From Cryptosporangium phraense (GTDB taxonomy: Bacteria > Actinomycetota > Actinomycetes > Mycobacteriales > Cryptosporangiaceae), in assembly GCF_006912135.1 (NCBI RefSeq), contig NZ_VIRS01000037.1:1-64000 (forward strand): a stretch of 64,000 nt of DNA. Reading direction: 5' to 3'. Below are positions 1-64,000 of this stretch, in pieces (the first letter of the stretch is position 1; every line of letters starts with the position of its first letter). The translations under genes and the position numbers were made by a program. The notes below the pieces were generated by a model, which saw only the letters and a program-made list of their open reading frames with translations, searched no databases and was not told the origin of the DNA.

Positions 1-3000
1 GTGGCTGGCGTGGCCGGCGGGCCGGGCCGGGCCGGCGTAGCGGGCTGGGCGGGCTCGGCCGGGGTCTGGTGCTGGCCTCGGCTCAGCGGAGCCAACGGCC
101 GGAGCAACCGACGCGCGAGCCGAGCACCCCCACTCACGAGCGCCGAACCACCCCCGCTGTTCCGACTGTTCCGTTCGTCCTCGCCGCTGTCACCGGCAGC
201 CTCCCCGGTTCCGACGGACTCGGCGCCGTCCGCGGCCGAGGAGTCGTCTTCGGCAGGGTTCAGGACCAGCTGGCGGGGAGCCATCGTCAGCCGCGGAACC
301 AGGGCAGACGGCTCCGGGAGCTGGATGCCGGACACCGGGCGGGCAGGCATCCATTGAGGCGCAAGGAGCTGCGCCTCGATGAGTTGGCGGAACTCGTCGG
401 GGAGGTCTTCCAGGAACAGAACCGGTTCGTCTTCGGGATCTTCGGAGTCGTCGGTGTCGGGTACCTGGAGCTGGGTCGGAGCAACCGACAGCCGCAGGAT
501 CGGCTCCTTCTCGGACGCCGGGGTCTCGGCGACCCGGGGTGGCTCCACCGTGGACTCGGTGCGGCCGAAGCCGGTCAACGGCACCTCGGAGACCGACGCC
601 AACGACAGCGCCCCAGCCGACCCACCCCAAGACACGCCCGCCCCCGAACCCGCCGAGCCCGACGCGCCTGCGCCCGACCCGCCTGCGCCCGACCCGGCTA
701 CGTCCGACCCGGCTACGTCCGACCCGGCTACGTCCGACCCGGCTACGTCCGACCCGGCTGCGTCCGACCCGGCTGAGTCCGACCCGCCTGAGTCCGACCC
801 GCCTGCGCTTCGCCCGGCTGGAGACGGCCCAGCTGCATCGGACCCGGCTGCGTCCCGCTCGGCCGGGGACGGCTCAGCCGGAGACGGCACGGCTGGAGAC
901 GGCACGGCGGCGCCCGAGGCGGCCGCGTCCCGCTCAGCTGAGGACGGCCCGGCCACATTCGAAACGGCCGCATCCGACCTGGCCGCATCCCATCCCGACG
1001 CATCCGATACCGCCGCGTCCCGCTCGGCCGGGGACGGCCCGGTTGCGTCCGACCCCGCGGCATCCGACACGGCCGGGTGCGGCTCCGCCACGGACGGCCC
1101 GGTTGCGTCCGACCCCGCGGCATCCGACACGGCCGGGTGCGGCTCGGCCACGGACGGCCCGGTTGCGTCCGGCCCAGAAACGCCCCATCCCGCCGCATCC
1201 GGTACCGCTGCGTCGCGCTCGACCGGGGACGGCTTGGCCGCGTCCGCCCTGGCCGCGTCCGACTTCGCCGCATCCGACCTCGCCGCGTCCGACCTCGCCG
1301 CGTCCGACCTCGCTGCTTCCCATCCCGACGCATCCGGTACTGCTGCGTTGCGGTCGGCCTGGGGCGGGTTGGCCGGGTTCGAGCCCTCCGTGTCCGAGGC
1401 GGGTGCGTTTGGCTCGGACGGGGTCGAGCCGGTGGCGTTCGACGCCGCCGGGGGTGGCTCCGGCGCGGGCGGGGTGTGCGTGGGGGTCGATGGGGGGATG
1501 ACCGTTGGGGCGCTTGGGGGGAGAGAGGGTGGCGTGGGTTCGGTCGGGACGGGGGTAGCGGCTTCCGCGGGTGGGATCACGGGCGGGGACAGGGTCCGCT
1601 GGCCCAGGGATGTCGGGAGTTCCAGGGTCGTGGCGCCCAGAGTTCGGTCGACCCGGCGGGCCGGGGAGAGGCCGGTCGAGGCTACCGGACGGAGGACGCC
1701 GCTTCGGTCGACTACCGCGATCAGGGCTACCGAGCCGCCTCGTTGGCGCCATACCTCGGGCACCGGCGCGCGGCCGCGTGTGCCCGCCCCGCTCCCCCAT
1801 CCTCCGACGAAACCGGCTCCTGCACCGCCGACCCCAACACCGCCGCCAGCCACTGCGGCCCCGGCCCACGGGCCACCGACCCCCGCGCCAGCAGCTCCGA
1901 CGCCACCTGCCCACGCGGCGCCAGCCACCGCACCGCCAGCCAGCGCGCCGCCGGTCCACGCCCCATCGGCCGACGGGCCGCCGACCGCGGGCCTCGGGCC
2001 TCGGGAGCCACTTCCGGGCGTCCCGCCCGTCGGGGCGGCCCCCGGCGGGCCTGCCGCGGCGGTGGCGGACGCTTCCAGGGCGGCGGCTTGGGCGGCCGCG
2101 GCTTCCGCGGCTCGGGCGGCGGCCTCGGCGGCCCGGACGGCCCTGGCCGCCTTTGCCGCGGCCTCTGCTGCCTCGGCGGCCGCCACCGCAGCGGCCGGTG
2201 GGGGGCCGATCACGCGGGATGCGTCGAGCGGGCGTACCGGCCCGAACCCCAGGCCCGACAGACGCGTCGCGAGTGACGTCGAGACCGTGGGCGGCACCAG
2301 CAGGCGCACCCGGGCCGTCACCTCCGGGGGCAGCCCTCGCAGCAGCGCGGCCACCGCTTCGACGACCTTCTCCGGCGGCTCGGTCGCGCCGCGGGTTCCG
2401 ATCACGACCGCAACCGATCCGGGCGAGGGCGCCAGCTGCCGGGCGGGCGATTCCTCGACGTCAGCGACCCGCGGACGGATCCACAAGCCGGCCGGGACAG
2501 CCTCGACCGTCCACGCGTCGTCCAGCGCGTACGCGCCTCGCCCGATCTCCTTGAGGCTGGGCGACGGGGACGTCCACGACGTGGGCACCGGGCCGCCGGA
2601 GCCGGGCCGGTACGTCGCCTCGCGGACGAACGGCGGCCAGGCCAGCTGCCCGCGGGCGTCCGGGAGGCCGACCTGCTTCGAGCCGTCCGAGCCTCGCACG
2701 GCCAGGCCGTGACGGGCGGTCACCGGGCGACCGAGCCGTTCCGCGAGCCACTGGGGCCAGGACGCGGCCCCGTCCGGCGGCGCGGCAGCGGTCAGCGCGG
2801 TGACGATCACCAGCGACCGGCGGCCGTCGTCCGGTAACGCCTGTAGGAGGAGGCCGCACAGCGACAGGGCGTCGGCCGGGAACGCGCCCGACAGGAAGAC
2901 CGTGAGCCGGTCGCGCTCGGCCTGGGCCCGGAACGGGAGGGACGTCGGGCGGGGCTTCTCGGTCGCCGGGTGGAGCCAGAGTCCGGCCGGTACCGCGGTG

Positions 3001-3668
3001 ACGCGGGCGTCCGGCGACGATGTCGGGTGCGTCGGCGGCAGCCGCCGCTGCCACGCCGGCGCCGGAAACCGCGGCCCCTCCCACGTCTCCCCCGCCTGCC
3101 CAGTCTTCCCGGCCCGGCCCGCCTGCCCCAACGCGCCCGCCTGCCCGGCCCGCCCCGACGCCGGCTGCGCCGCCGACCCGCCCGCCGCCACGCCCGGCCC
3201 CGATAACAAAGACCCCGACGACGAAGACCCCGGGTGCACCGTGACCCACCCCTGCCCCCGCCCGGTCACGAACAAATGCCCGGGCCTCGGCGACACGAGT
3301 GGTCCGGTCGGCGTCACGACGTCCAGATCGAGCAGCTCGGCGAGCTTGCGCGCGGCCTTCGGCAGGAGACCGGGATCGGTCCCCGGCGGGACCGACATCA
3401 CCAGGCGGACGCCGTCCGCCGGACGGGTCGGAGCGCCGTGCCCCAGCCACCGGAGCAGCTCCCAGGTGAGCGTCGGATCCGTCGCCACCAGGGCCGGAGC
3501 GGCACCGGTCGCGACGACCAGCACGGCCCGGCCGGGCTCGGGCGCCAGCGAACCGGCGAGCGTACGGAACTCCCGGGCCGGGTCCGCGGCGTCGCGCAGC
3601 ACCATCGCGGTGCCCGCGGGCTCGATGCGCCAACCGGTCGTGGGAGCGAGCAGGCCGGTCACCGTCAC
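1..3668 (-). CDS. Large T7SS-island protein with alpha/beta repeats and Ala/Ser/Pro low-complexity tail (C-terminus cut by window)
   Basis: The minus frame is open from a GTG at 3668 to the window edge, about 1,222 codons, and an in-frame TGA lies upstream, so this GTG (or the GTG two codons later) is the start. Residues 1-150 show a beta-alpha-beta pattern ending in a 'GWVTVHPG' type strand. It matches the small repeats at the end of the giant protein encoded just upstream. Two further units contain 'VPAGLW' motifs. Residues about 550-690 are Ala/Gly rich, then Pro/Thr rich, and about 770-1010 consist of short Ser-Asp-Ala repeats. The visible end is acidic and then basic. No enzyme motif or signal peptide is recognised. 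It lies 60 bp after the giant gene, in the same direction, but has its own promoter-like element. It may be a partner or second cargo of the T7SS. That role is inferred only from position and repeat similarity. Confidence 0.75.
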   Translation of the reverse strand, partial: MTVTGLLAPTTGWRIEPAGTAMVLRDAADPAREFRTLAGSLAPEPGRAVLVVATGAAPALVATDPTLTWELLRWLGHGAPTRPADGVRLVMSVPPGTDPGLLPKAARKLAELLDLDVVTPTGPLVSPRPGHLFVTGRGQGWVTVHPGSSSSGSLLSGPGVAAGGSAAQPASGRAGQAGALGQAGRAGKTGQAGETWEGPRFPAPAWQRRLPPTHPTSSPDARVTAVPAGLWLHPATEKPRPTSLPFRAQAERDRLTVFLSGAFPADALSLCGLLLQALPDDGRRSLVIVTALTAAAPPDGAASWPQWLAERLGRPVTARHGLAVRGSDGSKQVGLPDARGQLAWPPFVREATYRPGSGGPVPTSWTSPSPSLKEIGRGAYALDDAWTVEAVPAGLWIRPRVADVEESPARQLAPSPGSVAVVIGTRGATEPPEKVVEAVAALLRGLPPEVTARVRLLVPPTVSTSLATRLSGLGFGPVRPLDASRVIGPPPAAAVAAAEAAEAAAKAARAVRAAEAAARAAEAAAAQAAALEASATAAAGPPGAAPTGGTPGSGSRGPRPAVGGPSADGAWTGGALAGGAVAGAAWAGGVGAAGAGVGGPWAGAAVAGGGVGVGGAGAGFVGGWGSGAGTRGRAPVPEVWRQRGGSVALIAVVDRSGVLRPVASTGLSPARRVDRTLGATTLELPTSLGQRTLSPPVIPPAEAATPVPTEPTPPSLPPSAPTVIPPSTPTHTPPAPEPPPAASNATGSTPSEPNAPASDTEGSNPANPPQADRNAAVPDASGWEAARSDAARSDAARSDAAKSDAARADAAKPSPVERDAAVPDAAGWGVSGPDATGPSVAEPHPAVSDAAGSDATGPSVAEPHPAVSDAAGSDATGPSPAERDAAVSDASGWDAARSDAAVSNVAGPSSAERDAAASGAAVPSPAVPSPAEPSPAERDAAGSDAAGPSPAGRSAGGSDSGGSDSAGSDAAGSDVAGSDVAGSDVAGSDVAGSGAGGSGAGASGSAGSGAGVSWGGSAGALSLASVSEVPLTGFGRTESTVEPPRVAETPASEKEPILRLSVAPTQLQVPDTDDSEDPEDEPVLFLEDLPDEFRQLIEAQLLAPQWMPARPVSGIQLPEPSALVPRLTMAPRQLVLNPAEDDSSAADGAESVGTGEAAGDSGEDERNSRNSGGGSALVSGGARLARRLLRPLAPLSRGQHQTPAEPAQPATPARPGPPATPA
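660..1370 (-). repeat. Short tandem repeats encoding Ser-Asp-Ala/Val-rich tail
   Basis: Positions about 700-770 and 1255-1320 hold 15-bp tandem units encoding GSDVA-like and SDAAR-like pentapeptides. Positions 1041-1160 are two copies of a 60-bp unit differing at one base. All stay in the minus coding frame, so they are protein-level low-complexity repeats and not CRISPR units. Confidence 0.8.
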
Positions 3669-3702
3669 GCTTCCGCCACCCCCACTGACGCTAGATCAGG
3701 TC

Positions 3703-3732
3703 CCACACGGAAATCCGACCGAAAAGGTTCAC
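3703..3732 (-). promoter_or_regulatory. ECF-sigma-type promoter element, copy 1 of 3
   Basis: On the minus strand this reads GTGAACCTTTTCGG, seven variable bases, then TCCGTGTGG. The same 30-bp arrangement occurs before eccD and eccC. A -35 GAACC and -10 CGTGT separated by 16 bases fit promoters of extracytoplasmic-function sigma factors. It overlaps the stop codon of the giant gene and ends 34 bases before the GTG of the downstream gene. No expression data support it. Confidence 0.6.
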
Positions 3733-6700
3733 GAAACGCCCGAGGAATCCACCGCCGCCCGGTCCGCGCCGGCCGGCAGCTGACGCACGCCGGTGGGCGT
3801 GACGAGCGCCCAGCCCACCGCCAGCGGCACCAGGATCCGGATACCGTGCTGCACCGCCAGCTGCTGGTACTGCTGCGGGGTCACGCCCGGCCACGGCACC
3901 CGGAAGATCACCAGCGCCCCAGGAGAAACCCGCGGAAGCAGGCCGGTCAGCGTGGCGATCTGGCCACCCGGCCGCGGATCGGTGTTCTGCCCGATCACGA
4001 TCGTCGGCGGGTCGTCCGGGGAGGCTGGCGCGAACGCGTTCAGGCCGGTCCCACCCTCCGGGCGGCCGATCCACAGCAGGTCGTCGCGCCGGTGGACGCC
4101 GAGCGGCAGGCCGAGCTGCGCGCCGGTGTCGATCGCGTCGGTGACCGCGGCGATGTCCAGCGCGGCCCCCACCGGGCTGACCCGGGGACCGGCCCGGTAG
4201 ACCGTCCAGCCGGTGGGGCCCAGCGCGGCGACCGTCGCCCCGACGGCCGCGGCCTGCTGGGGCCAGGCGGGGCTCGCGACCGGGTTGAGCAGGACGATCA
4301 GCGTGTCCCGGCGGGCGGGACCGGCCGCGTTCAGCACCGCGTTGACCGCGGGCGTCGGATCCGGCAGGCCGGGCCCGGCGTAGACGAACACGGTCGGGCC
4401 GGTCCGGGACGCGGCCGCGTCGAGCCAGGCCGTGTGGTGGGCCGCGTTGTTCGGCGGCTCGTTGACCCAGACCGTGTTCCCGTCCGCGATGGCGCCCGGC
4501 GGCAGCCCTTCCGTCCACGGCGGGACGGCCGGGGCCACGAGCGCGGCCGGCGTCGGCTCCCCGGCGAATGCGGACGTGCTTCCGTCCGGGTGGTGCACGA
4601 CGCCCCCGGCCACCACCATCGCCCCGTGCCGGATCGCCAGGTTGCGCAGCGTCGAGAAGGCCTGCACGCCCACCGGCCGGGTCATCAGCACGATCGGCGC
4701 CTCCTCGACGGTCAGGCTGTCCAAGGTGGCGTCGAGCGAGGCCAGCGGGTTGGCGATGTCACCGACCACCACCACCGCGTTCTCGAACCCGGCCACGATC
4801 GGCGCGACCCACTCGGCGTCGAACGCCCCCAGCACGATCGCGCCGTCGGCCGCTTCCGAGGCGAAGTCGGGCAACGCGTAGGGCTCGATCGGCGACGTCA
4901 CCACCGGCCCCAGGCTCGGCCCCCTCCCGTTCGCCCGCACCAGGAACCACTCCGTGCCCGGCGGCGACACGAGCGCGCCGTCCGGAATCTCGTCCGGATG
5001 CTCGACCTCGGCCTCCCGCACGCCGATCACCGTAAGTCCGGGCAGCTGCCCCAGCACCCGGAGCGCGTCGCGCTCGCGCGGCGACACCACGATCACCAGC
5101 GGATCGACGGCGGTGGCCAGCAACGGCTGGAGGTCCGAGGCGACCAGGTCCAGGTCGTCGCTGTTGATGACGACGGTCAGCCCCTCCCGGGTCGCCGCGA
5201 ACGCGTCGAAGAAGCCCTCCTCGGTGGTCGACGCCGGATGCGCGCCGATCCGCAGGTGGTTGGTGTACCCGACGGTGTGGAGGCCCAGCCGCGGCTGCCA
5301 GCGCGTCCGGCCGAACCACTCGACCAGCATCTGCTGGATCCGCTCGCTGCCCCCGCCCGGCAGCAGCGACCGCACGGCCTGGAACGCGGCCAGCTCGGCC
5401 GCCTGATCGGCGACGCCGAGGTGCTGCCCGATCGTCTGCGACGGCCCGTAGGCACGCGTCCGGTCGACGCCTCCGACCAGGCCGGCCGCCAGCCGCGCCT
5501 GCAGCTCGATGACGCCGATGTCGAGGCTGCCGCCCCACTGCCGGATCTCGACGTGCTGGCGGGGCGGCGGCGGTTCGGACCACATCGCGTCGCTGAGGTC
5601 ACGCACCACCGACACGAGGTTCAGCGCGTTGTACCGGGCCTCGCCGGTGAGCGCGGAGAGCCGGTCCTCGTGGGCCTCGAGCAGGTCGCCGTCGGCGTCG
5701 TCGGGGACGTGGTAGCCCTCCGACGGCTCCAGCAGCGGACGGCCGTAGTGGACTCCCCGGTGGTAGCGCGAGCCGGGCACGACGCTCAGCCGGTACAGCG
5801 TGTCCTGGACCGACGCGAACCGGCCCTCCAGCGCCGCCAGCCCGCCGATCGGGGTGTCGCCCCCGACCAGGTGGTCGACGTCCACGTGGACGTGGCCGCC
5901 GGTGCGGGCGGTGGCGACTCCGCCGTGGCGGCGCACGATCGCGGTGGCCAGCGCGATGTTCCAGTAGGTCTCCGGGGTGCTGGGGAGGATCGGCGAGACG
6001 ATCTCGCCGTCGACCGAGCTGTCGAGCTCCAGCCGCCAGCCGTCGCGGCGCGTGGTGTAGCCGGCCCGGCGGGCCGAGCCGTACGCGTTGACCTCGGCGT
6101 TCTCGGAGAGGCCGAACCGCTCCAGGTCGGCGGCGATGCGTTCGAGGCGCTCGGTGCGTTGCTCGTCGGTCAGCGGCGGGACGAAGTCGAACTCCAGCTC
6201 CAGTCCGATGTCCCGGCCGGTTCCGTCGAGGTCGGGGTCGGTGCGGGGGTCGGAGTACGGCAGCAGGGATTCCTGCCGGATCCAGGTGACGAGCTGCGCC
6301 TCGGTCGCGTCCGGGTTGGTCGGGTCGAACCCGTCCGGCAGTTCGACCTCGTCGAGGTCCATTTCGACGTCCGTATCGACGTCCATTTCGACGTCCATTT
6401 CGACGTCCATTTCGACGTCACTGGGCTCGCCGTCGGCGGAGTCCACCGAAGCCGGGGCCGCCGGAACAGGAGCCGGGTCCCAGGCGGTCAGGGGCAACGG
6501 CGCCGGCGGGCGGTCCAAGCGTCCGACCCGGCGGGACGAGCCCGGCTCCGGAGCCCGGCGCATCGCGGTCAGCGTCACCCGCCCCCGCGCCACCGCCGGG
6601 ATCCAGACCGTGTCCACGGTGGCCGCCACCGAAGCCAGCCCGGCGTCCCCGGGCACCGCCTGCTGGCTGGCCCGCACCAGCACCGCCGTGCTCACCGGGA

Positions 6701-9700
6701 CCTGCACGGTGAGCACCGCGTGCCCGGCCGGAATCACCCCCGGCGCCACCAGCGACGCCTCCAGCCGCCCCTGCGCCCCGGTCGTGTCCGGCACCCCGGC
6801 CGCGTCCACCGGAACTACGACGAACGCCTCCCGGATCGGCGCCGCGTTCAGCACCACCACCGGCCCGATCCCGGCGATCCCGTGCGGCACCGGCGTCGGG
6901 GCCGTCCCCGGCACCCGCCGGGGCGTCATCGGCACCGCGTTCGGATCGCCCGGAACCGGCGCCACCGACCGCACCCCGTGCAACCCGGCCCCGTCGATGT
7001 CGGTGAGTGCGTCGAACCCCTCCGGGCTCTCCGGCAGGAACAGCTGCCAGCTCTCCTCGTCGTCGGTGCGCAGCCGCTGCGGGCCCGACGTCAGGTGCAC
7101 CTTCACCGGCGGCGCGAGCACGGGCAGGTCGGTCACCGACGCCAGCCGGGCGGCGAGCCCGCCGGTGATCGACCCGGTACCGCACGAGACCAGCGTGAGC
7201 CGCTCGACGCCGTCCAGCCCGTGCTCCAGCGCCCGCTTCAGGTTCTCCGCGTCCAGCCGCACGAACCGCTCGGAGCCGTCCGGCCGGGTCACCGACGCGA
7301 TCACCGACAGCCCGTCGCCGTGCACCACGACCGGCAGCGACCGATGACCGTTGACCCGGGAGAACCGCAGGAAGTCGGCCGACGTGATCCGCCGGTGCGT
7401 CTCCGCGGTGACCAGCGCGACCCCACCGTGCGCCACCGGGCGCAGCGCCAGCGGATGCCCGTCCGCGAGCACGACCCCGTTCGGTCCCCTGGTGACGGTC
7501 GCGAACGGCGCCGCGTCCATCTCGGCCGTCGACAGCGTCACGGTCTCGGCGGCCTGGATCGCGGCCCGCAGCCGGTCGGCGGTCTGCCGGGCGTCCCGCA
7601 GCGCGGTCGCGGTGTCGGCCGCCGCCCGGGTGAGCACGTCCGACGAGCGGGTGAGGACACCGTCCAGGTGCGCGCGGAGGTTCGTGACCTGCGTGAGCGT
7701 CGCCGCCGCCCGGTCGGCCCGCAGCCGCCGGTCGGCCGCCGCGTGCAGGTCGTCCTGCACGCGGGCGTCCAGCTCGGTGAGCACCGGGCCGTACGGCGGG
7801 GCGCCGTGCCGGAGTGTGAGCGCGGCGGTGATCGCGTTCCGGCGGTTCTGGGCCTCGGTCTCCGCGGTCCGCGCGTCGGTGGCCGCCCGGGTGGCCTGGG
7901 CCGGGTCGAACCGGCCGGTCACCCCGTCGGCGGTTCCGATCTGGTCCCGGAGCGTCTGCGTGAGGCCGTTCGCGGCCTGCTCCAGGGCGGTGTGCTGCGG
8001 GTCGGCCAGGTATTGCTCGGTAGCCGCGAGCGCGTTCTCCAGCCGGGTCAGCGCCCGCCGGGCCGCGTCCAGCCCAGCCGGGGTGGTGAGGTTCCGCGTC
8101 GCGGTGTCGGCCGCCGTCTCGGCCGCGGTCAACGGCCCGCGCGCCTCGTCGTGGCTGATCCGGTAGGCGGTCACCGGCCCCGGCAACTGTCCGCCGGTCA
8201 GGCCGACGACGCCGGGCAGCGCGGTCGCCAGCCCGTCGTGCCAGCGCCGCCCGTCCCGGTGCGCGGACCGGTGCGCCGGCCGGTCGAGCACGCCGTCGAT
8301 CGCCGCCCCGGTGCCGACCGCCGTGTCGGTCCACTGAGGGTCGCGCCGGGCCGTCCACTCGGCCGAGGTGACCGTCCGCCCGTTCTGCTCGACCTGGGCC
8401 AACCCCTGCAGGTCGGGCGTCAGGTTGGTCAGCAGGTGCTCGGCCGCCGCCTCCAGCTGGGCCGCGACCGCCGGGTCCGCGGTCGGCTCGATCCGGATCA
8501 CCGGTCCACTCGGGAGCGGCGGGGACGACGCCGGCGCCGGCTGACGCGAATCCCGCAGCGTGAAGCCACTCGGCGTCGCGTCCAGCGTCACACCGGGCAG
8601 CGCGGCGATGACGTACGAGCCGTTCGACGCCGTGATCCCGTGCCCGCCGACGCCCCCGGGCGCCCCGGTCAGCCAGGTGTTCACGGCCCGGTCGTCGCCG
8701 TGCTCGGGGGTGCCGATGAGCTGCCCGGGCGGGGGCGGCCGGTGCGTGAACCGGGTCGGCACCGGCGTCCAGCCGGGCTCGCGGGCCGGGTCGAGCGCCG
8801 ACGCCGGCACCACGGTCGAGGACGTGACCGGCGCCCCGGTCAGCACCGCGACCGCACCCGGGTTCACCGGCGCGGTGTCGAACTGGATCGACGTCGGCAC
8901 CGGCCAGCCCGGCGGCGTCCGGAGCCCGGCCAGGCCGGTCAGGAACGCCTGGACGTCGAAAGCGGTGACCCCGGCCGCGGCCCGCAGTCGGGCGGTGCCG
9001 TCCGAGGGCAGCGCGGTGAGCGGCACCGGCGCGGCCGGCGGAGTGCGGGTCAGCACGAGCTCGCCGTTGGCCACGTCCAGGTGCAGCCCGGCCGGCACCG
9101 GGATCGCCGCCATCGACGCCGGGTCGCCCAGCCGCTCGCGCCAGCCGGTCAGCCCCAGCTGCTCGGTGTCGCCGCTCCACAGCCGGAACAGCGCGGCCTT
9201 CGGGAGCACGACCGAGCGGGCCTCGCTGGGCAGCGTCGACTCGACGGTCATCGTGCGGTTCGCGTGCCTGGTCGGCGTCACGGTCAGCTCGACGTCGGAC
9301 GCGTACAGGAACGACCAGCCCTTGTGCTTGCCCTTGCGTCCGTCGCCGATGCCGCCGGTCTCCGACGTCCCCTGCTGCCCGGCCGACTGGCGTCCGACGC
9401 CGATCGACGGCTCGTGCCGTCCGGTGTCGAGCGGGTTGCGCTGGGCCTCGACCGGGAGCACCTCGCCGGTCCGGGCGGCGAACCGGCCCTCCAGGAACGT
9501 CTCCCGACCGCGCTCGGTGCCGACGCGGTGGGCCTTGCCGTCCTCGGACTGCTTCTCCAGCTCCAGACGCTCGCTGTGGTCGATGAGTATCGGCCGGTCG
9601 CGCAGCCGGGCCTCGATCGTGAAGTCGCCGAGCTCGGTGGTGAACAGCCCGTCCCGGAAGATCGTCCCGGGGTCGACCTCGCGGGTCAGCGCGGCCCCGA

Positions 9701-12700
9701 GCAGCGCGGCGAACGTCGAACCGTCGGTGAGCTGGTCGATCACCAGGTCGGCGTCCGAATCCTCGGTGAGGTCGGACGGCCGGCGGGGGCCGGCGAACGC
9801 CTCTTCGATCAGCGTCCCGAGCTCGGCCGCTCCGTGCGCGCCCTCGATCCGGAAGTCCATCCCGTCGGGAAACGTCCAGGCCGTGCCGTCGGCCGGCCGG
9901 GTCACCCGGGGCGGGGCGGGCGCCGCCACCACCGACCGGGGCGCGGGCCCGGCCGCGAACAGCGCCCGGATCTCCGGGGCCTTGTCGACCAGCGTGTTCG
10001 GCACCGACACGGTCAGGCCGCCGACCTTGGTGATGAGGTCGCTGGCGAACCGCTGCACCCGCCAGGACCGCGCGACCGTGTGCACGTTCAGGCCGGTGGC
10101 GGCCAGCGCCAGCCCGAGCCGGTTCGGGACCCGGCGGCGGGTGATCCTGATCCGGTAGTCGAGGTCGGTGACGAACGCCTCGGTCGGGTCGGACTTCTCC
10201 GCGTACTCCGACGTCCCCTTGATCTCGCTGTCCCGGACCGACTCCTCGTGGATGCCCAGGTTCGCGCCCGCCCGCGCCTCCGACACCACCGACTGCAGGC
10301 CGTTGTCGCCGGTCAGCCGGGCCCCACCGATGTAGCCGAAGCCGCCGGCCAGGTTCCACAGCCGCCGCTTGACCTTGGTCACCTCGGTGACGTCGGTGGC
10401 CGCGGTGAACGTCGACGTGGTCTGGCCGGCCGCGTTCCCGGTCGGGGCCTGGCGGGTGTTGAGCTGCGTCGCGACGAGTTCGACGGTCACCTTCTCGTCG
10501 TAGAGCCAGCCGCGCTTGGTGAAGCGGTCCTTCATCCCGCCGTCGAACAGGCCCTGCGCCCCCGACCGCATCCGCCGCTTGCCGGTCAGCTTCCGCACGC
10601 TGTCGACGATGTCGTCGTAGAGGTGCGCCGGGACGTCCCGGTCGGCGTTGTCCAGCGCGGTGCGGATCTCGGCGTCGTCCAGCCGGGTGGAGCTCCTGAC
10701 CGTCGACAGGCCCAGCATCCGGTGCAGGTAGGGCGGGGCGATCCGGTGGCCGGCCGGGGCCGGCGGGTTCGCGACCGCCACCGGCGGCGCGGCCGGGTTC
10801 ACCCGCTGGGCCGCGACCTGCCGGATGATCCGGTCGGCCTCGGCCCGGCTCACCTTGAGCAGCGCGCCGGCCGGGATCGTGACCGACGTCGAGACCCGCC
10901 GTCGGTTGTGTCCCCAGACCGTCGGCCAGATGTTCTGCGTCTTCACCTGACCGGTGAAGGTGAGGGTGACGGTCGCGAGCAACCGGCTGGTGTCCTGCTG
11001 GAGGACGTCCCGGCGCGCCTCGGTGTGGCTGAGCTCCCGTTCGGTGCGTTCCGACGTTCCGCCGGACCACCCCTGCTGCAACCGCGGTAGTCCTTGGTGG
11101 ACGTCCCGGGGACGGCTCTTGTCCCGCTCGACGAGATCGGTCGCCAGCGATTCGACGACGGCCAGTTCGACGCCCCGGTCGCGCCGATCCGAGCTGTCGG
11201 TCTGGTGGGTGACGTCGTCGGAGCGGTAGAGCGTGTGGCCGGTGCCGTCGGTCTCGCTGATCACCACCGGGTCGGACAGCTCGACCTCGACGTCCAGGTT
11301 GCCGAGCAGGTCGGTGAGGTGGCCCTTGCGCAGGACGTCGGCCGGGGTGCCGTCGCCGTCCAGATACTCCTGGATCGCCGAACGGATCGCGTCCGGGGTC
11401 AGCCGGTCGAGGATCGCGGTCTGCGACGGCGTGCCCGGCTCGGTCAGCGCGGACGCCTCGTACGTGTACTGGCGCCCGCTCCGGCCCTGGATCGTGCCGC
11501 GCTGCCAGCCGCTCCACAGGCCACCGAGGCCGAGCAGCCGGCGCACCGGCTGGGCCTTGCGCACCCGCCGGGCTGCACCCGGTGCCGTCACCGGATCCTC
11601 GGTGAGCGACCCGGCCAGCGCGACGTCGGCGGCGACCATCGCCTCGGCCGGCACGTTGACGTCGTCCAGCACGAACGGGCCGTCCAGCGTGAACGCCCCG
11701 GGGTTGGCCGCGGGTGGGACGTCCTCCAGGCGCAGCTGGGGCGCGGTGGCCGCCGGGAGCACCGGGTTCTGGACGGCCCGGGTCACCGGCGGCACCGCGA
11801 GCCGCAGCGCGTCGGTGACGGTCAGCGTCGTCGGCGCCGGAGGCGCGGGCGCCGCGGCCGCCGCGGGGGCCGCCGCCGGTGCGGGCGCCGGGGCCGGGAA
11901 CGTCGCCGCGGTCGGGGCGGGCAGGCGCCGGCCCATCCGGCTGAACGGAGCGGCCATCGAGCTCGGCCGCTTCGGCGTCTCGACCTCGATCGAGTACGTC
12001 AGATCCGACGTGTACTCGTGCAGCGCGCCGTCGTACTTCTCCAGGTGACCGCCGGTCAGCGTGGTCACCCCGCCCATCCCCCGGCCCCGCCGGTAGAACC
12101 AGGTCGGTCCGAACCGGACGATGAACCCGCGGATCCGGTGGTGCCAGCCGGTCCGGGCGCCGAGCTCGAACGCGAACCCGGCCCGCCAGCCGCTGCCGGT
12201 GCTCGTGCCCTGCGAGTCGCGGTCGAGGTTCTGGACGACCTGCTCCAGCTGGGTGCCGGCCACCGGCCCCCGGTACGTGAACGGCGCGTTCGGCACCTGG
12301 GCCTTCACCCGCACCAGCACCGTCGAGGAGTTCGTGACCAGCCCGCGGGTGAACGACGACGGGCGGCGCAGCGGGATCGTGACGCCCTCGCCACGCAGCG
12401 TGGAGAACGAGCCGCGCAGCGCCGACTCGGTGACCTTCGAGACCAGCGCGGCCCGGTTGCGCAGCTGCAGCCGGGTCGGCTCGTGCCCGTCGCGGGGTAG
12501 CAGCTCGGGGTCGACCTCGACCACCGCTCGGACGGCCGCCTCGTACAGTTCCTGGCTACCCCGGACCTCGCGCAGGTCGGACAGCCCGATCGGCTGCCAG
12601 TTCCCGACCCGGGGCGCGAACGGGGACGTGGCCGGCACGGTCGCCGGGTCGGCCGGCAGCGGCGCGACGGCGGCCGGGGCGTCGGGATAGCCGAGCGCCC

Positions 12701-15700
12701 TGGCGTCGGCCGGGGTGATCCAGACTCGGGCCTTGACGACGCCGAGGTTCCGCGCGGGCGCGATGCCGGCCCCGGTCTCCACCCGGGTGCGGACGTCGAT
12801 CGGGATCTCGTAGAGCAGCAGGTCGCCGGTGACCTTGCTCTTGGTGTCCACCCGGGACGCGAAACCCCGGCCGTCGGAGTCGCCGGAGCGCTTCTCGGCG
12901 CCCAGGTTCGGGCCGACGCCGAACACGCCGAAGCTGGCCGGATTGTTCGGGGCCTCGGCGAACCCGACCATCGGGCCGCCGGTGACCGTGATCCGGCTGT
13001 TCTTGTCCCGCGAGCGCCCGAACGCGCTGGTGACGAAGCTGCGCAGCGACGACTCGTGGCGTCCCGCGGTGCGCCCGGTGGCCAGCAGCACCGGGGTGCC
13101 GATCGTCCCGTTCATCGTCGCGTAGCCGCGGGTGGTCGAGCGGAAGCCGTAGACCCCCTCGCGGTCTCGGGACGTGATCTTGTCCGACGAGTAGCCGGTC
13201 GTGGTCAGCGGCTCGAGGTTGCGGCCGATCTCGCCGACGAACTCCAGCGCGTGCTCGCGGTGCGGACTGCCGATCTTCTTGAACCCGGCCGGGAGCAGCT
13301 CGACGAACCGGTCGAACAGCAGCGCCGGCCGCCCCGGAGCCGGGGGCTGGGTCAGCACGACGTTCTCGACGACCATCGTCGACGGCAGCTTCCAGCCGTC
13401 GGCCGGTGCGGCCACCGCGTTCGTCGCCGCGACCCGGGCCGGTGTCCGGGGCGAGACCGCGTTCTCCAGCGCGTGCGGCACCGCGATCGTGACGTCGGCG
13501 TTCATCGTGCCGGTGCTGGTCGCGGGCATCGGCACCGCGTACCGGGACCGGGTGCCGACGAGGTTGGCCCGGCGGTGGTGGACGTCGAGCTGGAGCGGGA
13601 GCGTGAGGTCGACCGGGCGGGCCTGGTTGGCCGCGTCGCCGTCGGCGGCGAACGTCATCTCCTCGTTCCGGCGGAAGCCGGACGCGGCCGTGACCGCGCT
13701 GCGCAGCCGGCTGCTCCACTGCGCGAACACCGAGACCATCCCGCCGACGCGCAGCGGCGCGCCGGGCGGGGCCCCGGTCGGGATGACCTCGGTGAACCCG
13801 GCGGCGGCGGTCCAGCCGGTCGCGGCCGACTCGCTCTGCGCGACCGCGCGCTGCGAGCGCTCCGGGAACCGGCGGTCGAGGTTGCCACCGGACGGGAAGT
13901 CGCCGGCCGCGTTCCGGTCGCTGGACGCCGAGCCGGGTGTCGTGCCGCGGGTGGCGGCGGTCGGCGGCGGGGCCGAGAGCACCAGCTCGATCGACCGGTC
14001 GCGGTGCGAGCCGTGGACGTCGTCCGGGAAGCGCGGGTTGATCGTGCGACGGAAACCGAGCCCGTCGGCGATGTCCCGAACGCCGTCGCGCAGGACGTCG
14101 TCCGGGAAGGCTTCGTCGATCGCGGCCCGCAGCGGGCCGTCGTCGACGCCGAGGTTGAGCGCCTGCACCGAGTCGAACAACCCCTGGCGGATCGCGTCGC
14201 CGTTGGAGAACCCGATCGTCCGGATGCTGGTGCCGACGTAGCCGCCCTCGCTGAGGATCCAGGGCACGGCCGGGAACGCCTGGCCGGGGTCGAGCAGCCA
14301 AGTGGCCCAGCTGTGCCCGGCCGCCTCGGTCGGCACCGGCTGGCTCGCCCCGGTGACGTCGGTGACGCTCACCGGCAGCGTCGGGCCGATCGGTGTCGTG
14401 CTGCCGTCCGGGTCGAACAGGATCCAGCGGCCGGTCGGCGGGATGTCCGGGCGCAGCACGCCGTCGGCGTCCACCGCGATCGTGCTGACGAACCCGTTGA
14501 ACTGCGGCGCGGAGCTGGTCGTCGACTGGAACACGACGCCGGCCGGGGCCAGCACCGGGGTGCCCAGCGCCCGGGCGACCTCGGCCGCGATGCCGTTCGT
14601 ACCGGTCTCGCACACGACCAGCCGGATCGGACGGGTGTCGCCGGCCGGCCGGTGGGCGCGGATGCGCTCGACGATCTCGTCGGCGCTCAGGCCGCTGTGC
14701 GCGACGAACGTGTACGCGTCCGGGTCGGGGGGCAGCGTCCGGGCCACGCGTACCTCGGCGTCGCCGCCGACGACGTGCCCATCGGGGCGGGACGGGTCGG
14801 GTCCGAGCGGCGTCACGTCAGTGCTGTCCTCGAAGGTGTCGTCCAGGGACACGATCCGGTCGGAAACGTGCCCGCCGACGTGCTGGGCGACCACGTCGGC
14901 GATCGTGGCCGGGGCCAGCACGTCACCACCCGGGACCAGCATCACGCGGTCCCGGGTGTAGACCAGCCAGTGCGCGCCGTCGTCCAGCCGGGCGGCGACG
15001 ATCACGTTGTTGTCGCGGGCCATCGCGCCGAACCCGGCCGCGTCGAGGTCCCGCCCGGAGGCCGGGGCGGGGGCGATCACCAGCGGCCAGATCGGTGCGT
15101 CGCCCCGCGTCCCCAGCGTCCGGCCCAGCGCAGTGGTCACCCGGCTGACGTCGGCCGGGCCGAGGTGGCGGGGCATCACGACCGCGAAGGGAACGCCGGT
15201 GTGGAGGGCGTCCCGGTAGGCGGTGCGGGCCTGCTCGGAGTCGGCCTGGCCGGCCGTCCAGAGGATCCGGTCGGTCAGCATCATCTGGGCGGCCAGGTTG
15301 AACCAGGCCTGCCCGAACCGCACCGGCTGGTTGGACGAGTCGATCCGGTACAGGCGGTTCGCCTGCCCGTCCGGCGTGATGACGATCCCGTAGGAGTGGT
15401 GGGTGACCTCGAGGAACGTCAGCGTGACGCCGTGCCGCCGGGCGGCGGCGATGTCGGCCGCCCGGGTGGCCGCGGACGAGGGCCGGCTGACGAAGACCGT
15501 CGCCCCGCCGTCCGGGAAGGCCTCGTCGACCCGCCCGAGCGAACCCTCCAGGTACCGGGGATCGGAGCGGTCGGGCCCGAGGACGACCGTCGGTCCGGTC
15601 CGGAACGGGGCCACCCCCAACGCGGCGCCGAGCACGTCCGACGGTGGGTTGCTGCCGAGCAGGACGGCCGACTCGTGCCGCCGGAAGCGGCTGGGCAGCG

Positions 15701-18700
15701 GCTGCTCCCGGCGGGCGACCGCGTCGATGATCTCCCGGCTGGTCCGCGAGCTCAGCGGGTGGATCGTCTCGTCGGGATCGATCAGAGTCCAGCGCGTTCC
15801 GTCGGGCGCGAGCACTCCGCCGGTGCCGGTCCGGGTGGCGTCCGGCGGCCCGTCCGCGCGGACCGCCGTCACCATGCGGACGCCCAGGTGGCGGGCGATC
15901 CGCGCGAGCGGGGCGGGGTCCGGGTGCGTGCCGCTGAACACCACCAGCGCGTCGGACCGGCGGGCGTCGGACGCGTCGATCAGGTCGTCGATCGCCGCGG
16001 TCTGCTGGGCCCAGTCGGCGTTCTCGGGGACGACGATCGTCAGCCCCTGGTCCGGGCGCGCGAACGGGTGCGCCGGGTCGCCGGTCGCGCCGGTCACCGG
16101 CGTCAGCTCGGCGGTCGGCACCGAGGCCAGGTCGGGGACGGTCCCGAACGTGCCGTCCGGGCGGTAGACCCGCCAGGGCTCGCCCGGGCGGCCAGTGCGC
16201 GAGACGGCCACCGGGACGCCGCTGTCCCGGGCCAGCGCGCGGGCCTCGTCCCAGCGGCTCGGCGCCAGCGGCTGGGTCGCGACCGCCACCAGGCCCGGCC
16301 CGACCTCCCGTCCGACCTGCGCGAGACCGGCCGCGACGACGCTCGACGGACCGACGAACGCGAGCGCCGGTGCGGTGAAGCCGGCCAGCACCGGCTCCAC
16401 GTCGCTGGGCACCCGGACCGGACCGGTGCGCAGTACCCCGCCCACCTCGTGGACGCCCCGGGGCAGCGTGAACGGGTGCCGGAACTCCGGGAGCGTGCTC
16501 GGCGCCTCCGGGAGCGGGTCGAGGCCCAGCGACGGCCCGTCGCCGTTGCCCCGGACCAGGAACCACTCCAGGCCGGCCGACGACGGCGATCCGGGCGGGC
16601 GGCGGCGGGCGATCACCGCGCCGCCGAACTCGTCCAGGATGGCGGCGATCCGGCCCCAGCGGGCCACGTCCTGGGGCTCGATGCCGTCCTCGTCGCGGAA
16701 CACGATCAGCGGGGGCGCGTCCGGGGTGGCGTCGGCGAACAGCGCGCGGATCTGCTCGTCGGACATCAGCGGGAACGACCGGCCGATCGTGCTGACCGTG
16801 ACCCCCGGCCGTTGCCCGGCGAACTCCGCGAAGCGTCGCTGGTGGTGCTCGGTGGCCTCGCCGAGCGATCCGACCTCCAGGAACGTGCCCTGGCCGATCG
16901 CGATGTCGGGCAGCGCGGGCTGCCACCGGGTGGCGGCGAACCAGGCGGTCAGCAGGCCCCGGGTGCGGGCGTCCGGCAGCAGGTTGCTCACCTGCTCCAA
17001 CGCGGCCCGGTCGTCGCGGGGGGCGTTCCGGCGGGCGTGGTCGCCGACCGGCTGGGCCGCTCCGCGGTCGGCGGCCGGGTCGGTGTTCGACACGAGGCCC
17101 CGGCTGAGCTGGGTCTGCAGCTCGATCACGCCGATGTCCAGGCTGCCGTCCCAGAACCGCACGTCGACCCGTTCCCCGGGCGTCGTCGTGCGGACGGCCC
17201 CGGTGACGCTGGCGCTGACCACCGACTCGGCCGGGTCGATCTCCGAGCTGACGTCGCCGGCCACCGACGCGTCGTCGTCGGTGTTGAGCGTGGCCAGCAC
17301 CGGGGCGAAGCCCAGCGCGGGCTGGGAGAAGAACGACGTCGCCTCCGGGTTGCGCAGGCGCCGCTCCTGGGCGGCCCGGTCGCCGGGCGGCGGCGTGCTC
17401 AGCGGGGCGGTGCGGCCCGGTCCGCTGTGGAATCGCGTGCCCGGCGTGGTGCCGAGTCGGTAGAGCGTGTCCTGCATCCCGGCGGCCGTCGATTCCAGCG
17501 CGATCAGCCCGTCGATCGGGTCGGTCCCGGAGGAGAGCAGGCTCTCGACGCCGACCGAGACCTCGGTCTGGCTGCCCGGGGTCGCGATCCCGCCGTGCCG
17601 GCGCACGATCGCCAGCGCCAGGGCGACGTCCCGCCAGGCCGACGCGGTGTTGGTCAGCGTCGGCGAGGTGAACGTGCCCTCGTCGAACGTCCAGCCGTCG
17701 AGGCCGAACCGGCGCAGGTCGCGGTTGATCCGGTTTTGCCGCAGCCGGCCCTCGGGCGTCCGGACGCCCGGGCCGAAGTCGACGCCCAGGCCCAGCGTGA
17801 ACGACGGGCCGGTGCCGTCGGCGTGGCCGTCCGGCGGCGAGTACGGCAGCACCGACGTCTGACGCACCCACTCGACCAGCACGTCCGCGCTGACGTCGGT
17901 GCCGGTGCCGTCCCAGTCGGCGAGCGAGGGCATTGGGCGGTCGTGCCCGCTCCATCCGTCGATCGGCGGCGCGGCCGACGGCGCCGGAGCCGGGCGCTCT
18001 CCGATGCGGTCGAGCAGCGGACGCACCGCGTCCGGGGCCGGCGACGAGAACCTCGGCATGTCGTAGTGGTCGGCCGCGCCGGGCTCGAACGCGCGCCATG
18101 GGCCGTCGTCGGGGTCCGGGTAGTCGCGCAGGAACGCGTGCCGGTACTGCCCGGCCAGCGCGCCCGCCGTCCGGCGCTGGTCGTGATCGAGCGTGACGTC
18201 GGTGAACAGGAAGACCGACGGCCGGTCGGAGGCCGGGAGCTGATCGAGCCGCTCGGCGATCTCGGCCGCCGTCTCCAGCGCGTCGTCCCCGGTGACGACG
18301 ACGACGTGCGGGACGCCGTCGGCGAGCAGCGCGTCGGCCGCGGCCCGGATCGCCGGCGACGGCGTCCGGCCCGACCAGATCAGACCGCCCTCCCGCTGAA
18401 CACCAGCGGGCAGCCCCAGCAGCCCCAGCGACCGGTGGCCCAGGCCGCCCTCGGGCAGCGCGACGCTGCCCTCGGCGGTGTGCAGGTGCCACCGGGGGCC
18501 GTCCGGGGACTCGGTCGCGACCGTGAGGCCGGGCGGGACCGACGTCGGCGCGTCCGCGGTCGGTGCGGTGTGGACGACCAGCGTGCCGGCCGGCATCGGC
18601 TGGTCGGCGAACGTGGCCAGGACCTGGTCCGGGGTGAGGCCCGGGCCGGCCAGGACCGTGGTGCCCGCGCGGCCGCCCGCGAACGCCTGCAGGGCGGGTA

Positions 18701-21700
18701 GTGCCCGCGGGTCGATGTCCCCGACGACCAGAGCCGAGCCGGTGGCCCGCGCCCCGGGCGGGCGGGGCGTCCGGCCCTGCGGGGTGGCGGCGTCGGCGGC
18801 CTCGATCTCGGCTCGGGTGGAGCCGGCCGGCAGGTCGGGGCCGAGTCCCTCGGGGTAGTGCAGGGTCAGCCCGGCGCTGCTCGGAGCCACGACGCGTACC
18901 CCGGTGGTGGCGGCCAGGTCGGCGGCGTTCAGCGTGGCGGCGGGGCCGTCGAGGACGATCAGCGCCCGGTCGCGCCCGGTGCCGAGCAGCGCGGTCAGGT
19001 CCGGTACCAGAGCGGCGGCCGACGGATCGGTGACGACGATCGACGTGCCCTCGCCCCGCGCGGCCGGCGGGACGGTCGGCGCGGGCTCGCCTACCCAGAA
19101 GGTCCCGTCGTCGGTCCGGGTCACGCCGTCGGGCAGCCCGAACGCGTCGTCCGGAGTAGTCGCGCTGATGCCCGGGGCGCTGCCGTCGGGCTGGATCGTC
19201 AGCCAGGTCTCGCCGTCCACCGCCAGCGTCACCGGCACGCCGGACTCGCGGGCCAGCTCGCGGGCCTCCCCCCACCGGTGGACGCCGATCGGCTCGGTGA
19301 GCACGATCTGCGGCTCCCCCCGCCCGGCGTCGCGCAGCTCGGTGACGGCGTCGGAGAGCGAGAGCGGCCCGTCCGGCCGGGCGACGACCAGCGTCGGCCC
19401 GGGATGCGCCGTCGCCAGAGCGTCCACCGAAGGGTTCTGGGCCGCACCGACGCTGTACAGCGCGGTACCGGAGTCCCAGAAGCCGTCCGGCAGGCGCACG
19501 CCGGGGAACCGGCGGGTCCGAACCTCGGCCACCGCCTCGGCGGTGAGGACCGGACCGAGGCCGGGACCCTCGCCGTTCTCCTGGGGCAGGTACCACTCGG
19601 TGCCGTCGGGCGCGGTGAGCCCGCCCTCGCCGGGCGGCCCCGAGTAGGGGCGCAGAGCGACCGTGGTCCACGGGTGGGTGCCCGACAGGTCGGACCAGCG
19701 CGCGCTGTCGACGCCGATGTTGTCGACGCTGTCGACGACCACCAGCAGGTCCGGCGCGCTCTCGTGCAGCGTGGTGAGCTCGTCCTGGTAGTCCTCCAGG
19801 CCGCGGCGGAGCACCACGGTCGTGCCGGTGCGGGAGGCGGCGAAGCCGTCGTAGCGGCCGTGGGCGTCGCCCGCGTTCCGGTAACCGCCGATCATCAGGA
19901 AGTTCTGGTAGCCGGCCACGTTGTCGGGCAGCGTCGGCTGCCAGTGGGTCTGGGCGATCCAGGAGTCGAGCAGGGCCCGGGTGCGGGCGCTGCCGCCGTC
20001 ACGGAGGACGCCACCGATCGCGGCCCGGGCCGGCTGGTCGGTCGGGGCCGGATCCTGACGCGAGTGATGGCCGAGCGGCTGCAGGTCCCCGGCCGGGGTG
20101 CTCGACCCGACCAGGCCGGCGCTGATCCGGGCCTGCAGTTCGATGACGCCGATGTCCAGGCTGGCGCCCCAGACCCGCATCTCCACGTGCTGACCGGGCG
20201 ACGGAACCGGGCTGTTGAACGCGTTGCGCAGCGGGCGGAGGTTGAGCGCGTCCTCGCGGTTCGTGCCGCGGCCGAACCGCGCCCGGTGCGCCTCGGTCGC
20301 CTCGTCGTCGACGATCGCGTAGCCGTCGGAGGGCGCGGTCAGCGGGTTGGTCCAGCTCGTACCGCGGTGATACCGGTGACCGGGCGTGCTGCCCAGCCGG
20401 TAGAGCACGTCCTGCATCGCCGCGAACCGGTTCTCCAGCGCGACGACCGCGACGGTCGGCGACGGGCTGTCACGCAGCAGGTCGTCGACGCCGACGTGGA
20501 TGTGGCCGCCGGCGTTCGGCGAGGTCCGGGCCATCGCGCCGTGGCGGCGCAGGATCGCGGTGGCCAGGGCCACGTCCCGCCAGGCCTGCGGGGTGTTGCT
20601 GAGGATCGGCGACACCAGCTCGCCGTGGACGGTGGAGTCCTCCTCCAGGCTCCAGCCGTTGCGCGCGGTGGTGTACCCGGCGTTGCTGGCCGCGTGGTAG
20701 CTGCCGACCGTCGAGCGTCGGCTCAGGCCGAAGCGGTGCAGGTCTGCGGCGATGCTCGCCAGGCGGGCCTCCCGCTCCTGTTCGGACAGCGACGGCGGGA
20801 AGACGAACTCCATCTCCAGTCCGACGGTGGGGCCGGTGCCGTCGACGTCCGGGTCGGTGTCGGGGTTGCCGTACGGGAGGACGGACTCGCTGCGCACCCA
20901 GGCGATGAGCTGCTCGGGAGTGGCGTCCGGGCTCGCCGGGTCGAAGCCCTCCGGGAGCGTCCCGGGAACGTCGGTCCACTGCTCGGCCGGCGGGTCGCCG
21001 GGGATCGTCTGCTGGGTGACGCCGAGGCTCTCGGCCAGCGGGGCGACCGAGCCGTCGGTGTCGAGAACCAGCGCGCTGGTCCGGAGGCTGCCGAAGTGCG
21101 ACATCAGCCGGACCAGGTTCCGCAGCGACCCCCGCGGGTTCAGCGACACCACCGGCCCGTGGTGGGTGATCGTGTCGGGGATCGGGCGCGGCGGGCCGAC
21201 GTGGGTCGCGTCGCCGTGCCGGAACACGCCGGGCGGTAGGCCGAAGTCCGCCGGGGCCGGGAGGGCCAGTTCGAGCGCGACGTCGGTGACCTGACGGCCG
21301 TCCGGGGTGAAGATCTCGCCGCTCTCCGGCACCAGCACGGTCGTCCCGGAGTCGACCGCCAGCGGGCCGGCGACCTCCGGCGTGCCGCCGAGCAGCACGA
21401 CCAGCGTGTCCCGGCGATGGACGCCGAGGTCGAGGTCGTCGAGGGCGTCCGGGTCGGCGTTCGTGGTGACGACGACCGGCCGGTCGCCCGGGGCCTGGAT
21501 CCAGGTGTCGGGGACGTCGGCGTGGATGGTGGCGGCCTCGCCCGTCCACAGGGCCCCGCGGTCGTGGACGACGCCGGCCGGGAGGTTGCGCGTCCACTGC
21601 GGAGTGGCCGGGAACTGGACGTTGTCCCGGGTCAGCGGCTCGGTCACGGAGTGGAAGCGGCCGTCCGGGTGGAGGATCAGCGTGTGGTCGACGTGGGCGA

Positions 21701-24700
21701 CCGCGAGGCGCTGGCCGGTGCTCTGGGCGAACTCGCGGAGCACGTCCCAGAGGTGGATCCCGGCGACGTTCGGGCTGACGACCAACGGCGTGCCCTGGAG
21801 CGTCAGCTCCTCCAGGGTCTCGATCGTGCTCTCGTTCCAGGTCTCGATGATCACCAGCGGGCCTGGGTGGCTGGCGGCCAGGTCGGCGAAGGCGCCGGGG
21901 GGCGGGTTGCCGATCGTGTAGGTGCCGTCGGGGTTGGACCGGACGCCACTCGGCAGGGGCCGGGCCGCGGGGGCCGGAGCCGGGGCCTCGCGGGGCCCGG
22001 GATCCTGCCGGGCCAGGCGGTCGAGGTGGGCCGACGCGCCCGGACGGGTCTGTTCCGGGGCGCTCGCGGGGGGTGGGGCGCTCGCGGGGGGTGGGGCGCT
22101 CGCGGGGGGTGGGGCGCTCACGTCGTGGGCCACGATGTCGGCGACCGTCCCCGGGGTGAGGATCTCTCCGCCCGGCACGGTCAGGTGGCCGTGGCGGGTG
22201 AACACCTCCCAGTGCGTCCCGTTCCGGTTCCGGACGGCCAGCGTCACGTGGTGCTCGCGCGCAACCGTTTCGAGGTTCGCCGCCTCGATGTCGGCGGTCG
22301 TGGCCTCACCGGGCACCACCACCAGCGGCTGGACCGCCGCCCCGGCGTGCGGGGCGAAGCCCCGGCGCATCTCCTCGAGCACGACCCCGACGTCGTCCGG
22401 GGCCGCGTCGTCGGGGAGCACGGCGACGTACGGCACGCCGGCGCCGGCCAGCGCCTGATAGCCGCTCCGGGCCTGCGGCGACGACGGATGCCCGCCGACC
22501 CAGACGACGCCCGAGCCCACCGGGACCTCGGCCGTCAACCCGAACCAGCCCTGGGTGAACGAGATCCGGTTGCCCTCCGGGTCGCGCCCGTCGATCCGCT
22601 CGATCTCGCCGGCCGGGGTGATGTGGGTCCAGGTCTCTCCGTGCCGGAACGTCAGGCCGACGCCGGAGTTCCGGGCCAGGTCCTGCTCGCGGGCGCCCGG
22701 GACCTCGCTCGACGCAGCACCGACGAACACGGTCGGCGCCGAGTCCGGGAACGCCGCCGCCACCCGGCCGAGCGCGGCTCCGAGGTCGGTGACGTCCTCG
22801 CCGAGCACGACGGTCGGCCCGGTCCGGTAGCGGCTGATCGCGGACGCGGCCTGCACGACGTTCTCCGGCGCGGGCGCGTCGCCGTGGACCACCACGGGGC
22901 CGGACGCCCGGAACCCGGACGGCAACGGGCCGCGGCCGTAGCGCGGTGCGGTGACCGCGTCGATCGTCGCGCGATTCGTCCGGGTCGACAGCGTGATCGT
23001 GGAGCCGTCCGGCTGCAGCAGCATCCATCGGGCCGTGTTCGGCGCGGTGACGTCGCCGGGGGCCGGGGGCGTGGGGTTCGGCGTGGCGTCGTCGGCGACC
23101 ACCGCGATCAGCGCCCGGACGTCGTTCCGGGTGGCCCACTGGGTGAACGTCGGCAGGTTCTGGGCCCCGTAGCCGCCCATGAAGACCAGTAGGGCGTCGG
23201 ACCACCGGTTCCCGGCCACGGCCCGGACGTCGGTGATCGTGTTCAGCCGGTCGTCGACGCCCGGGCCGCGACGGTTGGCCGGCTGGGAGACGATCGTCAG
23301 CTCCGGTGCGCCCGGGACCGCTAGGCCCAGGCGGGTCCGGGCCGGGTCGCCGAGCCAGACGGCGTCGTGCTCGATCGAGACGCCGGGCAGGAGATCGACG
23401 AGATCGCCGAGCGTCAGCGGGGTGGCCGTGGAGAAGTCGAGCGTCTCGACGTCGGCCAGGGTCGGCGCGGTGGCGGCGGTGCCGTCGGGCCGGATCACGG
23501 TCCACGGGCCGTCCGGGTTCGCGGTGGACGAGATCGCGACCGGCACGTTCGCGGCCCGGCTGAACGTGAGGGCCTCGGTCCAGCGGAACCGGGGCAGGCG
23601 CTCGGTGACCACGGCCCGGAGGCCCGGCGTGGCGAGCGCCGACACCGCGCTGATGGCGTCGGGCGAGATGCGCCCGACCGTGACGACGGTATCGCCGGGG
23701 ACGTCGAACGACGGCGTCCGGCCGACCCGGAGCGTGCCGCCCTGCTCGTAGACGCCGGGCGGCAGCGTGAAGTCGTGCCGGAACTGCGGCAGCGTGGTGT
23801 CGGGGTTCAGCGCGGTCCCGAGCCTCGGGCCCAGGCCGTTGCCGCGGACGACGTACCACTCCCGGCCGTACGGGGTGGCCGGGCCGGTCGCCGTGTAGTC
23901 GCGCAGCGCGAACGGGGCGTCCCGCTGGGCGATCAGCACCCCGCCGACGGCGTTCAGCGCGACCGCGGCGGCGCCGATCGCGGCCTGGCCGTCCGCGCCG
24001 ACCTCCTCGTCGACGATGACGACCGGCGGGCGGGCCGGGTCGGCGTCCGGGAAGAGCGCGCGGAGGTCGTCGGGCGGAAGCGCGGCGATGGCCCCGGCGG
24101 TGGAGCGGACGGTCGGGCCCGGGCGGCTCGACGCGAACTCGGTGAACGCCTGCATCGCGTCGGCGTCGACCTCGCTCCCGCCGAGGTCGAGGAAGGCCCC
24201 GTAGCCGACGGCGCCGTCCGGCAGCGTGGGTTGGGCGGAGGTGGCCGCGAACCAGGAGTCGAACAGCGCGGCCGAGCGGGGGTCGCCGTCCGGGAGCAGG
24301 TCGCGGGCCGTGGCCGGCGTCGGGCCGGTGGCCAGGCCCCGGGTCATCGTCGCCTGGAGTTCGATCACGCCGATATCCAGGCTGCCGCCCCAGACGTTGA
24401 GCGTGACCGGGCCGTCCGACGGCTCGATCCGCGCCGACGCCGGGCCCCGGTGGTACCGGGCGCCCGGGGCGGTGCCCAGGCGGAACAGTTCGTCCCGGAG
24501 CGCGTCGACGTTGGTCGCGAGGTCACCGGGCTCGGTGAGCGTCATCGCGGTGTCGGTCCGGCCACCGGGGACGCCGCCGTGGCGACGGACGACCCCCAGG
24601 GCGAGAGCGACGTCGCGCCAGGCCGTGGCGGTGTTCGGGAGGCTCGGCGAGGTCAGCACGCCGGTCTCGGGGTCGATCGACCAGCCGTCGAGCCCGAATC

Positions 24701-27700
24701 GCCGCAGGTCAGCGGCGATCCGCTCCAGCCGGATCGCCCGTTCGCCGTCGAGGAGCGCCGGGTCGACGTCAACGCCCAGGCTCAGCGCGATCGGCGGCCC
24801 GGCGCCGTCGGTGGCCGGCGCGGTGTACGGCAGCGACGAGGTCTGGCGCACCCACTCGACCAGCAGGTCCGGGGTGACGTCGGCGCCGAGGCCGTCCCAG
24901 CCGGTGAGCACCGGGGGTGTCCCGGGGCCGTGGGCGCTCCAGCCGCCCAGCGAGTTCTCGGCCCCCGGGTGCTGACCGACGTGGTCGAGCACCCGGCCGA
25001 TCGTCTCCGGGGTCAGCGTCTCGAAGTCCTCCAGATCGGACACCGAGTCGCCGCTCGGGCCGTACCCGGTCCAGGCGCCGGGCGAGCCGTCGTCGCTCGG
25101 GAGGTGCAGGAACACCGCGGTGCCGTGCCGCCGGCCGATCGCCCCCATCTCGCGCAGGGAGGCGGCGTCGGGCTCGACCCCGGACAGCAGCGCGACCGGC
25201 GGCCGCCCGCCGCGCGGGAGCCGCTCGGTGACGTCGGCGAGGCCGGTCAGCGAGTCCGCCACGACGACGAACGGGACGCCGTCGGCGAGCAGCGCGTCGG
25301 CCGCGGCCCGGACCTCCGGCGACGGGGCCCGCCCCGACCAGATCAAGCCGCCCTCCCGCTGAACACCAGCGGGCAGCCCCAGCAGCCCGACCGTCCGGTA
25401 GCCCAGGGGCCCGTCGACGGTGGTGGGGCCGGCCGGGGTGTGCAGCTGCCACCGGGCGCCGTCGGGCGATTCCGTCGCCACCGTGACGCCGTCCGGGACC
25501 GAGGTCGGCGAATCGCTCGTCGGCGCCGTGTGCACGATCAGCGTGTCGGCGGGCAGCGGATGTCCGGCGAACGTGCTCAGGACCTGGTCGGGCGTCAGTC
25601 CGGGCCCGGCCAGCACGGTCACGCCGGTGCGGCCCCCGGCGAACCGCTGCAACTCGGTGAGCGCCTGCGGGTCGACGTCGCCGACGACCAGCACGGGCCC
25701 GGTGGCCCGGACGCCCGGCGGGCGCGGGGTGCGACCCCAGCGGGCGGCGGCCGAGGCGGCCTCGATCTGGGCCCGGGTGGCGCCGGCCGGGAGCGTCGGC
25801 CCGACGCCCTCCGGGAAGTACAACGTGGAACCGGAGAACACCCGGACGCCGGTGCGCGCGGCCAGCCCACCCGGATCCGGGATCCCGTCCGGCGCGACGA
25901 CGAGCGCCTGGTCGGTGCCCGTCCCGAACAACGCGGTCAGCTCGCTGACGTCCGCATCGGTGACGGTGGCGGGAACCACGACGGTGGGCCCCGCGGTCCC
26001 GGAGCCCAGCGGGTCGACGCCAGGCGGGCCGGCCCAGAACGTTCCGTCCTGCCGGGTGAAGCCGTCCGGGAGGCCGAAGGCCTCGTCGGGCGTGGTGGCC
26101 GGCAGCCCGGGCGCGGGCCGGAGCGTCCCGGCGGTCGGGGCCGCCCCGGTCACGTGCGCGCTGCCGTCCGGCTGGATCACCAGCCAGGCGCCGCCGGTCA
26201 CCGGCAGCGTGACGGTCGCGCCGGAGTTCCGGGCCAGCGCCCGGGCCTCCCCCCAGCGGTGGACGCCGATCGGCTCGGTCAGCACGACGAGCCGGTCGCC
26301 GTCCTCGGAGATCGCGTCGAACACCGCGCCGACCGACTCCGGACCGGCCGCGACGACCGTCACCCCGTCGCCGAGCACCGGCGTGCCGACCGTCCCGGGT
26401 CCGTAGACCGCGCCGCCCTCGTCGCGGAACCCGTCCGGCAGCGTGACGCCCGGGAACCGGCGCGCGGGCAGGTTCGCCGCGATCTCCGGCGTGAGCACCG
26501 GACCGAGACCCGGCCCTTCGCCGTTCTCCTGGGCCAGGTACCACTCGGTGCCGTCCGGCGCCATGAGCCCCCCGCCTTGCCCGGGCGGTCCGTCGTAGGG
26601 GCGCAGCGCGATCGTCGGCCAGGGATTCTGGCCCGAGTGGCCGGCCTGCCGGTCGGTGTCGGTGTCCGGCCGATCGGCCGAGATCACCAGCAGGTCCGGC
26701 GCGCTCCGGTGCAACTGCTCGAGCGACGACCGCACCGCGGCCGGGGTGGTTCCGCGCACGACCACGGTCGTGCCGTCCCGCTGGGACGCGAACTGGTCGA
26801 ACCGGTCGTGCTCGGAGCTCGACGGCCGGGCCGGGCCGACCGCGAGGAAGTTCCGGTAGCCGGTCGCGTCGTTCGGCAGGGCCGGCTGCCAGGACGTCTG
26901 GCTGACCCAGGACTCCAGCAGCGCCCGGGCGCGCTCGCCGAGGCCGTCCGGGAACAGCGCGGTGATCGCGTCGATCGCGGCCTGCCCGTCGGCGTCCGGG
27001 CCGTGCTCCCCCAGCGCCTGGAACGGGTGCGTCGTGGTGTCGGTCTCGGCCGCGCGGAGGATGGCCGCGCTGATGCGCGCCTGCAGCTCGATCACGCCGA
27101 CGTCGAGGCTGACGCCCCAGTGCCGCATCTCGACGTGTTGGCCGGCGTTGACGCCGAGCAGCCGCCCGAGCGTGAGCGCGGTCCGCATCGAGCCGAGGTT
27201 CAGCGCGTTGTGGCTGGAGTCGCCGTCGTAGCTGGTCAGCCGGGTCAGGTGGGCGTCGCCGTCGTCAACGATCGCGTAGCCGTCGGAGGGCTCGGTCAGC
27301 GCGTGGGTCCAGCGGGTGCCCCGGTGGTAGCGGTGGCCGGGCGTCGTCCCGAGCCGGAACAGCACGTCCTGCAGCGAGGCGAACCGGTTCTCCAGCGCGA
27401 CGACCGTGGAGATCAGCGGCGTGCCGTCCCGGACGAGCGAGTCCGCGCCGACGTGGATGTGGCCGCCGGCCCGGGCCGACGCGGTCGCGCTGGCGCCGTG
27501 CCGGCGCAGGATCGCGGTGGCCAGCGCGACGTCCCGCCAGGCCTGCGGGGTGTTGCTGAGGATCGGCGAGACCAGCTCGCCGTCCACCGTGGAGTCTCGC
27601 TCCAGGCTCCAGCCGTTGCGGTCGGCGGTGTAGCCGCGGGCGCTCGCGGTGTGGTACTCACCGATCTCGGCCGACGTCGTCAGGCCGAAGCGGTGCAGGT

Positions 27701-30700
27701 CGGCGGCGATCCGGTCGAGCGTCTCCCGCCGCTGGGCCGGCGTCAGCGAGCTGGGCAGGTCGAACTCGAGCTCCAGGCCGAGCGTCGGGCCGCGGCCGTC
27801 GACGTCCGGATCGGCGTCGGGCAGGCCGTAGGGCAGCACGGACTCACTGCGGGCCCAGGCGATCAGCTGCTCGGCGGTGGCGTCGGGGTCGGTGGGGTCG
27901 AAGCCGTCGGCGTGGATTCCGTCGGTGGTCACCTGTTCCGAGCGACCGTTGGCGTCGGCGGCGGCGAGCTCGCCGGCGTCGAGATCGTTGAGCGTGTCGA
28001 AGCCCTCGCCGTCGAGGGCGTTGGGCGGGAACGCGACCCAGGGGACGCCGCCGGCCGTGTGGATGCCGTCCGGGCCGACGCGGATGTCGGTCTGCGGGGC
28101 CAGCACGACGAGGTCGGTGACGTCGGCCAGCTGCTGGGCGAAGCGGGAGGTGATCGCGCCGGTGCCGCAGGAGAGCAGCGTGATGCTGCGCTTGCCGGTG
28201 AGCGCGCCCCGGCGGGTCAGGAAGCCGGCCAGCTCGGCCGGCGGGAGCAGGACGAAGCGGGTGCTGCCGTCGGGCTCCGTCAGCGGCACCCGGACGTTCT
28301 CGCCGCGGCCGTGGACGGCGACGGTGAGGATCGTGGGGTCGCTGGACGGGACCGGGTTCGGGCCGAGGTCGGTGACCTCCTGGGCGGTGACCAGCGCGAT
28401 CCCGCCGTGGGGCAACGGGGTCGTCAGCGGCCGGTCGGTCGGCGACAGCGTGACGACCGGCAGGTCGGCCGGGTCGCTGTCGCTGAGCGTGACGCCCCGG
28501 GAGCCTTCCCCGCCGGAAGTCGTCGCGGCGGCCGACGCGGCAGCGGCGGCGGCGATGTCTCGGCTGAGCTGGTTCCGGGCGGCCCGGGCGTCGGTCTGCA
28601 GCTGGGCGGCGGCCGCGTCCGGGGCCACGACCGCGTTGCGGATACGGGTGTCCAGGTCGGCGAGCCGGGCCTGCTCGTTCCGCAGGTCGGTCGCGGTCGT
28701 CTGCAGCGCGTCGACCGCGTCGGACCGGGTCTGCGCGTCGGTGACGTCGGTCCCGGCGTCCTGCAGCACGGTCGTGAGCCGGGTGCTCGGGGCGCGCAGC
28801 GCGTGCCGCTGGGTCACCGCGGCCTGGATCCGGGTGCGCCGGGCGGTCGCGTCGGCCAGCTCCTGGTGCACCGCGGTCACCGCCCGGCCGAGCTCGCCCT
28901 GGTCGATGTCCCGGTCGATCCGGACCGACTCGTCGAGCTGGTTGGTGATCGCCCCGTGGGCCTGGTCGAGGCCCCGGTGGGCCGCCGGGTACTGGGCCAG
29001 GGCCGCGTCCAGCCGGTCGAGCGCGCCCTGCGCGGTGGCGGCGTCGGCATTCTGGGCCTGAGTCAGTGCGGCCTGCAGCTCGGCGTGCGCGGCCAGGAAG
29101 TCGGTGACCGCCTGGGGCACCACGATCGGGTTCTGCGTCAGGTCGACGACCCCGGCCAGGTCGCGGCCGACGTTCGCCAGCCAGGTGTTCGCCTCGCGGA
29201 ACGCGGGGTCGGCGTCGAGGTCGTCGAGCGTCCGGTTCGTCGTCGGGTCGGTGAAGGCGGCCGGCAGCGCGGGCGCCCCGCCGCGGGTGGCCGTCCACTC
29301 GGCCGACGTCGTGATGTCCCCGTCCTGGGCGACGTGCGCGAGGTCGGCCAGGTCGGGCGTCAGGTGGGCCAGCAGGTGCTCGGCCGCGTCGTCGAGGCGC
29401 TGCTGCAGCGCCGGGTCGGCCGAGGCCTCGATCAGGACGATCGGCCCGCCCGGGTTGGCCACCATCGGCGGACGCTGGACGACATCGGGCGTCCGGAGAG
29501 TGAAGCCGGTGGTGGTGGCGTCGAGCACGATGCCGCCGAAGCCCGCGATCTGGTAGGAGCCGGGCCGGCCGTCGACCGGGGTGATCCCGTGGCCCGCGGT
29601 GAGCCAGCCGGTCGTCGCGCGGAACCCGGTCGAGGACGGGAACGGCTGGCCCGGCTGGTACGTCACCTCGGCCGGGACCGGGTTCCAGCCCGGGTCGCGA
29701 GCCGCGTCGGCCCCCGGCGGGACGGTCAGCGGCATCGCGACCGGCGCCGGGAACGCCGACGGGGTGGCCGTCCCGCCCTCGAACGTGATCACGGTCGGCG
29801 GCGCGGCCAGCTGGCCCAGGAAGAACGTGACGTCGGCGTCGCTGACGCCGGGAGCCACCGTGAGCCGGGCGGTGCCGTCCGAGGGAAGCCCCAGCAGCGG
29901 CAGCGGCACGGCCGGCGGGGCCCCGGGCGCGAGCCGGATCGCCCCGTCGGGCGTCACCGACGCCTGGACGTTCGGGGGCATCGCGGTGGCCGGGATCTCC
30001 TCCGGGTTGCCCAGCCGCTCGGGCCAGCCGTTCAGGCCGAGCTGCTCCATGTCGGCCGCCCAGACCCGGAACAGCGCCCCGTTCCGGATCACCACCGACA
30101 TCGCCTGGCCGGGCAGGGCGGTCTCGACCATCGCGGTGCGCTGCGAGTGCTTCGGCCGGATCGTCAGCTCGACGTCGGACGCGTACAGATAGGACGCACC
30201 CTTGTGCTTGCCCTTGCGCCCGTCGCCGAGGCCGCCGGTCTGCGAGGTGCTCTCCTGGCCGGCGGTCTGGCGTCCGGCGCTCCCGGACGGCTCGTGCCGG
30301 CCGGTGTCGAGCGGGTTGCGCTGGGCCTCCGCGGGCAGCACTTCGCCGGTCCGGGCCACGACCCGGCCCTCGACGAACGTCTCCCGCCCGCGGTCGGTGC
30401 CGACGCGGTGGGCCTTGCCGTCCTCGGACTGCTTCTCCAGCTCCAGCGTGTCGGTGGTGTCGACGAGCGTCGGCCGGTCGCGCAGCCGGGCCTCGATCGT
30501 GAAGTCGCCGAGCTCGGTGCTGAACAGCCCGTCCCGGAAGATCGTCCCCGGGTCGACGCCGTCGCCGGTGAGCGCGGCCCCGAGCAGCGCGGAGTAGACG
30601 CCACCGTCGGTGAGCTCGTCCAGGACGAGCGCGGTGTCGGGGTCGTCGGTCAGCGCGGACACCACCGGCTGCGGGGCGGGCAGCGGGCCCACGAACCCCG

Positions 30701-33700
30701 GCGGGCGCTTGCCGACCCGCGCCGGCGGCGGCCCGGAGAACGCCCGGTCGATCAGGTCGCGGAGGACCTTGGCCCCGTGGCCGCCCTCGATCCGGAAGTC
30801 CATGCCGTCGGGGAACGTCCACGACGTGCCGGGCGCGGGCCGGGTGGCCTTCGGGCGGCTCGCGGGCGGGGCCGGCTGGAACCGCCCGGCGTCCCCGACG
30901 TCGGCGAGCGCGTTGTCGAGCGCGACCGGCTTGTTGGCCAGCGAGGTCGGCACGGCGACGGTCAGCGCGTCCGCCTTGTCGATCGGCCCGCTCTCCGAGC
31001 GCTGCACCCGCCACGACCGGTCCGCCGACCGGAGGCCGACGCCGAGCGTCAGGCCCAGCCGGCTCGGCACCCGGCGGCTGGTGACCTTGACCTGGTACTG
31101 CAGGTCGGAGACGAACCCCTCGGTCGGTCCGGACTTCTCCGCGTACTCCGACGTCCCCTTGATCTCGGTGTCCCGTACCGACGTCTCCCGGACGCCGACG
31201 TTCCCGCCCGCGCGGACGTCGGGCCCGATCGCCTGCAGGCCGTTGTCGCCGGTCAGGCGGGCGCCCCCGAGGTACCCGAGGCCGGCCGAGCCGCTGAAGA
31301 ACCGCCGCTTGATCGCGGTGATCTCGTTGATGATCGACGACGCGGTGAACGTCGACGTGGTGGTGCCGGCCGGGGTGCCGCCGGTACCGCGGGTGTTGCT
31401 CGGGACCGCGACCAGCTCGACCGTGACCTTCTCGTCCCAGAGCCAGCCCGACCGGGTGAAGTGGTCTTTCATCCCGCCGTCGAACAGGGCCTGGGCGCCG
31501 GAGCGCATCCGGCGCTTGCCGGTCAGCTTCTGGACGCTCGTGACGACGTCGGAGCGCAGCCGCTCGGGGACCGGGGCGGTGCCCTGGCCGAGCGCGGTGA
31601 GCGTCTCGGTCTCGCCCAGCCGCTTCGAGTCGCGGACGTTGGACAGGCCGAGGATCCGGTGCAGGTAGGGCGGTGGGCGGCGGCCGTTGCCGACCGCGGG
31701 GGTGAACGGGGCCGGGGTGTTCAGCGGGACGAGCGGGATGCCGTCGTCCTCCGTGAACAGGTTCGCCGCGTCCGTGTAGAGGGCCTCTTCGCGCTGGTCG
31801 GCGACCTGCTGCATGATCCGGTCGGCCTCGGCCCGGCTGACCTTGAGCAGCGCACCGGCCGGGATCGTGACCTTGGTCGTGACGGTCTCGGTGGTCTTGC
31901 CGCCGAACAGGTTCGGGGTGCTGACCTCACCGGTGAACGTCAGCGTGATCGTCGCCAGCAGGCGGCTCGTCGGTTGCTTCTCCAGCACGTCCCGGCGGGC
32001 CTCGGTGAGGCTCACCTCGCGTTCGGACCGGTCGGACCGCCCCTGCGCGTACCCCTGCTGGGCCCGGGGAAGCGCCTGGTGGACGTCACGGGGGCGGCTC
32101 TTGTCGCGTCCGGTGATGTCGGTGGCCAGCGACTCGATCACCGCCACGTCGACGCCCTTGTCGCGCCGCTGCGAGGTGTCGGACTGGTGGCTGACGTCGT
32201 CCGACCGGTACAGGTTGTGCGCCGGGTTCGTGCCACCGGCGTCGGTCTCGCTGACGATGTGCGGGTCGGAGAGCTCGGCGGTCATCGTCAGCGAGCCGAG
32301 CAGGTCGGTGAGGTGGCCCTTGCGCAGGACGTCGGTCGGGGTGCCGTCGCCGTCGAGGTACTCCTGGATCGCCGAGCGGATCGCGTCCGGGGTGAGGCGG
32401 TCGAGGATCGCGGTCTGGGACGGGGTGCCCGGCTCGGTCAGCGGCGAGGCGTCGAACGTGTAGCGCTGGCCGCTCTGGCCGTCGATCGTGCCGCGTTTCC
32501 AGCCGCTCCAGAAGTTGCCCAGGCCGCGGAGCGAGCGGATCCGCTGGGGGCGCAGGAGGTGCGTGCCGGGCGTCCGCTCGACCGTGACCGACTGGGCCAG
32601 CGCGACCTCGGCCGCTGTCGTGACCTCGGCCGGCGTGTGGACGTCGTCCAGAAGGAACGGACCGTCGAGCGTGAAGGCGTCCGGATTGGTGTCGGTGGGG
32701 GCGGGGGTCTGGTCCTGGAGTTCGACGGTCGGGGCCGCGGTCGGCAGGCCGGGCGGGGTGAAGGCCCGGCTGACCGGCGGGACCGCGATCCGGAGCGCGT
32801 CCGGGATCGTGAGGGTGGTGGGCGGTGGGGCCGGCGCGGCCGCGGGCGCGGGGAACGTCGCCTGCGTCGGGGTGACCCGGTTGCCGATGCCGCGGAACGG
32901 CGCGGCCATTCCGCTGGGGCGGTTCGGTGTGGTGACGTCGATGGAGAACGTCAGGTCGGAGGTGTACTCGTGCAGCGTGCCGTCGTACTTCTCCAGGTGA
33001 CCGCCGGTCAGCGTGGTGACGCCACCCATCCCCCGGCCCCGCCGGTAGAACCACGTGGGTCCGAACCGGACGATGAACCCGCGGATCCGATGGTGCCAGC
33101 CGGTCCGGGCACCGAGCTCGAACGCGAACCCGGCCCGCCAGCCGGTGCCGACGCTCGCCCCGCGGGCGTCCCGGTCGAGGTTCTGGACGACCTGCTCGAG
33201 CTGGGTCCCGGCGACCGGCCCGCGGTAGGTGGGCGCGGTGTTCGGCAGCTGGGCCTTGACCGTGACCAGGACCGTCGAGGAGTTCGAGACGAACCCGCGG
33301 GTGAACGACGACGGACGTTTGAGAGGGATCGTGATGCCCTCGCCGCGCAGGGTGTGGAATGAGCCGCGCAGCGCCGACTCGGTGACCTTCGAGACCAGCG
33401 CGGCCTGGTTGCGCAGCTGCAGCCGGGTGGGCTTCTGGCCGTCGCGGGGCAGCAGGTCGGCGTCGACCGCGGTGACCGCCTGGACGGCCGCGTCGTAGAG
33501 CTGCTGGCTGCCCCGTACCTCGCGCAGGTCGGACAGCCCGATCGGCTGCCAGTTGCCGACCCGGGGCGCGAACGGGTTGGTGTTCGGGGTCGCCGCCGGG
33601 TCGGCCGGCAACGGGGCCGCGGCCGGGACGTCGGGATAGCCCAGCGCCCGCGCGTCGGCCGGGGTGATCCAGACCCGGGCCTTCACCGCGCCCAGGTTCT

Positions 33701-36700
33701 GCACGGTTCCGGCGTCGGCGTCGCGGTGGACCTGGCCGTCGACGGTCAGCGGGATCTCGTAGAGCAGCAGGTCGCCGGTGACCTTGCTCTTCGTGTCGAC
33801 CCGGGAGACGAACCCGCGGCTGTCGGACTGCCCGCTGGACGTGTCGGCGCTGAGGTTCGGGCCGAAGCCGAACACGCCGAACGCGGCCGGGTTGTTCGCC
33901 GCCTCGGCGAACCCGATGATCGGGCCGCCGGTCACGGTGATCCTGCTGCTCTTGTCGCCCGACCGCCCGAACGCGCTGCTCACGAAGCTGCGCAGCGACG
34001 ATTCGTGGCGCCCGGACGTCCGCCCGGTCGCCAGCAGCGTCGGCGTCCCCACGGTGGCGGTCAACGTGGCGTAGCCACGGGTGGTGGAGCGGAGGCCGAA
34101 CGCGCTGCCGTCACCCTTGGAGACGATCTTGTCCGACGAGTAACCGGTCGTGGTGAGCGGTTCGAGATTGCGGCCGATCTCGCCGAGGAACTCCAGCGCG
34201 TGGTCGCGGTGCGGGCTGCCGATCTTCCGGAAGCCGGGCGGGAGCATGTCGAGGAACCGGTCGAACAGCCCGTCCGGACGCCCGGGCGACGGGGTCTGGG
34301 CGAGCACGACGTTCTCGACGACCATCGTCGACGGCAGTTTGTAGCCACCGGCCGGAGCCACGTGGCCCGGCGCCGGGACCGGCCGCACCGCGCTGTCGAG
34401 GTCGTTGGGCAGCGCGAACGTCACGTCGGCGTCGATGGTGGCCGGGTTCGTGCGGCCGGTCGTGCTGACGCCGTCGGCGGCCCGGGTGTTGACCGTGACC
34501 GTGAGGGCCAGCGTCGCGTCGACCGCCTGGGAGCGGCCCGGGCCGTCGCCGACCGGAGCGAACGTCATCTCCTCGTTGCGGCGGTAGCCGGACGCGGCCG
34601 CGACCGCCCGGCGGAGCCGGTTGCTCCACTGGGCGAACACCGACACGATGCCGCCGACCTTGACCCCGGCCGACGCCGGGTTCGGCGCCGGGGCGACCTC
34701 GCTGAAGCCGAGCGCGGCGGTCCAGCCGCTGGTCGCGGACTCGCTCTGGGCGACCGCGCGCTGCGACCGCTCGGGGAACCGGCGGTCGAGGTTGCCGCCC
34801 TCGACGAAGTCGTTCGCGGCCGTCCGGTCGCTGGACGCGGACGCGGTCGTGCGGCCGCCGGTGGCCGCGGCCGGCGGCGGAGCCGAGAGGACCAGCTCGA
34901 ACGACCGGTCGCGGTGCGATCCGTTCTCGTTCGGATTGATCGTGACCCGGAAGCCGAGGCCGTTGACCATGTCCCGGACGCCGTCGCGGAGGACGTGGTC
35001 GGGGAGTTGGGTCCTGATGAGGTCCTCGAGACGGGCCCGGTCGGGGCCGAGGTTCAGCGTGTCCAGGTACTCGACGATGCCCATTCGGATCGCGTCGCCG
35101 TTGTGGAGACCGACCGTGCGGATGCTGGAGCCGAGGAACCCGGGGTCGGAGAGGATCCAGGGCAGTTGGGCGTAGGGGACGCCGGCGCCTAGCCAGGTGG
35201 CCCATTCCTGGGTGGTCGCGTCGTCGGGCGCGGGCTGGGACGGGCCGGTGAGGTCGGTGATGCTGACCGGGAGCGTCGGGCCGAGCGGGGTGCTGTCGCC
35301 GTCCGGGGTGAACAGGATCCAGTGGCCGTTCGGGGGTACGTCGGGAGCGAGGGTGCCGTCCGGACGGAACTGGATCGAGCTGACGAAGCCGTTGTGCTGG
35401 GGGGCCTGGCTGGTCGTCGACTGGAAGACGATGCCGTCCGGGGCGAGCACGTCGGTCTGCAGGAGCCGGGCGACCTCGGCGGCGACGCCGGTGGTGGCGG
35501 TCTCGCAGACGACGAGCCGGATGGGGCGGGTGTCGGTGGGGGATTTGAGGCGGCGGATGCGGTCGGCGATCTGGGTGGCGGTTTCGCCGCTGTGGGAGAC
35601 GTAGGTGTAGGAGTCGGGGTCGGGTGGGAGGGAGCCCGCGAGGTCGGCCTCGGCCGGCCCACCGACGACGTGCCCGTCGGGGCCGAGGGGGGTGACGGCG
35701 GGGGCGGCGTGTTTGAGTTGTTGGGGGACTACCGGGAGGCCCAGGCGGGTGCTGAAGCGGTCGGCGACGTTCTGGAGCCAGCCGGCGGCCGCGGTGGCGT
35801 CGAGCCCGGGCCGGACCTGCTCACTCATGTACCGGCCGGACTTGTCGTTCACCGTCCACGAGTTGATCGCCGGGTCGAACCGGAACTCCCCGGCGATCCG
35901 GCCCCTCCCCGGCGCCGACACCCCGGACTGGTCGAACGCGACCGCCAGGCCGGTATGCCCCAGGCCGATCAGCGACTGGGTGAGCGTCGCCTCGGTCAGG
36001 TCGGGGTCCTTCTCGCGCATCGCGTCGAGCAGGTCGTAGAACTGCTCCTCGCCGACGATCCGCCGACCGTCCTCGCTGCCGAGCATCACCTCCCCCGAGT
36101 CGGTGACCAGGAAGAGCCACACCGCGCCGGTGTCCTGCACGAGACGCTCGGGGTTGATCTCGTCCAGCCCGACGTACAGCGGGTTCGGCCGGACCGTGAG
36201 GTCGTCGGCGTACTGCTCCTCGCTCTTGACGCGCTTCGGCGGGACCGCGTCGCCGTAGGTCGGCCGCAGGGCGGCGTCGGTCTCCGGGGCGACCGGGGCG
36301 ATCGGCCCGGGCTCTTTGGCGGTGGGCTCCGGGTTCTTGCTCTTCTTGTCTTTCTTGGCCGGGGCCGGCGCTGGGGCCGCGGAGTGTTTCAGCTGCTGGG
36401 GAACTACATCGACGCCGAGGTGGGCGCCGAAGCGCTGAGCGACGTTGCCGAGCCAGCCGGCGGCGACGTCCCGGTCGAGCCCCGGGCGGACCGAGTCGCT
36501 CATGTACCGGCCGGACTTGTCGTTCACGGTCCACGACTCGGTGTCCGGATCCCACCGGAACTCCCCCGCCGCCCGCCCCAGGCCGGGCTCCGACGTTCCG
36601 GTGCTCCGGTCGAACGCGACCGCCAGGCCGGTGTGCCCGAGCCCTACCAGGGATTGGGTCAGCTCCACCTCGGTGAGCTTCGGATCCTTCTCCTGCATCG

Positions 36701-39700
36701 CCGCGAGCAGCTCGTAGAACTGTTCGTCGCCCATCAGGCGGCGGCCGTCCTCGCTGCCGAGGATGACGTCGCCGTCTTCGGTGACCAGGTAGAGCCAGGT
36801 CGCGGTCTTGCTCTGGAGCATCCGCTCGGGGGTCATCTGCGTGAGCGGGACGAAGAACGGGTTGACCCGGACCGTTCCGTCGGCGTGCTTCTCCTCGGGT
36901 TTGATCCGCTTGGGTGGGACCGCGTCCCCGAACTCCTGGGTCAGCTGCTCCCGGATCTCGCTCTTCCGCTCGTCCGACACGCTCTCGGCGTCCGCCGTCG
37001 TCGTGTCCGGCACCGTCGCGTCGGCCGACGTAGGAGCCGCGGGCGCGGGCGCAGTTTGCGCGGGAGCTGTGGGCGCGGGGGCTGTCTGAGCCGGGGGCGG
37101 GGCCGTTGCGAGGGTGGCGGTGAAGCTGGAGAGGGGAGCCGGAGCGGGCAGGCGGGTGACGGCGCCCCGGCGCGAGACGGCCGACGGGGCCTGGCGGATC
37201 TCGCTGGTCGTGACGTCGCCCCGGCGCCCGAGCGGAATCCAAAGTTGCTGGTTGCCGACCGCCGGACCGGGCACGGAATCCCCCGGCACCGCCGCCCGGG
37301 TAGCCGCGGGCAGGACCGCCGTCCGGGCCGGAACCTGCACGGTGAGCAGCACCTGCCCCGGCGGGATCACCGACGGCCGCGCGGTCGACGCCACCACCCG
37401 GCCGTTGCGCCCCCCGGTGCGCGGCACGCCGTTGGCGTCCACTGTGGTCAGGACGAACGCGGTGACCGGCGCGCTGTTCAGGACGACCGAGTTCCCCAGG
37501 TTGGGGATCCCGTGACCGTCGAGCTGGACGACCGCGGTCGGGCGCGGGCCGCCCCGGGCGGTCGGCGCCCACGACGCCCAGGCGTGCGTCAGCGGGACGT
37601 ACGGGTTCGCCGTGACCGGCTGGGTCGGCGTGCTGACCGGCAGCCCGACGGTGTCCGCGACCGTCGCGTCGCCGATCGTCGCGGCGAGGTTCACCGGCAG
37701 CGTCGGGCCGATGCTCGTCGGGGGGAGCGACAGGTCCGGGGAGAACAGCACCCAGTCGCCCTTGGCCGGCAGCACCGGCCGCATCTCACCGGACTCGTCG
37801 ACCGTGGTCCCGGCCACGAACCCGTTGAACTGCGGAGCGGTGCTGGTGCGGGACTGGAACACGGTCCCGTTCGGCGCGAGCACCGGCACCCGCAGCCGAC
37901 GCGAGACCTCGGCCGCGACCGACCGAACACCGCCCCTACCGACGCCGCAGATCACGAGGCGGATCGGCCGCGTGTCGGCGGGGTCGCGCACACGCCGGAT
38001 CGCGGCGACGAGTTCGTCGGCGGTGCGCGGGTTCGCGCCGTCGCCGTGGCTCACGAACGTGTAGGCCGACGGGTCGCCCGGCAGGCCGGCGGAGATCGCG
38101 GACTCGGCCGGCCCACCCAGTACGTGCCCGTCCGGACGCGTGGGGTCGCTGCCCAGCGGTGTCGCGGCCGGGGCGTCCGGCGTGCCGGGGCTCGTGAGCG
38201 GATCGTCGGAGCGCCCGTCTCGCGCGAGGCTCGGAGTAGGGGTAGCGCTCACCGCGGAAGCCGCCGTCGTCGACGGCGTTCGAGTCGGAGTCGTCAGGGA
38301 AGAGTCGCCCGGGAGGCGCGTCGAGGAGGTCGTGGAGGTCGTGGCGGGAGCCGCCGTCTGAGAGGTGTTTGGGGTCTGAGCGGGAGTTGGCGTCGTCTGA
38401 GCGGGAGTTGGCGTCGTTTGAGCGGGAGTTGGCGTCGTTTGAGCGGAGGCCGGTGTTCGGGCGGGAATTGGCGTCTGGGCAGGGGTTGGGCGGGTTGGCG
38501 TCGAGGTGGAGGGGGTGGCCGTGGAGGAGGTGACCGGGCCGAGCTCACGCGGGGGCCCGGACCGGGGGAACACCGTCCACACCGGATCACTACCGCGGGC
38601 ACCGCGCCGAGGCTGCACCAGAGCGACGACCTCGGTGTCGCTGATCCGGCTGAGCGACGCCGCATAAGCCCGGGGCGTGGGGATGGGCTTACCGGTCGGG
38701 TCGGTCTGCGCAGCGAGGACGACCCGCTCCGGTGTGTTGCCGCCGACCTGGGAGGTGGCCGCGGCCTGGAATGCCTCGAAGGTAGTGCCGGTGGTAGGCA
38801 CCGCCACGACGAAGTCGGATGCCGACGCGTCGGGAGGAGCCCGGAACGTCCCGTCGGACGTAACGAAGGTGCCCGGCGCCGCCGCCTGAGCCGGTGCTGG
38901 CTCGGTGATCGTCGGAGAGGTGGAAGCCGATTTCCCGTCAGAGGACTGCGGGGCCGTGGACTCGGCCGGTGTGGAGTCGGTGGCCGACGTCGTCGATGGC
39001 AGGTCGGAGGTCGCTGGGTTGGTGCCCGTCGGAGTGGAGGTCGTGGAGACGGTCGTGGGCGTTCGGGTCGTGGAGGTGGTCGTGGTCGGGCTCGTGTTGG
39101 AGGTGGTCACCTGTTGCGGGCTGGTGGCAGTTCCCGACGTGGGCGATCCCGGAGTGGGGGTGACGCTCGTCGTCGACCCCGCCTTAACGCCACTCGCGGT
39201 GGATCCCGTGCTCGTAGCTCCGGTGCCCGTGGAGGGCGTTCCCGTGGAGGACGTTCCGGTCGAGGAGGCGCTGGTCGGCGAGGTGTTCGGGGGTGCGCCG
39301 GTCGAATGGGTGCCGGTTGCCGAGGTGGTCGACGGTGTGCCGGTCGGGAGGACTGTCGACGACGTGGTGTTCGACGAGCCCGTTGCCTCACCCTGAGAAG
39401 GGCCATCGTTCGCCGGCGTACCGCCCGGGACGGCCGTGGACGAGGTGGTACTAGCCGCCCCGGTCGAGGCCGTCCCGGTCGAGGCCGTCCCGGTGGAGGT
39501 GGACCCTGTCGACGTCCCCGTTGTCGGGGCGGTGACCGTGCTGCTGGTGGGCACGGGGACTGGTACGCCGGTCTGGGAGCCGGTCGTGATCGCTGTCGAC
39601 TGCGTCCCCGTGCCGGTCTGGGTTCCGGTGCCGGTCTGGGTTCCGGTGCCGGTCTGGGTTCCGGTCGTGGTCTGGGTTCCGGTGGTGGTCTGGGTGGTCG

Positions 39701-41084: not shown

Positions 41085-41121
41085 GCCAGGCACTCCCCTT
41101 CCCGGTCAAAAGGAACAACAC

Positions 41122-41613
41122 TCAGACCCGCTCGGCCAGAACCACCATTCCGGTCAGCCGCAGCGCACGCAGGTACGACTCCTCGGTCTCCGAGTCGAGC
41201 CAGATGACGTCGCCCCCGGGGCGGGGCAGCGCGCCGAGCGGCGCGTAGAAGCCGGTGATCAGCACCAGCGGCACCGGCGCCGTCCAGTCCTCGTCGAGCA
41301 CCGGTGGCGTCTCCCGGCTCCCCAGCAACACCTCGCGCTGCGCCGGAGTGCAGCGCGAAGTGTCGGCGGCCAGCCGCGCCTGCGCCAGGATCTGCGCACC
41401 CACCAACCCGTCGCGCCGGGCGTCCGACCGCGCCGGCTCGTCCAGGTCCGCGTAGCCCGGGATCAGCTCGGCCACCAGGTCCGTGCGCTCGTCGGCGTAG
41501 ACGCGCCAGCGTCCACCACCGTCGATCAGCTCGAACCGGTAGCGCTCGCCGTCCGGACGCCGGGGCGGGGCCCCGGCGCCGGATCGGACACGAATGGCCG
41601 GGTACGAAGTCAT
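41122..41613 (-). CDS. Conserved-looking hypothetical protein of the T7SS island (163 aa)
   Basis: I do not recognise this family. The product is a small soluble protein with no signal peptide or membrane segment. It has an N-terminal beta-rich part ('RYRFELIDGGGRWRVYADE'), a helical middle and a C-terminal alternating hydrophobic pattern ending 'GMVVLAERV'. A frame from GTG 41622 is possible, but AGGTGG lies five bases before ATG 41613 and overlaps the TAG of the upstream gene, so ATG 41613 is preferred and coupling is likely. It sits directly before the giant gene, where a cargo-specific chaperone, regulator or immunity protein could be encoded. None of these roles is shown by the sequence, and it is much shorter than mycobacterial EspG chaperones. 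Confidence 0.7.
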   Translation of the reverse strand: MTSYPAIRVRSGAGAPPRRPDGERYRFELIDGGGRWRVYADERTDLVAELIPGYADLDEPARSDARRDGLVGAQILAQARLAADTSRCTPAQREVLLGSRETPPVLDEDWTAPVPLVLITGFYAPLGALPRPGGDVIWLDSETEESYLRALRLTGMVVLAERV

Positions 41614-41622
41614 CGGTTCCAC

Positions 41623-41952
41623 CTAGTGCTTGCCGCCGCGAGTGATCTCGGTCGCGTCATGGTCGGCGCCGCCGGTCACGTCGCCGACGTCGCTGGTGAG
41701 CAGGCCGTGCCCCTCCAGCAACGAGGCGACCTGCCCCAGGAACTCGACGCCGGCCTTGGCCCCCGGCACGTAGTTTTTCAGCAGCGACTCGGTGATGTCG
41801 CCGCCGGTCCCGAGCGCCCGCCCCTGGTAGGCGTTGAGCGTCGTGACGAGGTCGTGCTGGATGCGCTCGTTGATGCCGGCCAGCTTGGTGATGTCGACGC
41901 CGGCCTTCTTGAGCTCCTCCGGGTCCGCCCCGAAGCTCCCTGAGTCAGCCAC
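41623..41952 (-). CDS. EspC-like small T7SS-associated protein (109 aa)
   Basis: The 109-residue product is mostly helical and hydrophilic, starting MADSGSFGADPEELKKAG. Its length and the N-terminal pattern resemble the EspC/DUF2580 group of ESX-associated small proteins; the assignment is tentative. No WXG motif and no C-terminal YxxxD/E signal are visible. The ATG overlaps the end of the YbaB-like gene by 8 bases and its TAG abuts the next gene, so it belongs to a tightly coupled operon. Family knowledge would make it a secreted partner or a helper for export of the giant protein encoded two genes on. Confidence 0.65.
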   Translation of the reverse strand: MADSGSFGADPEELKKAGVDITKLAGINERIQHDLVTTLNAYQGRALGTGGDITESLLKNYVPGAKAGVEFLGQVASLLEGHGLLTSDVGDVTGGADHDATEITRGGKH

Positions 41953-42388
41953 GCTGGTCTCCGTCCTTCTCGCCCGCGACGAAGCCGTCGTCGCCCGGGA
42001 ACATCGGCTGCTTCGCCTTCTCGACCGCCTCGTCGAACATCGCGTCGAAGTCGAACCCGCCCTCGGTGCTGAGGTCGGGCATGATGCCGGGCAGCAGACC
42101 GGCGAACGCCGCGGTCGCGGCCGCGGCCGCGTCGGTCTGCGCCTGGGCGACGACCTCGACGATCTTGTTGGCGAGCTCGGCCGGGGCCAGGTCCCGGTAC
42201 CGGTCGCCGCGCAGCTTCAGGCCGATCAGCCGGCCCTGCGAGTTCACCGTCGCCTCGATCATCTTGTCCTTCGAGGACGCGGTGGCCTCGGCGGTGGCCA
42301 GCGCGTGCCCGGCCGCCTTGATCTTGGCCTGCTGTGCGCGCAGCTCGGCCAGCGCGTTCTCGGCGTCGTACCGAAGTGGGTCGCTCAT
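41945..42388 (-). CDS. YbaB/EbfC-family protein (147 aa)
   Basis: The 147-residue protein has the nucleoid-associated YbaB/EbfC layout: an N-terminal helix (ALAELRAQQAKI), a central beta segment ('EATVNSQGRLIGLKLRGDRY') and a helix ('ELANKIVEVVAQAQTDAAA'). An extra acidic tail of about 40 residues follows. YbaB-like proteins (for example EspL) occur in actinobacterial ESX loci and probably act as cytosolic helpers or DNA-binding factors. Its ATG overlaps the stop of the preceding repeat-protein gene in an ATGA, indicating translational coupling, and its end overlaps the next start. Confidence 0.8.
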   Translation of the reverse strand: MSDPLRYDAENALAELRAQQAKIKAAGHALATAEATASSKDKMIEATVNSQGRLIGLKLRGDRYRDLAPAELANKIVEVVAQAQTDAAAAATAAFAGLLPGIMPDLSTEGGFDFDAMFDEAVEKAKQPMFPGDDGFVAGEKDGDQRG

Positions 42389-45300
42389 GCTTCGCCTCCA
42401 GCCGTCCGGGTGTCCCGGCGCCGGACCGGGCCCACCAGCGGCGTGTCGACCTCGCCGGAGGTGTCGGCCGGCCCGACGTCGGCGTAGTCGTCCTCGTCGT
42501 CGGCGCGGCCGATGACCGCGGGACCGACCTTGGGGTCGGTCCCCCAGACCTTCTCGTCCTCGGCCAGCCAGGTCTGACGCTCGCGGTCGCGGCCGTTGCC
42601 ATTCAGGCCGCCCATGCCCCCCATCCCACCCATTCCGCCCATCATCGGCGGGAAGAACGGGGTGCCGGCCGAGCCGGCGGCCGGGCTCAGCGCGGCCGCT
42701 CCGGAGCCGCCGCCGGTGGTCAGACCGGTAGAGACGGGCGAGCCGCCGGACGAGCCCGGCAGCCCGCCTCCCGGCACACCGGAGCCGCTGCCGACGCCCC
42801 CGACGCTTCCGACCCCCGGACCGCCGCCGCCGGGCGCGCCGCCCCCGCCCGTCGACCCACCGCCCAGCGGGACGTCGGTGCCGTCGGGCAGCGTCACCGT
42901 GCCGTCGCCGCCCACCGCCGTGCCGTCCGGCAGGGTCGTGCCGTCGGCGCCGACCACCGTGCCGTCGGGCAGCGTCGTGGTGCCGTCCGCGCCGACCGTC
43001 GTGCCGTCGGGCAGCGTCACCGAGCCGTCGCCACCGACGACCGTGCCGTCGGGCAGCGTCGTGCCGTCGCCGGCGTCGCCGACCGAGCCGTCGCCGTAGG
43101 TGATGGTGCCGTCGTCGATCTTCGTGCCGTCCGGCAGCGTGACCTGGCCGTCCGGCGTGATGGTGGTGCCGTTCGCCAGACGGGCGCCACCGTCGTCGGG
43201 CAGGAACGTCCCGTCGGCCAGCGTCGTCCCGGAGTCGTCCACCGCTGAACCGTCGGCGAACGTCGAGAGCGTGTCGCCGGACGAGCCGCCGATCGTGCCG
43301 TCGCCGTCGATCGTGGTGCCGTCGGCCAGCGTGGTGTTCCCGTCGGCGTCGATCGTCGTGCCGTCGGGCAGCGTCACCTTGCCGTCCGGGCCGATCGTCG
43401 TGCCGTCGGGCAGCGTCGTGTCCTGGCCCGGCGGGACGGTCGTGCCGTCGGGGTAGGTGATCGAGCCGTCGTCGCCGACCACCGTGCCGTCGGGCAGCGT
43501 GGTGCTGCCGTCGTCGATGACCGTGCCGTCGGGCAGCGTGATCTTGCCGTCGTCGGTGATCGTCGTGCCGTCGGCCAGCGTCGTGGTCCCGTCGTCGCCG
43601 ACCGTCGCGCCGGGTGGCAGGTCGGTCGTGCCGTCGCCGCCGCCGATCGACCCGTCGCCGGGCGCGTCGATCGTGCCGTCGGTGCCGGTCGAGCCGTCGC
43701 CGGGCTGGTCGGTGGTGCCGTCCGGGTACGTGATGTTGCCGTTGCTGTCGATCGTGGTGCCGTCGGGCAGGGTCGTCGTCCCGTCCGGGTTGATCGTCGT
43801 GCCGTCCGGCAGCGTCGTCGTGCTGCCGGTCGGGACCTTCGTCCCGTCGGGCAGCGTCACGCTGCCGTCGTCGATCGTCGTGCCGTCCGGGAGCTGGATC
43901 TCGCCGTCGCCGCCGACGGTGGTGCCGTCCGCGAGCGTCGTGCTGCCGTCCGGGTTCTGCTTGCTGTTCGACGCCGAGTTGCCCGTGCCGCCGATGAACC
44001 CGCTGGTCGTCGGCGGGATGACCGGGCCGTTCCCGTTGCCGGTCCCGGCCGAACCGTCTCCGGGCCCGCCGTCGATGTTGACGTCGCCGCTGCCCGGAAC
44101 GTCGGTCGCGCTGAACGTGTTGGCGTCGCCGCCGCCCCCCGAGCCGTCCCCGGCCGAACCGTCGCCCGGTCCGCCGTCGATGTTGACGTCGCCGCTGCCG
44201 GGGTTGTTGTTGTTCCCGCCGCCCCCGCCGCCGCCCTGGCCGTCTCCGCCGCCGGCGGAACCGTCATCCGGCCCACCGTCGATGTTGACGTCACCGCTGC
44301 CGGGGTTGTTGTTGTTCCCGCCGCCCCCGCCGCCGCCCTGACCGTCTCCGCCGCCGCCTCCGGTCTGGCCGTCTCCGCCACCCGGGGGCGGGTGCTCCTC
44401 CAGGTACTTCTTCCACCAGTCGTCGTCACCGCCGCCGGGGCCGCCGTCGCCGTCGTCCGGGCCCTTGACCGGATCGCTGGTGTAGGGCACCGGGGCCGGC
44501 TTGTTCGGCTCGAGCAGCGTCATGACCTGCCCGTTGAACGTCGAGAACGAGTTGTTGAGGTCGGTGATCGCCGACCGGACGGCCTCGGAGTCGAAGTGCT
44601 TCTCCCAGATCTTCGTCCACTCGTCGGTGACCCACTGGTTCATCTGCTGCCAGGGCCCGGACGTCATCAGGTTGCCGCTGAACGTCCGCGAACCGGTGAG
44701 CCCGCCGTTGACCGTGCCGGTGTAGGTCGCGAGCTTGGCTTCGATCTCCTCGTCGCTCCAGTGGTTGTCGCCGCTCGGCGACTTCCCCATCGGCGCGATC
44801 ATGCCGGCGTTCTTGAGGTAGTCGTACGCGGTGTCGCGGGCCGCGATCGCCAGGTTGATCGGGTCGCTGTTCGGCTCGGCCCGGAACCCGTTCAGTGCCG
44901 CGGCCATCTTCACCTGGTAGTTGATGATCGCGTTGCGCAGGTTGAACAGGAGCGTCGAGGGGGTCGGCGCGGTCGTGAGCTGGTCGAGCAGGTCCTTCAG
45001 GTAGGTGGCGTCCTGGCCGACGAGCCCGCCGATCACGTACGCGGCCTTGCCCTTGAAGTCCTTGTTCGTCGAGGTCAGCTCTTTGTGCTTGGCCTCGAAG
45101 GACGCGTTGACCAGCGTCAACCACCCGGTGAGGTAGTCGAACGAGTTCTTCGTCCTGGTCAGCGACTTCGTGTCGACGCCGCCGGAGATCCACTCGGCGC
45201 CCTGGACCGAGAAGAGCGACGTGCCGAGCTTGTCGATCTCGTTGCTCACCGAGGTGCGGACGTCCTTCGGGTCCCGCTTCAGCGTGTAGAACCAGGTGCC

Positions 45301-45486
45301 GGCGTACTTGTAGTAGCCGAACGTCTCACCGGGGTCGGTGTCGGTCTTGCCGCCCGCGAAGTTGATCCACTCCGCACCCTTGACCAGGCCCCGCACGTCC
45401 ACTTCGGCCTGGCCGGTCAGCGCCGCGAAGACCTGCTCGGTCTTCGCGGTCGACAGATCGCCGTAGCTGCCGCCCGATTCGGGCAC
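42385..45486 (-). CDS. Gly/Asn- and LPDGT-repeat T7SS-associated protein (1,033 aa)
   Basis: The start is GTG 45486, four bases after GAGGAGG; longer frames upstream lack such a site. Residues 1-330 are helical with conserved Trp and Tyr and look like the secreted or PPE-like N-terminal region of large T7SS-island proteins. About 350-505 are Gly/Asn/Asp rich with three 'PGSGDVNIDGGP' units. About 509-872 contain 14 LPDGT repeats with YPDGT and LADGT variants, probably an extended or beta-helical stalk. The C-terminus has MGGMGGMGGMGG, then 'QTWLAEDEKVWG' and 'PAVIGR', an ending I recall from other actinobacterial T7SS-island proteins. No signal peptide is seen. It lies between the small helical gene and the YbaB-like gene. 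A secreted or surface role is inferred. Confidence 0.8.
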   Translation of the reverse strand: MPESGGSYGDLSTAKTEQVFAALTGQAEVDVRGLVKGAEWINFAGGKTDTDPGETFGYYKYAGTWFYTLKRDPKDVRTSVSNEIDKLGTSLFSVQGAEWISGGVDTKSLTRTKNSFDYLTGWLTLVNASFEAKHKELTSTNKDFKGKAAYVIGGLVGQDATYLKDLLDQLTTAPTPSTLLFNLRNAIINYQVKMAAALNGFRAEPNSDPINLAIAARDTAYDYLKNAGMIAPMGKSPSGDNHWSDEEIEAKLATYTGTVNGGLTGSRTFSGNLMTSGPWQQMNQWVTDEWTKIWEKHFDSEAVRSAITDLNNSFSTFNGQVMTLLEPNKPAPVPYTSDPVKGPDDGDGGPGGGDDDWWKKYLEEHPPPGGGDGQTGGGGGDGQGGGGGGGNNNNPGSGDVNIDGGPDDGSAGGGDGQGGGGGGGNNNNPGSGDVNIDGGPGDGSAGDGSGGGGDANTFSATDVPGSGDVNIDGGPGDGSAGTGNGNGPVIPPTTSGFIGGTGNSASNSKQNPDGSTTLADGTTVGGDGEIQLPDGTTIDDGSVTLPDGTKVPTGSTTTLPDGTTINPDGTTTLPDGTTIDSNGNITYPDGTTDQPGDGSTGTDGTIDAPGDGSIGGGDGTTDLPPGATVGDDGTTTLADGTTITDDGKITLPDGTVIDDGSTTLPDGTVVGDDGSITYPDGTTVPPGQDTTLPDGTTIGPDGKVTLPDGTTIDADGNTTLADGTTIDGDGTIGGSSGDTLSTFADGSAVDDSGTTLADGTFLPDDGGARLANGTTITPDGQVTLPDGTKIDDGTITYGDGSVGDAGDGTTLPDGTVVGGDGSVTLPDGTTVGADGTTTLPDGTVVGADGTTLPDGTAVGGDGTVTLPDGTDVPLGGGSTGGGGAPGGGGPGVGSVGGVGSGSGVPGGGLPGSSGGSPVSTGLTTGGGSGAAALSPAAGSAGTPFFPPMMGGMGGMGGMGGLNGNGRDRERQTWLAEDEKVWGTDPKVGPAVIGRADDEDDYADVGPADTSGEVDTPLVGPVRRRDTRTAGGEA
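42870..43970 (-). repeat. LPDGT repeat region
   Basis: About 360 residues of short repeats have the pattern LPDGT-x2-(G/D)-x-DG-x-(V/I)-T, with 14 exact LPDGT units plus YPDGT, LADGT and related variants. All are in the minus coding frame. Confidence 0.9.
44050..44390 (-). repeat. Gly/Asn-rich repeats with DVNIDGGP units
   Basis: Three copies of a unit ending 'GSGDVNIDGGPxDGSAG', two of them preceded by a 'GGGGGGGNNNNP' stretch and linked by Gly-rich spacers. Two copies (near 44200 and 44320) are almost identical at DNA level. Confidence 0.85.
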
Positions 45487-45543
45487 GGTTCCTCCTCGAT
45501 GCTTGCTGCGGACGCCCGACCCCAACCGGGCGGCGCTACGGTC

Positions 45544-45930
45544 CTACTTCTTCGGCGGACGACCGACCGTGTTGGTCTCGCCCAGGTATCCCTGGATGAA
45601 CTCCTGGGCGGAGTAGTTCGCCAGGTCGTCGGTCTCGTCGAAGACGTCCCGGGCGCCGGTGAGCTTCACCGCGAAGTCCCCGTACTGCGCCTCGAGCTTC
45701 TTGTACTGGGCGTTGAAGCCGGTGGCCAGCGCCTTCACCTTGGTCGTCGCCGACTGGGCGAGGTCCCAGCCCGTCGAACCCGGCTTGAAGACGAGCGACT
45801 CGTCGAGCCGCGGCCCGTTCGTCGAATCGTGCATCAGGTCGCGAACGATCGCGTCGGAGTAGTCGTCGTAGTACTTGATGAGCTTGTCGTAGTCCCCGGC
45901 CTTGAACGCGAGCTGCTTGTCGTCAGCCAC
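45544..45930 (-). CDS. Small helical T7SS-associated protein with YxxxE motif (128 aa)
   Basis: A GTG start at 45930 follows GAGGAGA by six bases. The 128-residue product is helical and charged, with no signal peptide or membrane segment and no WXG motif. Near the C-terminus Y106-S-A-Q-E110 fits the T7SS secretion signal YxxxD/E. The gene sits between the WXG100 pair and the LPDGT-repeat gene. It is therefore likely a third ESX-type substrate or a partner for the following large protein. The precise family is not recognised. Confidence 0.7.
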   Translation of the reverse strand: MADDKQLAFKAGDYDKLIKYYDDYSDAIVRDLMHDSTNGPRLDESLVFKPGSTGWDLAQSATTKVKALATGFNAQYKKLEAQYGDFAVKLTGARDVFDETDDLANYSAQEFIQGYLGETNTVGRPPKK

Positions 45931-45954
45931 GTCGGGTCTCCTCTCGCACGCGCC

Positions 45955-45980
45955 GGTGACCGGGCAGGGGCCCGGTCACC
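45955..45980. terminator. Strong inverted repeat after the WXG100 pair
   Basis: A perfect 11-bp stem (GGTGACCGGGC) with a 4-base loop lies in the 65-bp gap between the WXG100 gene ending at 45996 and the next gene. No T-run follows on the minus strand. It may be a partial terminator or an mRNA-stabilising hairpin giving higher WXG100 levels. Confidence 0.5.
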
Positions 45981-45995
45981 CGCGTTTCGTGGAAG

Positions 45996-46283
45996 TCAGT
46001 TGAAGATGCGCGCCGCGGTCAGGTCGCCGTCGTCGTAGATGTCGGTGACCTGGTTGACGGTGGCCGCACCGACGTTCAGGTCGGTCGCCATCTCGGTGTA
46101 GTTGCCGTTCCAGGTCGCCTGCTGGTCCTGCCAGAGCGGCTTGGCCTTACCTTCGACCTCGGTGTCGACGGTGGCGAGAACCGCGTTCAGGTCGTCGAGC
46201 GCGTTCGACAGCGTCGTGAAGCGCGACTTGAGCGACTCGTACGCCTCACGCGCCGGGCCGTAGAGGACGTTGAACTCTGCCAT
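45996..46283 (-). CDS. esxA: WXG100 / ESAT-6-like protein EsxA homologue (95 aa)
   Basis: At 95 residues it has the usual WXG100 size. Two helices are separated by W58-N-G60, the WXG turn, and a C-terminal Y83-D-D-G-D87 gives the YxxxD secretion signal. AAGGGGG lies seven bases before the ATG. The gene starts 15 bp after another WXG100-family gene, so the two probably form a secreted heterodimer exported through EccC. The symbol reflects family membership, not orthology to a specific mycobacterial ESX. Confidence 0.9.
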   Translation of the reverse strand: MAEFNVLYGPAREAYESLKSRFTTLSNALDDLNAVLATVDTEVEGKAKPLWQDQQATWNGNYTEMATDLNVGAATVNQVTDIYDDGDLTAARIFN

Positions 46284-46298
46284 GGGTCTGCCCCCTTC

Positions 46299-46616
46299 TC
46301 AGATGCTGTAGCCGCTGACCGGCACGCGGCCGGTGCTGGTGGCGTCGGCGTCGGTGCTCTCACCGGTGGACCGCACGCCGGTCACCTTCTCCTTCAGCTC
46401 TTCCAGCGCCCGGATGATGTTCTGGAAGTTGCTCGTCCAGTCCAGGAACCCGGTCTGCAGGTTCTGACCGGACGTCGACTGCAGGCCCTGGCGGACGATG
46501 TCCGCGTCGGCCTGCACGCCGTTGCTGGCCGCGGTGATCTTGCTGTACGCCGTCTGCTGGGCGTCGATGACCTTGGCCAGGTGGGCCGGGTCGAGCTTGA
46601 AGCTCGTTTCCGCCAT
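46299..46616 (-). CDS. esxB: WXG100-family protein, EsxB/CFP-10-like (105 aa)
   Basis: The 105-residue helical protein matches the WXG100 pattern (conserved helix 1, turn, helix 2 ending 'ALEELKEKVTG'), but the turn reads W60-T-S62 instead of WXG. The last 20 residues are Ser/Thr rich, and no YxxxD/E is seen, so export probably depends on the partner. AAGGAG lies seven bases before the ATG. It is the first of the WXG100 pair and comes after eccB. Confidence 0.85.
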   Translation of the reverse strand: MAETSFKLDPAHLAKVIDAQQTAYSKITAASNGVQADADIVRQGLQSTSGQNLQTGFLDWTSNFQNIIRALEELKEKVTGVRSTGESTDADATSTGRVPVSGYSI

Positions 46617-46668
46617 CGTTCACTCCTTGGCTTTCGTAGGTGCGATGCCGTGACTTCTTGCGTGTCCG

Positions 46669-46685
46669 GACCGGCGACGCCGGTC
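46669..46685. terminator. Inverted repeat directly after eccB
   Basis: GACCGGCG and CGCCGGTC form a short GC-rich hairpin starting one base after the eccB stop, in the 70-bp gap before the WXG100 genes. There is no T-run. It could be an attenuator or processing site. Confidence 0.35.
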
Positions 46686-46686
46686 G

Positions 46687-48075
46687 TCAGTCACCTCCGT
46701 CGGCGAGGGGACGCAGGACCGGCCCGGTCGGCAGCAGTGCCAACAGGGCAGGCGGCACACCGGTCGCCGCGGCCGGGTCGTAGCCCAGCGCGGTGACCGT
46801 GTCGGCGTCGGCCACCGGGTATTTGACGCCCGCCTCGGTGACCAGGAAGAACGCCGCTCCGAGCGAGGCACCGGTGGGGCTCGACCGCACCAGCGCGCCG
46901 CTGTTCGGCATCGCGCCGATCCGGTCGGCCACCCGGCCGTCCCGGGTGACGCCGGGCGCCTCCGGGACACCGCGGGCCTCGAACTGCGAGGTCTCGACGA
47001 GGAGCGCGGCCGAGCCGGTCGTCCCCGAGCCCAGCGCGATGCCGACGCACGGCAGCATCTCGCCGACCATCGCCGGCGGCTTGGGCGGGAACACCGTCGA
47101 CTCGGCCGAGGCCGGGACCTTCTTCGCCCCGGTGAGCGCGGCCGTCGTGAGGATGCGCGCGGTCGGCGGCTCGTCCGGATAGGCGCCCCTGGTCGCCGGG
47201 TCGCCGAGCACGAGCGCGGCCTCGGTCGCCGTCAGCGGACGCAACCCGTCGCGGAACAGCTGGTAGAAGCGGTCGGCGCTGCCCGGGGTGTGGACGACGA
47301 ACAGCTGCCCGACGATCGTCTGCTGGCCGTCCAGGTCCGGTCCCGGCTCACCCCGCCCCGGCATCGCGGCGGTGATCAGCGCCGGTCCCGCGGTCAACGT
47401 GTTGAGCAGCGACGAGCTGACGTCCACCGCGCTGGCGCTGTCGAACCCGAGCGCACCGGCCACCCACGGTGCGCCGAGCTCGTACCGGTGGTCCCGCCAC
47501 AGCAGGTAGTCGGCGTTCCCGACCCGCACCAGCTCGCCCCGGTCGGCCGGCATCGGACGCACGTCCGAGCCGAGGTCGTTCCCGGCGCCGAGCCGCAGGG
47601 CCAGCACGTCGCCGGCCTCGCACACCATCCACACGTTCGCGTTCAGCCCGGACGGCGAGGGAAGCGCGTCCGGCGCGCCGACGATGCCGACCGGCAGACC
47701 GTGGACGTAGCCGGCCAGCGTCTTCTTCTTCACCGACTCGACCTGGTAGTCGGCGCCGAGCAGCAGGCGCGCCGAGGCCTCGTTGAGCACCGGCCGGAGC
47801 TCGCCGTCGACCAGCACGTACCGGGTGCCGGTCTCTTTCTCCAGCACCACCGCGCCGCCGGACCGCCACTTCTGGGCCTTGCCGGAGTTGGCCACGAACC
47901 CGAACGCCGCGAACCCCAGCGCGACCAGGACCGCGATCGCGATCCCGATCAGCAGCCCCACCGACGTGCGTCGCAGCGGCGGCTCGGCCGCGTCGGGCTC
48001 GGCCAGCACGAGGGCCGACACCAGCCGGTTCGACAGGAACCGGTGGGCCTGCACCTGGTCGCTGCGGGAGTGCAT
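46687..48075 (-). CDS. eccB: T7SS core component EccB (462 aa)
   Basis: EccB is a single-pass membrane protein of the ESX core complex with a periplasm-facing domain. Here a cytosolic start 'RSDQVQAHRFL' is followed by a membrane segment at about 38-62 and a large extracytoplasmic domain. Two cysteines, C152 and C343, sit where EccB proteins have their conserved disulfide pair. ATG 48075 is preferred over a TTG two codons earlier. The gene begins 9 bp after the eccD stop, so the two are probably translationally coupled. Length and motifs are normal for the family. Confidence 0.93.
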   Translation of the reverse strand: MHSRSDQVQAHRFLSNRLVSALVLAEPDAAEPPLRRTSVGLLIGIAIAVLVALGFAAFGFVANSGKAQKWRSGGAVVLEKETGTRYVLVDGELRPVLNEASARLLLGADYQVESVKKKTLAGYVHGLPVGIVGAPDALPSPSGLNANVWMVCEAGDVLALRLGAGNDLGSDVRPMPADRGELVRVGNADYLLWRDHRYELGAPWVAGALGFDSASAVDVSSSLLNTLTAGPALITAAMPGRGEPGPDLDGQQTIVGQLFVVHTPGSADRFYQLFRDGLRPLTATEAALVLGDPATRGAYPDEPPTARILTTAALTGAKKVPASAESTVFPPKPPAMVGEMLPCVGIALGSGTTGSAALLVETSQFEARGVPEAPGVTRDGRVADRIGAMPNSGALVRSSPTGASLGAAFFLVTEAGVKYPVADADTVTALGYDPAAATGVPPALLALLPTGPVLRPLADGGD

Positions 48076-48084
48076 GGTCAACGG

Positions 48085-49482
48085 TCAGCCACCGAGCCCG
48101 CGGAGGTACGTGTAGACGCCGAGCAGGCCGAACGCGATCGGCACGACCGCGACGGCCAGGATCGTGTGCAGGATCTCGGCCGACCGGCCCCACTGCGGGG
48201 CGAACCGCCGTCCGGGCACCGTGATCGCCGCGGTGACGATCAGCGCCACGAGCACCACCGACGCCCCGGGCGCGATCAGCCGGCCGGTCTCGCCGCCGTC
48301 CACCGCGCCCGCCACCGCGAGCGCCAGCAGGCCGAACGAGCCGGCCAGCGCACCGGACAGCCGCTGCCGGGCGCTCCGCAGCACCCGGGCGTGCAGCAGC
48401 AACAGCAGCGACGCCACCGCGACCAGGGCCCACGGATACCAGCCGACGCCGTCCACCAGCATCGTCCCGAGCGCGGCCGCGCAGACCACGGCCAGCCCGG
48501 CGTAGAGCGCGGTCATGATCCGGTCGGCCCTGGCCGTCTTCTCGATCACCTCGCGGGCCGGCTCCGGGTCGAGACCCTCCTGGAACTCCTCGGTGGTCCG
48601 GGGCAGTTCGGGCATCTTCATGCCGGAGCTGCGGAACGCGATCCGTGGCACGAACGACCCCAGGATCAGCGCCAGCACCAGCGTCACGGTGGCGCCGCCG
48701 GCGGCGCCCGACGGCACCCCGATGGCCACCCCGGCGCCGATCGCGATCAGGGCCCCGGCGACCGCGGTCGAGACCAGCTCCGGGCCGGACACGCCACCGG
48801 CCGCGGCCGTCGTCAGCGCGCAGAGCGCCGCCAGCGTGGCCGCGGCCAGCGTCTGCGGTGCGCCGATCAGCGTGCCGTCGGCGATCGCCGGGAGCAGCAG
48901 CCCGGCCAGGGCCGCGTACGTCACCGCGGCGACGCCGAGCAGGCGGGCGGCCTGCTTGTCGCCCACCGCCCTGGCCGCCGCGGCCACGCCGCCCACCAGC
49001 ACCAGCGCGGTGACGCCGGCCGCGACCGTGCGCCAGAGCTCGGCGCCCGGCAGCAGCAGCGCGAACGCCCCGACGGCCAGCGCGGGCAGGACGACCGCGA
49101 GCAGCATCCGCCGGGTGTGCTCCGGCCGCCACTGCTCGCTGCGGTCCCGGATGCCGACCGCGACGCCGTCCACCAGGTCGTCGAAGTCGACGGGCGCGAG
49201 CGCGTCGTCCCGGGGGCGGAGGCAGATGATGTCGCCGTCGCGCAGCCCGAGCGCGGCCGTGCCCAGGTCCTCGTCGAGCGGGTCCTCGCCGAGCCGTTGC
49301 AGCACCCAGCCGCCGTGGGCCAGGCCGCTGACGGCCAGGCTCGCGTCGAGGTGCCCCAGGACGGTCGGCAGCAGGTCGACGAGTGCGATGTGGACGGGTA
49401 CCGCGAGCTCGATCTGGGTCGTCGGGCCGACGATCGTCAGCCTGCACATCTCGCCAGTGAGCGGACCGGCAGCGCCTGACAT
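48085..49482 (-). CDS. eccD: T7SS core component EccD (465 aa)
   Basis: EccD forms the multi-pass membrane vestibule of the ESX pore. Residues about 10-90 have the ubiquitin-like (YukD-like) pattern ('CRLTIVG...', 'LRDGDIICLRP'). A linker and about eleven hydrophobic segments follow from residue about 113 to the end. A longer frame to 49614 exists, but the N-terminal domain begins at ATG 49482. A promoter-like -10 (CGTGT) ends seven bases before that ATG, so the mRNA is predicted to be leaderless. It is the first gene of the leftward run that ends in the giant gene. Confidence 0.93.
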   Translation of the reverse strand: MSGAAGPLTGEMCRLTIVGPTTQIELAVPVHIALVDLLPTVLGHLDASLAVSGLAHGGWVLQRLGEDPLDEDLGTAALGLRDGDIICLRPRDDALAPVDFDDLVDGVAVGIRDRSEQWRPEHTRRMLLAVVLPALAVGAFALLLPGAELWRTVAAGVTALVLVGGVAAAARAVGDKQAARLLGVAAVTYAALAGLLLPAIADGTLIGAPQTLAAATLAALCALTTAAAGGVSGPELVSTAVAGALIAIGAGVAIGVPSGAAGGATVTLVLALILGSFVPRIAFRSSGMKMPELPRTTEEFQEGLDPEPAREVIEKTARADRIMTALYAGLAVVCAAALGTMLVDGVGWYPWALVAVASLLLLLHARVLRSARQRLSGALAGSFGLLALAVAGAVDGGETGRLIAPGASVVLVALIVTAAITVPGRRFAPQWGRSAEILHTILAVAVVPIAFGLLGVYTYLRGLGG

Positions 49483-49487
49483 GGGTT

Positions 49488-49517
49488 CCACACGGACGAA
49501 CGGCCGAAAAGGTTCAC
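49488..49517 (-). promoter_or_regulatory. ECF-sigma-type promoter element, copy 2 of 3 (eccD)
   Basis: The minus strand reads GTGAACCTTTTCGG, seven variable bases, TCCGTGTGG. Both fixed parts are identical to the copy at 3703-3732. The -10 CGTGT lies seven bases before the eccD ATG. Confidence 0.65.
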
Positions 49518-49537
49518 ACGAATCCGTACGAGTTCCT

Positions 49538-49567
49538 GTGATCCTTTTGGGGCCGTCATCCGTGTGG
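49538..49567 (+). promoter_or_regulatory. ECF-sigma-type promoter element, copy 3 of 3 (eccC)
   Basis: The plus strand reads GTGATCCTTTTGGG, seven variable bases, TCCGTGTGG, with the same spacing as the other two copies and two changes in the first part. It ends 39 bases before the eccC GTG. With copy 2 it forms a divergent promoter pair about 80 bp wide. Confidence 0.65.
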
Positions 49568-49606
49568 GTGCGTCGGGTCGTGACGTCCCACCCGGAAGGA
49601 CCGCCT

Positions 49607-52600
49607 GTGAGCACGACGCTCTACCGTCGGCAGCCCCGCCAGCAGCCACCGGAGATGCCCGCGGGTGAGCTGACGCTGCAAGAGCCCCCGGTGCTCCCGG
49701 AGAAGCAGCCGCGGAACATGGGCCGGATGGTCATGTTCCTGCCGATGACCCTCGGCTCGGTCGTGATGATGCTCGCCTACAGCGGACGCGGCGGCAACCC
49801 GATCATGTACGCCGCGATGGGCCTGATGGGCGTCGGCATGGTGCTCATGATGATGATGCAGGGCCAGGGCAGCGGGGACCAGAAGGCCAAGCTCCGCGGC
49901 GACCGCCGCGACTACCTGCGCTACCTGGGCCAGACGCGGGTGAAGGTGCGCGAGCACGCGCTGGCCCAGCGGGCCGCGCTGGCCTGGAACCACCCGGACC
50001 CGGCGTCGCTCTGGTCGGTGACGATGAGCGGCCGGCTGTGGGAGCGCCGGCCCGCGCACCAGGACTTCGCCGAGGTGCGGTTCGGCGTCGGGCCGCAGAA
50101 GCTCGCGGTGACGATCACGCCGATGCAGACGAAGCCGGTCGAGGACCTGGAGCCGCTCTCGGCCCGCGCGCTGCGCCGCTTCATCCGGGCCTACACGACG
50201 ATCAACGACCAGCCGGTCGCGCTGTCGCTGCGCGGGTTCGCCCAGGTGCTCCTGCGCGGCGACGAGACCACGGCCCGGGGCCTGACCAGGGCGCTGCTCG
50301 CCCAGATGGCGACGTTCCACTCCCCCGACGAGCTCCGCATCGCGGTCTGCACGACGTCGATGGACGCCTGGGACTGGATCAAGTGGCTGCCGCACTCGCA
50401 GGACCCGGCCGTCCAGGACGCGGCCGGCTCGATCCGACTGGTCGCCGACGACCCGGACGTGCTGATCAGCCGGCTCGGCGAGGAGTTCGGCGCCCGGGCC
50501 CGGTACGAGTCCGGCGCGATGCCCACCCGGGACGAGCCGTACGTCGTGATCGTGCTCGACGGGGTCGTGGTGCCGCGCGAGTCCCGGCTGGCCGGCGCCG
50601 GCTTCCAGAACGCGGTGGTGCTCGACGTCTCCGGCGCGCTGCCGATCGGGCCGGGCCGGACGACGCTGCGGCTGGACGTCACGCCGACCCGGGTGCAGGC
50701 GGTGCGGTTCGACCGGGTCGGCACCGAGATCCGCCAGGAACTGGGCGACCCCGACACGCTCGCGATTCCCAAGGCGTCCGCGCTGGCCCGGCTGATGGCG
50801 CCCTACCGGCTGGGCGTGACGACCGAGATCGTCGAGCCGATGGTCACGAACTTCGACCTCGGCACGCTGCTCAACGTCCCCGACGTCGGCACGTTCGAGG
50901 CTCGTCGCACGTGGCTGACCGGGCTCAGCCCGGACCGCCTACGGGTGCCGATCGGCATCGCCGAGGACGGCCGCCGGATCGAGCTGGACATCAAGGAGTC
51001 GGCGCAGGGCGGCATGGGCCCGCACGGGCTGCTCATCGGCGCGACCGGTTCCGGCAAGTCCGAGCTGCTCCGGACGCTGGTGCTGGCGCTGGCGATGACC
51101 CACTCGTCGGAGATCCTCAACCTGGTGCTCGTCGACTTCAAGGGCGGCGCCACGTTCCTCGGCCTCGACCAGCTGCCGCACACGTCGGCCGTCATCACGA
51201 ACCTGGCCGACGAGGCCTCGCTGGTCACCCGTATGCAGGACGCCCTGCAGGGCGAGATGACCCGCCGCCAGGAGCTGCTGCGCCGGGCCGGCAACTACAG
51301 CTCGCTGCTCGACTACGAGCGGGCGCGTCTGTCCGGCGTCCCGCTGGACCCGCTGCCCTCGTTGTTCGTCGTCGTCGACGAGTTCAGCGAGCTGCTCGCC
51401 ACCCACCCCGACTTCGCCGAGCTGTTCATCATGATCGGCCGGCTCGGCCGCTCGCTCGGCGTCCACCTGCTCCTGGCGTCCCAGCGTCTCGACGAGGGCC
51501 GGATGCACCGCCTGGAGAGCCACCTCTCCTACCGGATCGGCCTGCGGACGTTCTCCGCGATGGAATCGCGCTCGGTCATCGGTGTCCCCGACGCCTACGA
51601 GTTGCCCACCGCCCCGGGCAACGGGTATCTGCGGGCCGACGTCACGTCGCTGATCCGGTTCAAGGCGGCGTACGTGTCCGGCGCGTACCGGCCGCGCACG
51701 ATCGAGCAGCAGCAGGAGGAGATCAGCCGGCAGGTCGTGGCCTACCAGGCCGCACCGGCCGAGATCACCCAGGTGCCCAAGGAGACCGAGCCGACCGCGA
51801 TCGTCCCGGCCGACGACCACACCGACAGCATCCTGAAGGTCGCGGTCTCCCGGCTGATCGGCCAGGGGCCGCCCGCGCACCGGGTCTGGCTGCCCCCGCT
51901 GGAGGCACCGGCCACTCTGGACCAGATCCTGCCCGCACTGATGCCCGACGACCACTTCGGCCTCACCCCGGCCGACTGGCCCGGACGGGGCCGGCTGGTC
52001 GTGCCGGTGGGGATCGTCGACAAGCCGTTCGACCAGCTGCGCGATCTGTTGATGGTGGACCTGTCCGGCCCCGGTGGCCACGTCGGCATCGGCGGCGGGA
52101 CCCAGTCGGGCAAGAGCACGCTGCTGCGGACGCTGATCTGCGCGCTCGCGCTCACCCACACCCCGCGCGAGGTGCAGTTCTACTGCCTCGACTTCGGCGG
52201 CGGCTCGCTGACGACGCTGGCCGAGCTGCCGCACGTCGGCGGTGTCTCGGGCCGGATGGACCCGGAGCGGGTCAGCCGGACGATCGCCGAGGTCAAGACG
52301 ATCCAGCAGGAGCGCGAGGAGAAGTTCGCGCTGCACGGCATCGAGGGCATGCCCGACTACCGGCGCCGCCGCGCCCAGGGCGAGTTCGCCGACGACCCGT
52401 TCGGCGACGTGTTCCTGGTCGTCGACGGGTGGGGGCTGCTGCGCCAGGACTTCGAGGAGATCGACCCGCAGATCCGCCAGATCGCCGCCCGGGGCCTGGC
52501 CTACGGCGTGCACGTGATCATCGCCGCGAACCGCTGGTCGGAGATCTACAGCGGCCTGCGCGACCAGCTCGGCACGAAGCTCGAGCTGAAGCTGGGCGAC

Positions 52601-53578
52601 GCGATCGACTCGATGATCGACATGCGGGCGGCCAAGACCGTTCCGCAGATCCCCGGCCGCGGCCTCACCAAGGACCGGCTGCACTACCTGGCCGCGGTCC
52701 CCCGGATCGACGGCTACAGCACGGTCGACGGCCTCGCCGACGCCACCCGGATGCTGGCCTTCGACGTCGCCGACAGCTGGGACGGCCCGCCCGCCCCGCC
52801 GGTCCGGATGCTGCCGGCCGTCGTCGAGGTGCGCGAGATGCCCGCGGCCACGCCGGGCAGGAACGGGTCGCTGCGGATCCCGCTCGGGCTCGGCGAGACC
52901 GATCTCCAGCCGGTCTGGCACGACTTCGGCGAGCTCCCGCACCTGACGATCCTGGGCGACACCGAGTCCGGCAAGACGAACGCGCTGCGCCTGATCGCCC
53001 GGGCGCTGATCGAGAACTACACCCCGGCCGAGGCCCGGGTCCTGGTGCTGGACTCCCGGCGCGGGCTGTTCGACAGCATCCCGGCCGAGTACCGGGTCGG
53101 GTACGCGGTCTCGGCCGCGGCCGCCGCCGAGGAGGGCGCCCGGGCCGCGGCCACCGTGCGGCCGCGGGTGCCGGGCTCGGAGATCACCCCGGAGCGCCTG
53201 CGCCGGCGGGACTGGTGGACCGGCGCCGACCTGTGGGTGCTGGCCGACGACTACGACCTGCTCTCGTCCGGCTCCAGCGGTCCGCTGCAGTCGCTGGTCG
53301 ACCTGCTCCCCCAGGCCGCCGACATCGGGTTGCACGTCGTGCTGGCCCGGGCCGCGGCCGGGTCGTCCCGGTTGTCGATCGACCCGGTCGTCCGGCGGCT
53401 GCAGGAGGCGAACACGCCCGACCTCGCGCTGTCCTGCCCGCCCACCGAGTTGCCGCTGCTCAACGGCTCGCGCCCGCGTCAGCTGCCGCCTGGACGAGCG
53501 CTGCTGGTCAACCGGCGCGGTGGGACGCTCCTGCAGACCGCGATGGTGCCGGTGTCCGAGCCGCTGGTGGCCGTGTGA
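49607..53578 (+). CDS. eccC: T7SS ATPase EccC, single-chain with three FtsK/SpoIIIE domains (1,323 aa)
   Basis: EccC is the ESX motor that recognises substrates and powers export. The start is GTG 49607, six bases after GGAAGGA; a much longer frame upstream overlaps eccD antisense and is rejected. Two membrane segments (about 35-80) are followed by three FtsK-type ATPase domains. Their Walker A motifs are GATGSGKS (K484), GGTQSGKS (K836) and GDTESGKT (K1123), with Walker B segments 'LVLVDFKGG', 'FYCLDFGGG' and 'VLVLDSRRG'. All three sites look intact. EccCa and EccCb are fused, as in most non-ESX-1 systems. Its stop overlaps the mycP start. The cytosolic C-terminal domain is the expected dock for the YxxxD/E signal of the Esx pair. 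Confidence 0.95.
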   Translation: MSTTLYRRQPRQQPPEMPAGELTLQEPPVLPEKQPRNMGRMVMFLPMTLGSVVMMLAYSGRGGNPIMYAAMGLMGVGMVLMMMMQGQGSGDQKAKLRGDRRDYLRYLGQTRVKVREHALAQRAALAWNHPDPASLWSVTMSGRLWERRPAHQDFAEVRFGVGPQKLAVTITPMQTKPVEDLEPLSARALRRFIRAYTTINDQPVALSLRGFAQVLLRGDETTARGLTRALLAQMATFHSPDELRIAVCTTSMDAWDWIKWLPHSQDPAVQDAAGSIRLVADDPDVLISRLGEEFGARARYESGAMPTRDEPYVVIVLDGVVVPRESRLAGAGFQNAVVLDVSGALPIGPGRTTLRLDVTPTRVQAVRFDRVGTEIRQELGDPDTLAIPKASALARLMAPYRLGVTTEIVEPMVTNFDLGTLLNVPDVGTFEARRTWLTGLSPDRLRVPIGIAEDGRRIELDIKESAQGGMGPHGLLIGATGSGKSELLRTLVLALAMTHSSEILNLVLVDFKGGATFLGLDQLPHTSAVITNLADEASLVTRMQDALQGEMTRRQELLRRAGNYSSLLDYERARLSGVPLDPLPSLFVVVDEFSELLATHPDFAELFIMIGRLGRSLGVHLLLASQRLDEGRMHRLESHLSYRIGLRTFSAMESRSVIGVPDAYELPTAPGNGYLRADVTSLIRFKAAYVSGAYRPRTIEQQQEEISRQVVAYQAAPAEITQVPKETEPTAIVPADDHTDSILKVAVSRLIGQGPPAHRVWLPPLEAPATLDQILPALMPDDHFGLTPADWPGRGRLVVPVGIVDKPFDQLRDLLMVDLSGPGGHVGIGGGTQSGKSTLLRTLICALALTHTPREVQFYCLDFGGGSLTTLAELPHVGGVSGRMDPERVSRTIAEVKTIQQEREEKFALHGIEGMPDYRRRRAQGEFADDPFGDVFLVVDGWGLLRQDFEEIDPQIRQIAARGLAYGVHVIIAANRWSEIYSGLRDQLGTKLELKLGDAIDSMIDMRAAKTVPQIPGRGLTKDRLHYLAAVPRIDGYSTVDGLADATRMLAFDVADSWDGPPAPPVRMLPAVVEVREMPAATPGRNGSLRIPLGLGETDLQPVWHDFGELPHLTILGDTESGKTNALRLIARALIENYTPAEARVLVLDSRRGLFDSIPAEYRVGYAVSAAAAAEEGARAAATVRPRVPGSEITPERLRRRDWWTGADLWVLADDYDLLSSGSSGPLQSLVDLLPQAADIGLHVVLARAAAGSSRLSIDPVVRRLQEANTPDLALSCPPTELPLLNGSRPRQLPPGRALLVNRRGGTLLQTAMVPVSEPLVAV

Positions 53579-54738
53579 AGCGGGTCGTCGCCGCCCTGTT
53601 GGCCGGTTTCGTGCTGGTCGGCGCGTCGCCGGCGGCGGCCGAGTCGGGGGCGGGCGAGCTCCCGACGGTCACCGGCAGCGACTGCGTCCCGGACTCGCCG
53701 CGGACGGTGACCGACCTGCCCTGGGCCCAGCAGTGGCTGATGCCGTCGGCGGCCTGGACCCTCACCCGCGGGAAGGGCGTCACGGTCGCGGTGGTGGACG
53801 GCGGAGTCGGCTCGCCGGCCTCGCTCCGCCAGGGGGCGGTGAAGAACCCGGGGAAGGACTGCACCGGGCACGGGACGCTGCTGGCCAGCCTCGTCGCCGG
53901 CCGCAAGGCCGGGCTGGTCGCGTTCTCCGGCGTCGCTCCGGCGGCGACGATCCTCAGCGTCAAGGTCACGACGTCGTCGCCCGGTTCGGGGCCGCCGATG
54001 GCCACGCCGAGCACGCTGGCCGGCGCGATCCGGTCGGCGGTGTCCGGCGGCGCGAAGGTGGTGCTGCTGGGCGCGGTGTCGACCACGCCGTCGAAGACGC
54101 TGGCCGACGCGGTGAAGGCCGCCGTCCGCGCGAATGTGCTGATCGTGGCCGGGGTCGGGACGGTCTCGGGGTCGGGCTCGAAGCTCGCCGAGTCCTATCC
54201 GTCCGCCTACCCGGGCGTGGTCGGCGTCGCCGCGATGCAGATGACCGGCGAGGTCGCCAGCTTCTCGGCCTACAGCGACGACGTCGACGTGATGGCGCCG
54301 GGCGTCGGGGTGGTGGGCGCGGCGCCGAGCGGCTCCGGGCACTACGTCACCGACGGCACCGCGGTCGCGGCCGCGTTCGTGGCCGGCACCGCCGCGCTCG
54401 TCCGCTCGTACCGGCCCGATCTCGACGTCGCCGCCGTGACCGAGCGGCTCGAGCTCACCGCCGCTCCGTCGCCGGCCAAGGGTCGGCACGCCGCGATGGG
54501 CTTCGGCGTCGTCGACCCCGCGGCCGCCGTCGCCTACGAGCTGCCCCCGACCGCGGGGAAGACCGACGCCCCGGCTATGGTCGTCCGGGCGTCGGCGGAC
54601 CGGCCGACGCTGCCCGACCGGGACGCCGACCTCATCGCGCTGGTGGTCGCGGTGGCCGGCCTCGGGGTCGCGGCGGTGGCCGGGTTCGTGGCCCTGATCG
54701 TCCGGCGCGGCCGGGCCCGGCGCTGGCGGGCGCCCTGA
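53575..54738 (+). CDS. mycP: Mycosin MycP homologue lacking catalytic Ser and oxyanion Asn (387 aa)
   Basis: Mycosins are membrane-anchored subtilisin-like proteases that cap the ESX pore. This protein has a signal peptide (about 1-22, ending SPAAA), an S8 core and a C-terminal membrane segment (about 350-375) followed by a basic tail. Asp75 ('AVVDGGV') and His99 ('CTGHGT') are kept. The usual GTS motif reads G-T-A, with Ala263 (codon at 54361), and the GN motif reads G-T, with Thr196. Proteolysis is therefore unlikely, and a structural role is inferred. GTG 53575 overlaps the eccC stop within GTGTGA. The gene ends in a TGATG overlap with the DM9 gene. Confidence 0.9.
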   Translation: MKRVVAALLAGFVLVGASPAAAESGAGELPTVTGSDCVPDSPRTVTDLPWAQQWLMPSAAWTLTRGKGVTVAVVDGGVGSPASLRQGAVKNPGKDCTGHGTLLASLVAGRKAGLVAFSGVAPAATILSVKVTTSSPGSGPPMATPSTLAGAIRSAVSGGAKVVLLGAVSTTPSKTLADAVKAAVRANVLIVAGVGTVSGSGSKLAESYPSAYPGVVGVAAMQMTGEVASFSAYSDDVDVMAPGVGVVGAAPSGSGHYVTDGTAVAAAFVAGTAALVRSYRPDLDVAAVTERLELTAAPSPAKGRHAAMGFGVVDPAAAVAYELPPTAGKTDAPAMVVRASADRPTLPDRDADLIALVVAVAGLGVAAVAGFVALIVRRGRARRWRAP

Positions 54739-55280
54739 TGGCGTATCGGTGGGTGCGGGCCACCAAGGGGTCGGTGCCGCCGAACGCGGCTCCGCACGGC
54801 CGCGAGTCCGACGGCAAGCCGCTGTGGGTGTGCCGCGCCGCGATCAACGGCGGCCTCTACCCGGGCAAGGTCCGGCCGGCCTTCGGCGCGGCCAACGTCG
54901 GGTGGAACTCCTCCGAGATCAAGGTCGCCGAGTACGAGGTCCTGGCGGATGCCGGACGCTGGACGACCGCGAGCGGCGGTGACATCCCGGACGACGCCGA
55001 GCCGTTCGGCCGGGAGGGCGACGGCGAGCGGCTGTACGTCGTGCGGGCGGTGCTCAACGGCGGGCAGCACCTCGGCTACCTCCGGCCCGGGCTGCGGGCC
55101 GCGCTGGTGCCGTGGGGTGGCCGCAACCTGGAGGTCCGGTCCTACCAGGTGCTCACCGTGGCGACCCGTAGGCCCGTCGCCGACGTCCTCCCGGCCGCCG
55201 TCTCCGGCGTCGACCTGCCCACGTTCACCCCGGCCCCGGGCGCCACCGTCAGCGAGAGGACACACCGACCGGCATGGTGA
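54738..55280 (+). CDS. DM9-repeat lectin-like protein (180 aa)
   Basis: Two DM9 (DUF3421) repeats are visible at about 4-71 and 74-147. Each has 'PxxAxxxGRExDGxxL(W/Y)V.RA..NGG' followed by a 'G..RP' segment and a final 'Y(E/Q)VL'. DM9 proteins are best known from insects and molluscs, some as mannose-binding lectins. A Pro/Thr-rich tail of about 30 residues follows. There is no signal peptide or membrane segment. The ATG overlaps the mycP stop (ATGA), so it is co-translated with the T7SS genes. The 3' end overlaps the convergent diguanylate cyclase gene by 32 bp. Glycan binding is inferred from family; it might also be a substrate or chaperone of the system. Confidence 0.8.
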   Translation: MAYRWVRATKGSVPPNAAPHGRESDGKPLWVCRAAINGGLYPGKVRPAFGAANVGWNSSEIKVAEYEVLADAGRWTTASGGDIPDDAEPFGREGDGERLYVVRAVLNGGQHLGYLRPGLRAALVPWGGRNLEVRSYQVLTVATRRPVADVLPAAVSGVDLPTFTPAPGATVSERTHRPAW

Positions 55281-56706
55281 CCCCGCTCTTGTGGCGGTAC
55301 ATGTCGGCGTCCGCGGCGGCCAGCATCGAGTCGACGTCCGGCGCCTCGAAGTCACCGGCCGTGGACACCCCGACGCTGGCCCCCACGGTCAGCAGTTCAC
55401 CCTTCCACGGCACCGGGTCGGCCCCGAGGTTCTTCAGGCGCAGGCCGAGCGCCTCGGCCTCGGCCTGCGTCTCCAGGCATTCGACCAGCACCACGAACTC
55501 GTCGCCGCCGAGCCGGGCCGCGACGTCGCCGACCCGGAGCTCGGACTGGAGCCGGCTGGCCATCTCCATCAGCACCGCGTCGCCGGCCGCGTGCCCGTAC
55601 CGGTCGTTGATCTGCTTGAACCCGTTGAGGTCGAGGTAGAACAGCACCGGCCCGTAGGCGCGCGACGGACCGGTCAGGGCCAGGTCCAGCACCGTCCGCA
55701 GCGACTGCCGGTTGGCCAGCCCGGTGAGCTGGTCGTGGTGCGCCTGGTGGGCCAGCGCCGCCCGGCTCGCCTCCTGCTCCCGCACGACGAACAGGAAGCG
55801 CACCAGCACCAGCGACGTCAGCATCACGATCGACACGCAGAGCGAGATCCGGCTGATCGTCGTCGTGAACGAGTTGAACCCGTCGAACAACGGCATCGCG
55901 GCCAGCGCGATGCCGAGGAAGAGCACCCGGGCCGGGTGCAGCCGCTGCGCCGACGGCGCGCGGGCCTCGGCCAGGCCGGCCGCGCCGGGGTGGAGCACCG
56001 CCCCGACGAACAGGCTGTTGGCCACCAGCAGGACGCCGTCCAGGCGGTCGGCCTGCACGGCCCGGGACAGCCCCTCGAACACCACCGGGAGCATCGAGAT
56101 GAGCACGTCGCCGACCAGCGTCACGGTCAGCGCGCCGACCAGGTACACGGTCGGCCCGCTCTTCGGGCCGGGCGCCATGACCAGGATCAGGACGACCGCG
56201 AACAGCACCACGTCACCCAACGGGTAGATCGCGCCGAACAGCGACGCCAGCGTCAGCCGCTGGTCGACGGCCGCCGGCAGTATCAGGAACTGCCAGCACA
56301 GCCAGGCCATCACCGTCGACATGGCCAGCGCGTCGAGGATGGCCTCGCGCAACCGGCCGGACGTACGCAGCCGCACCAGGTGGATCAGCCCGACGGCCAG
56401 CAGCGGATAGCCCCCGATCCACAGCGCGTCGGACGGGCTGACGTCGCCGCGCGGCCCGAGCAGCAGCGTCAGCAGGTCGTAGAGCAGGTCGCCGACGAGC
56501 CAGATCGTGAGCGCGCCGACGATCAGCCCGTAGCCGGTCCGGGCCGGCCCCGGAATCGTCCGCAGCCGCGCCCAGCCCAGGCCGACGACGAGGCTGAACC
56601 CGACCAGGTAGGAGATGTGCCCGAACGCGCTGCCCGGCCGGAAGGCAGCGGGCAGTCCGCACGCAACGGCGACCGCCGGCGCGAGCCAGGCGGGCACACG
56701 TCTCAT
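55249..56706 (-). CDS. Membrane-bound diguanylate cyclase (GGDEF, 485 aa)
   Basis: The N-terminal 300 residues hold about nine hydrophobic segments, a putative membrane sensor. After a short linker, a GGDEF domain has 'LDLNGFKQINDRYGHAAGD' and GGDEF at 400-404, the catalytic motif for making cyclic di-GMP. An intact inhibitory site, R391-V-G-D394, lies five residues before it. The start ATG 56706 ('MRRVPAWL') is preferred over a longer frame from 56793 that would run into a region of poor coding character. There is no EAL domain. It stands alone between the T7SS island and the FadR-type regulator, so its target is unknown. Confidence 0.9.
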   Translation of the reverse strand: MRRVPAWLAPAVAVACGLPAAFRPGSAFGHISYLVGFSLVVGLGWARLRTIPGPARTGYGLIVGALTIWLVGDLLYDLLTLLLGPRGDVSPSDALWIGGYPLLAVGLIHLVRLRTSGRLREAILDALAMSTVMAWLCWQFLILPAAVDQRLTLASLFGAIYPLGDVVLFAVVLILVMAPGPKSGPTVYLVGALTVTLVGDVLISMLPVVFEGLSRAVQADRLDGVLLVANSLFVGAVLHPGAAGLAEARAPSAQRLHPARVLFLGIALAAMPLFDGFNSFTTTISRISLCVSIVMLTSLVLVRFLFVVREQEASRAALAHQAHHDQLTGLANRQSLRTVLDLALTGPSRAYGPVLFYLDLNGFKQINDRYGHAAGDAVLMEMASRLQSELRVGDVAARLGGDEFVVLVECLETQAEAEALGLRLKNLGADPVPWKGELLTVGASVGVSTAGDFEAPDVDSMLAAADADMYRHKSGVTMPVGVSSR

Positions 56707-56737
56707 GCCTGGCTCATCGGCCCTGCGCCGGAAGAAC

Positions 56738-57394
56738 TTACTGCGACCGGGCCAAACGCTCCCGAACCTCGTCGAAGTGGCGCCGGACGGCATCCTCGAC
56801 GGCCGCGCCGTCGCCGGTGAGCAGCGCGTCGATGATCCGCTCGTGGCGCTGGGCCAGCGCGGCCGCGGTCTCCGAGCGCTCCCCGATCGACGGCTCGGCG
56901 TTCGCGTAGGCCCGCCAGAACACGCCGATCAGGTCCTTGGCCAGCGCATTACCGGCCGCTTCGCAGAGGATCTGGTGGAACCGGCGGTCGGCGTCGGCCG
57001 AGTCGGGCGCGCCCGCGGCCATCGTCGCCACGCAGGCGCGCAGCTCAGCGACCGTGTCGGGCGACGGGGTCACCCGCCGGGCCAGCCCCGCCTCCAGTAA
57101 CTCCCGGACGTCGAGCAGGTCGGCCAGCGTGTCGACCGATCGGGCCCGGAACGTCAGCCAGGGGAGCAGGGCCTCCGCGCTGGCCGGCGCGACGAACGTC
57201 CCGTAGCCGTGGCGCACCTCGACGATGCCCTGGGCCTGCAGCGCCTTGATCGCCTCGCGCAGCGGACCGCGGCTGGTCTGCAGGTCGGCCGTGAGCTGGG
57301 CCTCGGTGGGCAGCGGGGCGCCCGGCGCAAGGTTTTGCTCGGTGATCAGGCCGACGATCGCGTCGGCCAGCTCGGCACTGCGGGAAGGACGCAC
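56738..57394 (-). CDS. FadR-type GntR transcriptional regulator (218 aa)
   Basis: An N-terminal winged helix (about 5-75; 'LPTEAQLTADLQTSRGPLREAIKALQ', 'GIVEVRHGYGTFV') and an all-helical FCD effector domain define the FadR subfamily of GntR regulators. GTG 57394 is chosen because the domain begins there; a frame to 57424 would run into the operator. It is divergent from a NanT-like transporter and NanA/DapA-family lyase gene. It therefore probably senses the sugar acid those proteins handle and represses both directions through the palindromes between the genes. NanR is the functional analogue in other bacteria. Confidence 0.9.
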   Translation of the reverse strand: MRPSRSAELADAIVGLITEQNLAPGAPLPTEAQLTADLQTSRGPLREAIKALQAQGIVEVRHGYGTFVAPASAEALLPWLTFRARSVDTLADLLDVRELLEAGLARRVTPSPDTVAELRACVATMAAGAPDSADADRRFHQILCEAAGNALAKDLIGVFWRAYANAEPSIGERSETAAALAQRHERIIDALLTGDGAAVEDAVRRHFDEVRERLARSQ

Positions 57395-57414
57395 CTGTTG
57401 CCCCCAAAGACGAT

Positions 57415-57424
57415 GTGGTACCAC
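57415..57424. promoter_or_regulatory. Palindrome GTGGTACCAC
   Basis: A perfect 10-bp palindrome in the 70-bp space between the divergent regulator and transporter genes. It is a candidate half of the GntR operator region. Confidence 0.4.
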
Positions 57425-57432
57425 TGTAGTAC

Positions 57433-57446
57433 GTAGGACGTCCTAC
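57433..57446. promoter_or_regulatory. Palindrome GTAGGACGTCCTAC, likely GntR operator
   Basis: A perfect 14-bp palindrome 19 bases before the transporter ATG. Its T-rich/A-rich outer bases and GGAC/GTCC core fit a FadR-type binding site. Binding is inferred. Confidence 0.55.
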
Positions 57447-57464
57447 AATCTCCGGGAGACGGCG

Positions 57465-58859
57465 ATGTCACCTACCAAGCTCAGCGAGTTAGACCCCGGG
57501 CAACGACGAGCATTCATCGCCGCCTGGTTCGGCTACCTGCTCGACGGCTTCGACTTCATACTGATCACGCTCGTCCTCACCGAGATCAGCCAGACGTTCG
57601 ACCTGAGCCTCCCGGTGGCGGCCACGCTGGTCAGCGCCGCATTCGTGTCCCGCTGGTTCGGCGGGCTGGCCCTGGGCGCGCTCGGCGACCGGTTCGGCCG
57701 CAAGCCCGCGATGATCACGTCGATCCTGCTGTTCGCGGCGGGCAGCCTGCTCTGCGGCCTGTCCTGGGACTACTGGTCGCTGTTCGCGTTCCGGGCGATC
57801 GTCGGCCTCGGCATGGCCGGCGAGTACGGGTCGAGCACGACGTTCGTGATGGAGTCCTGGCCCCGGGCGCTACGCAACCGCGCGACCGGGTTCCTGCTCT
57901 CGGCCTATCCGCTGGGCGGGATCCTGGCCGCCCGCGCCTACGCGCTGATCGTTCCGCACACGTCGTGGCGCTGGCTGTTCGTGCTCGGCGCCGTCCCCGC
58001 GCTGTTCGCGCTCTACCTGCGGCGCAGCCTGCCCGAGGCGCACGAGTGGGAGCAGAACCGGCCCACCGAGAAGAGCAGTGCCGCGGTGCTGCTGGGCGGC
58101 CAGCGCACCCCGCTCACGCTGCTGGTCAGCGCGCTGATCGGCGTCTCGCTGGTGTTGCTGTTCAGCGGCCACGCCGGGCCGTTCTACCCGCTGCTGATCC
58201 TCGTCGTCATCGCCGGGTTCGTCACGTTCGCGGTGCAGCTGTCGGGCCGGCTGTGGCCGATGGCCGTCGGCCTGATGGCCGTCGTCTTCTGCGCGTTCCT
58301 GGCCTCCTGGCCGATCCAGTCGCTGCTGCCGACCTACCTCAAGACCGAGCTCCACTACGACGCCGGGCAGGTCGCCAACGCGCTGACCTGGGCCGGGCTG
58401 GGTTACGCGGTCGGCTCGATCGTCGCGGGCAGCCTCGGCGACCGGTTCGGCACCCGGACCACCTACTCGATCGGGCTGCTGATCGCCGCGGTGCTCGTCT
58501 TCCCGGCGTTCGCGCTGGACGGTGCCCACATCGTGTTCGTCTGGATCCTGCTGTTCGCGCTGCAGGCCACCGGGCAGGGCGCGTCCGGGCTGCTGCCGAA
58601 GTTCATCGGCGACCACTACCCGGTCCGCATCCGGGCCGCCGGGCTCGGTTTCACGTACAACGTCGGCGCGCTCGGCGGGGCGGTCGCTCCGCTGGCCGGC
58701 GCGCGGGTGGCCGACTCGCTGGGGCTCGGGCACGCGATGGCGCTGCTCGCCTGCGTCCTGGCCGTGGTGACCGCGGTTTTGGTCGCGTTCGACGTGCCCC
58801 GCCGCCTGGCCCGCCCGGCTCCGGAAGACTCCCCCGTTCTGGAGAAGGAGGCGGTATGA
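57465..58859 (+). CDS. nanT: NanT-like sialic acid/H+ symporter, MFS (464 aa)
   Basis: This is an MFS transporter with 12 or more membrane segments. Its sequence follows Escherichia coli NanT closely from memory: 'RAFIAAWFGYLLDGFDF', 'SRWFGGLALGALGDRFGRKPAMITSI', 'GMAGEYGSSTTFVMESWP', 'SWPIQSLLPTYLKTEL' and 'AAGLGFTYNVGALGGA'. GGGAG precedes ATG 57465 by six bases. Its stop overlaps the lyase start (ATGA), so the two form an operon. Likely substrate: N-acetylneuraminate or a related sugar acid. Specificity cannot be proved from sequence. Confidence 0.85.
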   Translation: MSPTKLSELDPGQRRAFIAAWFGYLLDGFDFILITLVLTEISQTFDLSLPVAATLVSAAFVSRWFGGLALGALGDRFGRKPAMITSILLFAAGSLLCGLSWDYWSLFAFRAIVGLGMAGEYGSSTTFVMESWPRALRNRATGFLLSAYPLGGILAARAYALIVPHTSWRWLFVLGAVPALFALYLRRSLPEAHEWEQNRPTEKSSAAVLLGGQRTPLTLLVSALIGVSLVLLFSGHAGPFYPLLILVVIAGFVTFAVQLSGRLWPMAVGLMAVVFCAFLASWPIQSLLPTYLKTELHYDAGQVANALTWAGLGYAVGSIVAGSLGDRFGTRTTYSIGLLIAAVLVFPAFALDGAHIVFVWILLFALQATGQGASGLLPKFIGDHYPVRIRAAGLGFTYNVGALGGAVAPLAGARVADSLGLGHAMALLACVLAVVTAVLVAFDVPRRLARPAPEDSPVLEKEAV

Positions 58860-59779
58860 AGCTCTCCGGTGTCATCCCTCCGGTCTGCACCCCCCGCGGG
58901 GCCGACGGCGCGCTGGACCGCGCGTCCCTGTCCCGGCTCTGTCACCACCTGGTGGACGACGGGGTGAGCGGCCTGTTCGTCGGCGGCTCCTCCGGAGAAA
59001 CCGCGTTGTTGGACGCGTCGACGCGGCTGGCCGCCCTCGATGTCGCGGTCGAGGCGGCGGCCGGCCGGGTGCCGGTGCTGTACGGGGTGATCGAGACCGG
59101 CACGGCCCGGGTGCTCGAGGCCGCCCGTCCGGCGGCGGCGCACGGGGCGGCGGCGATCGTCGCGACCGTGCCGTTCTACGTGGCTCCGCACCCGGCCGAG
59201 ATCCTGGCCCACTTCGAGGCGCTGGCCGGCGGTGAGCTGCCGGTCGTGGCCTACGATATTCCCTCGGCCACGCACGTGCGGCTGGAGCCGGCCGTCTCGA
59301 TCGCGCTGGCCCGGGAGGGGTACGCGATCGGGCTCAAGGATTCCAGCGGCGACCTGGCCGGTATGCGGTCCGTGGTGAACGCGGTCCGCGACCTGCCGTT
59401 CTCGGTGCTCACGGGCTCGGAGACGATGGCCGACATCGCGCTCGACCTGGGTGCGGACGGGATCGTGCCCGGCCTGGGCAACGTCGACCCGGCCGGGTAC
59501 GTGCGGCTGTACTCCGCGGCCCGGGCCGGTGACCGGGTGGCGGCCGCCGCCGAGCAGGCCCGGTTGACGAAGCTGTTCGGCATCGTCGACGTCGCCGACC
59601 GCACCCGCATCGGGTTCACCGCGGGTGCGCTCGGCGCGTTCAAGGAGGCGCTCGCCTACCAGGGCTGGATCGACTCCCCGTCGATGTGGCCCCCGCTCGG
59701 CGCGCTGGACGACGTCGAGAAGAAGGCCGTCCGCGAGCTGGTGGCGCAGGCCTCAGGCCGCGGCGGCGGCCTCGGCTAG
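58856..59779 (+). CDS. N-acetylneuraminate lyase / dihydrodipicolinate synthase family aldolase (307 aa)
   Basis: A TIM-barrel aldolase of the NanA/DapA family. It has 'GGSSGE' near residue 45, Tyr133 ('VVAYDIP') and Schiff-base Lys161 ('GLKDSSGD'), matching the positions of Tyr137 and Lys165 in E. coli NanA. Length is normal. Overlap with the NanT-like gene points to sialic acid cleavage to N-acetylmannosamine and pyruvate. Other 2-keto-sugar acids are possible, since nanK and nanE are not present here. The 3' end overlaps the convergent drug exporter gene by 27 bp. Confidence 0.88.
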   Translation: MKLSGVIPPVCTPRGADGALDRASLSRLCHHLVDDGVSGLFVGGSSGETALLDASTRLAALDVAVEAAAGRVPVLYGVIETGTARVLEAARPAAAHGAAAIVATVPFYVAPHPAEILAHFEALAGGELPVVAYDIPSATHVRLEPAVSIALAREGYAIGLKDSSGDLAGMRSVVNAVRDLPFSVLTGSETMADIALDLGADGIVPGLGNVDPAGYVRLYSAARAGDRVAAAAEQARLTKLFGIVDVADRTRIGFTAGALGAFKEALAYQGWIDSPSMWPPLGALDDVEKKAVRELVAQASGRGGGLG

Positions 59780-61180
59780 CTGCTCGGCGTCCGGGACCAG
59801 CTGCGGCGAGCTCAGCGCGATGACCAGGTTGACGCCGGCGAAGACGGCGGCCACCAGCAGACCGCGGTGGAAGCCCTCGACCAGCGCGTTCACCGGATCG
59901 CCGCCGCCCGCCACCAGGTCGGTGACCCGCGAGGTGGAGATCGTCGTGATGATCGCCAGCCCGAGCGCGCCGCCGACCTGGTAGCCGGCGGTCACCACGC
60001 CGGAGGCCGCACCCGCGTCGTCGTGCTGCACGTCCGCGACCGCGGCGATCTGCGCCGGGATGCTGACGAACATGATGCCGACGCCGAACAGCAGGAAACC
60101 GGGCAGCAGATCGGTCGCGTAGCTGCCGGTCGCCCCGGCCTGGGTGAGCAGCCACAGCCCGGCCACGCTCACCACCGCGCCGACGAGCATCACCGGCCGG
60201 GTGCCGATCCGGGCCACCAGCTGGGAGGCGCCGACCGCGGCCACGATCGCGGCCACACCCATCGGCAGGAACTCGAAGCCGGTCTCCAGCGCCGACAGGC
60301 CGCGCACCTGCTGCAGGAAGATCGCGGTCAGGAAGAACATGGCCAGGAACGCGGCGCCGTTCAGCGCGAGCACGGCGGTGGCGGTGCTCATGCCTCGGGA
60401 GCGGAACAGCCGCATCGGCACCAGCGGAGCCGCGCTCCGGCGCTCGACCACGACGAACGCGGCCAGCAGGACGACGGCCGCGACCAGCGAACCGATCACC
60501 TCACCGGAACTCCAGCCGAGCGGCTCGGCCCGGATGACGCCGAAGATCAGCGCCAGCACGCCGCCGGTGGCCAGCACGGCGCCGGCCGCGTCGAACGTGC
60601 GCGGGCCCTCGGTCTCGACCTTGCTCTCGCGGATGATGCCCGGCGTGACCGCGATCAGCACGGCCGCGATCGGCACGTTGACGAAGAAGACCCACTCCCA
60701 GCCGGCGCTGTCGACGAGCACGCCGCCGGCGATGACACCGAGCGTGCCGCCCAGGCCGGCCAGACCACCCCAGATGCCGAGCGCGATGTTGCGCTCGCGG
60801 CCGTGCGCGAACGTGACCGTGAGGATCGAGAGCGCGGCCGGGGAGAGCAGCGCGCCGCCCAGCCCCTGCACGGCCCGGACCGCGATCAGGACCTCCTGGG
60901 ACTGCGCGAGCCCGCCGCCCAGCGACGCCACCGCGAACAGCGCCAGGCCGACGACGAACAGCCGCCGACGCCCGAGCAGGTCGGCTGCCCGGCCGCCGAG
61001 CAGCAGGAACCCGCCGAAGACCAGCGTGTAGGCGCTGATCACCCACTGCAGGTTGTCGGGGGTGAAAGCCAGGTCTTTCTGGATGTCGGGGAGCGCGACG
61101 TTAACGATCGTCACGTCCAGAACCACCATGAATTGAGCCAGGGCCAGCACCGCAAGGGTGGCCCACGGGCTGCGTCGCAT
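59753..61180 (-). CDS. DHA2-family MFS multidrug exporter (475 aa)
   Basis: This is an EmrB/QacA-type 14-TM drug/H+ antiporter. Visible are 'LAQFMVVLDVTIVNVALPDIQ' (motif D1), 'LGGRAADLLGRRRLF' (motif A), 'RAVQGLGGALLSPAALSI' (motif B) and 'GWEWVFFVNVP'. The preferred start is ATG 61180 ('MRRSPWATLA'); a longer frame reaches through the operator region. It is divergent from a tetR gene with repeated operator-like sites between, so it is probably repressed by that TetR protein and induced by its substrate, which is unknown. Confidence 0.92.
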   Translation of the reverse strand: MRRSPWATLAVLALAQFMVVLDVTIVNVALPDIQKDLAFTPDNLQWVISAYTLVFGGFLLLGGRAADLLGRRRLFVVGLALFAVASLGGGLAQSQEVLIAVRAVQGLGGALLSPAALSILTVTFAHGRERNIALGIWGGLAGLGGTLGVIAGGVLVDSAGWEWVFFVNVPIAAVLIAVTPGIIRESKVETEGPRTFDAAGAVLATGGVLALIFGVIRAEPLGWSSGEVIGSLVAAVVLLAAFVVVERRSAAPLVPMRLFRSRGMSTATAVLALNGAAFLAMFFLTAIFLQQVRGLSALETGFEFLPMGVAAIVAAVGASQLVARIGTRPVMLVGAVVSVAGLWLLTQAGATGSYATDLLPGFLLFGVGIMFVSIPAQIAAVADVQHDDAGAASGVVTAGYQVGGALGLAIITTISTSRVTDLVAGGGDPVNALVEGFHRGLLVAAVFAGVNLVIALSSPQLVPDAEQLAEAAAAA

Positions 61181-61211
61181 GTCGTCTGCCTGTCTCTTGG
61201 ATGTACGCAGT

Positions 61212-61262
61212 ACATGTACGTCGTATAGGAACCGCTGACAGGCAAACATGTACGTCGTATAG
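61212..61262. promoter_or_regulatory. Two 17-bp direct repeats, candidate TetR operators
   Basis: ACATGTACGTCGTATAG occurs at 61212-61228 and again at 61246-61262, a 34-bp period. Each contains the near-palindrome TACGTCGTA. They fill the gap between the divergent exporter and tetR genes, the second ending 9 bases before the tetR ATG, so they fit autoregulation. Confidence 0.65.
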
Positions 61263-61271
61263 TTGTCAACC

Positions 61272-61940
61272 ATGGCGAGGAGACGCAGCGACGAACGGCT
61301 CAGCCGGGAACGGATCGTGGAGTGCGCGATCGCGCTGGCCGACGCCGAGGGCCTGGAGGCGGTCACGATCCGGCGGCTGGCTCAGGACCAGGGCGTCACG
61401 CCGATGGCCCTGTACTGGCACTTCAAAGACAAGGAGCTGTTGCTCGACGGCATCGCCGAGCGGCTGCTCTCCGACGTCGTGCTGCCGCCCGCCTCGGACG
61501 AACCCTGGCCCGAGCAGCTGCGCGCGGTGCTGTCGGCTCTCCTCGTCGTGCTCGACGCCCACCCGGCGGTCGCCAACCTCGTCGAGATGCGGGTGCTGCT
61601 CTCGGACCGGGGCATGGAGATCGCCGAGCACACGCTGGGCATCCTGCGCGGGGCCGGATTCGGCCCGGAGCAGGCGGCCCAGCTGTCCGGCCACGCGCTG
61701 CAGTCGATCATCTCGATGGTGACGCGCAAGCCCGGGCTGATGGTGGGCGAGGACCCGGCCCGGCGCGAGGAGCTGCTCCGCGAGAAGAAGGCCGCGTTCG
61801 CCGCGCTGTCGCCGGAGCGCTTCCCGAACGTGGTGGCCTCGGCCGACGCGTTCACGGTCTGCGGCGACGAACCCGCCTACTTCGAGCTCGGGCTCGACCT
61901 GTTCATCGCGGGCGTGCGGGGTGTCCGACCGGCAGCGTGA
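61272..61940 (+). CDS. TetR-family transcriptional repressor (222 aa)
   Basis: The N-terminal helix-turn-helix ('TIRRLAQDQGVTPMALYWHFKDKELLLDGIAE') is typical of TetR proteins with a tetracycline-repressor-like C-terminal ligand domain. ATG 61272 is the first codon after the operator repeats; a TTG three codons earlier overlaps them. It likely controls the divergent DHA2 exporter. The last 38 bp overlap the convergent sensor kinase gene. Confidence 0.92.
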   Translation: MARRRSDERLSRERIVECAIALADAEGLEAVTIRRLAQDQGVTPMALYWHFKDKELLLDGIAERLLSDVVLPPASDEPWPEQLRAVLSALLVVLDAHPAVANLVEMRVLLSDRGMEIAEHTLGILRGAGFGPEQAAQLSGHALQSIISMVTRKPGLMVGEDPARREELLREKKAAFAALSPERFPNVVASADAFTVCGDEPAYFELGLDLFIAGVRGVRPAA

Positions 61941-63666
61941 TGGCCAGCCGGGTGCCGGCACCCGGGTGGCTCTCGAGCGTGGTGGTGCCGTGCAGGGCCC
62001 GGATCCGGGCGTCGATGCCGGCCAGCCCGCCGCCGGGCACGACCCGGGCCCCGCCCGGTCCGTCGTCGGCGACCGTGCCGTGCAGCCAGCCGTCGGCCTC
62101 GGTGACGTCGACCCGGACGTGCGCGCCCGGGGCGTACTTGGCGACGTTCGTCAGCCCCTCGCACAGCGCGAAGTACGTCGTCGCCTCGACCGCGGGCGGC
62201 TTGCGCCGGGCGTCCACGGTGAACCGGACGGCCAGGCCGAGGCGGGCGGCGACCTCGTCCAACGCCGGGCCCAGACCGTCGGTGCGCAGTACCGGAGGGC
62301 GCAGGCCGAGGGCCAGCGCCTCCAGGTCGCCGATCGTGGCGATCACCTCGTCCCGGCAGGAGGCGGCGGCCGACCGGGGCGGGTCCGGCAGGCCGGCGTC
62401 GGCCAGCCGGCCGAGGTGGTCGGCCAGCGCGGTCAGGCGCCGCTGCGCGCCGGCCCGCAGGTCGTTCGCCAGCCGCAGACGCTCCGCGGTCTCGCGCTCC
62501 CCCACCCGGGCCTGGGCGGCCAGGACCTGTTCGAGCTGGGCCGTGGCCACGGCCTGCAGTTGCGCGGTCAGCAGGGCCTGGCTGCCCGCCCGGAGCACCG
62601 CGTCGACCATCCCCGGACGCCGTCGCAGGCCGTCGTCGAGGTCGACCAGCGCCAGCGGCTGACGCTCGTCGGTGCGGGCCTCGACCCACCAGCGGCCGGT
62701 GTCGGTCCGTTCCGGCCGCACCCGGCCCGCGCGGTCGACGTAGCCCTGCTCGGCCGGGACCCAGAACAGCAGCTCGAGCCCCGGGTCGCGTAACGCGGTC
62801 GCCAGCGCGTCCCGCACCGTGACGACCGAGGTCGTCGCCGACGTCATCCGCACCACCCGGTGGGGCGCGTCGACCTCGCGCCAGCGTTCGCGCAGCGCTC
62901 CGGAGAGCAGCGCCAGCGGCACCGCGGTGGCGACGCCGGTCAGCACGACGTAGAACGACAGCAGCGCGTCGAGCTCGGTCCAGGCGTCGGAGTGGGTCGT
63001 GAGGACGCCGGCGATCACCCCGAAGATGCCGGTGACCAGCAGCACCGGGAGCACCGACGGCCGGTCGAGCGCGGACAGCCGGCGGGCCCGGCGGACCAGC
63101 AGCACGACGAACCAGGCGGCCAGCACCACCTGACCGGCGATGACGACCTGGATCGCCCGGTCGAACACCCAGCGCTCCGACGCGAGGTTCGGCCAGACCA
63201 CGTCCGGGTGCAGGCCGTTCCACTCCGGACGCGAGACCAGCGCGACGACGAACTGCCCGCCCAGGAGCACGACCGCGGAGTACAGCACCCAGCCGCGCTC
63301 GGCCCGCCCGGTCAGGCGTCCGCCCGGGAACAGCAGGACGGCCGAGCCGGCCAGCAGGTAGAACGCGCCCTGGGCGTAGAACGAGAGCTGCGGCCAGAGG
63401 CCGCGGTTCCAGGAGACGGTCCAGGCCAGCGAGCCGCAGACCGCGGCGGCCAGCAGCAGGACGCCGACCCGGCGGCGGCCGTCGCCGGCGTCGACCAGCA
63501 GCCCGCCGGCCGCACCGAAACCCGCGCTGAGCGCGCAGGTGAGCGCGGCCGCGGCGAGGTGGGAGGACCAGTACGGCGCGCCGCAGACGAACGTGAGCAG
63601 GCCGACCACCAGCCCGAGGAACGCGGCTCGCCCGGCCTGGCCGGGGACGTTTCCGACGGCGCCCAC
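61903..63666 (-). CDS. NarL-class membrane sensor kinase lacking the phospho-accepting His (587 aa)
   Basis: About eight hydrophobic segments occupy the first 270 residues. A GAF-like linker, a HisKA_3-type dimerisation helix and a HATPase_c domain follow. In this family the helix reads 'RDLHDGAQQRL'; here it reads N-D-L-R-A-G-A-Q-R-R-L, with Arg404 (codon at 62455-62457) in place of His. The ATP-binding boxes look intact: 'EGLTNVAKYAPG' (N box), 'DDGPGGA' (G1) and 'GGGLAGI' (G2). No response regulator gene is adjacent. It may be a pseudokinase, a heterodimer partner or an ATP-dependent sensor. Start GTG 63666. Confidence 0.85.
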   Translation of the reverse strand: MGAVGNVPGQAGRAAFLGLVVGLLTFVCGAPYWSSHLAAAALTCALSAGFGAAGGLLVDAGDGRRRVGVLLLAAAVCGSLAWTVSWNRGLWPQLSFYAQGAFYLLAGSAVLLFPGGRLTGRAERGWVLYSAVVLLGGQFVVALVSRPEWNGLHPDVVWPNLASERWVFDRAIQVVIAGQVVLAAWFVVLLVRRARRLSALDRPSVLPVLLVTGIFGVIAGVLTTHSDAWTELDALLSFYVVLTGVATAVPLALLSGALRERWREVDAPHRVVRMTSATTSVVTVRDALATALRDPGLELLFWVPAEQGYVDRAGRVRPERTDTGRWWVEARTDERQPLALVDLDDGLRRRPGMVDAVLRAGSQALLTAQLQAVATAQLEQVLAAQARVGERETAERLRLANDLRAGAQRRLTALADHLGRLADAGLPDPPRSAAASCRDEVIATIGDLEALALGLRPPVLRTDGLGPALDEVAARLGLAVRFTVDARRKPPAVEATTYFALCEGLTNVAKYAPGAHVRVDVTEADGWLHGTVADDGPGGARVVPGGGLAGIDARIRALHGTTTLESHPGAGTRLAITLPVGHPARPR

Positions 63667-63716
63667 GTCCAGATGTTACGGAGCGCCGGGCCGGCCCGTT
63701 GACCCCCGTCCAACGG

Positions 63717-64000
63717 TCAGTGGACGGGCGCGTGCTCCCCGTCGACCGGGGCGGTGCGCCGGACCAGCAGGGCCGCGGCCACCGCGACCAGCGAGACGAT
63801 GCCGCCGGCGACGAACGCGGCCCGGACGCCGTCGGCGGTCGCGGACGCCTGGGACACGCCCCCGACCAGCTCGGACGCGGTCGTCCGGGACAGGACCGTG
63901 ATGAACAGCGCGGTGCCGGCCGCGCCCGCGAGCTGCTGCAGCGTGCTGAGCACCGCGCTGCCGTGGCCGTACAGGTCGGTGGGCAGGCTGCCCAGCGCGG
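63717..64000 (-). CDS. C-terminal end of an MFS (DHA2-like) exporter (5' part outside window)
   Basis: 94 codons remain. The fragment 'LYGHGSAVLSTLQQLAGAAGTALFITVLS' plus a final membrane segment and basic, short tail match the C-terminus of 14-TM drug exporters. The start lies beyond 64000. It is upstream of, and in the same direction as, the sensor kinase, with a 50-bp gap containing the palindrome GGGCCGGCCC. Confidence 0.8.
   Translation of the reverse strand, partial: ALGSLPTDLYGHGSAVLSTLQQLAGAAGTALFITVLSRTTASELVGGVSQASATADGVRAAFVAGGIVSLVAVAAALLVRRTAPVDGEHAPVH

Follow-up and report, generated by a model that had tools for sequence, protein, structure and literature searches.

A 37.4-kb type VII secretion-linked gene in Cryptosporangium phraense that probably encodes a giant multi-warhead toxin polyprotein with putative amidoligase modules

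The DNA analysed here (hereafter the window; 64,000 nucleotides, 74% GC by base counts and without any N) starts at one end of a contig (C37) of the draft genome of Cryptosporangium phraense, which comprises 8.46 Mb in 87 contigs. A run of type VII secretion system (T7SS) genes lies on the minus strand and, read from upstream, encodes EccD (48085..49614; PF19053 2.2e-83, together with PF08817), EccB (46687..48081; PF05108 7.9e-90), two WXG100-like proteins (46299..46616, PF06013 1.3e-5 and 25.8 bits, slightly below the cut-off of 27.3; 45996..46283, PF06013 3e-4 and 21.4 bits, below the same cut-off), a 128-aa protein with no Pfam match (45544..45930), a protein of 1,046 aa in which DUF6799 matches eight stretches (42385..45525), a YbaB-family protein that is a candidate chaperone (41945..42388; PF02575 1.6e-10), a 109-aa protein (41623..41952), a 166-aa protein (41122..41622), and finally the giant protein that is the subject of this report (3729..41084). 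The largest intergenic gap in the run is about 70 bp. The 1,046-aa DUF6799 protein is without any cysteine. The 109-aa protein corresponds in position to a 107-aa gene product of a Streptosporangium locus, with no BLAST match between the two.

Divergent from this run, an EccC-like ATPase of the FtsK/SpoIIIE type is encoded on the plus strand (49655..53578; PF01580 1.3e-82, three stretches), the span given being the part of the frame 48515..53578 that matches other EccC proteins, with an approximate start. It is 49–55% identical to the EccC of six related loci over all or most of the length, and 36% identical over the N-terminal third to that of a same-genus locus (G002:C7), the EccB and EccD of which show an identity of only 32–33%, leaving orthology of that locus unsupported. 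Beside the EccC-like gene, a 586-aa frame (53520-55280, plus strand) contains two stretches of the DM9 repeat (PF11901, 1.1e-38), a domain known mainly from animals. On the other side of the giant gene, the next gene (3..3668, minus strand) begins after about 60 bp and, because the window starts at the contig end, is cut (at least 1,222 aa), the giant gene itself being uncut. With EccB, EccD, an FtsK-type ATPase, and WXG100-like proteins as neighbors, the giant gene does lie at the end of a T7SS gene run, as the preliminary description made from the letters of the window had stated.

The minus-strand frame 3729..41093 consists of 12,454 codons, with a stop solely at its end. Translation from the GTG at 41084 would give 12,451 aa with a mass of 1.302 MDa, and translation from the GTG at 41093 would give 12,454 aa; the former is the likelier start, being well spaced behind the sequence GGGGAG, while the cysteine numbers used below are counted from the latter. 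The preliminary description had proposed a single gene of about 37.4 kb that is open for more than 12,400 codons and encodes about 12,450 residues, and the present counts bear this out. Chance can be ruled out as the origin of the frame, with a random stop probability of 0.0149 per codon and hence a ln P of −187 for no stop in 12,454 codons. Because DNA of high GC content also gives rise to long spurious frames opposite a gene, the longest in this window reaching 3,331 aa, the codon positions were examined. The third-position GC content is 0.89–0.99 in 48 of the 50 bins of 250 codons, with the two exceptional bins (0.83 and 0.78) both located in a Ser/Thr-rich linker (residues 501–1000), and the second position has the lowest GC content of the three everywhere but in this linker; the composition of the frame is coding-like. 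Furthermore, the third positions diverge most in four of the five pairs of duplicated modules compared, with 382, 338, and 591 differences at codon positions 1, 2, and 3 between the copies of the module termed B below, and with amidoligase copies 1 and 5 (142, 114, and 126) being the exception.

The draft state of the genome and the presence in the frame of two modules that are 75% identical could suggest that so long a frame is an assembly join or that internal starts give rise to a series of shorter proteins; there is, however, no internal stop, the longest exact repeat within the gene is 53 nt, and frames of the T7SS type with 7,156, 4,515, and 3,298 aa occur in other assemblies, so that we consider such an origin very improbable. 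On account of the 53-nt value, repeat-driven misassembly or collapse is unlikely and its simple form is rejected; an assembly join in the repeats was also a point on which the preliminary description had seen the single gene as vulnerable. Proteins of about 85,000 aa are reached in Omnitrophota. The view expressed in that description that bacterial proteins of the present size are rare holds as far as rarity is concerned, but they are not without precedent: among the giant actinobacterial multi-toxins described in 2012 is one of 13,652 aa, according to the part of that report drawn on throughout this text (Zhang et al., 2012; PMC3482391), and a size record can thus be rejected.

The N-terminus of the giant protein contains a WXG100_2 domain (residues 14–148; 40650..41054, on the minus strand as are all its modules) detected by Pfam (PF25547 3.1e-13, 50.4 bits against a cut-off of 27), so that the T7SS-type helical domain predicted there at the outset is recovered above the cut-off. 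In the translation, hydrophobic segments are seen by eye to follow this domain, and then a Ser/Thr/Pro-rich low-complexity linker (residues ~341–975; 38169..40073) delimited by eye and by codon GC. Polyketide and peptide synthetases are the commonest sort of huge bacterial protein, as far as the part of the source used here goes (PMC11573180), and the same genome has a nonribosomal peptide synthetase (NRPS) frame of 8,209 aa elsewhere (G000, contig C3, about 58000-82070; L105/L106). Pfam, however, finds no condensation, adenylation, ketosynthase, or carrier domain in the giant protein, and NCBIfam, covering residues 1–10,000, gives no match at 0.1; a giant of the synthetase type is rejected and is left with practically no probability.

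Five copies of a module with a conserved His/Cys pair were delimited by alignment, beginning at residues 975 (37689..38171; Cys1049), 1797 (35217..35702; Cys1863), 4205 (27966..28481; Cys4309), 8752 (14346..14840; Cys8828), and 11195 (6981..7511; Cys11304). Each precedes a block of the chain—in order, the modules M and N, a B module, an amidoligase block, a second B module, and a second amidoligase block. In an alignment of 14 copies from the giant protein and from three other genomes (G327, which is Streptosporangium pseudovulgare, G381, and G365), the His occurs in 12 of the 13 rows with letters at that place and the Cys in all but one of the 14 rows, the single deviating copy having lost both; five of the five copies in the giant protein retain the pair. 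Profile comparison of each of the two window subgroups with the G327 copies gave a single-comparison E of about 1e-6 and a probability of 82–83%, the link between the two subgroups being weak (33%). The sole family hint toward caspase-like peptidases is a subthreshold match to Peptidase_C80 in 2 of the 14 members (best E 0.11); Ntox37 matches three members (best 0.027) and DUF4347 two. The best match in the PDB (E 0.49) is an unrelated dehydrogenase, and no copy was found in plasmids. Thus, the motif, the strand order predicted by eye, and the Peptidase_C80 hint make these modules candidate caspase-like peptidases; a name that may fit them is the "lonely Cys domain" of NCBI.

With one copy as the query, 11 of 394 genomes of the class, including that of C. 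phraense, matched the His/Cys module. The matching frames of G365 and G381 are 2,919, 2,657, 2,060, and 3,298 aa long, and those of the other eight genomes 301–595 aa. By relative positions judged by eye, copies in G381 precede ADP-ribosyltransferase domains in a WXG100_2 protein, and one copy in G365 precedes a C-terminal DNA/RNA endonuclease, likewise in a WXG100_2 protein.

The amidoligase modules also number five: copies 1 (residues 4396–4775; 26769..27908), 3 (residues 6715–7095; 19809..20951), and 5 (residues 11587–11974; 5172..6335), the motifs of which are intact, and copies 2 (residues 5405–5665; 24099..24881) and 4 (residues 7727–8100; 16794..17915), which are degenerate. Copy 1, scanned alone, scores 22.4 bits against Amidoligase_2 (PF12224; cut-off 22), matches scanned inside long pieces score 17.4 and 15.4 bits and thus fall below this cut-off, and 11 of 11 members of the amidoligase alignment (A5) match the family at E ≤ 0.01, with 1.8e-20 being the best value; copies 2–5 were assigned by alignment and tree. 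GxExEF and GGHxHV, the motifs as read in this alignment and those we take to be the conserved acidic and His motifs of Amidoligase_2, are present in copies 1, 3, and 5 but lost from copies 2 and 4. A first search against the PDB found no match to the amidoligase, and another gave one match over 25 residues (7uek, E 0.006), with no stretch passing alone. The five copies of the window group together as a single clade (support 100/100) in a tree built from 22 amidoligase rows, with the degenerate copies 2 and 4 as sisters (100/99); the alignment and the tree thus show that the array expanded by in-frame duplication inside the gene and that two of the amidoligase copies decayed afterward.

A scan of contigs with two short patterns, by which more distant relatives may be missed, yielded 27 amidoligase loci, the 11 of which with the best E values (L035–L045) belong to Streptomyces (four), Kutzneria (one), Nonomuraea (five), and Streptosporangium pseudovulgare (one). 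In these 11 loci, the amidoligase match ends 34–66 residues short of the C-terminus; in the giant protein, the last intact copy ends about 480 residues before it. Six of the 11 are long proteins (Nonomuraea L039–L043 and Streptosporangium L045, which is the G327 locus), and of these six only the 4,515-aa protein of G327 scores over the cut-off for WXG100_2, with a weak match in Nonomuraea L041 (0.007), no detection in L039 and L040, and frames open at the 5′ side in L042 and L043. Judged by eye, L039 opens with helical and hydrophobic stretches of the same sort, and its gene is preceded by one for a YbaB protein. In the Streptomyces L035 and Kutzneria L038 amidoligase proteins, the two scanned whole, WXG100_2 has no match.

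The B module, of about 1,850 aa, is present in two copies (residues ~2035–3900, 29394..34991; and residues ~9001–10880, 8454..14093) found by self-comparison and alignment, which are 75% identical over a stretch of 648 columns and share 1,233 of 1,810 aligned residues overall. It has no match in Pfam or NCBIfam, and its best E in the PDB is 2.9. Searches of the 394 class genomes and of five genomes of the family found it in the genome of C. phraense alone, and a search of 200 genomes of the family of G327, with ten candidates scored, found none; a contig scan with two patterns of 7–8 residues returned 101 stretches with a pattern, none of them related. Since few candidates were scored per genome (three for the B module and four for the amidoligase), the class-wide counts are lower bounds, that of the amidoligase being at least 2 of 394. 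Self-comparison further revealed a module M at residues 1203–1318 (37140..37487), 50% identical to a second copy at residues 11413–11532 (6498..6857), a module N at residues 1388–1560 (36414..36932), 67% identical over 111 aa to its second copy at residues 1613–1790 (35724..36257), and a block (residues 4396–6600) that recurs roughly at residues 6715–8700. Fourteen copies of a repeat of about 100 aa were detected with an iterated HMM (3789..26441; i-Evalue 3.6e-12 or better); they lie in the regions that separate the amidoligases and again at the C-terminus, and look alpha/beta by eye. That these repeats are decayed caspase-like modules is put forward as a suggestion because the comparison of the two profiles gave a probability of just 13% (single-comparison E 5e-4). 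The next gene (3..3668) looks by eye as if it contained alpha/beta repeats of a similar kind, together with long repeats rich in Ala, Ser, and Asp, and the repeat HMM finds no copy of the ~100-aa repeat there.

The 12,451 residues of the giant protein include five cysteines (0.04%), and each is the conserved Cys of one His/Cys module. From nine neighboring proteins (34 Cys in 4,924 residues), 86 would be expected (Poisson log10 P −29.7), and from the NRPS of the same genome (24 Cys in the 8,023 residues fetched, 0.30%), 37, a shortage of about sevenfold. A second T7SS-type giant of this genome (6,345 aa; C11:136672-155706, L009/L010), which contains a YwqJ deaminase and a Gln_amidase, also has five, of which one is N-terminal, three are in the YwqJ-type deaminase, and one is in the Gln_amidase. 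A same-genus T7SS-type frame of 7,156 aa (G002:C7:286966-308433, L031/L032) has six, of which two are N-terminal and the remaining four fall at a motif, NC[AGI]D, that is repeated, these four being equal in number to its four Gln_amidase stretches. The cysteines retained in these giants thus fall for the most part at places with an expected catalytic role. Exceptions are the N-terminal cysteines of the second giant, of the G002:C7 frame, of G327 (two), and of G381 (two), and, in G327, one at position 2765 and one in the amidoligase. Each Nonomuraea frame contains one to three cysteines. An avoidance of cysteine by exported proteins has been described for Firmicutes, and because Actinobacteria are contrasted with them in the part of that study used here (PMC9974433), the depletion, although compatible with export, is taken as support and not as proof.

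These observations also bear on a rival view, in which the chain never leaves the cytoplasm or else is a reservoir of modules, mostly decayed and maintained by duplication, of which few parts are active. The motif residues are indeed gone from two of the five amidoligases, and the 14 repeats lack a recognized motif. Against a decayed or cytoplasmic chain stand a frame intact across 37 kb with coding composition, His/Cys pairs retained in every copy along with three amidoligase motifs, and a cysteine content of 0.04% as against the 0.30% of the NRPS, and we regard such a chain as distinctly unlikely.

The 166-aa protein encoded upstream of the giant gene has no Pfam match and is a candidate immunity protein. 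A homologue adjoins the amidoligase frame in 11 (L035–L045) of the 26 loci searched, namely the 27 amidoligase loci less one that is too short (L057), with E values of 1.6e-22 to 1.1e-31. Five other T7SS loci gave no homologue (best E 0.4); two of them (C11 of the same genome and G002:C7) had their large frames scanned with Pfam, and three (G002:C2, G001:C1, and G003:C17) were fetched in part. In the class, 11 of 394 genomes contain a homologue at E ≤ 0.001, with values below 1e-20 in C. phraense and G327, about 1e-12 in G293 and G200, and weaker in seven genomes. Because of these matches, and because the three flanks examined (those of the homologues in G293, G200, and G106) contain no amidoligase, the notion of a family strictly bound to amidoligases is weakened.

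The relatives of this pair of genes raise a further alternative, in which the chain is exported or surface-bound and acts on the cell's own envelope: the B modules would be structural, and the amidoligases would add amino acids to the wall or sheath or cross-link it through amide bonds. GATase_6 and GGACT genes belong to the genome context of the Amidoligase_2 family. In a Streptomyces anulatus locus (L036, 6196-12603), three amidoligase matches and a partner gene are accompanied by GATase_6 and GGACT genes; such a set, which could represent a metabolic pathway, does not look like a toxin locus, and the large B module, present in two copies, would also suit an envelope role. (The amidoligase frames of this kind have a GSGSRIDHQHH-like start in common.) Against a role in the cell's own envelope, the enzyme is carried at the C-terminal end of a WXG100_2 protein in Streptosporangium and of long proteins in Nonomuraea, deaminase, glutamine-deamidase, and ADP-ribosyltransferase domains are found on WXG100_2 proteins of the same genome and of other actinomycetes, and the spread is patchy, the B module being found in at least 1 of the 394 class genomes and the amidoligase hardly more widely. 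An envelope function is therefore judged unlikely.

We favor, with a probability of roughly 0.56, the reading that the giant protein is a T7SS-dependent multi-warhead polymorphic-toxin polyprotein that cuts itself. In the proposed mechanism, the WXG100-type helical N-terminus, possibly with the adjacent YbaB-like and small proteins keeping hold of it, would dock the chain on the EccB/C/D machinery, and the chain, its cysteine depletion directly observed, would be threaded out. The five caspase-like modules would then cut the chain and free the blocks, as suggested by their position before each block, their His/Cys pairs, and published precedent. By analogy with their family, the intact amidoligase blocks would inactivate a target inside a rival cell by linking an amino group to a carboxyl group on that target, and the 166-aa partner, to judge from linkage, would protect the producer or otherwise control the amidoligase. 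Against this reading, the C-terminus of the giant protein is a ~100-aa repeat without an amidoligase, and the partner gene lies upstream, so that the classical order of toxin last and immunity gene next is broken. Amidoligase and partner also occur together in the Streptomyces and Kutzneria loci without a WXG100_2 match (L035 and L038). A fuller version—that the 1.3-MDa chain is exported and cut by five caspase-like peptidases, with their active-site cysteines as its only ones, into separate effectors that include ATP-dependent amide-forming enzymes with a dedicated partner or immunity family and two 1,850-aa modules for delivery or killing—is tentative, being possible rather than probable.

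Overall, this is a real single gene linked to a T7SS, and it most likely encodes a toxin polyprotein with several warheads, belonging to a type described in 2012, to which the amidoligase warheads, the large B module, and the five-cysteine pattern are new. More specifically, what is new comprises the arrangement of five Amidoligase_2-like modules, three intact and two degenerate, within one T7SS-type chain; the coincidence of the sole cysteines of this chain with the conserved Cys of its caspase-like modules; and the presence just upstream of the putative partner gene with amidoligase-adjoining relatives. If the reading is correct, the protein would open two questions to testing, namely how long a chain type VII secretion can carry and whether giant toxins, as polyproteins, undergo self-cleavage once exported; five point changes at the five cysteines should abolish processing. 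With the amidoligase warhead and its partner, moreover, a toxin class known mainly for enzymes that cut or modify would gain a bond-making chemistry.

In the literature searched on amidoligases with polymorphic toxins, or with secretion systems and actinobacteria, no T7SS amidoligase toxin is found at the level of titles and the beginnings of abstracts, a body of text that excludes most subscription journals; in the parts of two articles used here (PMC4431377 and PMC12419801), an amidoligase is named in a reference only. Toxic enzymes linked to T7SSs in actinomycetes are known, an example in the portion of the source cited being an LXG-fused alarmone synthetase of Amycolatopsis (PMC12691689). 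The modules of the giant protein resemble the Amidoligase_2 family (PF12224) in sequence match and motif, and differ in being repeated within a giant of the T7SS type. The YbaB protein of the window is comparable, by family alone, to mycobacterial EspL, a YbaB-family protein within a T7SS locus that is proposed, in the part of the source used, to be a chaperone of Esp substrates (PMC6319747).

Among toxins, the closest in description are the giants of the SACTE_5178 type in the 2012 report, which are likewise actinobacterial and of comparable length and have, as the present protein probably does, several enzymatic and caspase-like modules; arrays of the latter in actinobacterial toxins were proposed there to yield several cleavage products (PMC3482391). 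Whereas those giants contain lethal-factor-like peptidases, ADP-ribosyltransferases, and MCF1-SHE, the present one contains amidoligases and two copies of the 1,850-aa B module. With T7SS (WXG100) polymorphic toxins, it has in common the WXG100-type N-terminus, the adjacent T7SS genes, and the varied warheads in related genomes; unlike them, it has no classical toxin at the extreme C-terminus, and its candidate immunity gene is upstream. The Streptosporangium pseudovulgare protein (G327/L045) has a WXG100_2 domain, His/Cys modules (four), an amidoligase, and a partner homologue, and its locus likewise has a YbaB gene and the 107-aa gene upstream, with EccD and EccC nearby; it differs from the giant protein of C. 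phraense in having one C-terminal amidoligase, the partner downstream, and no match to the B module.
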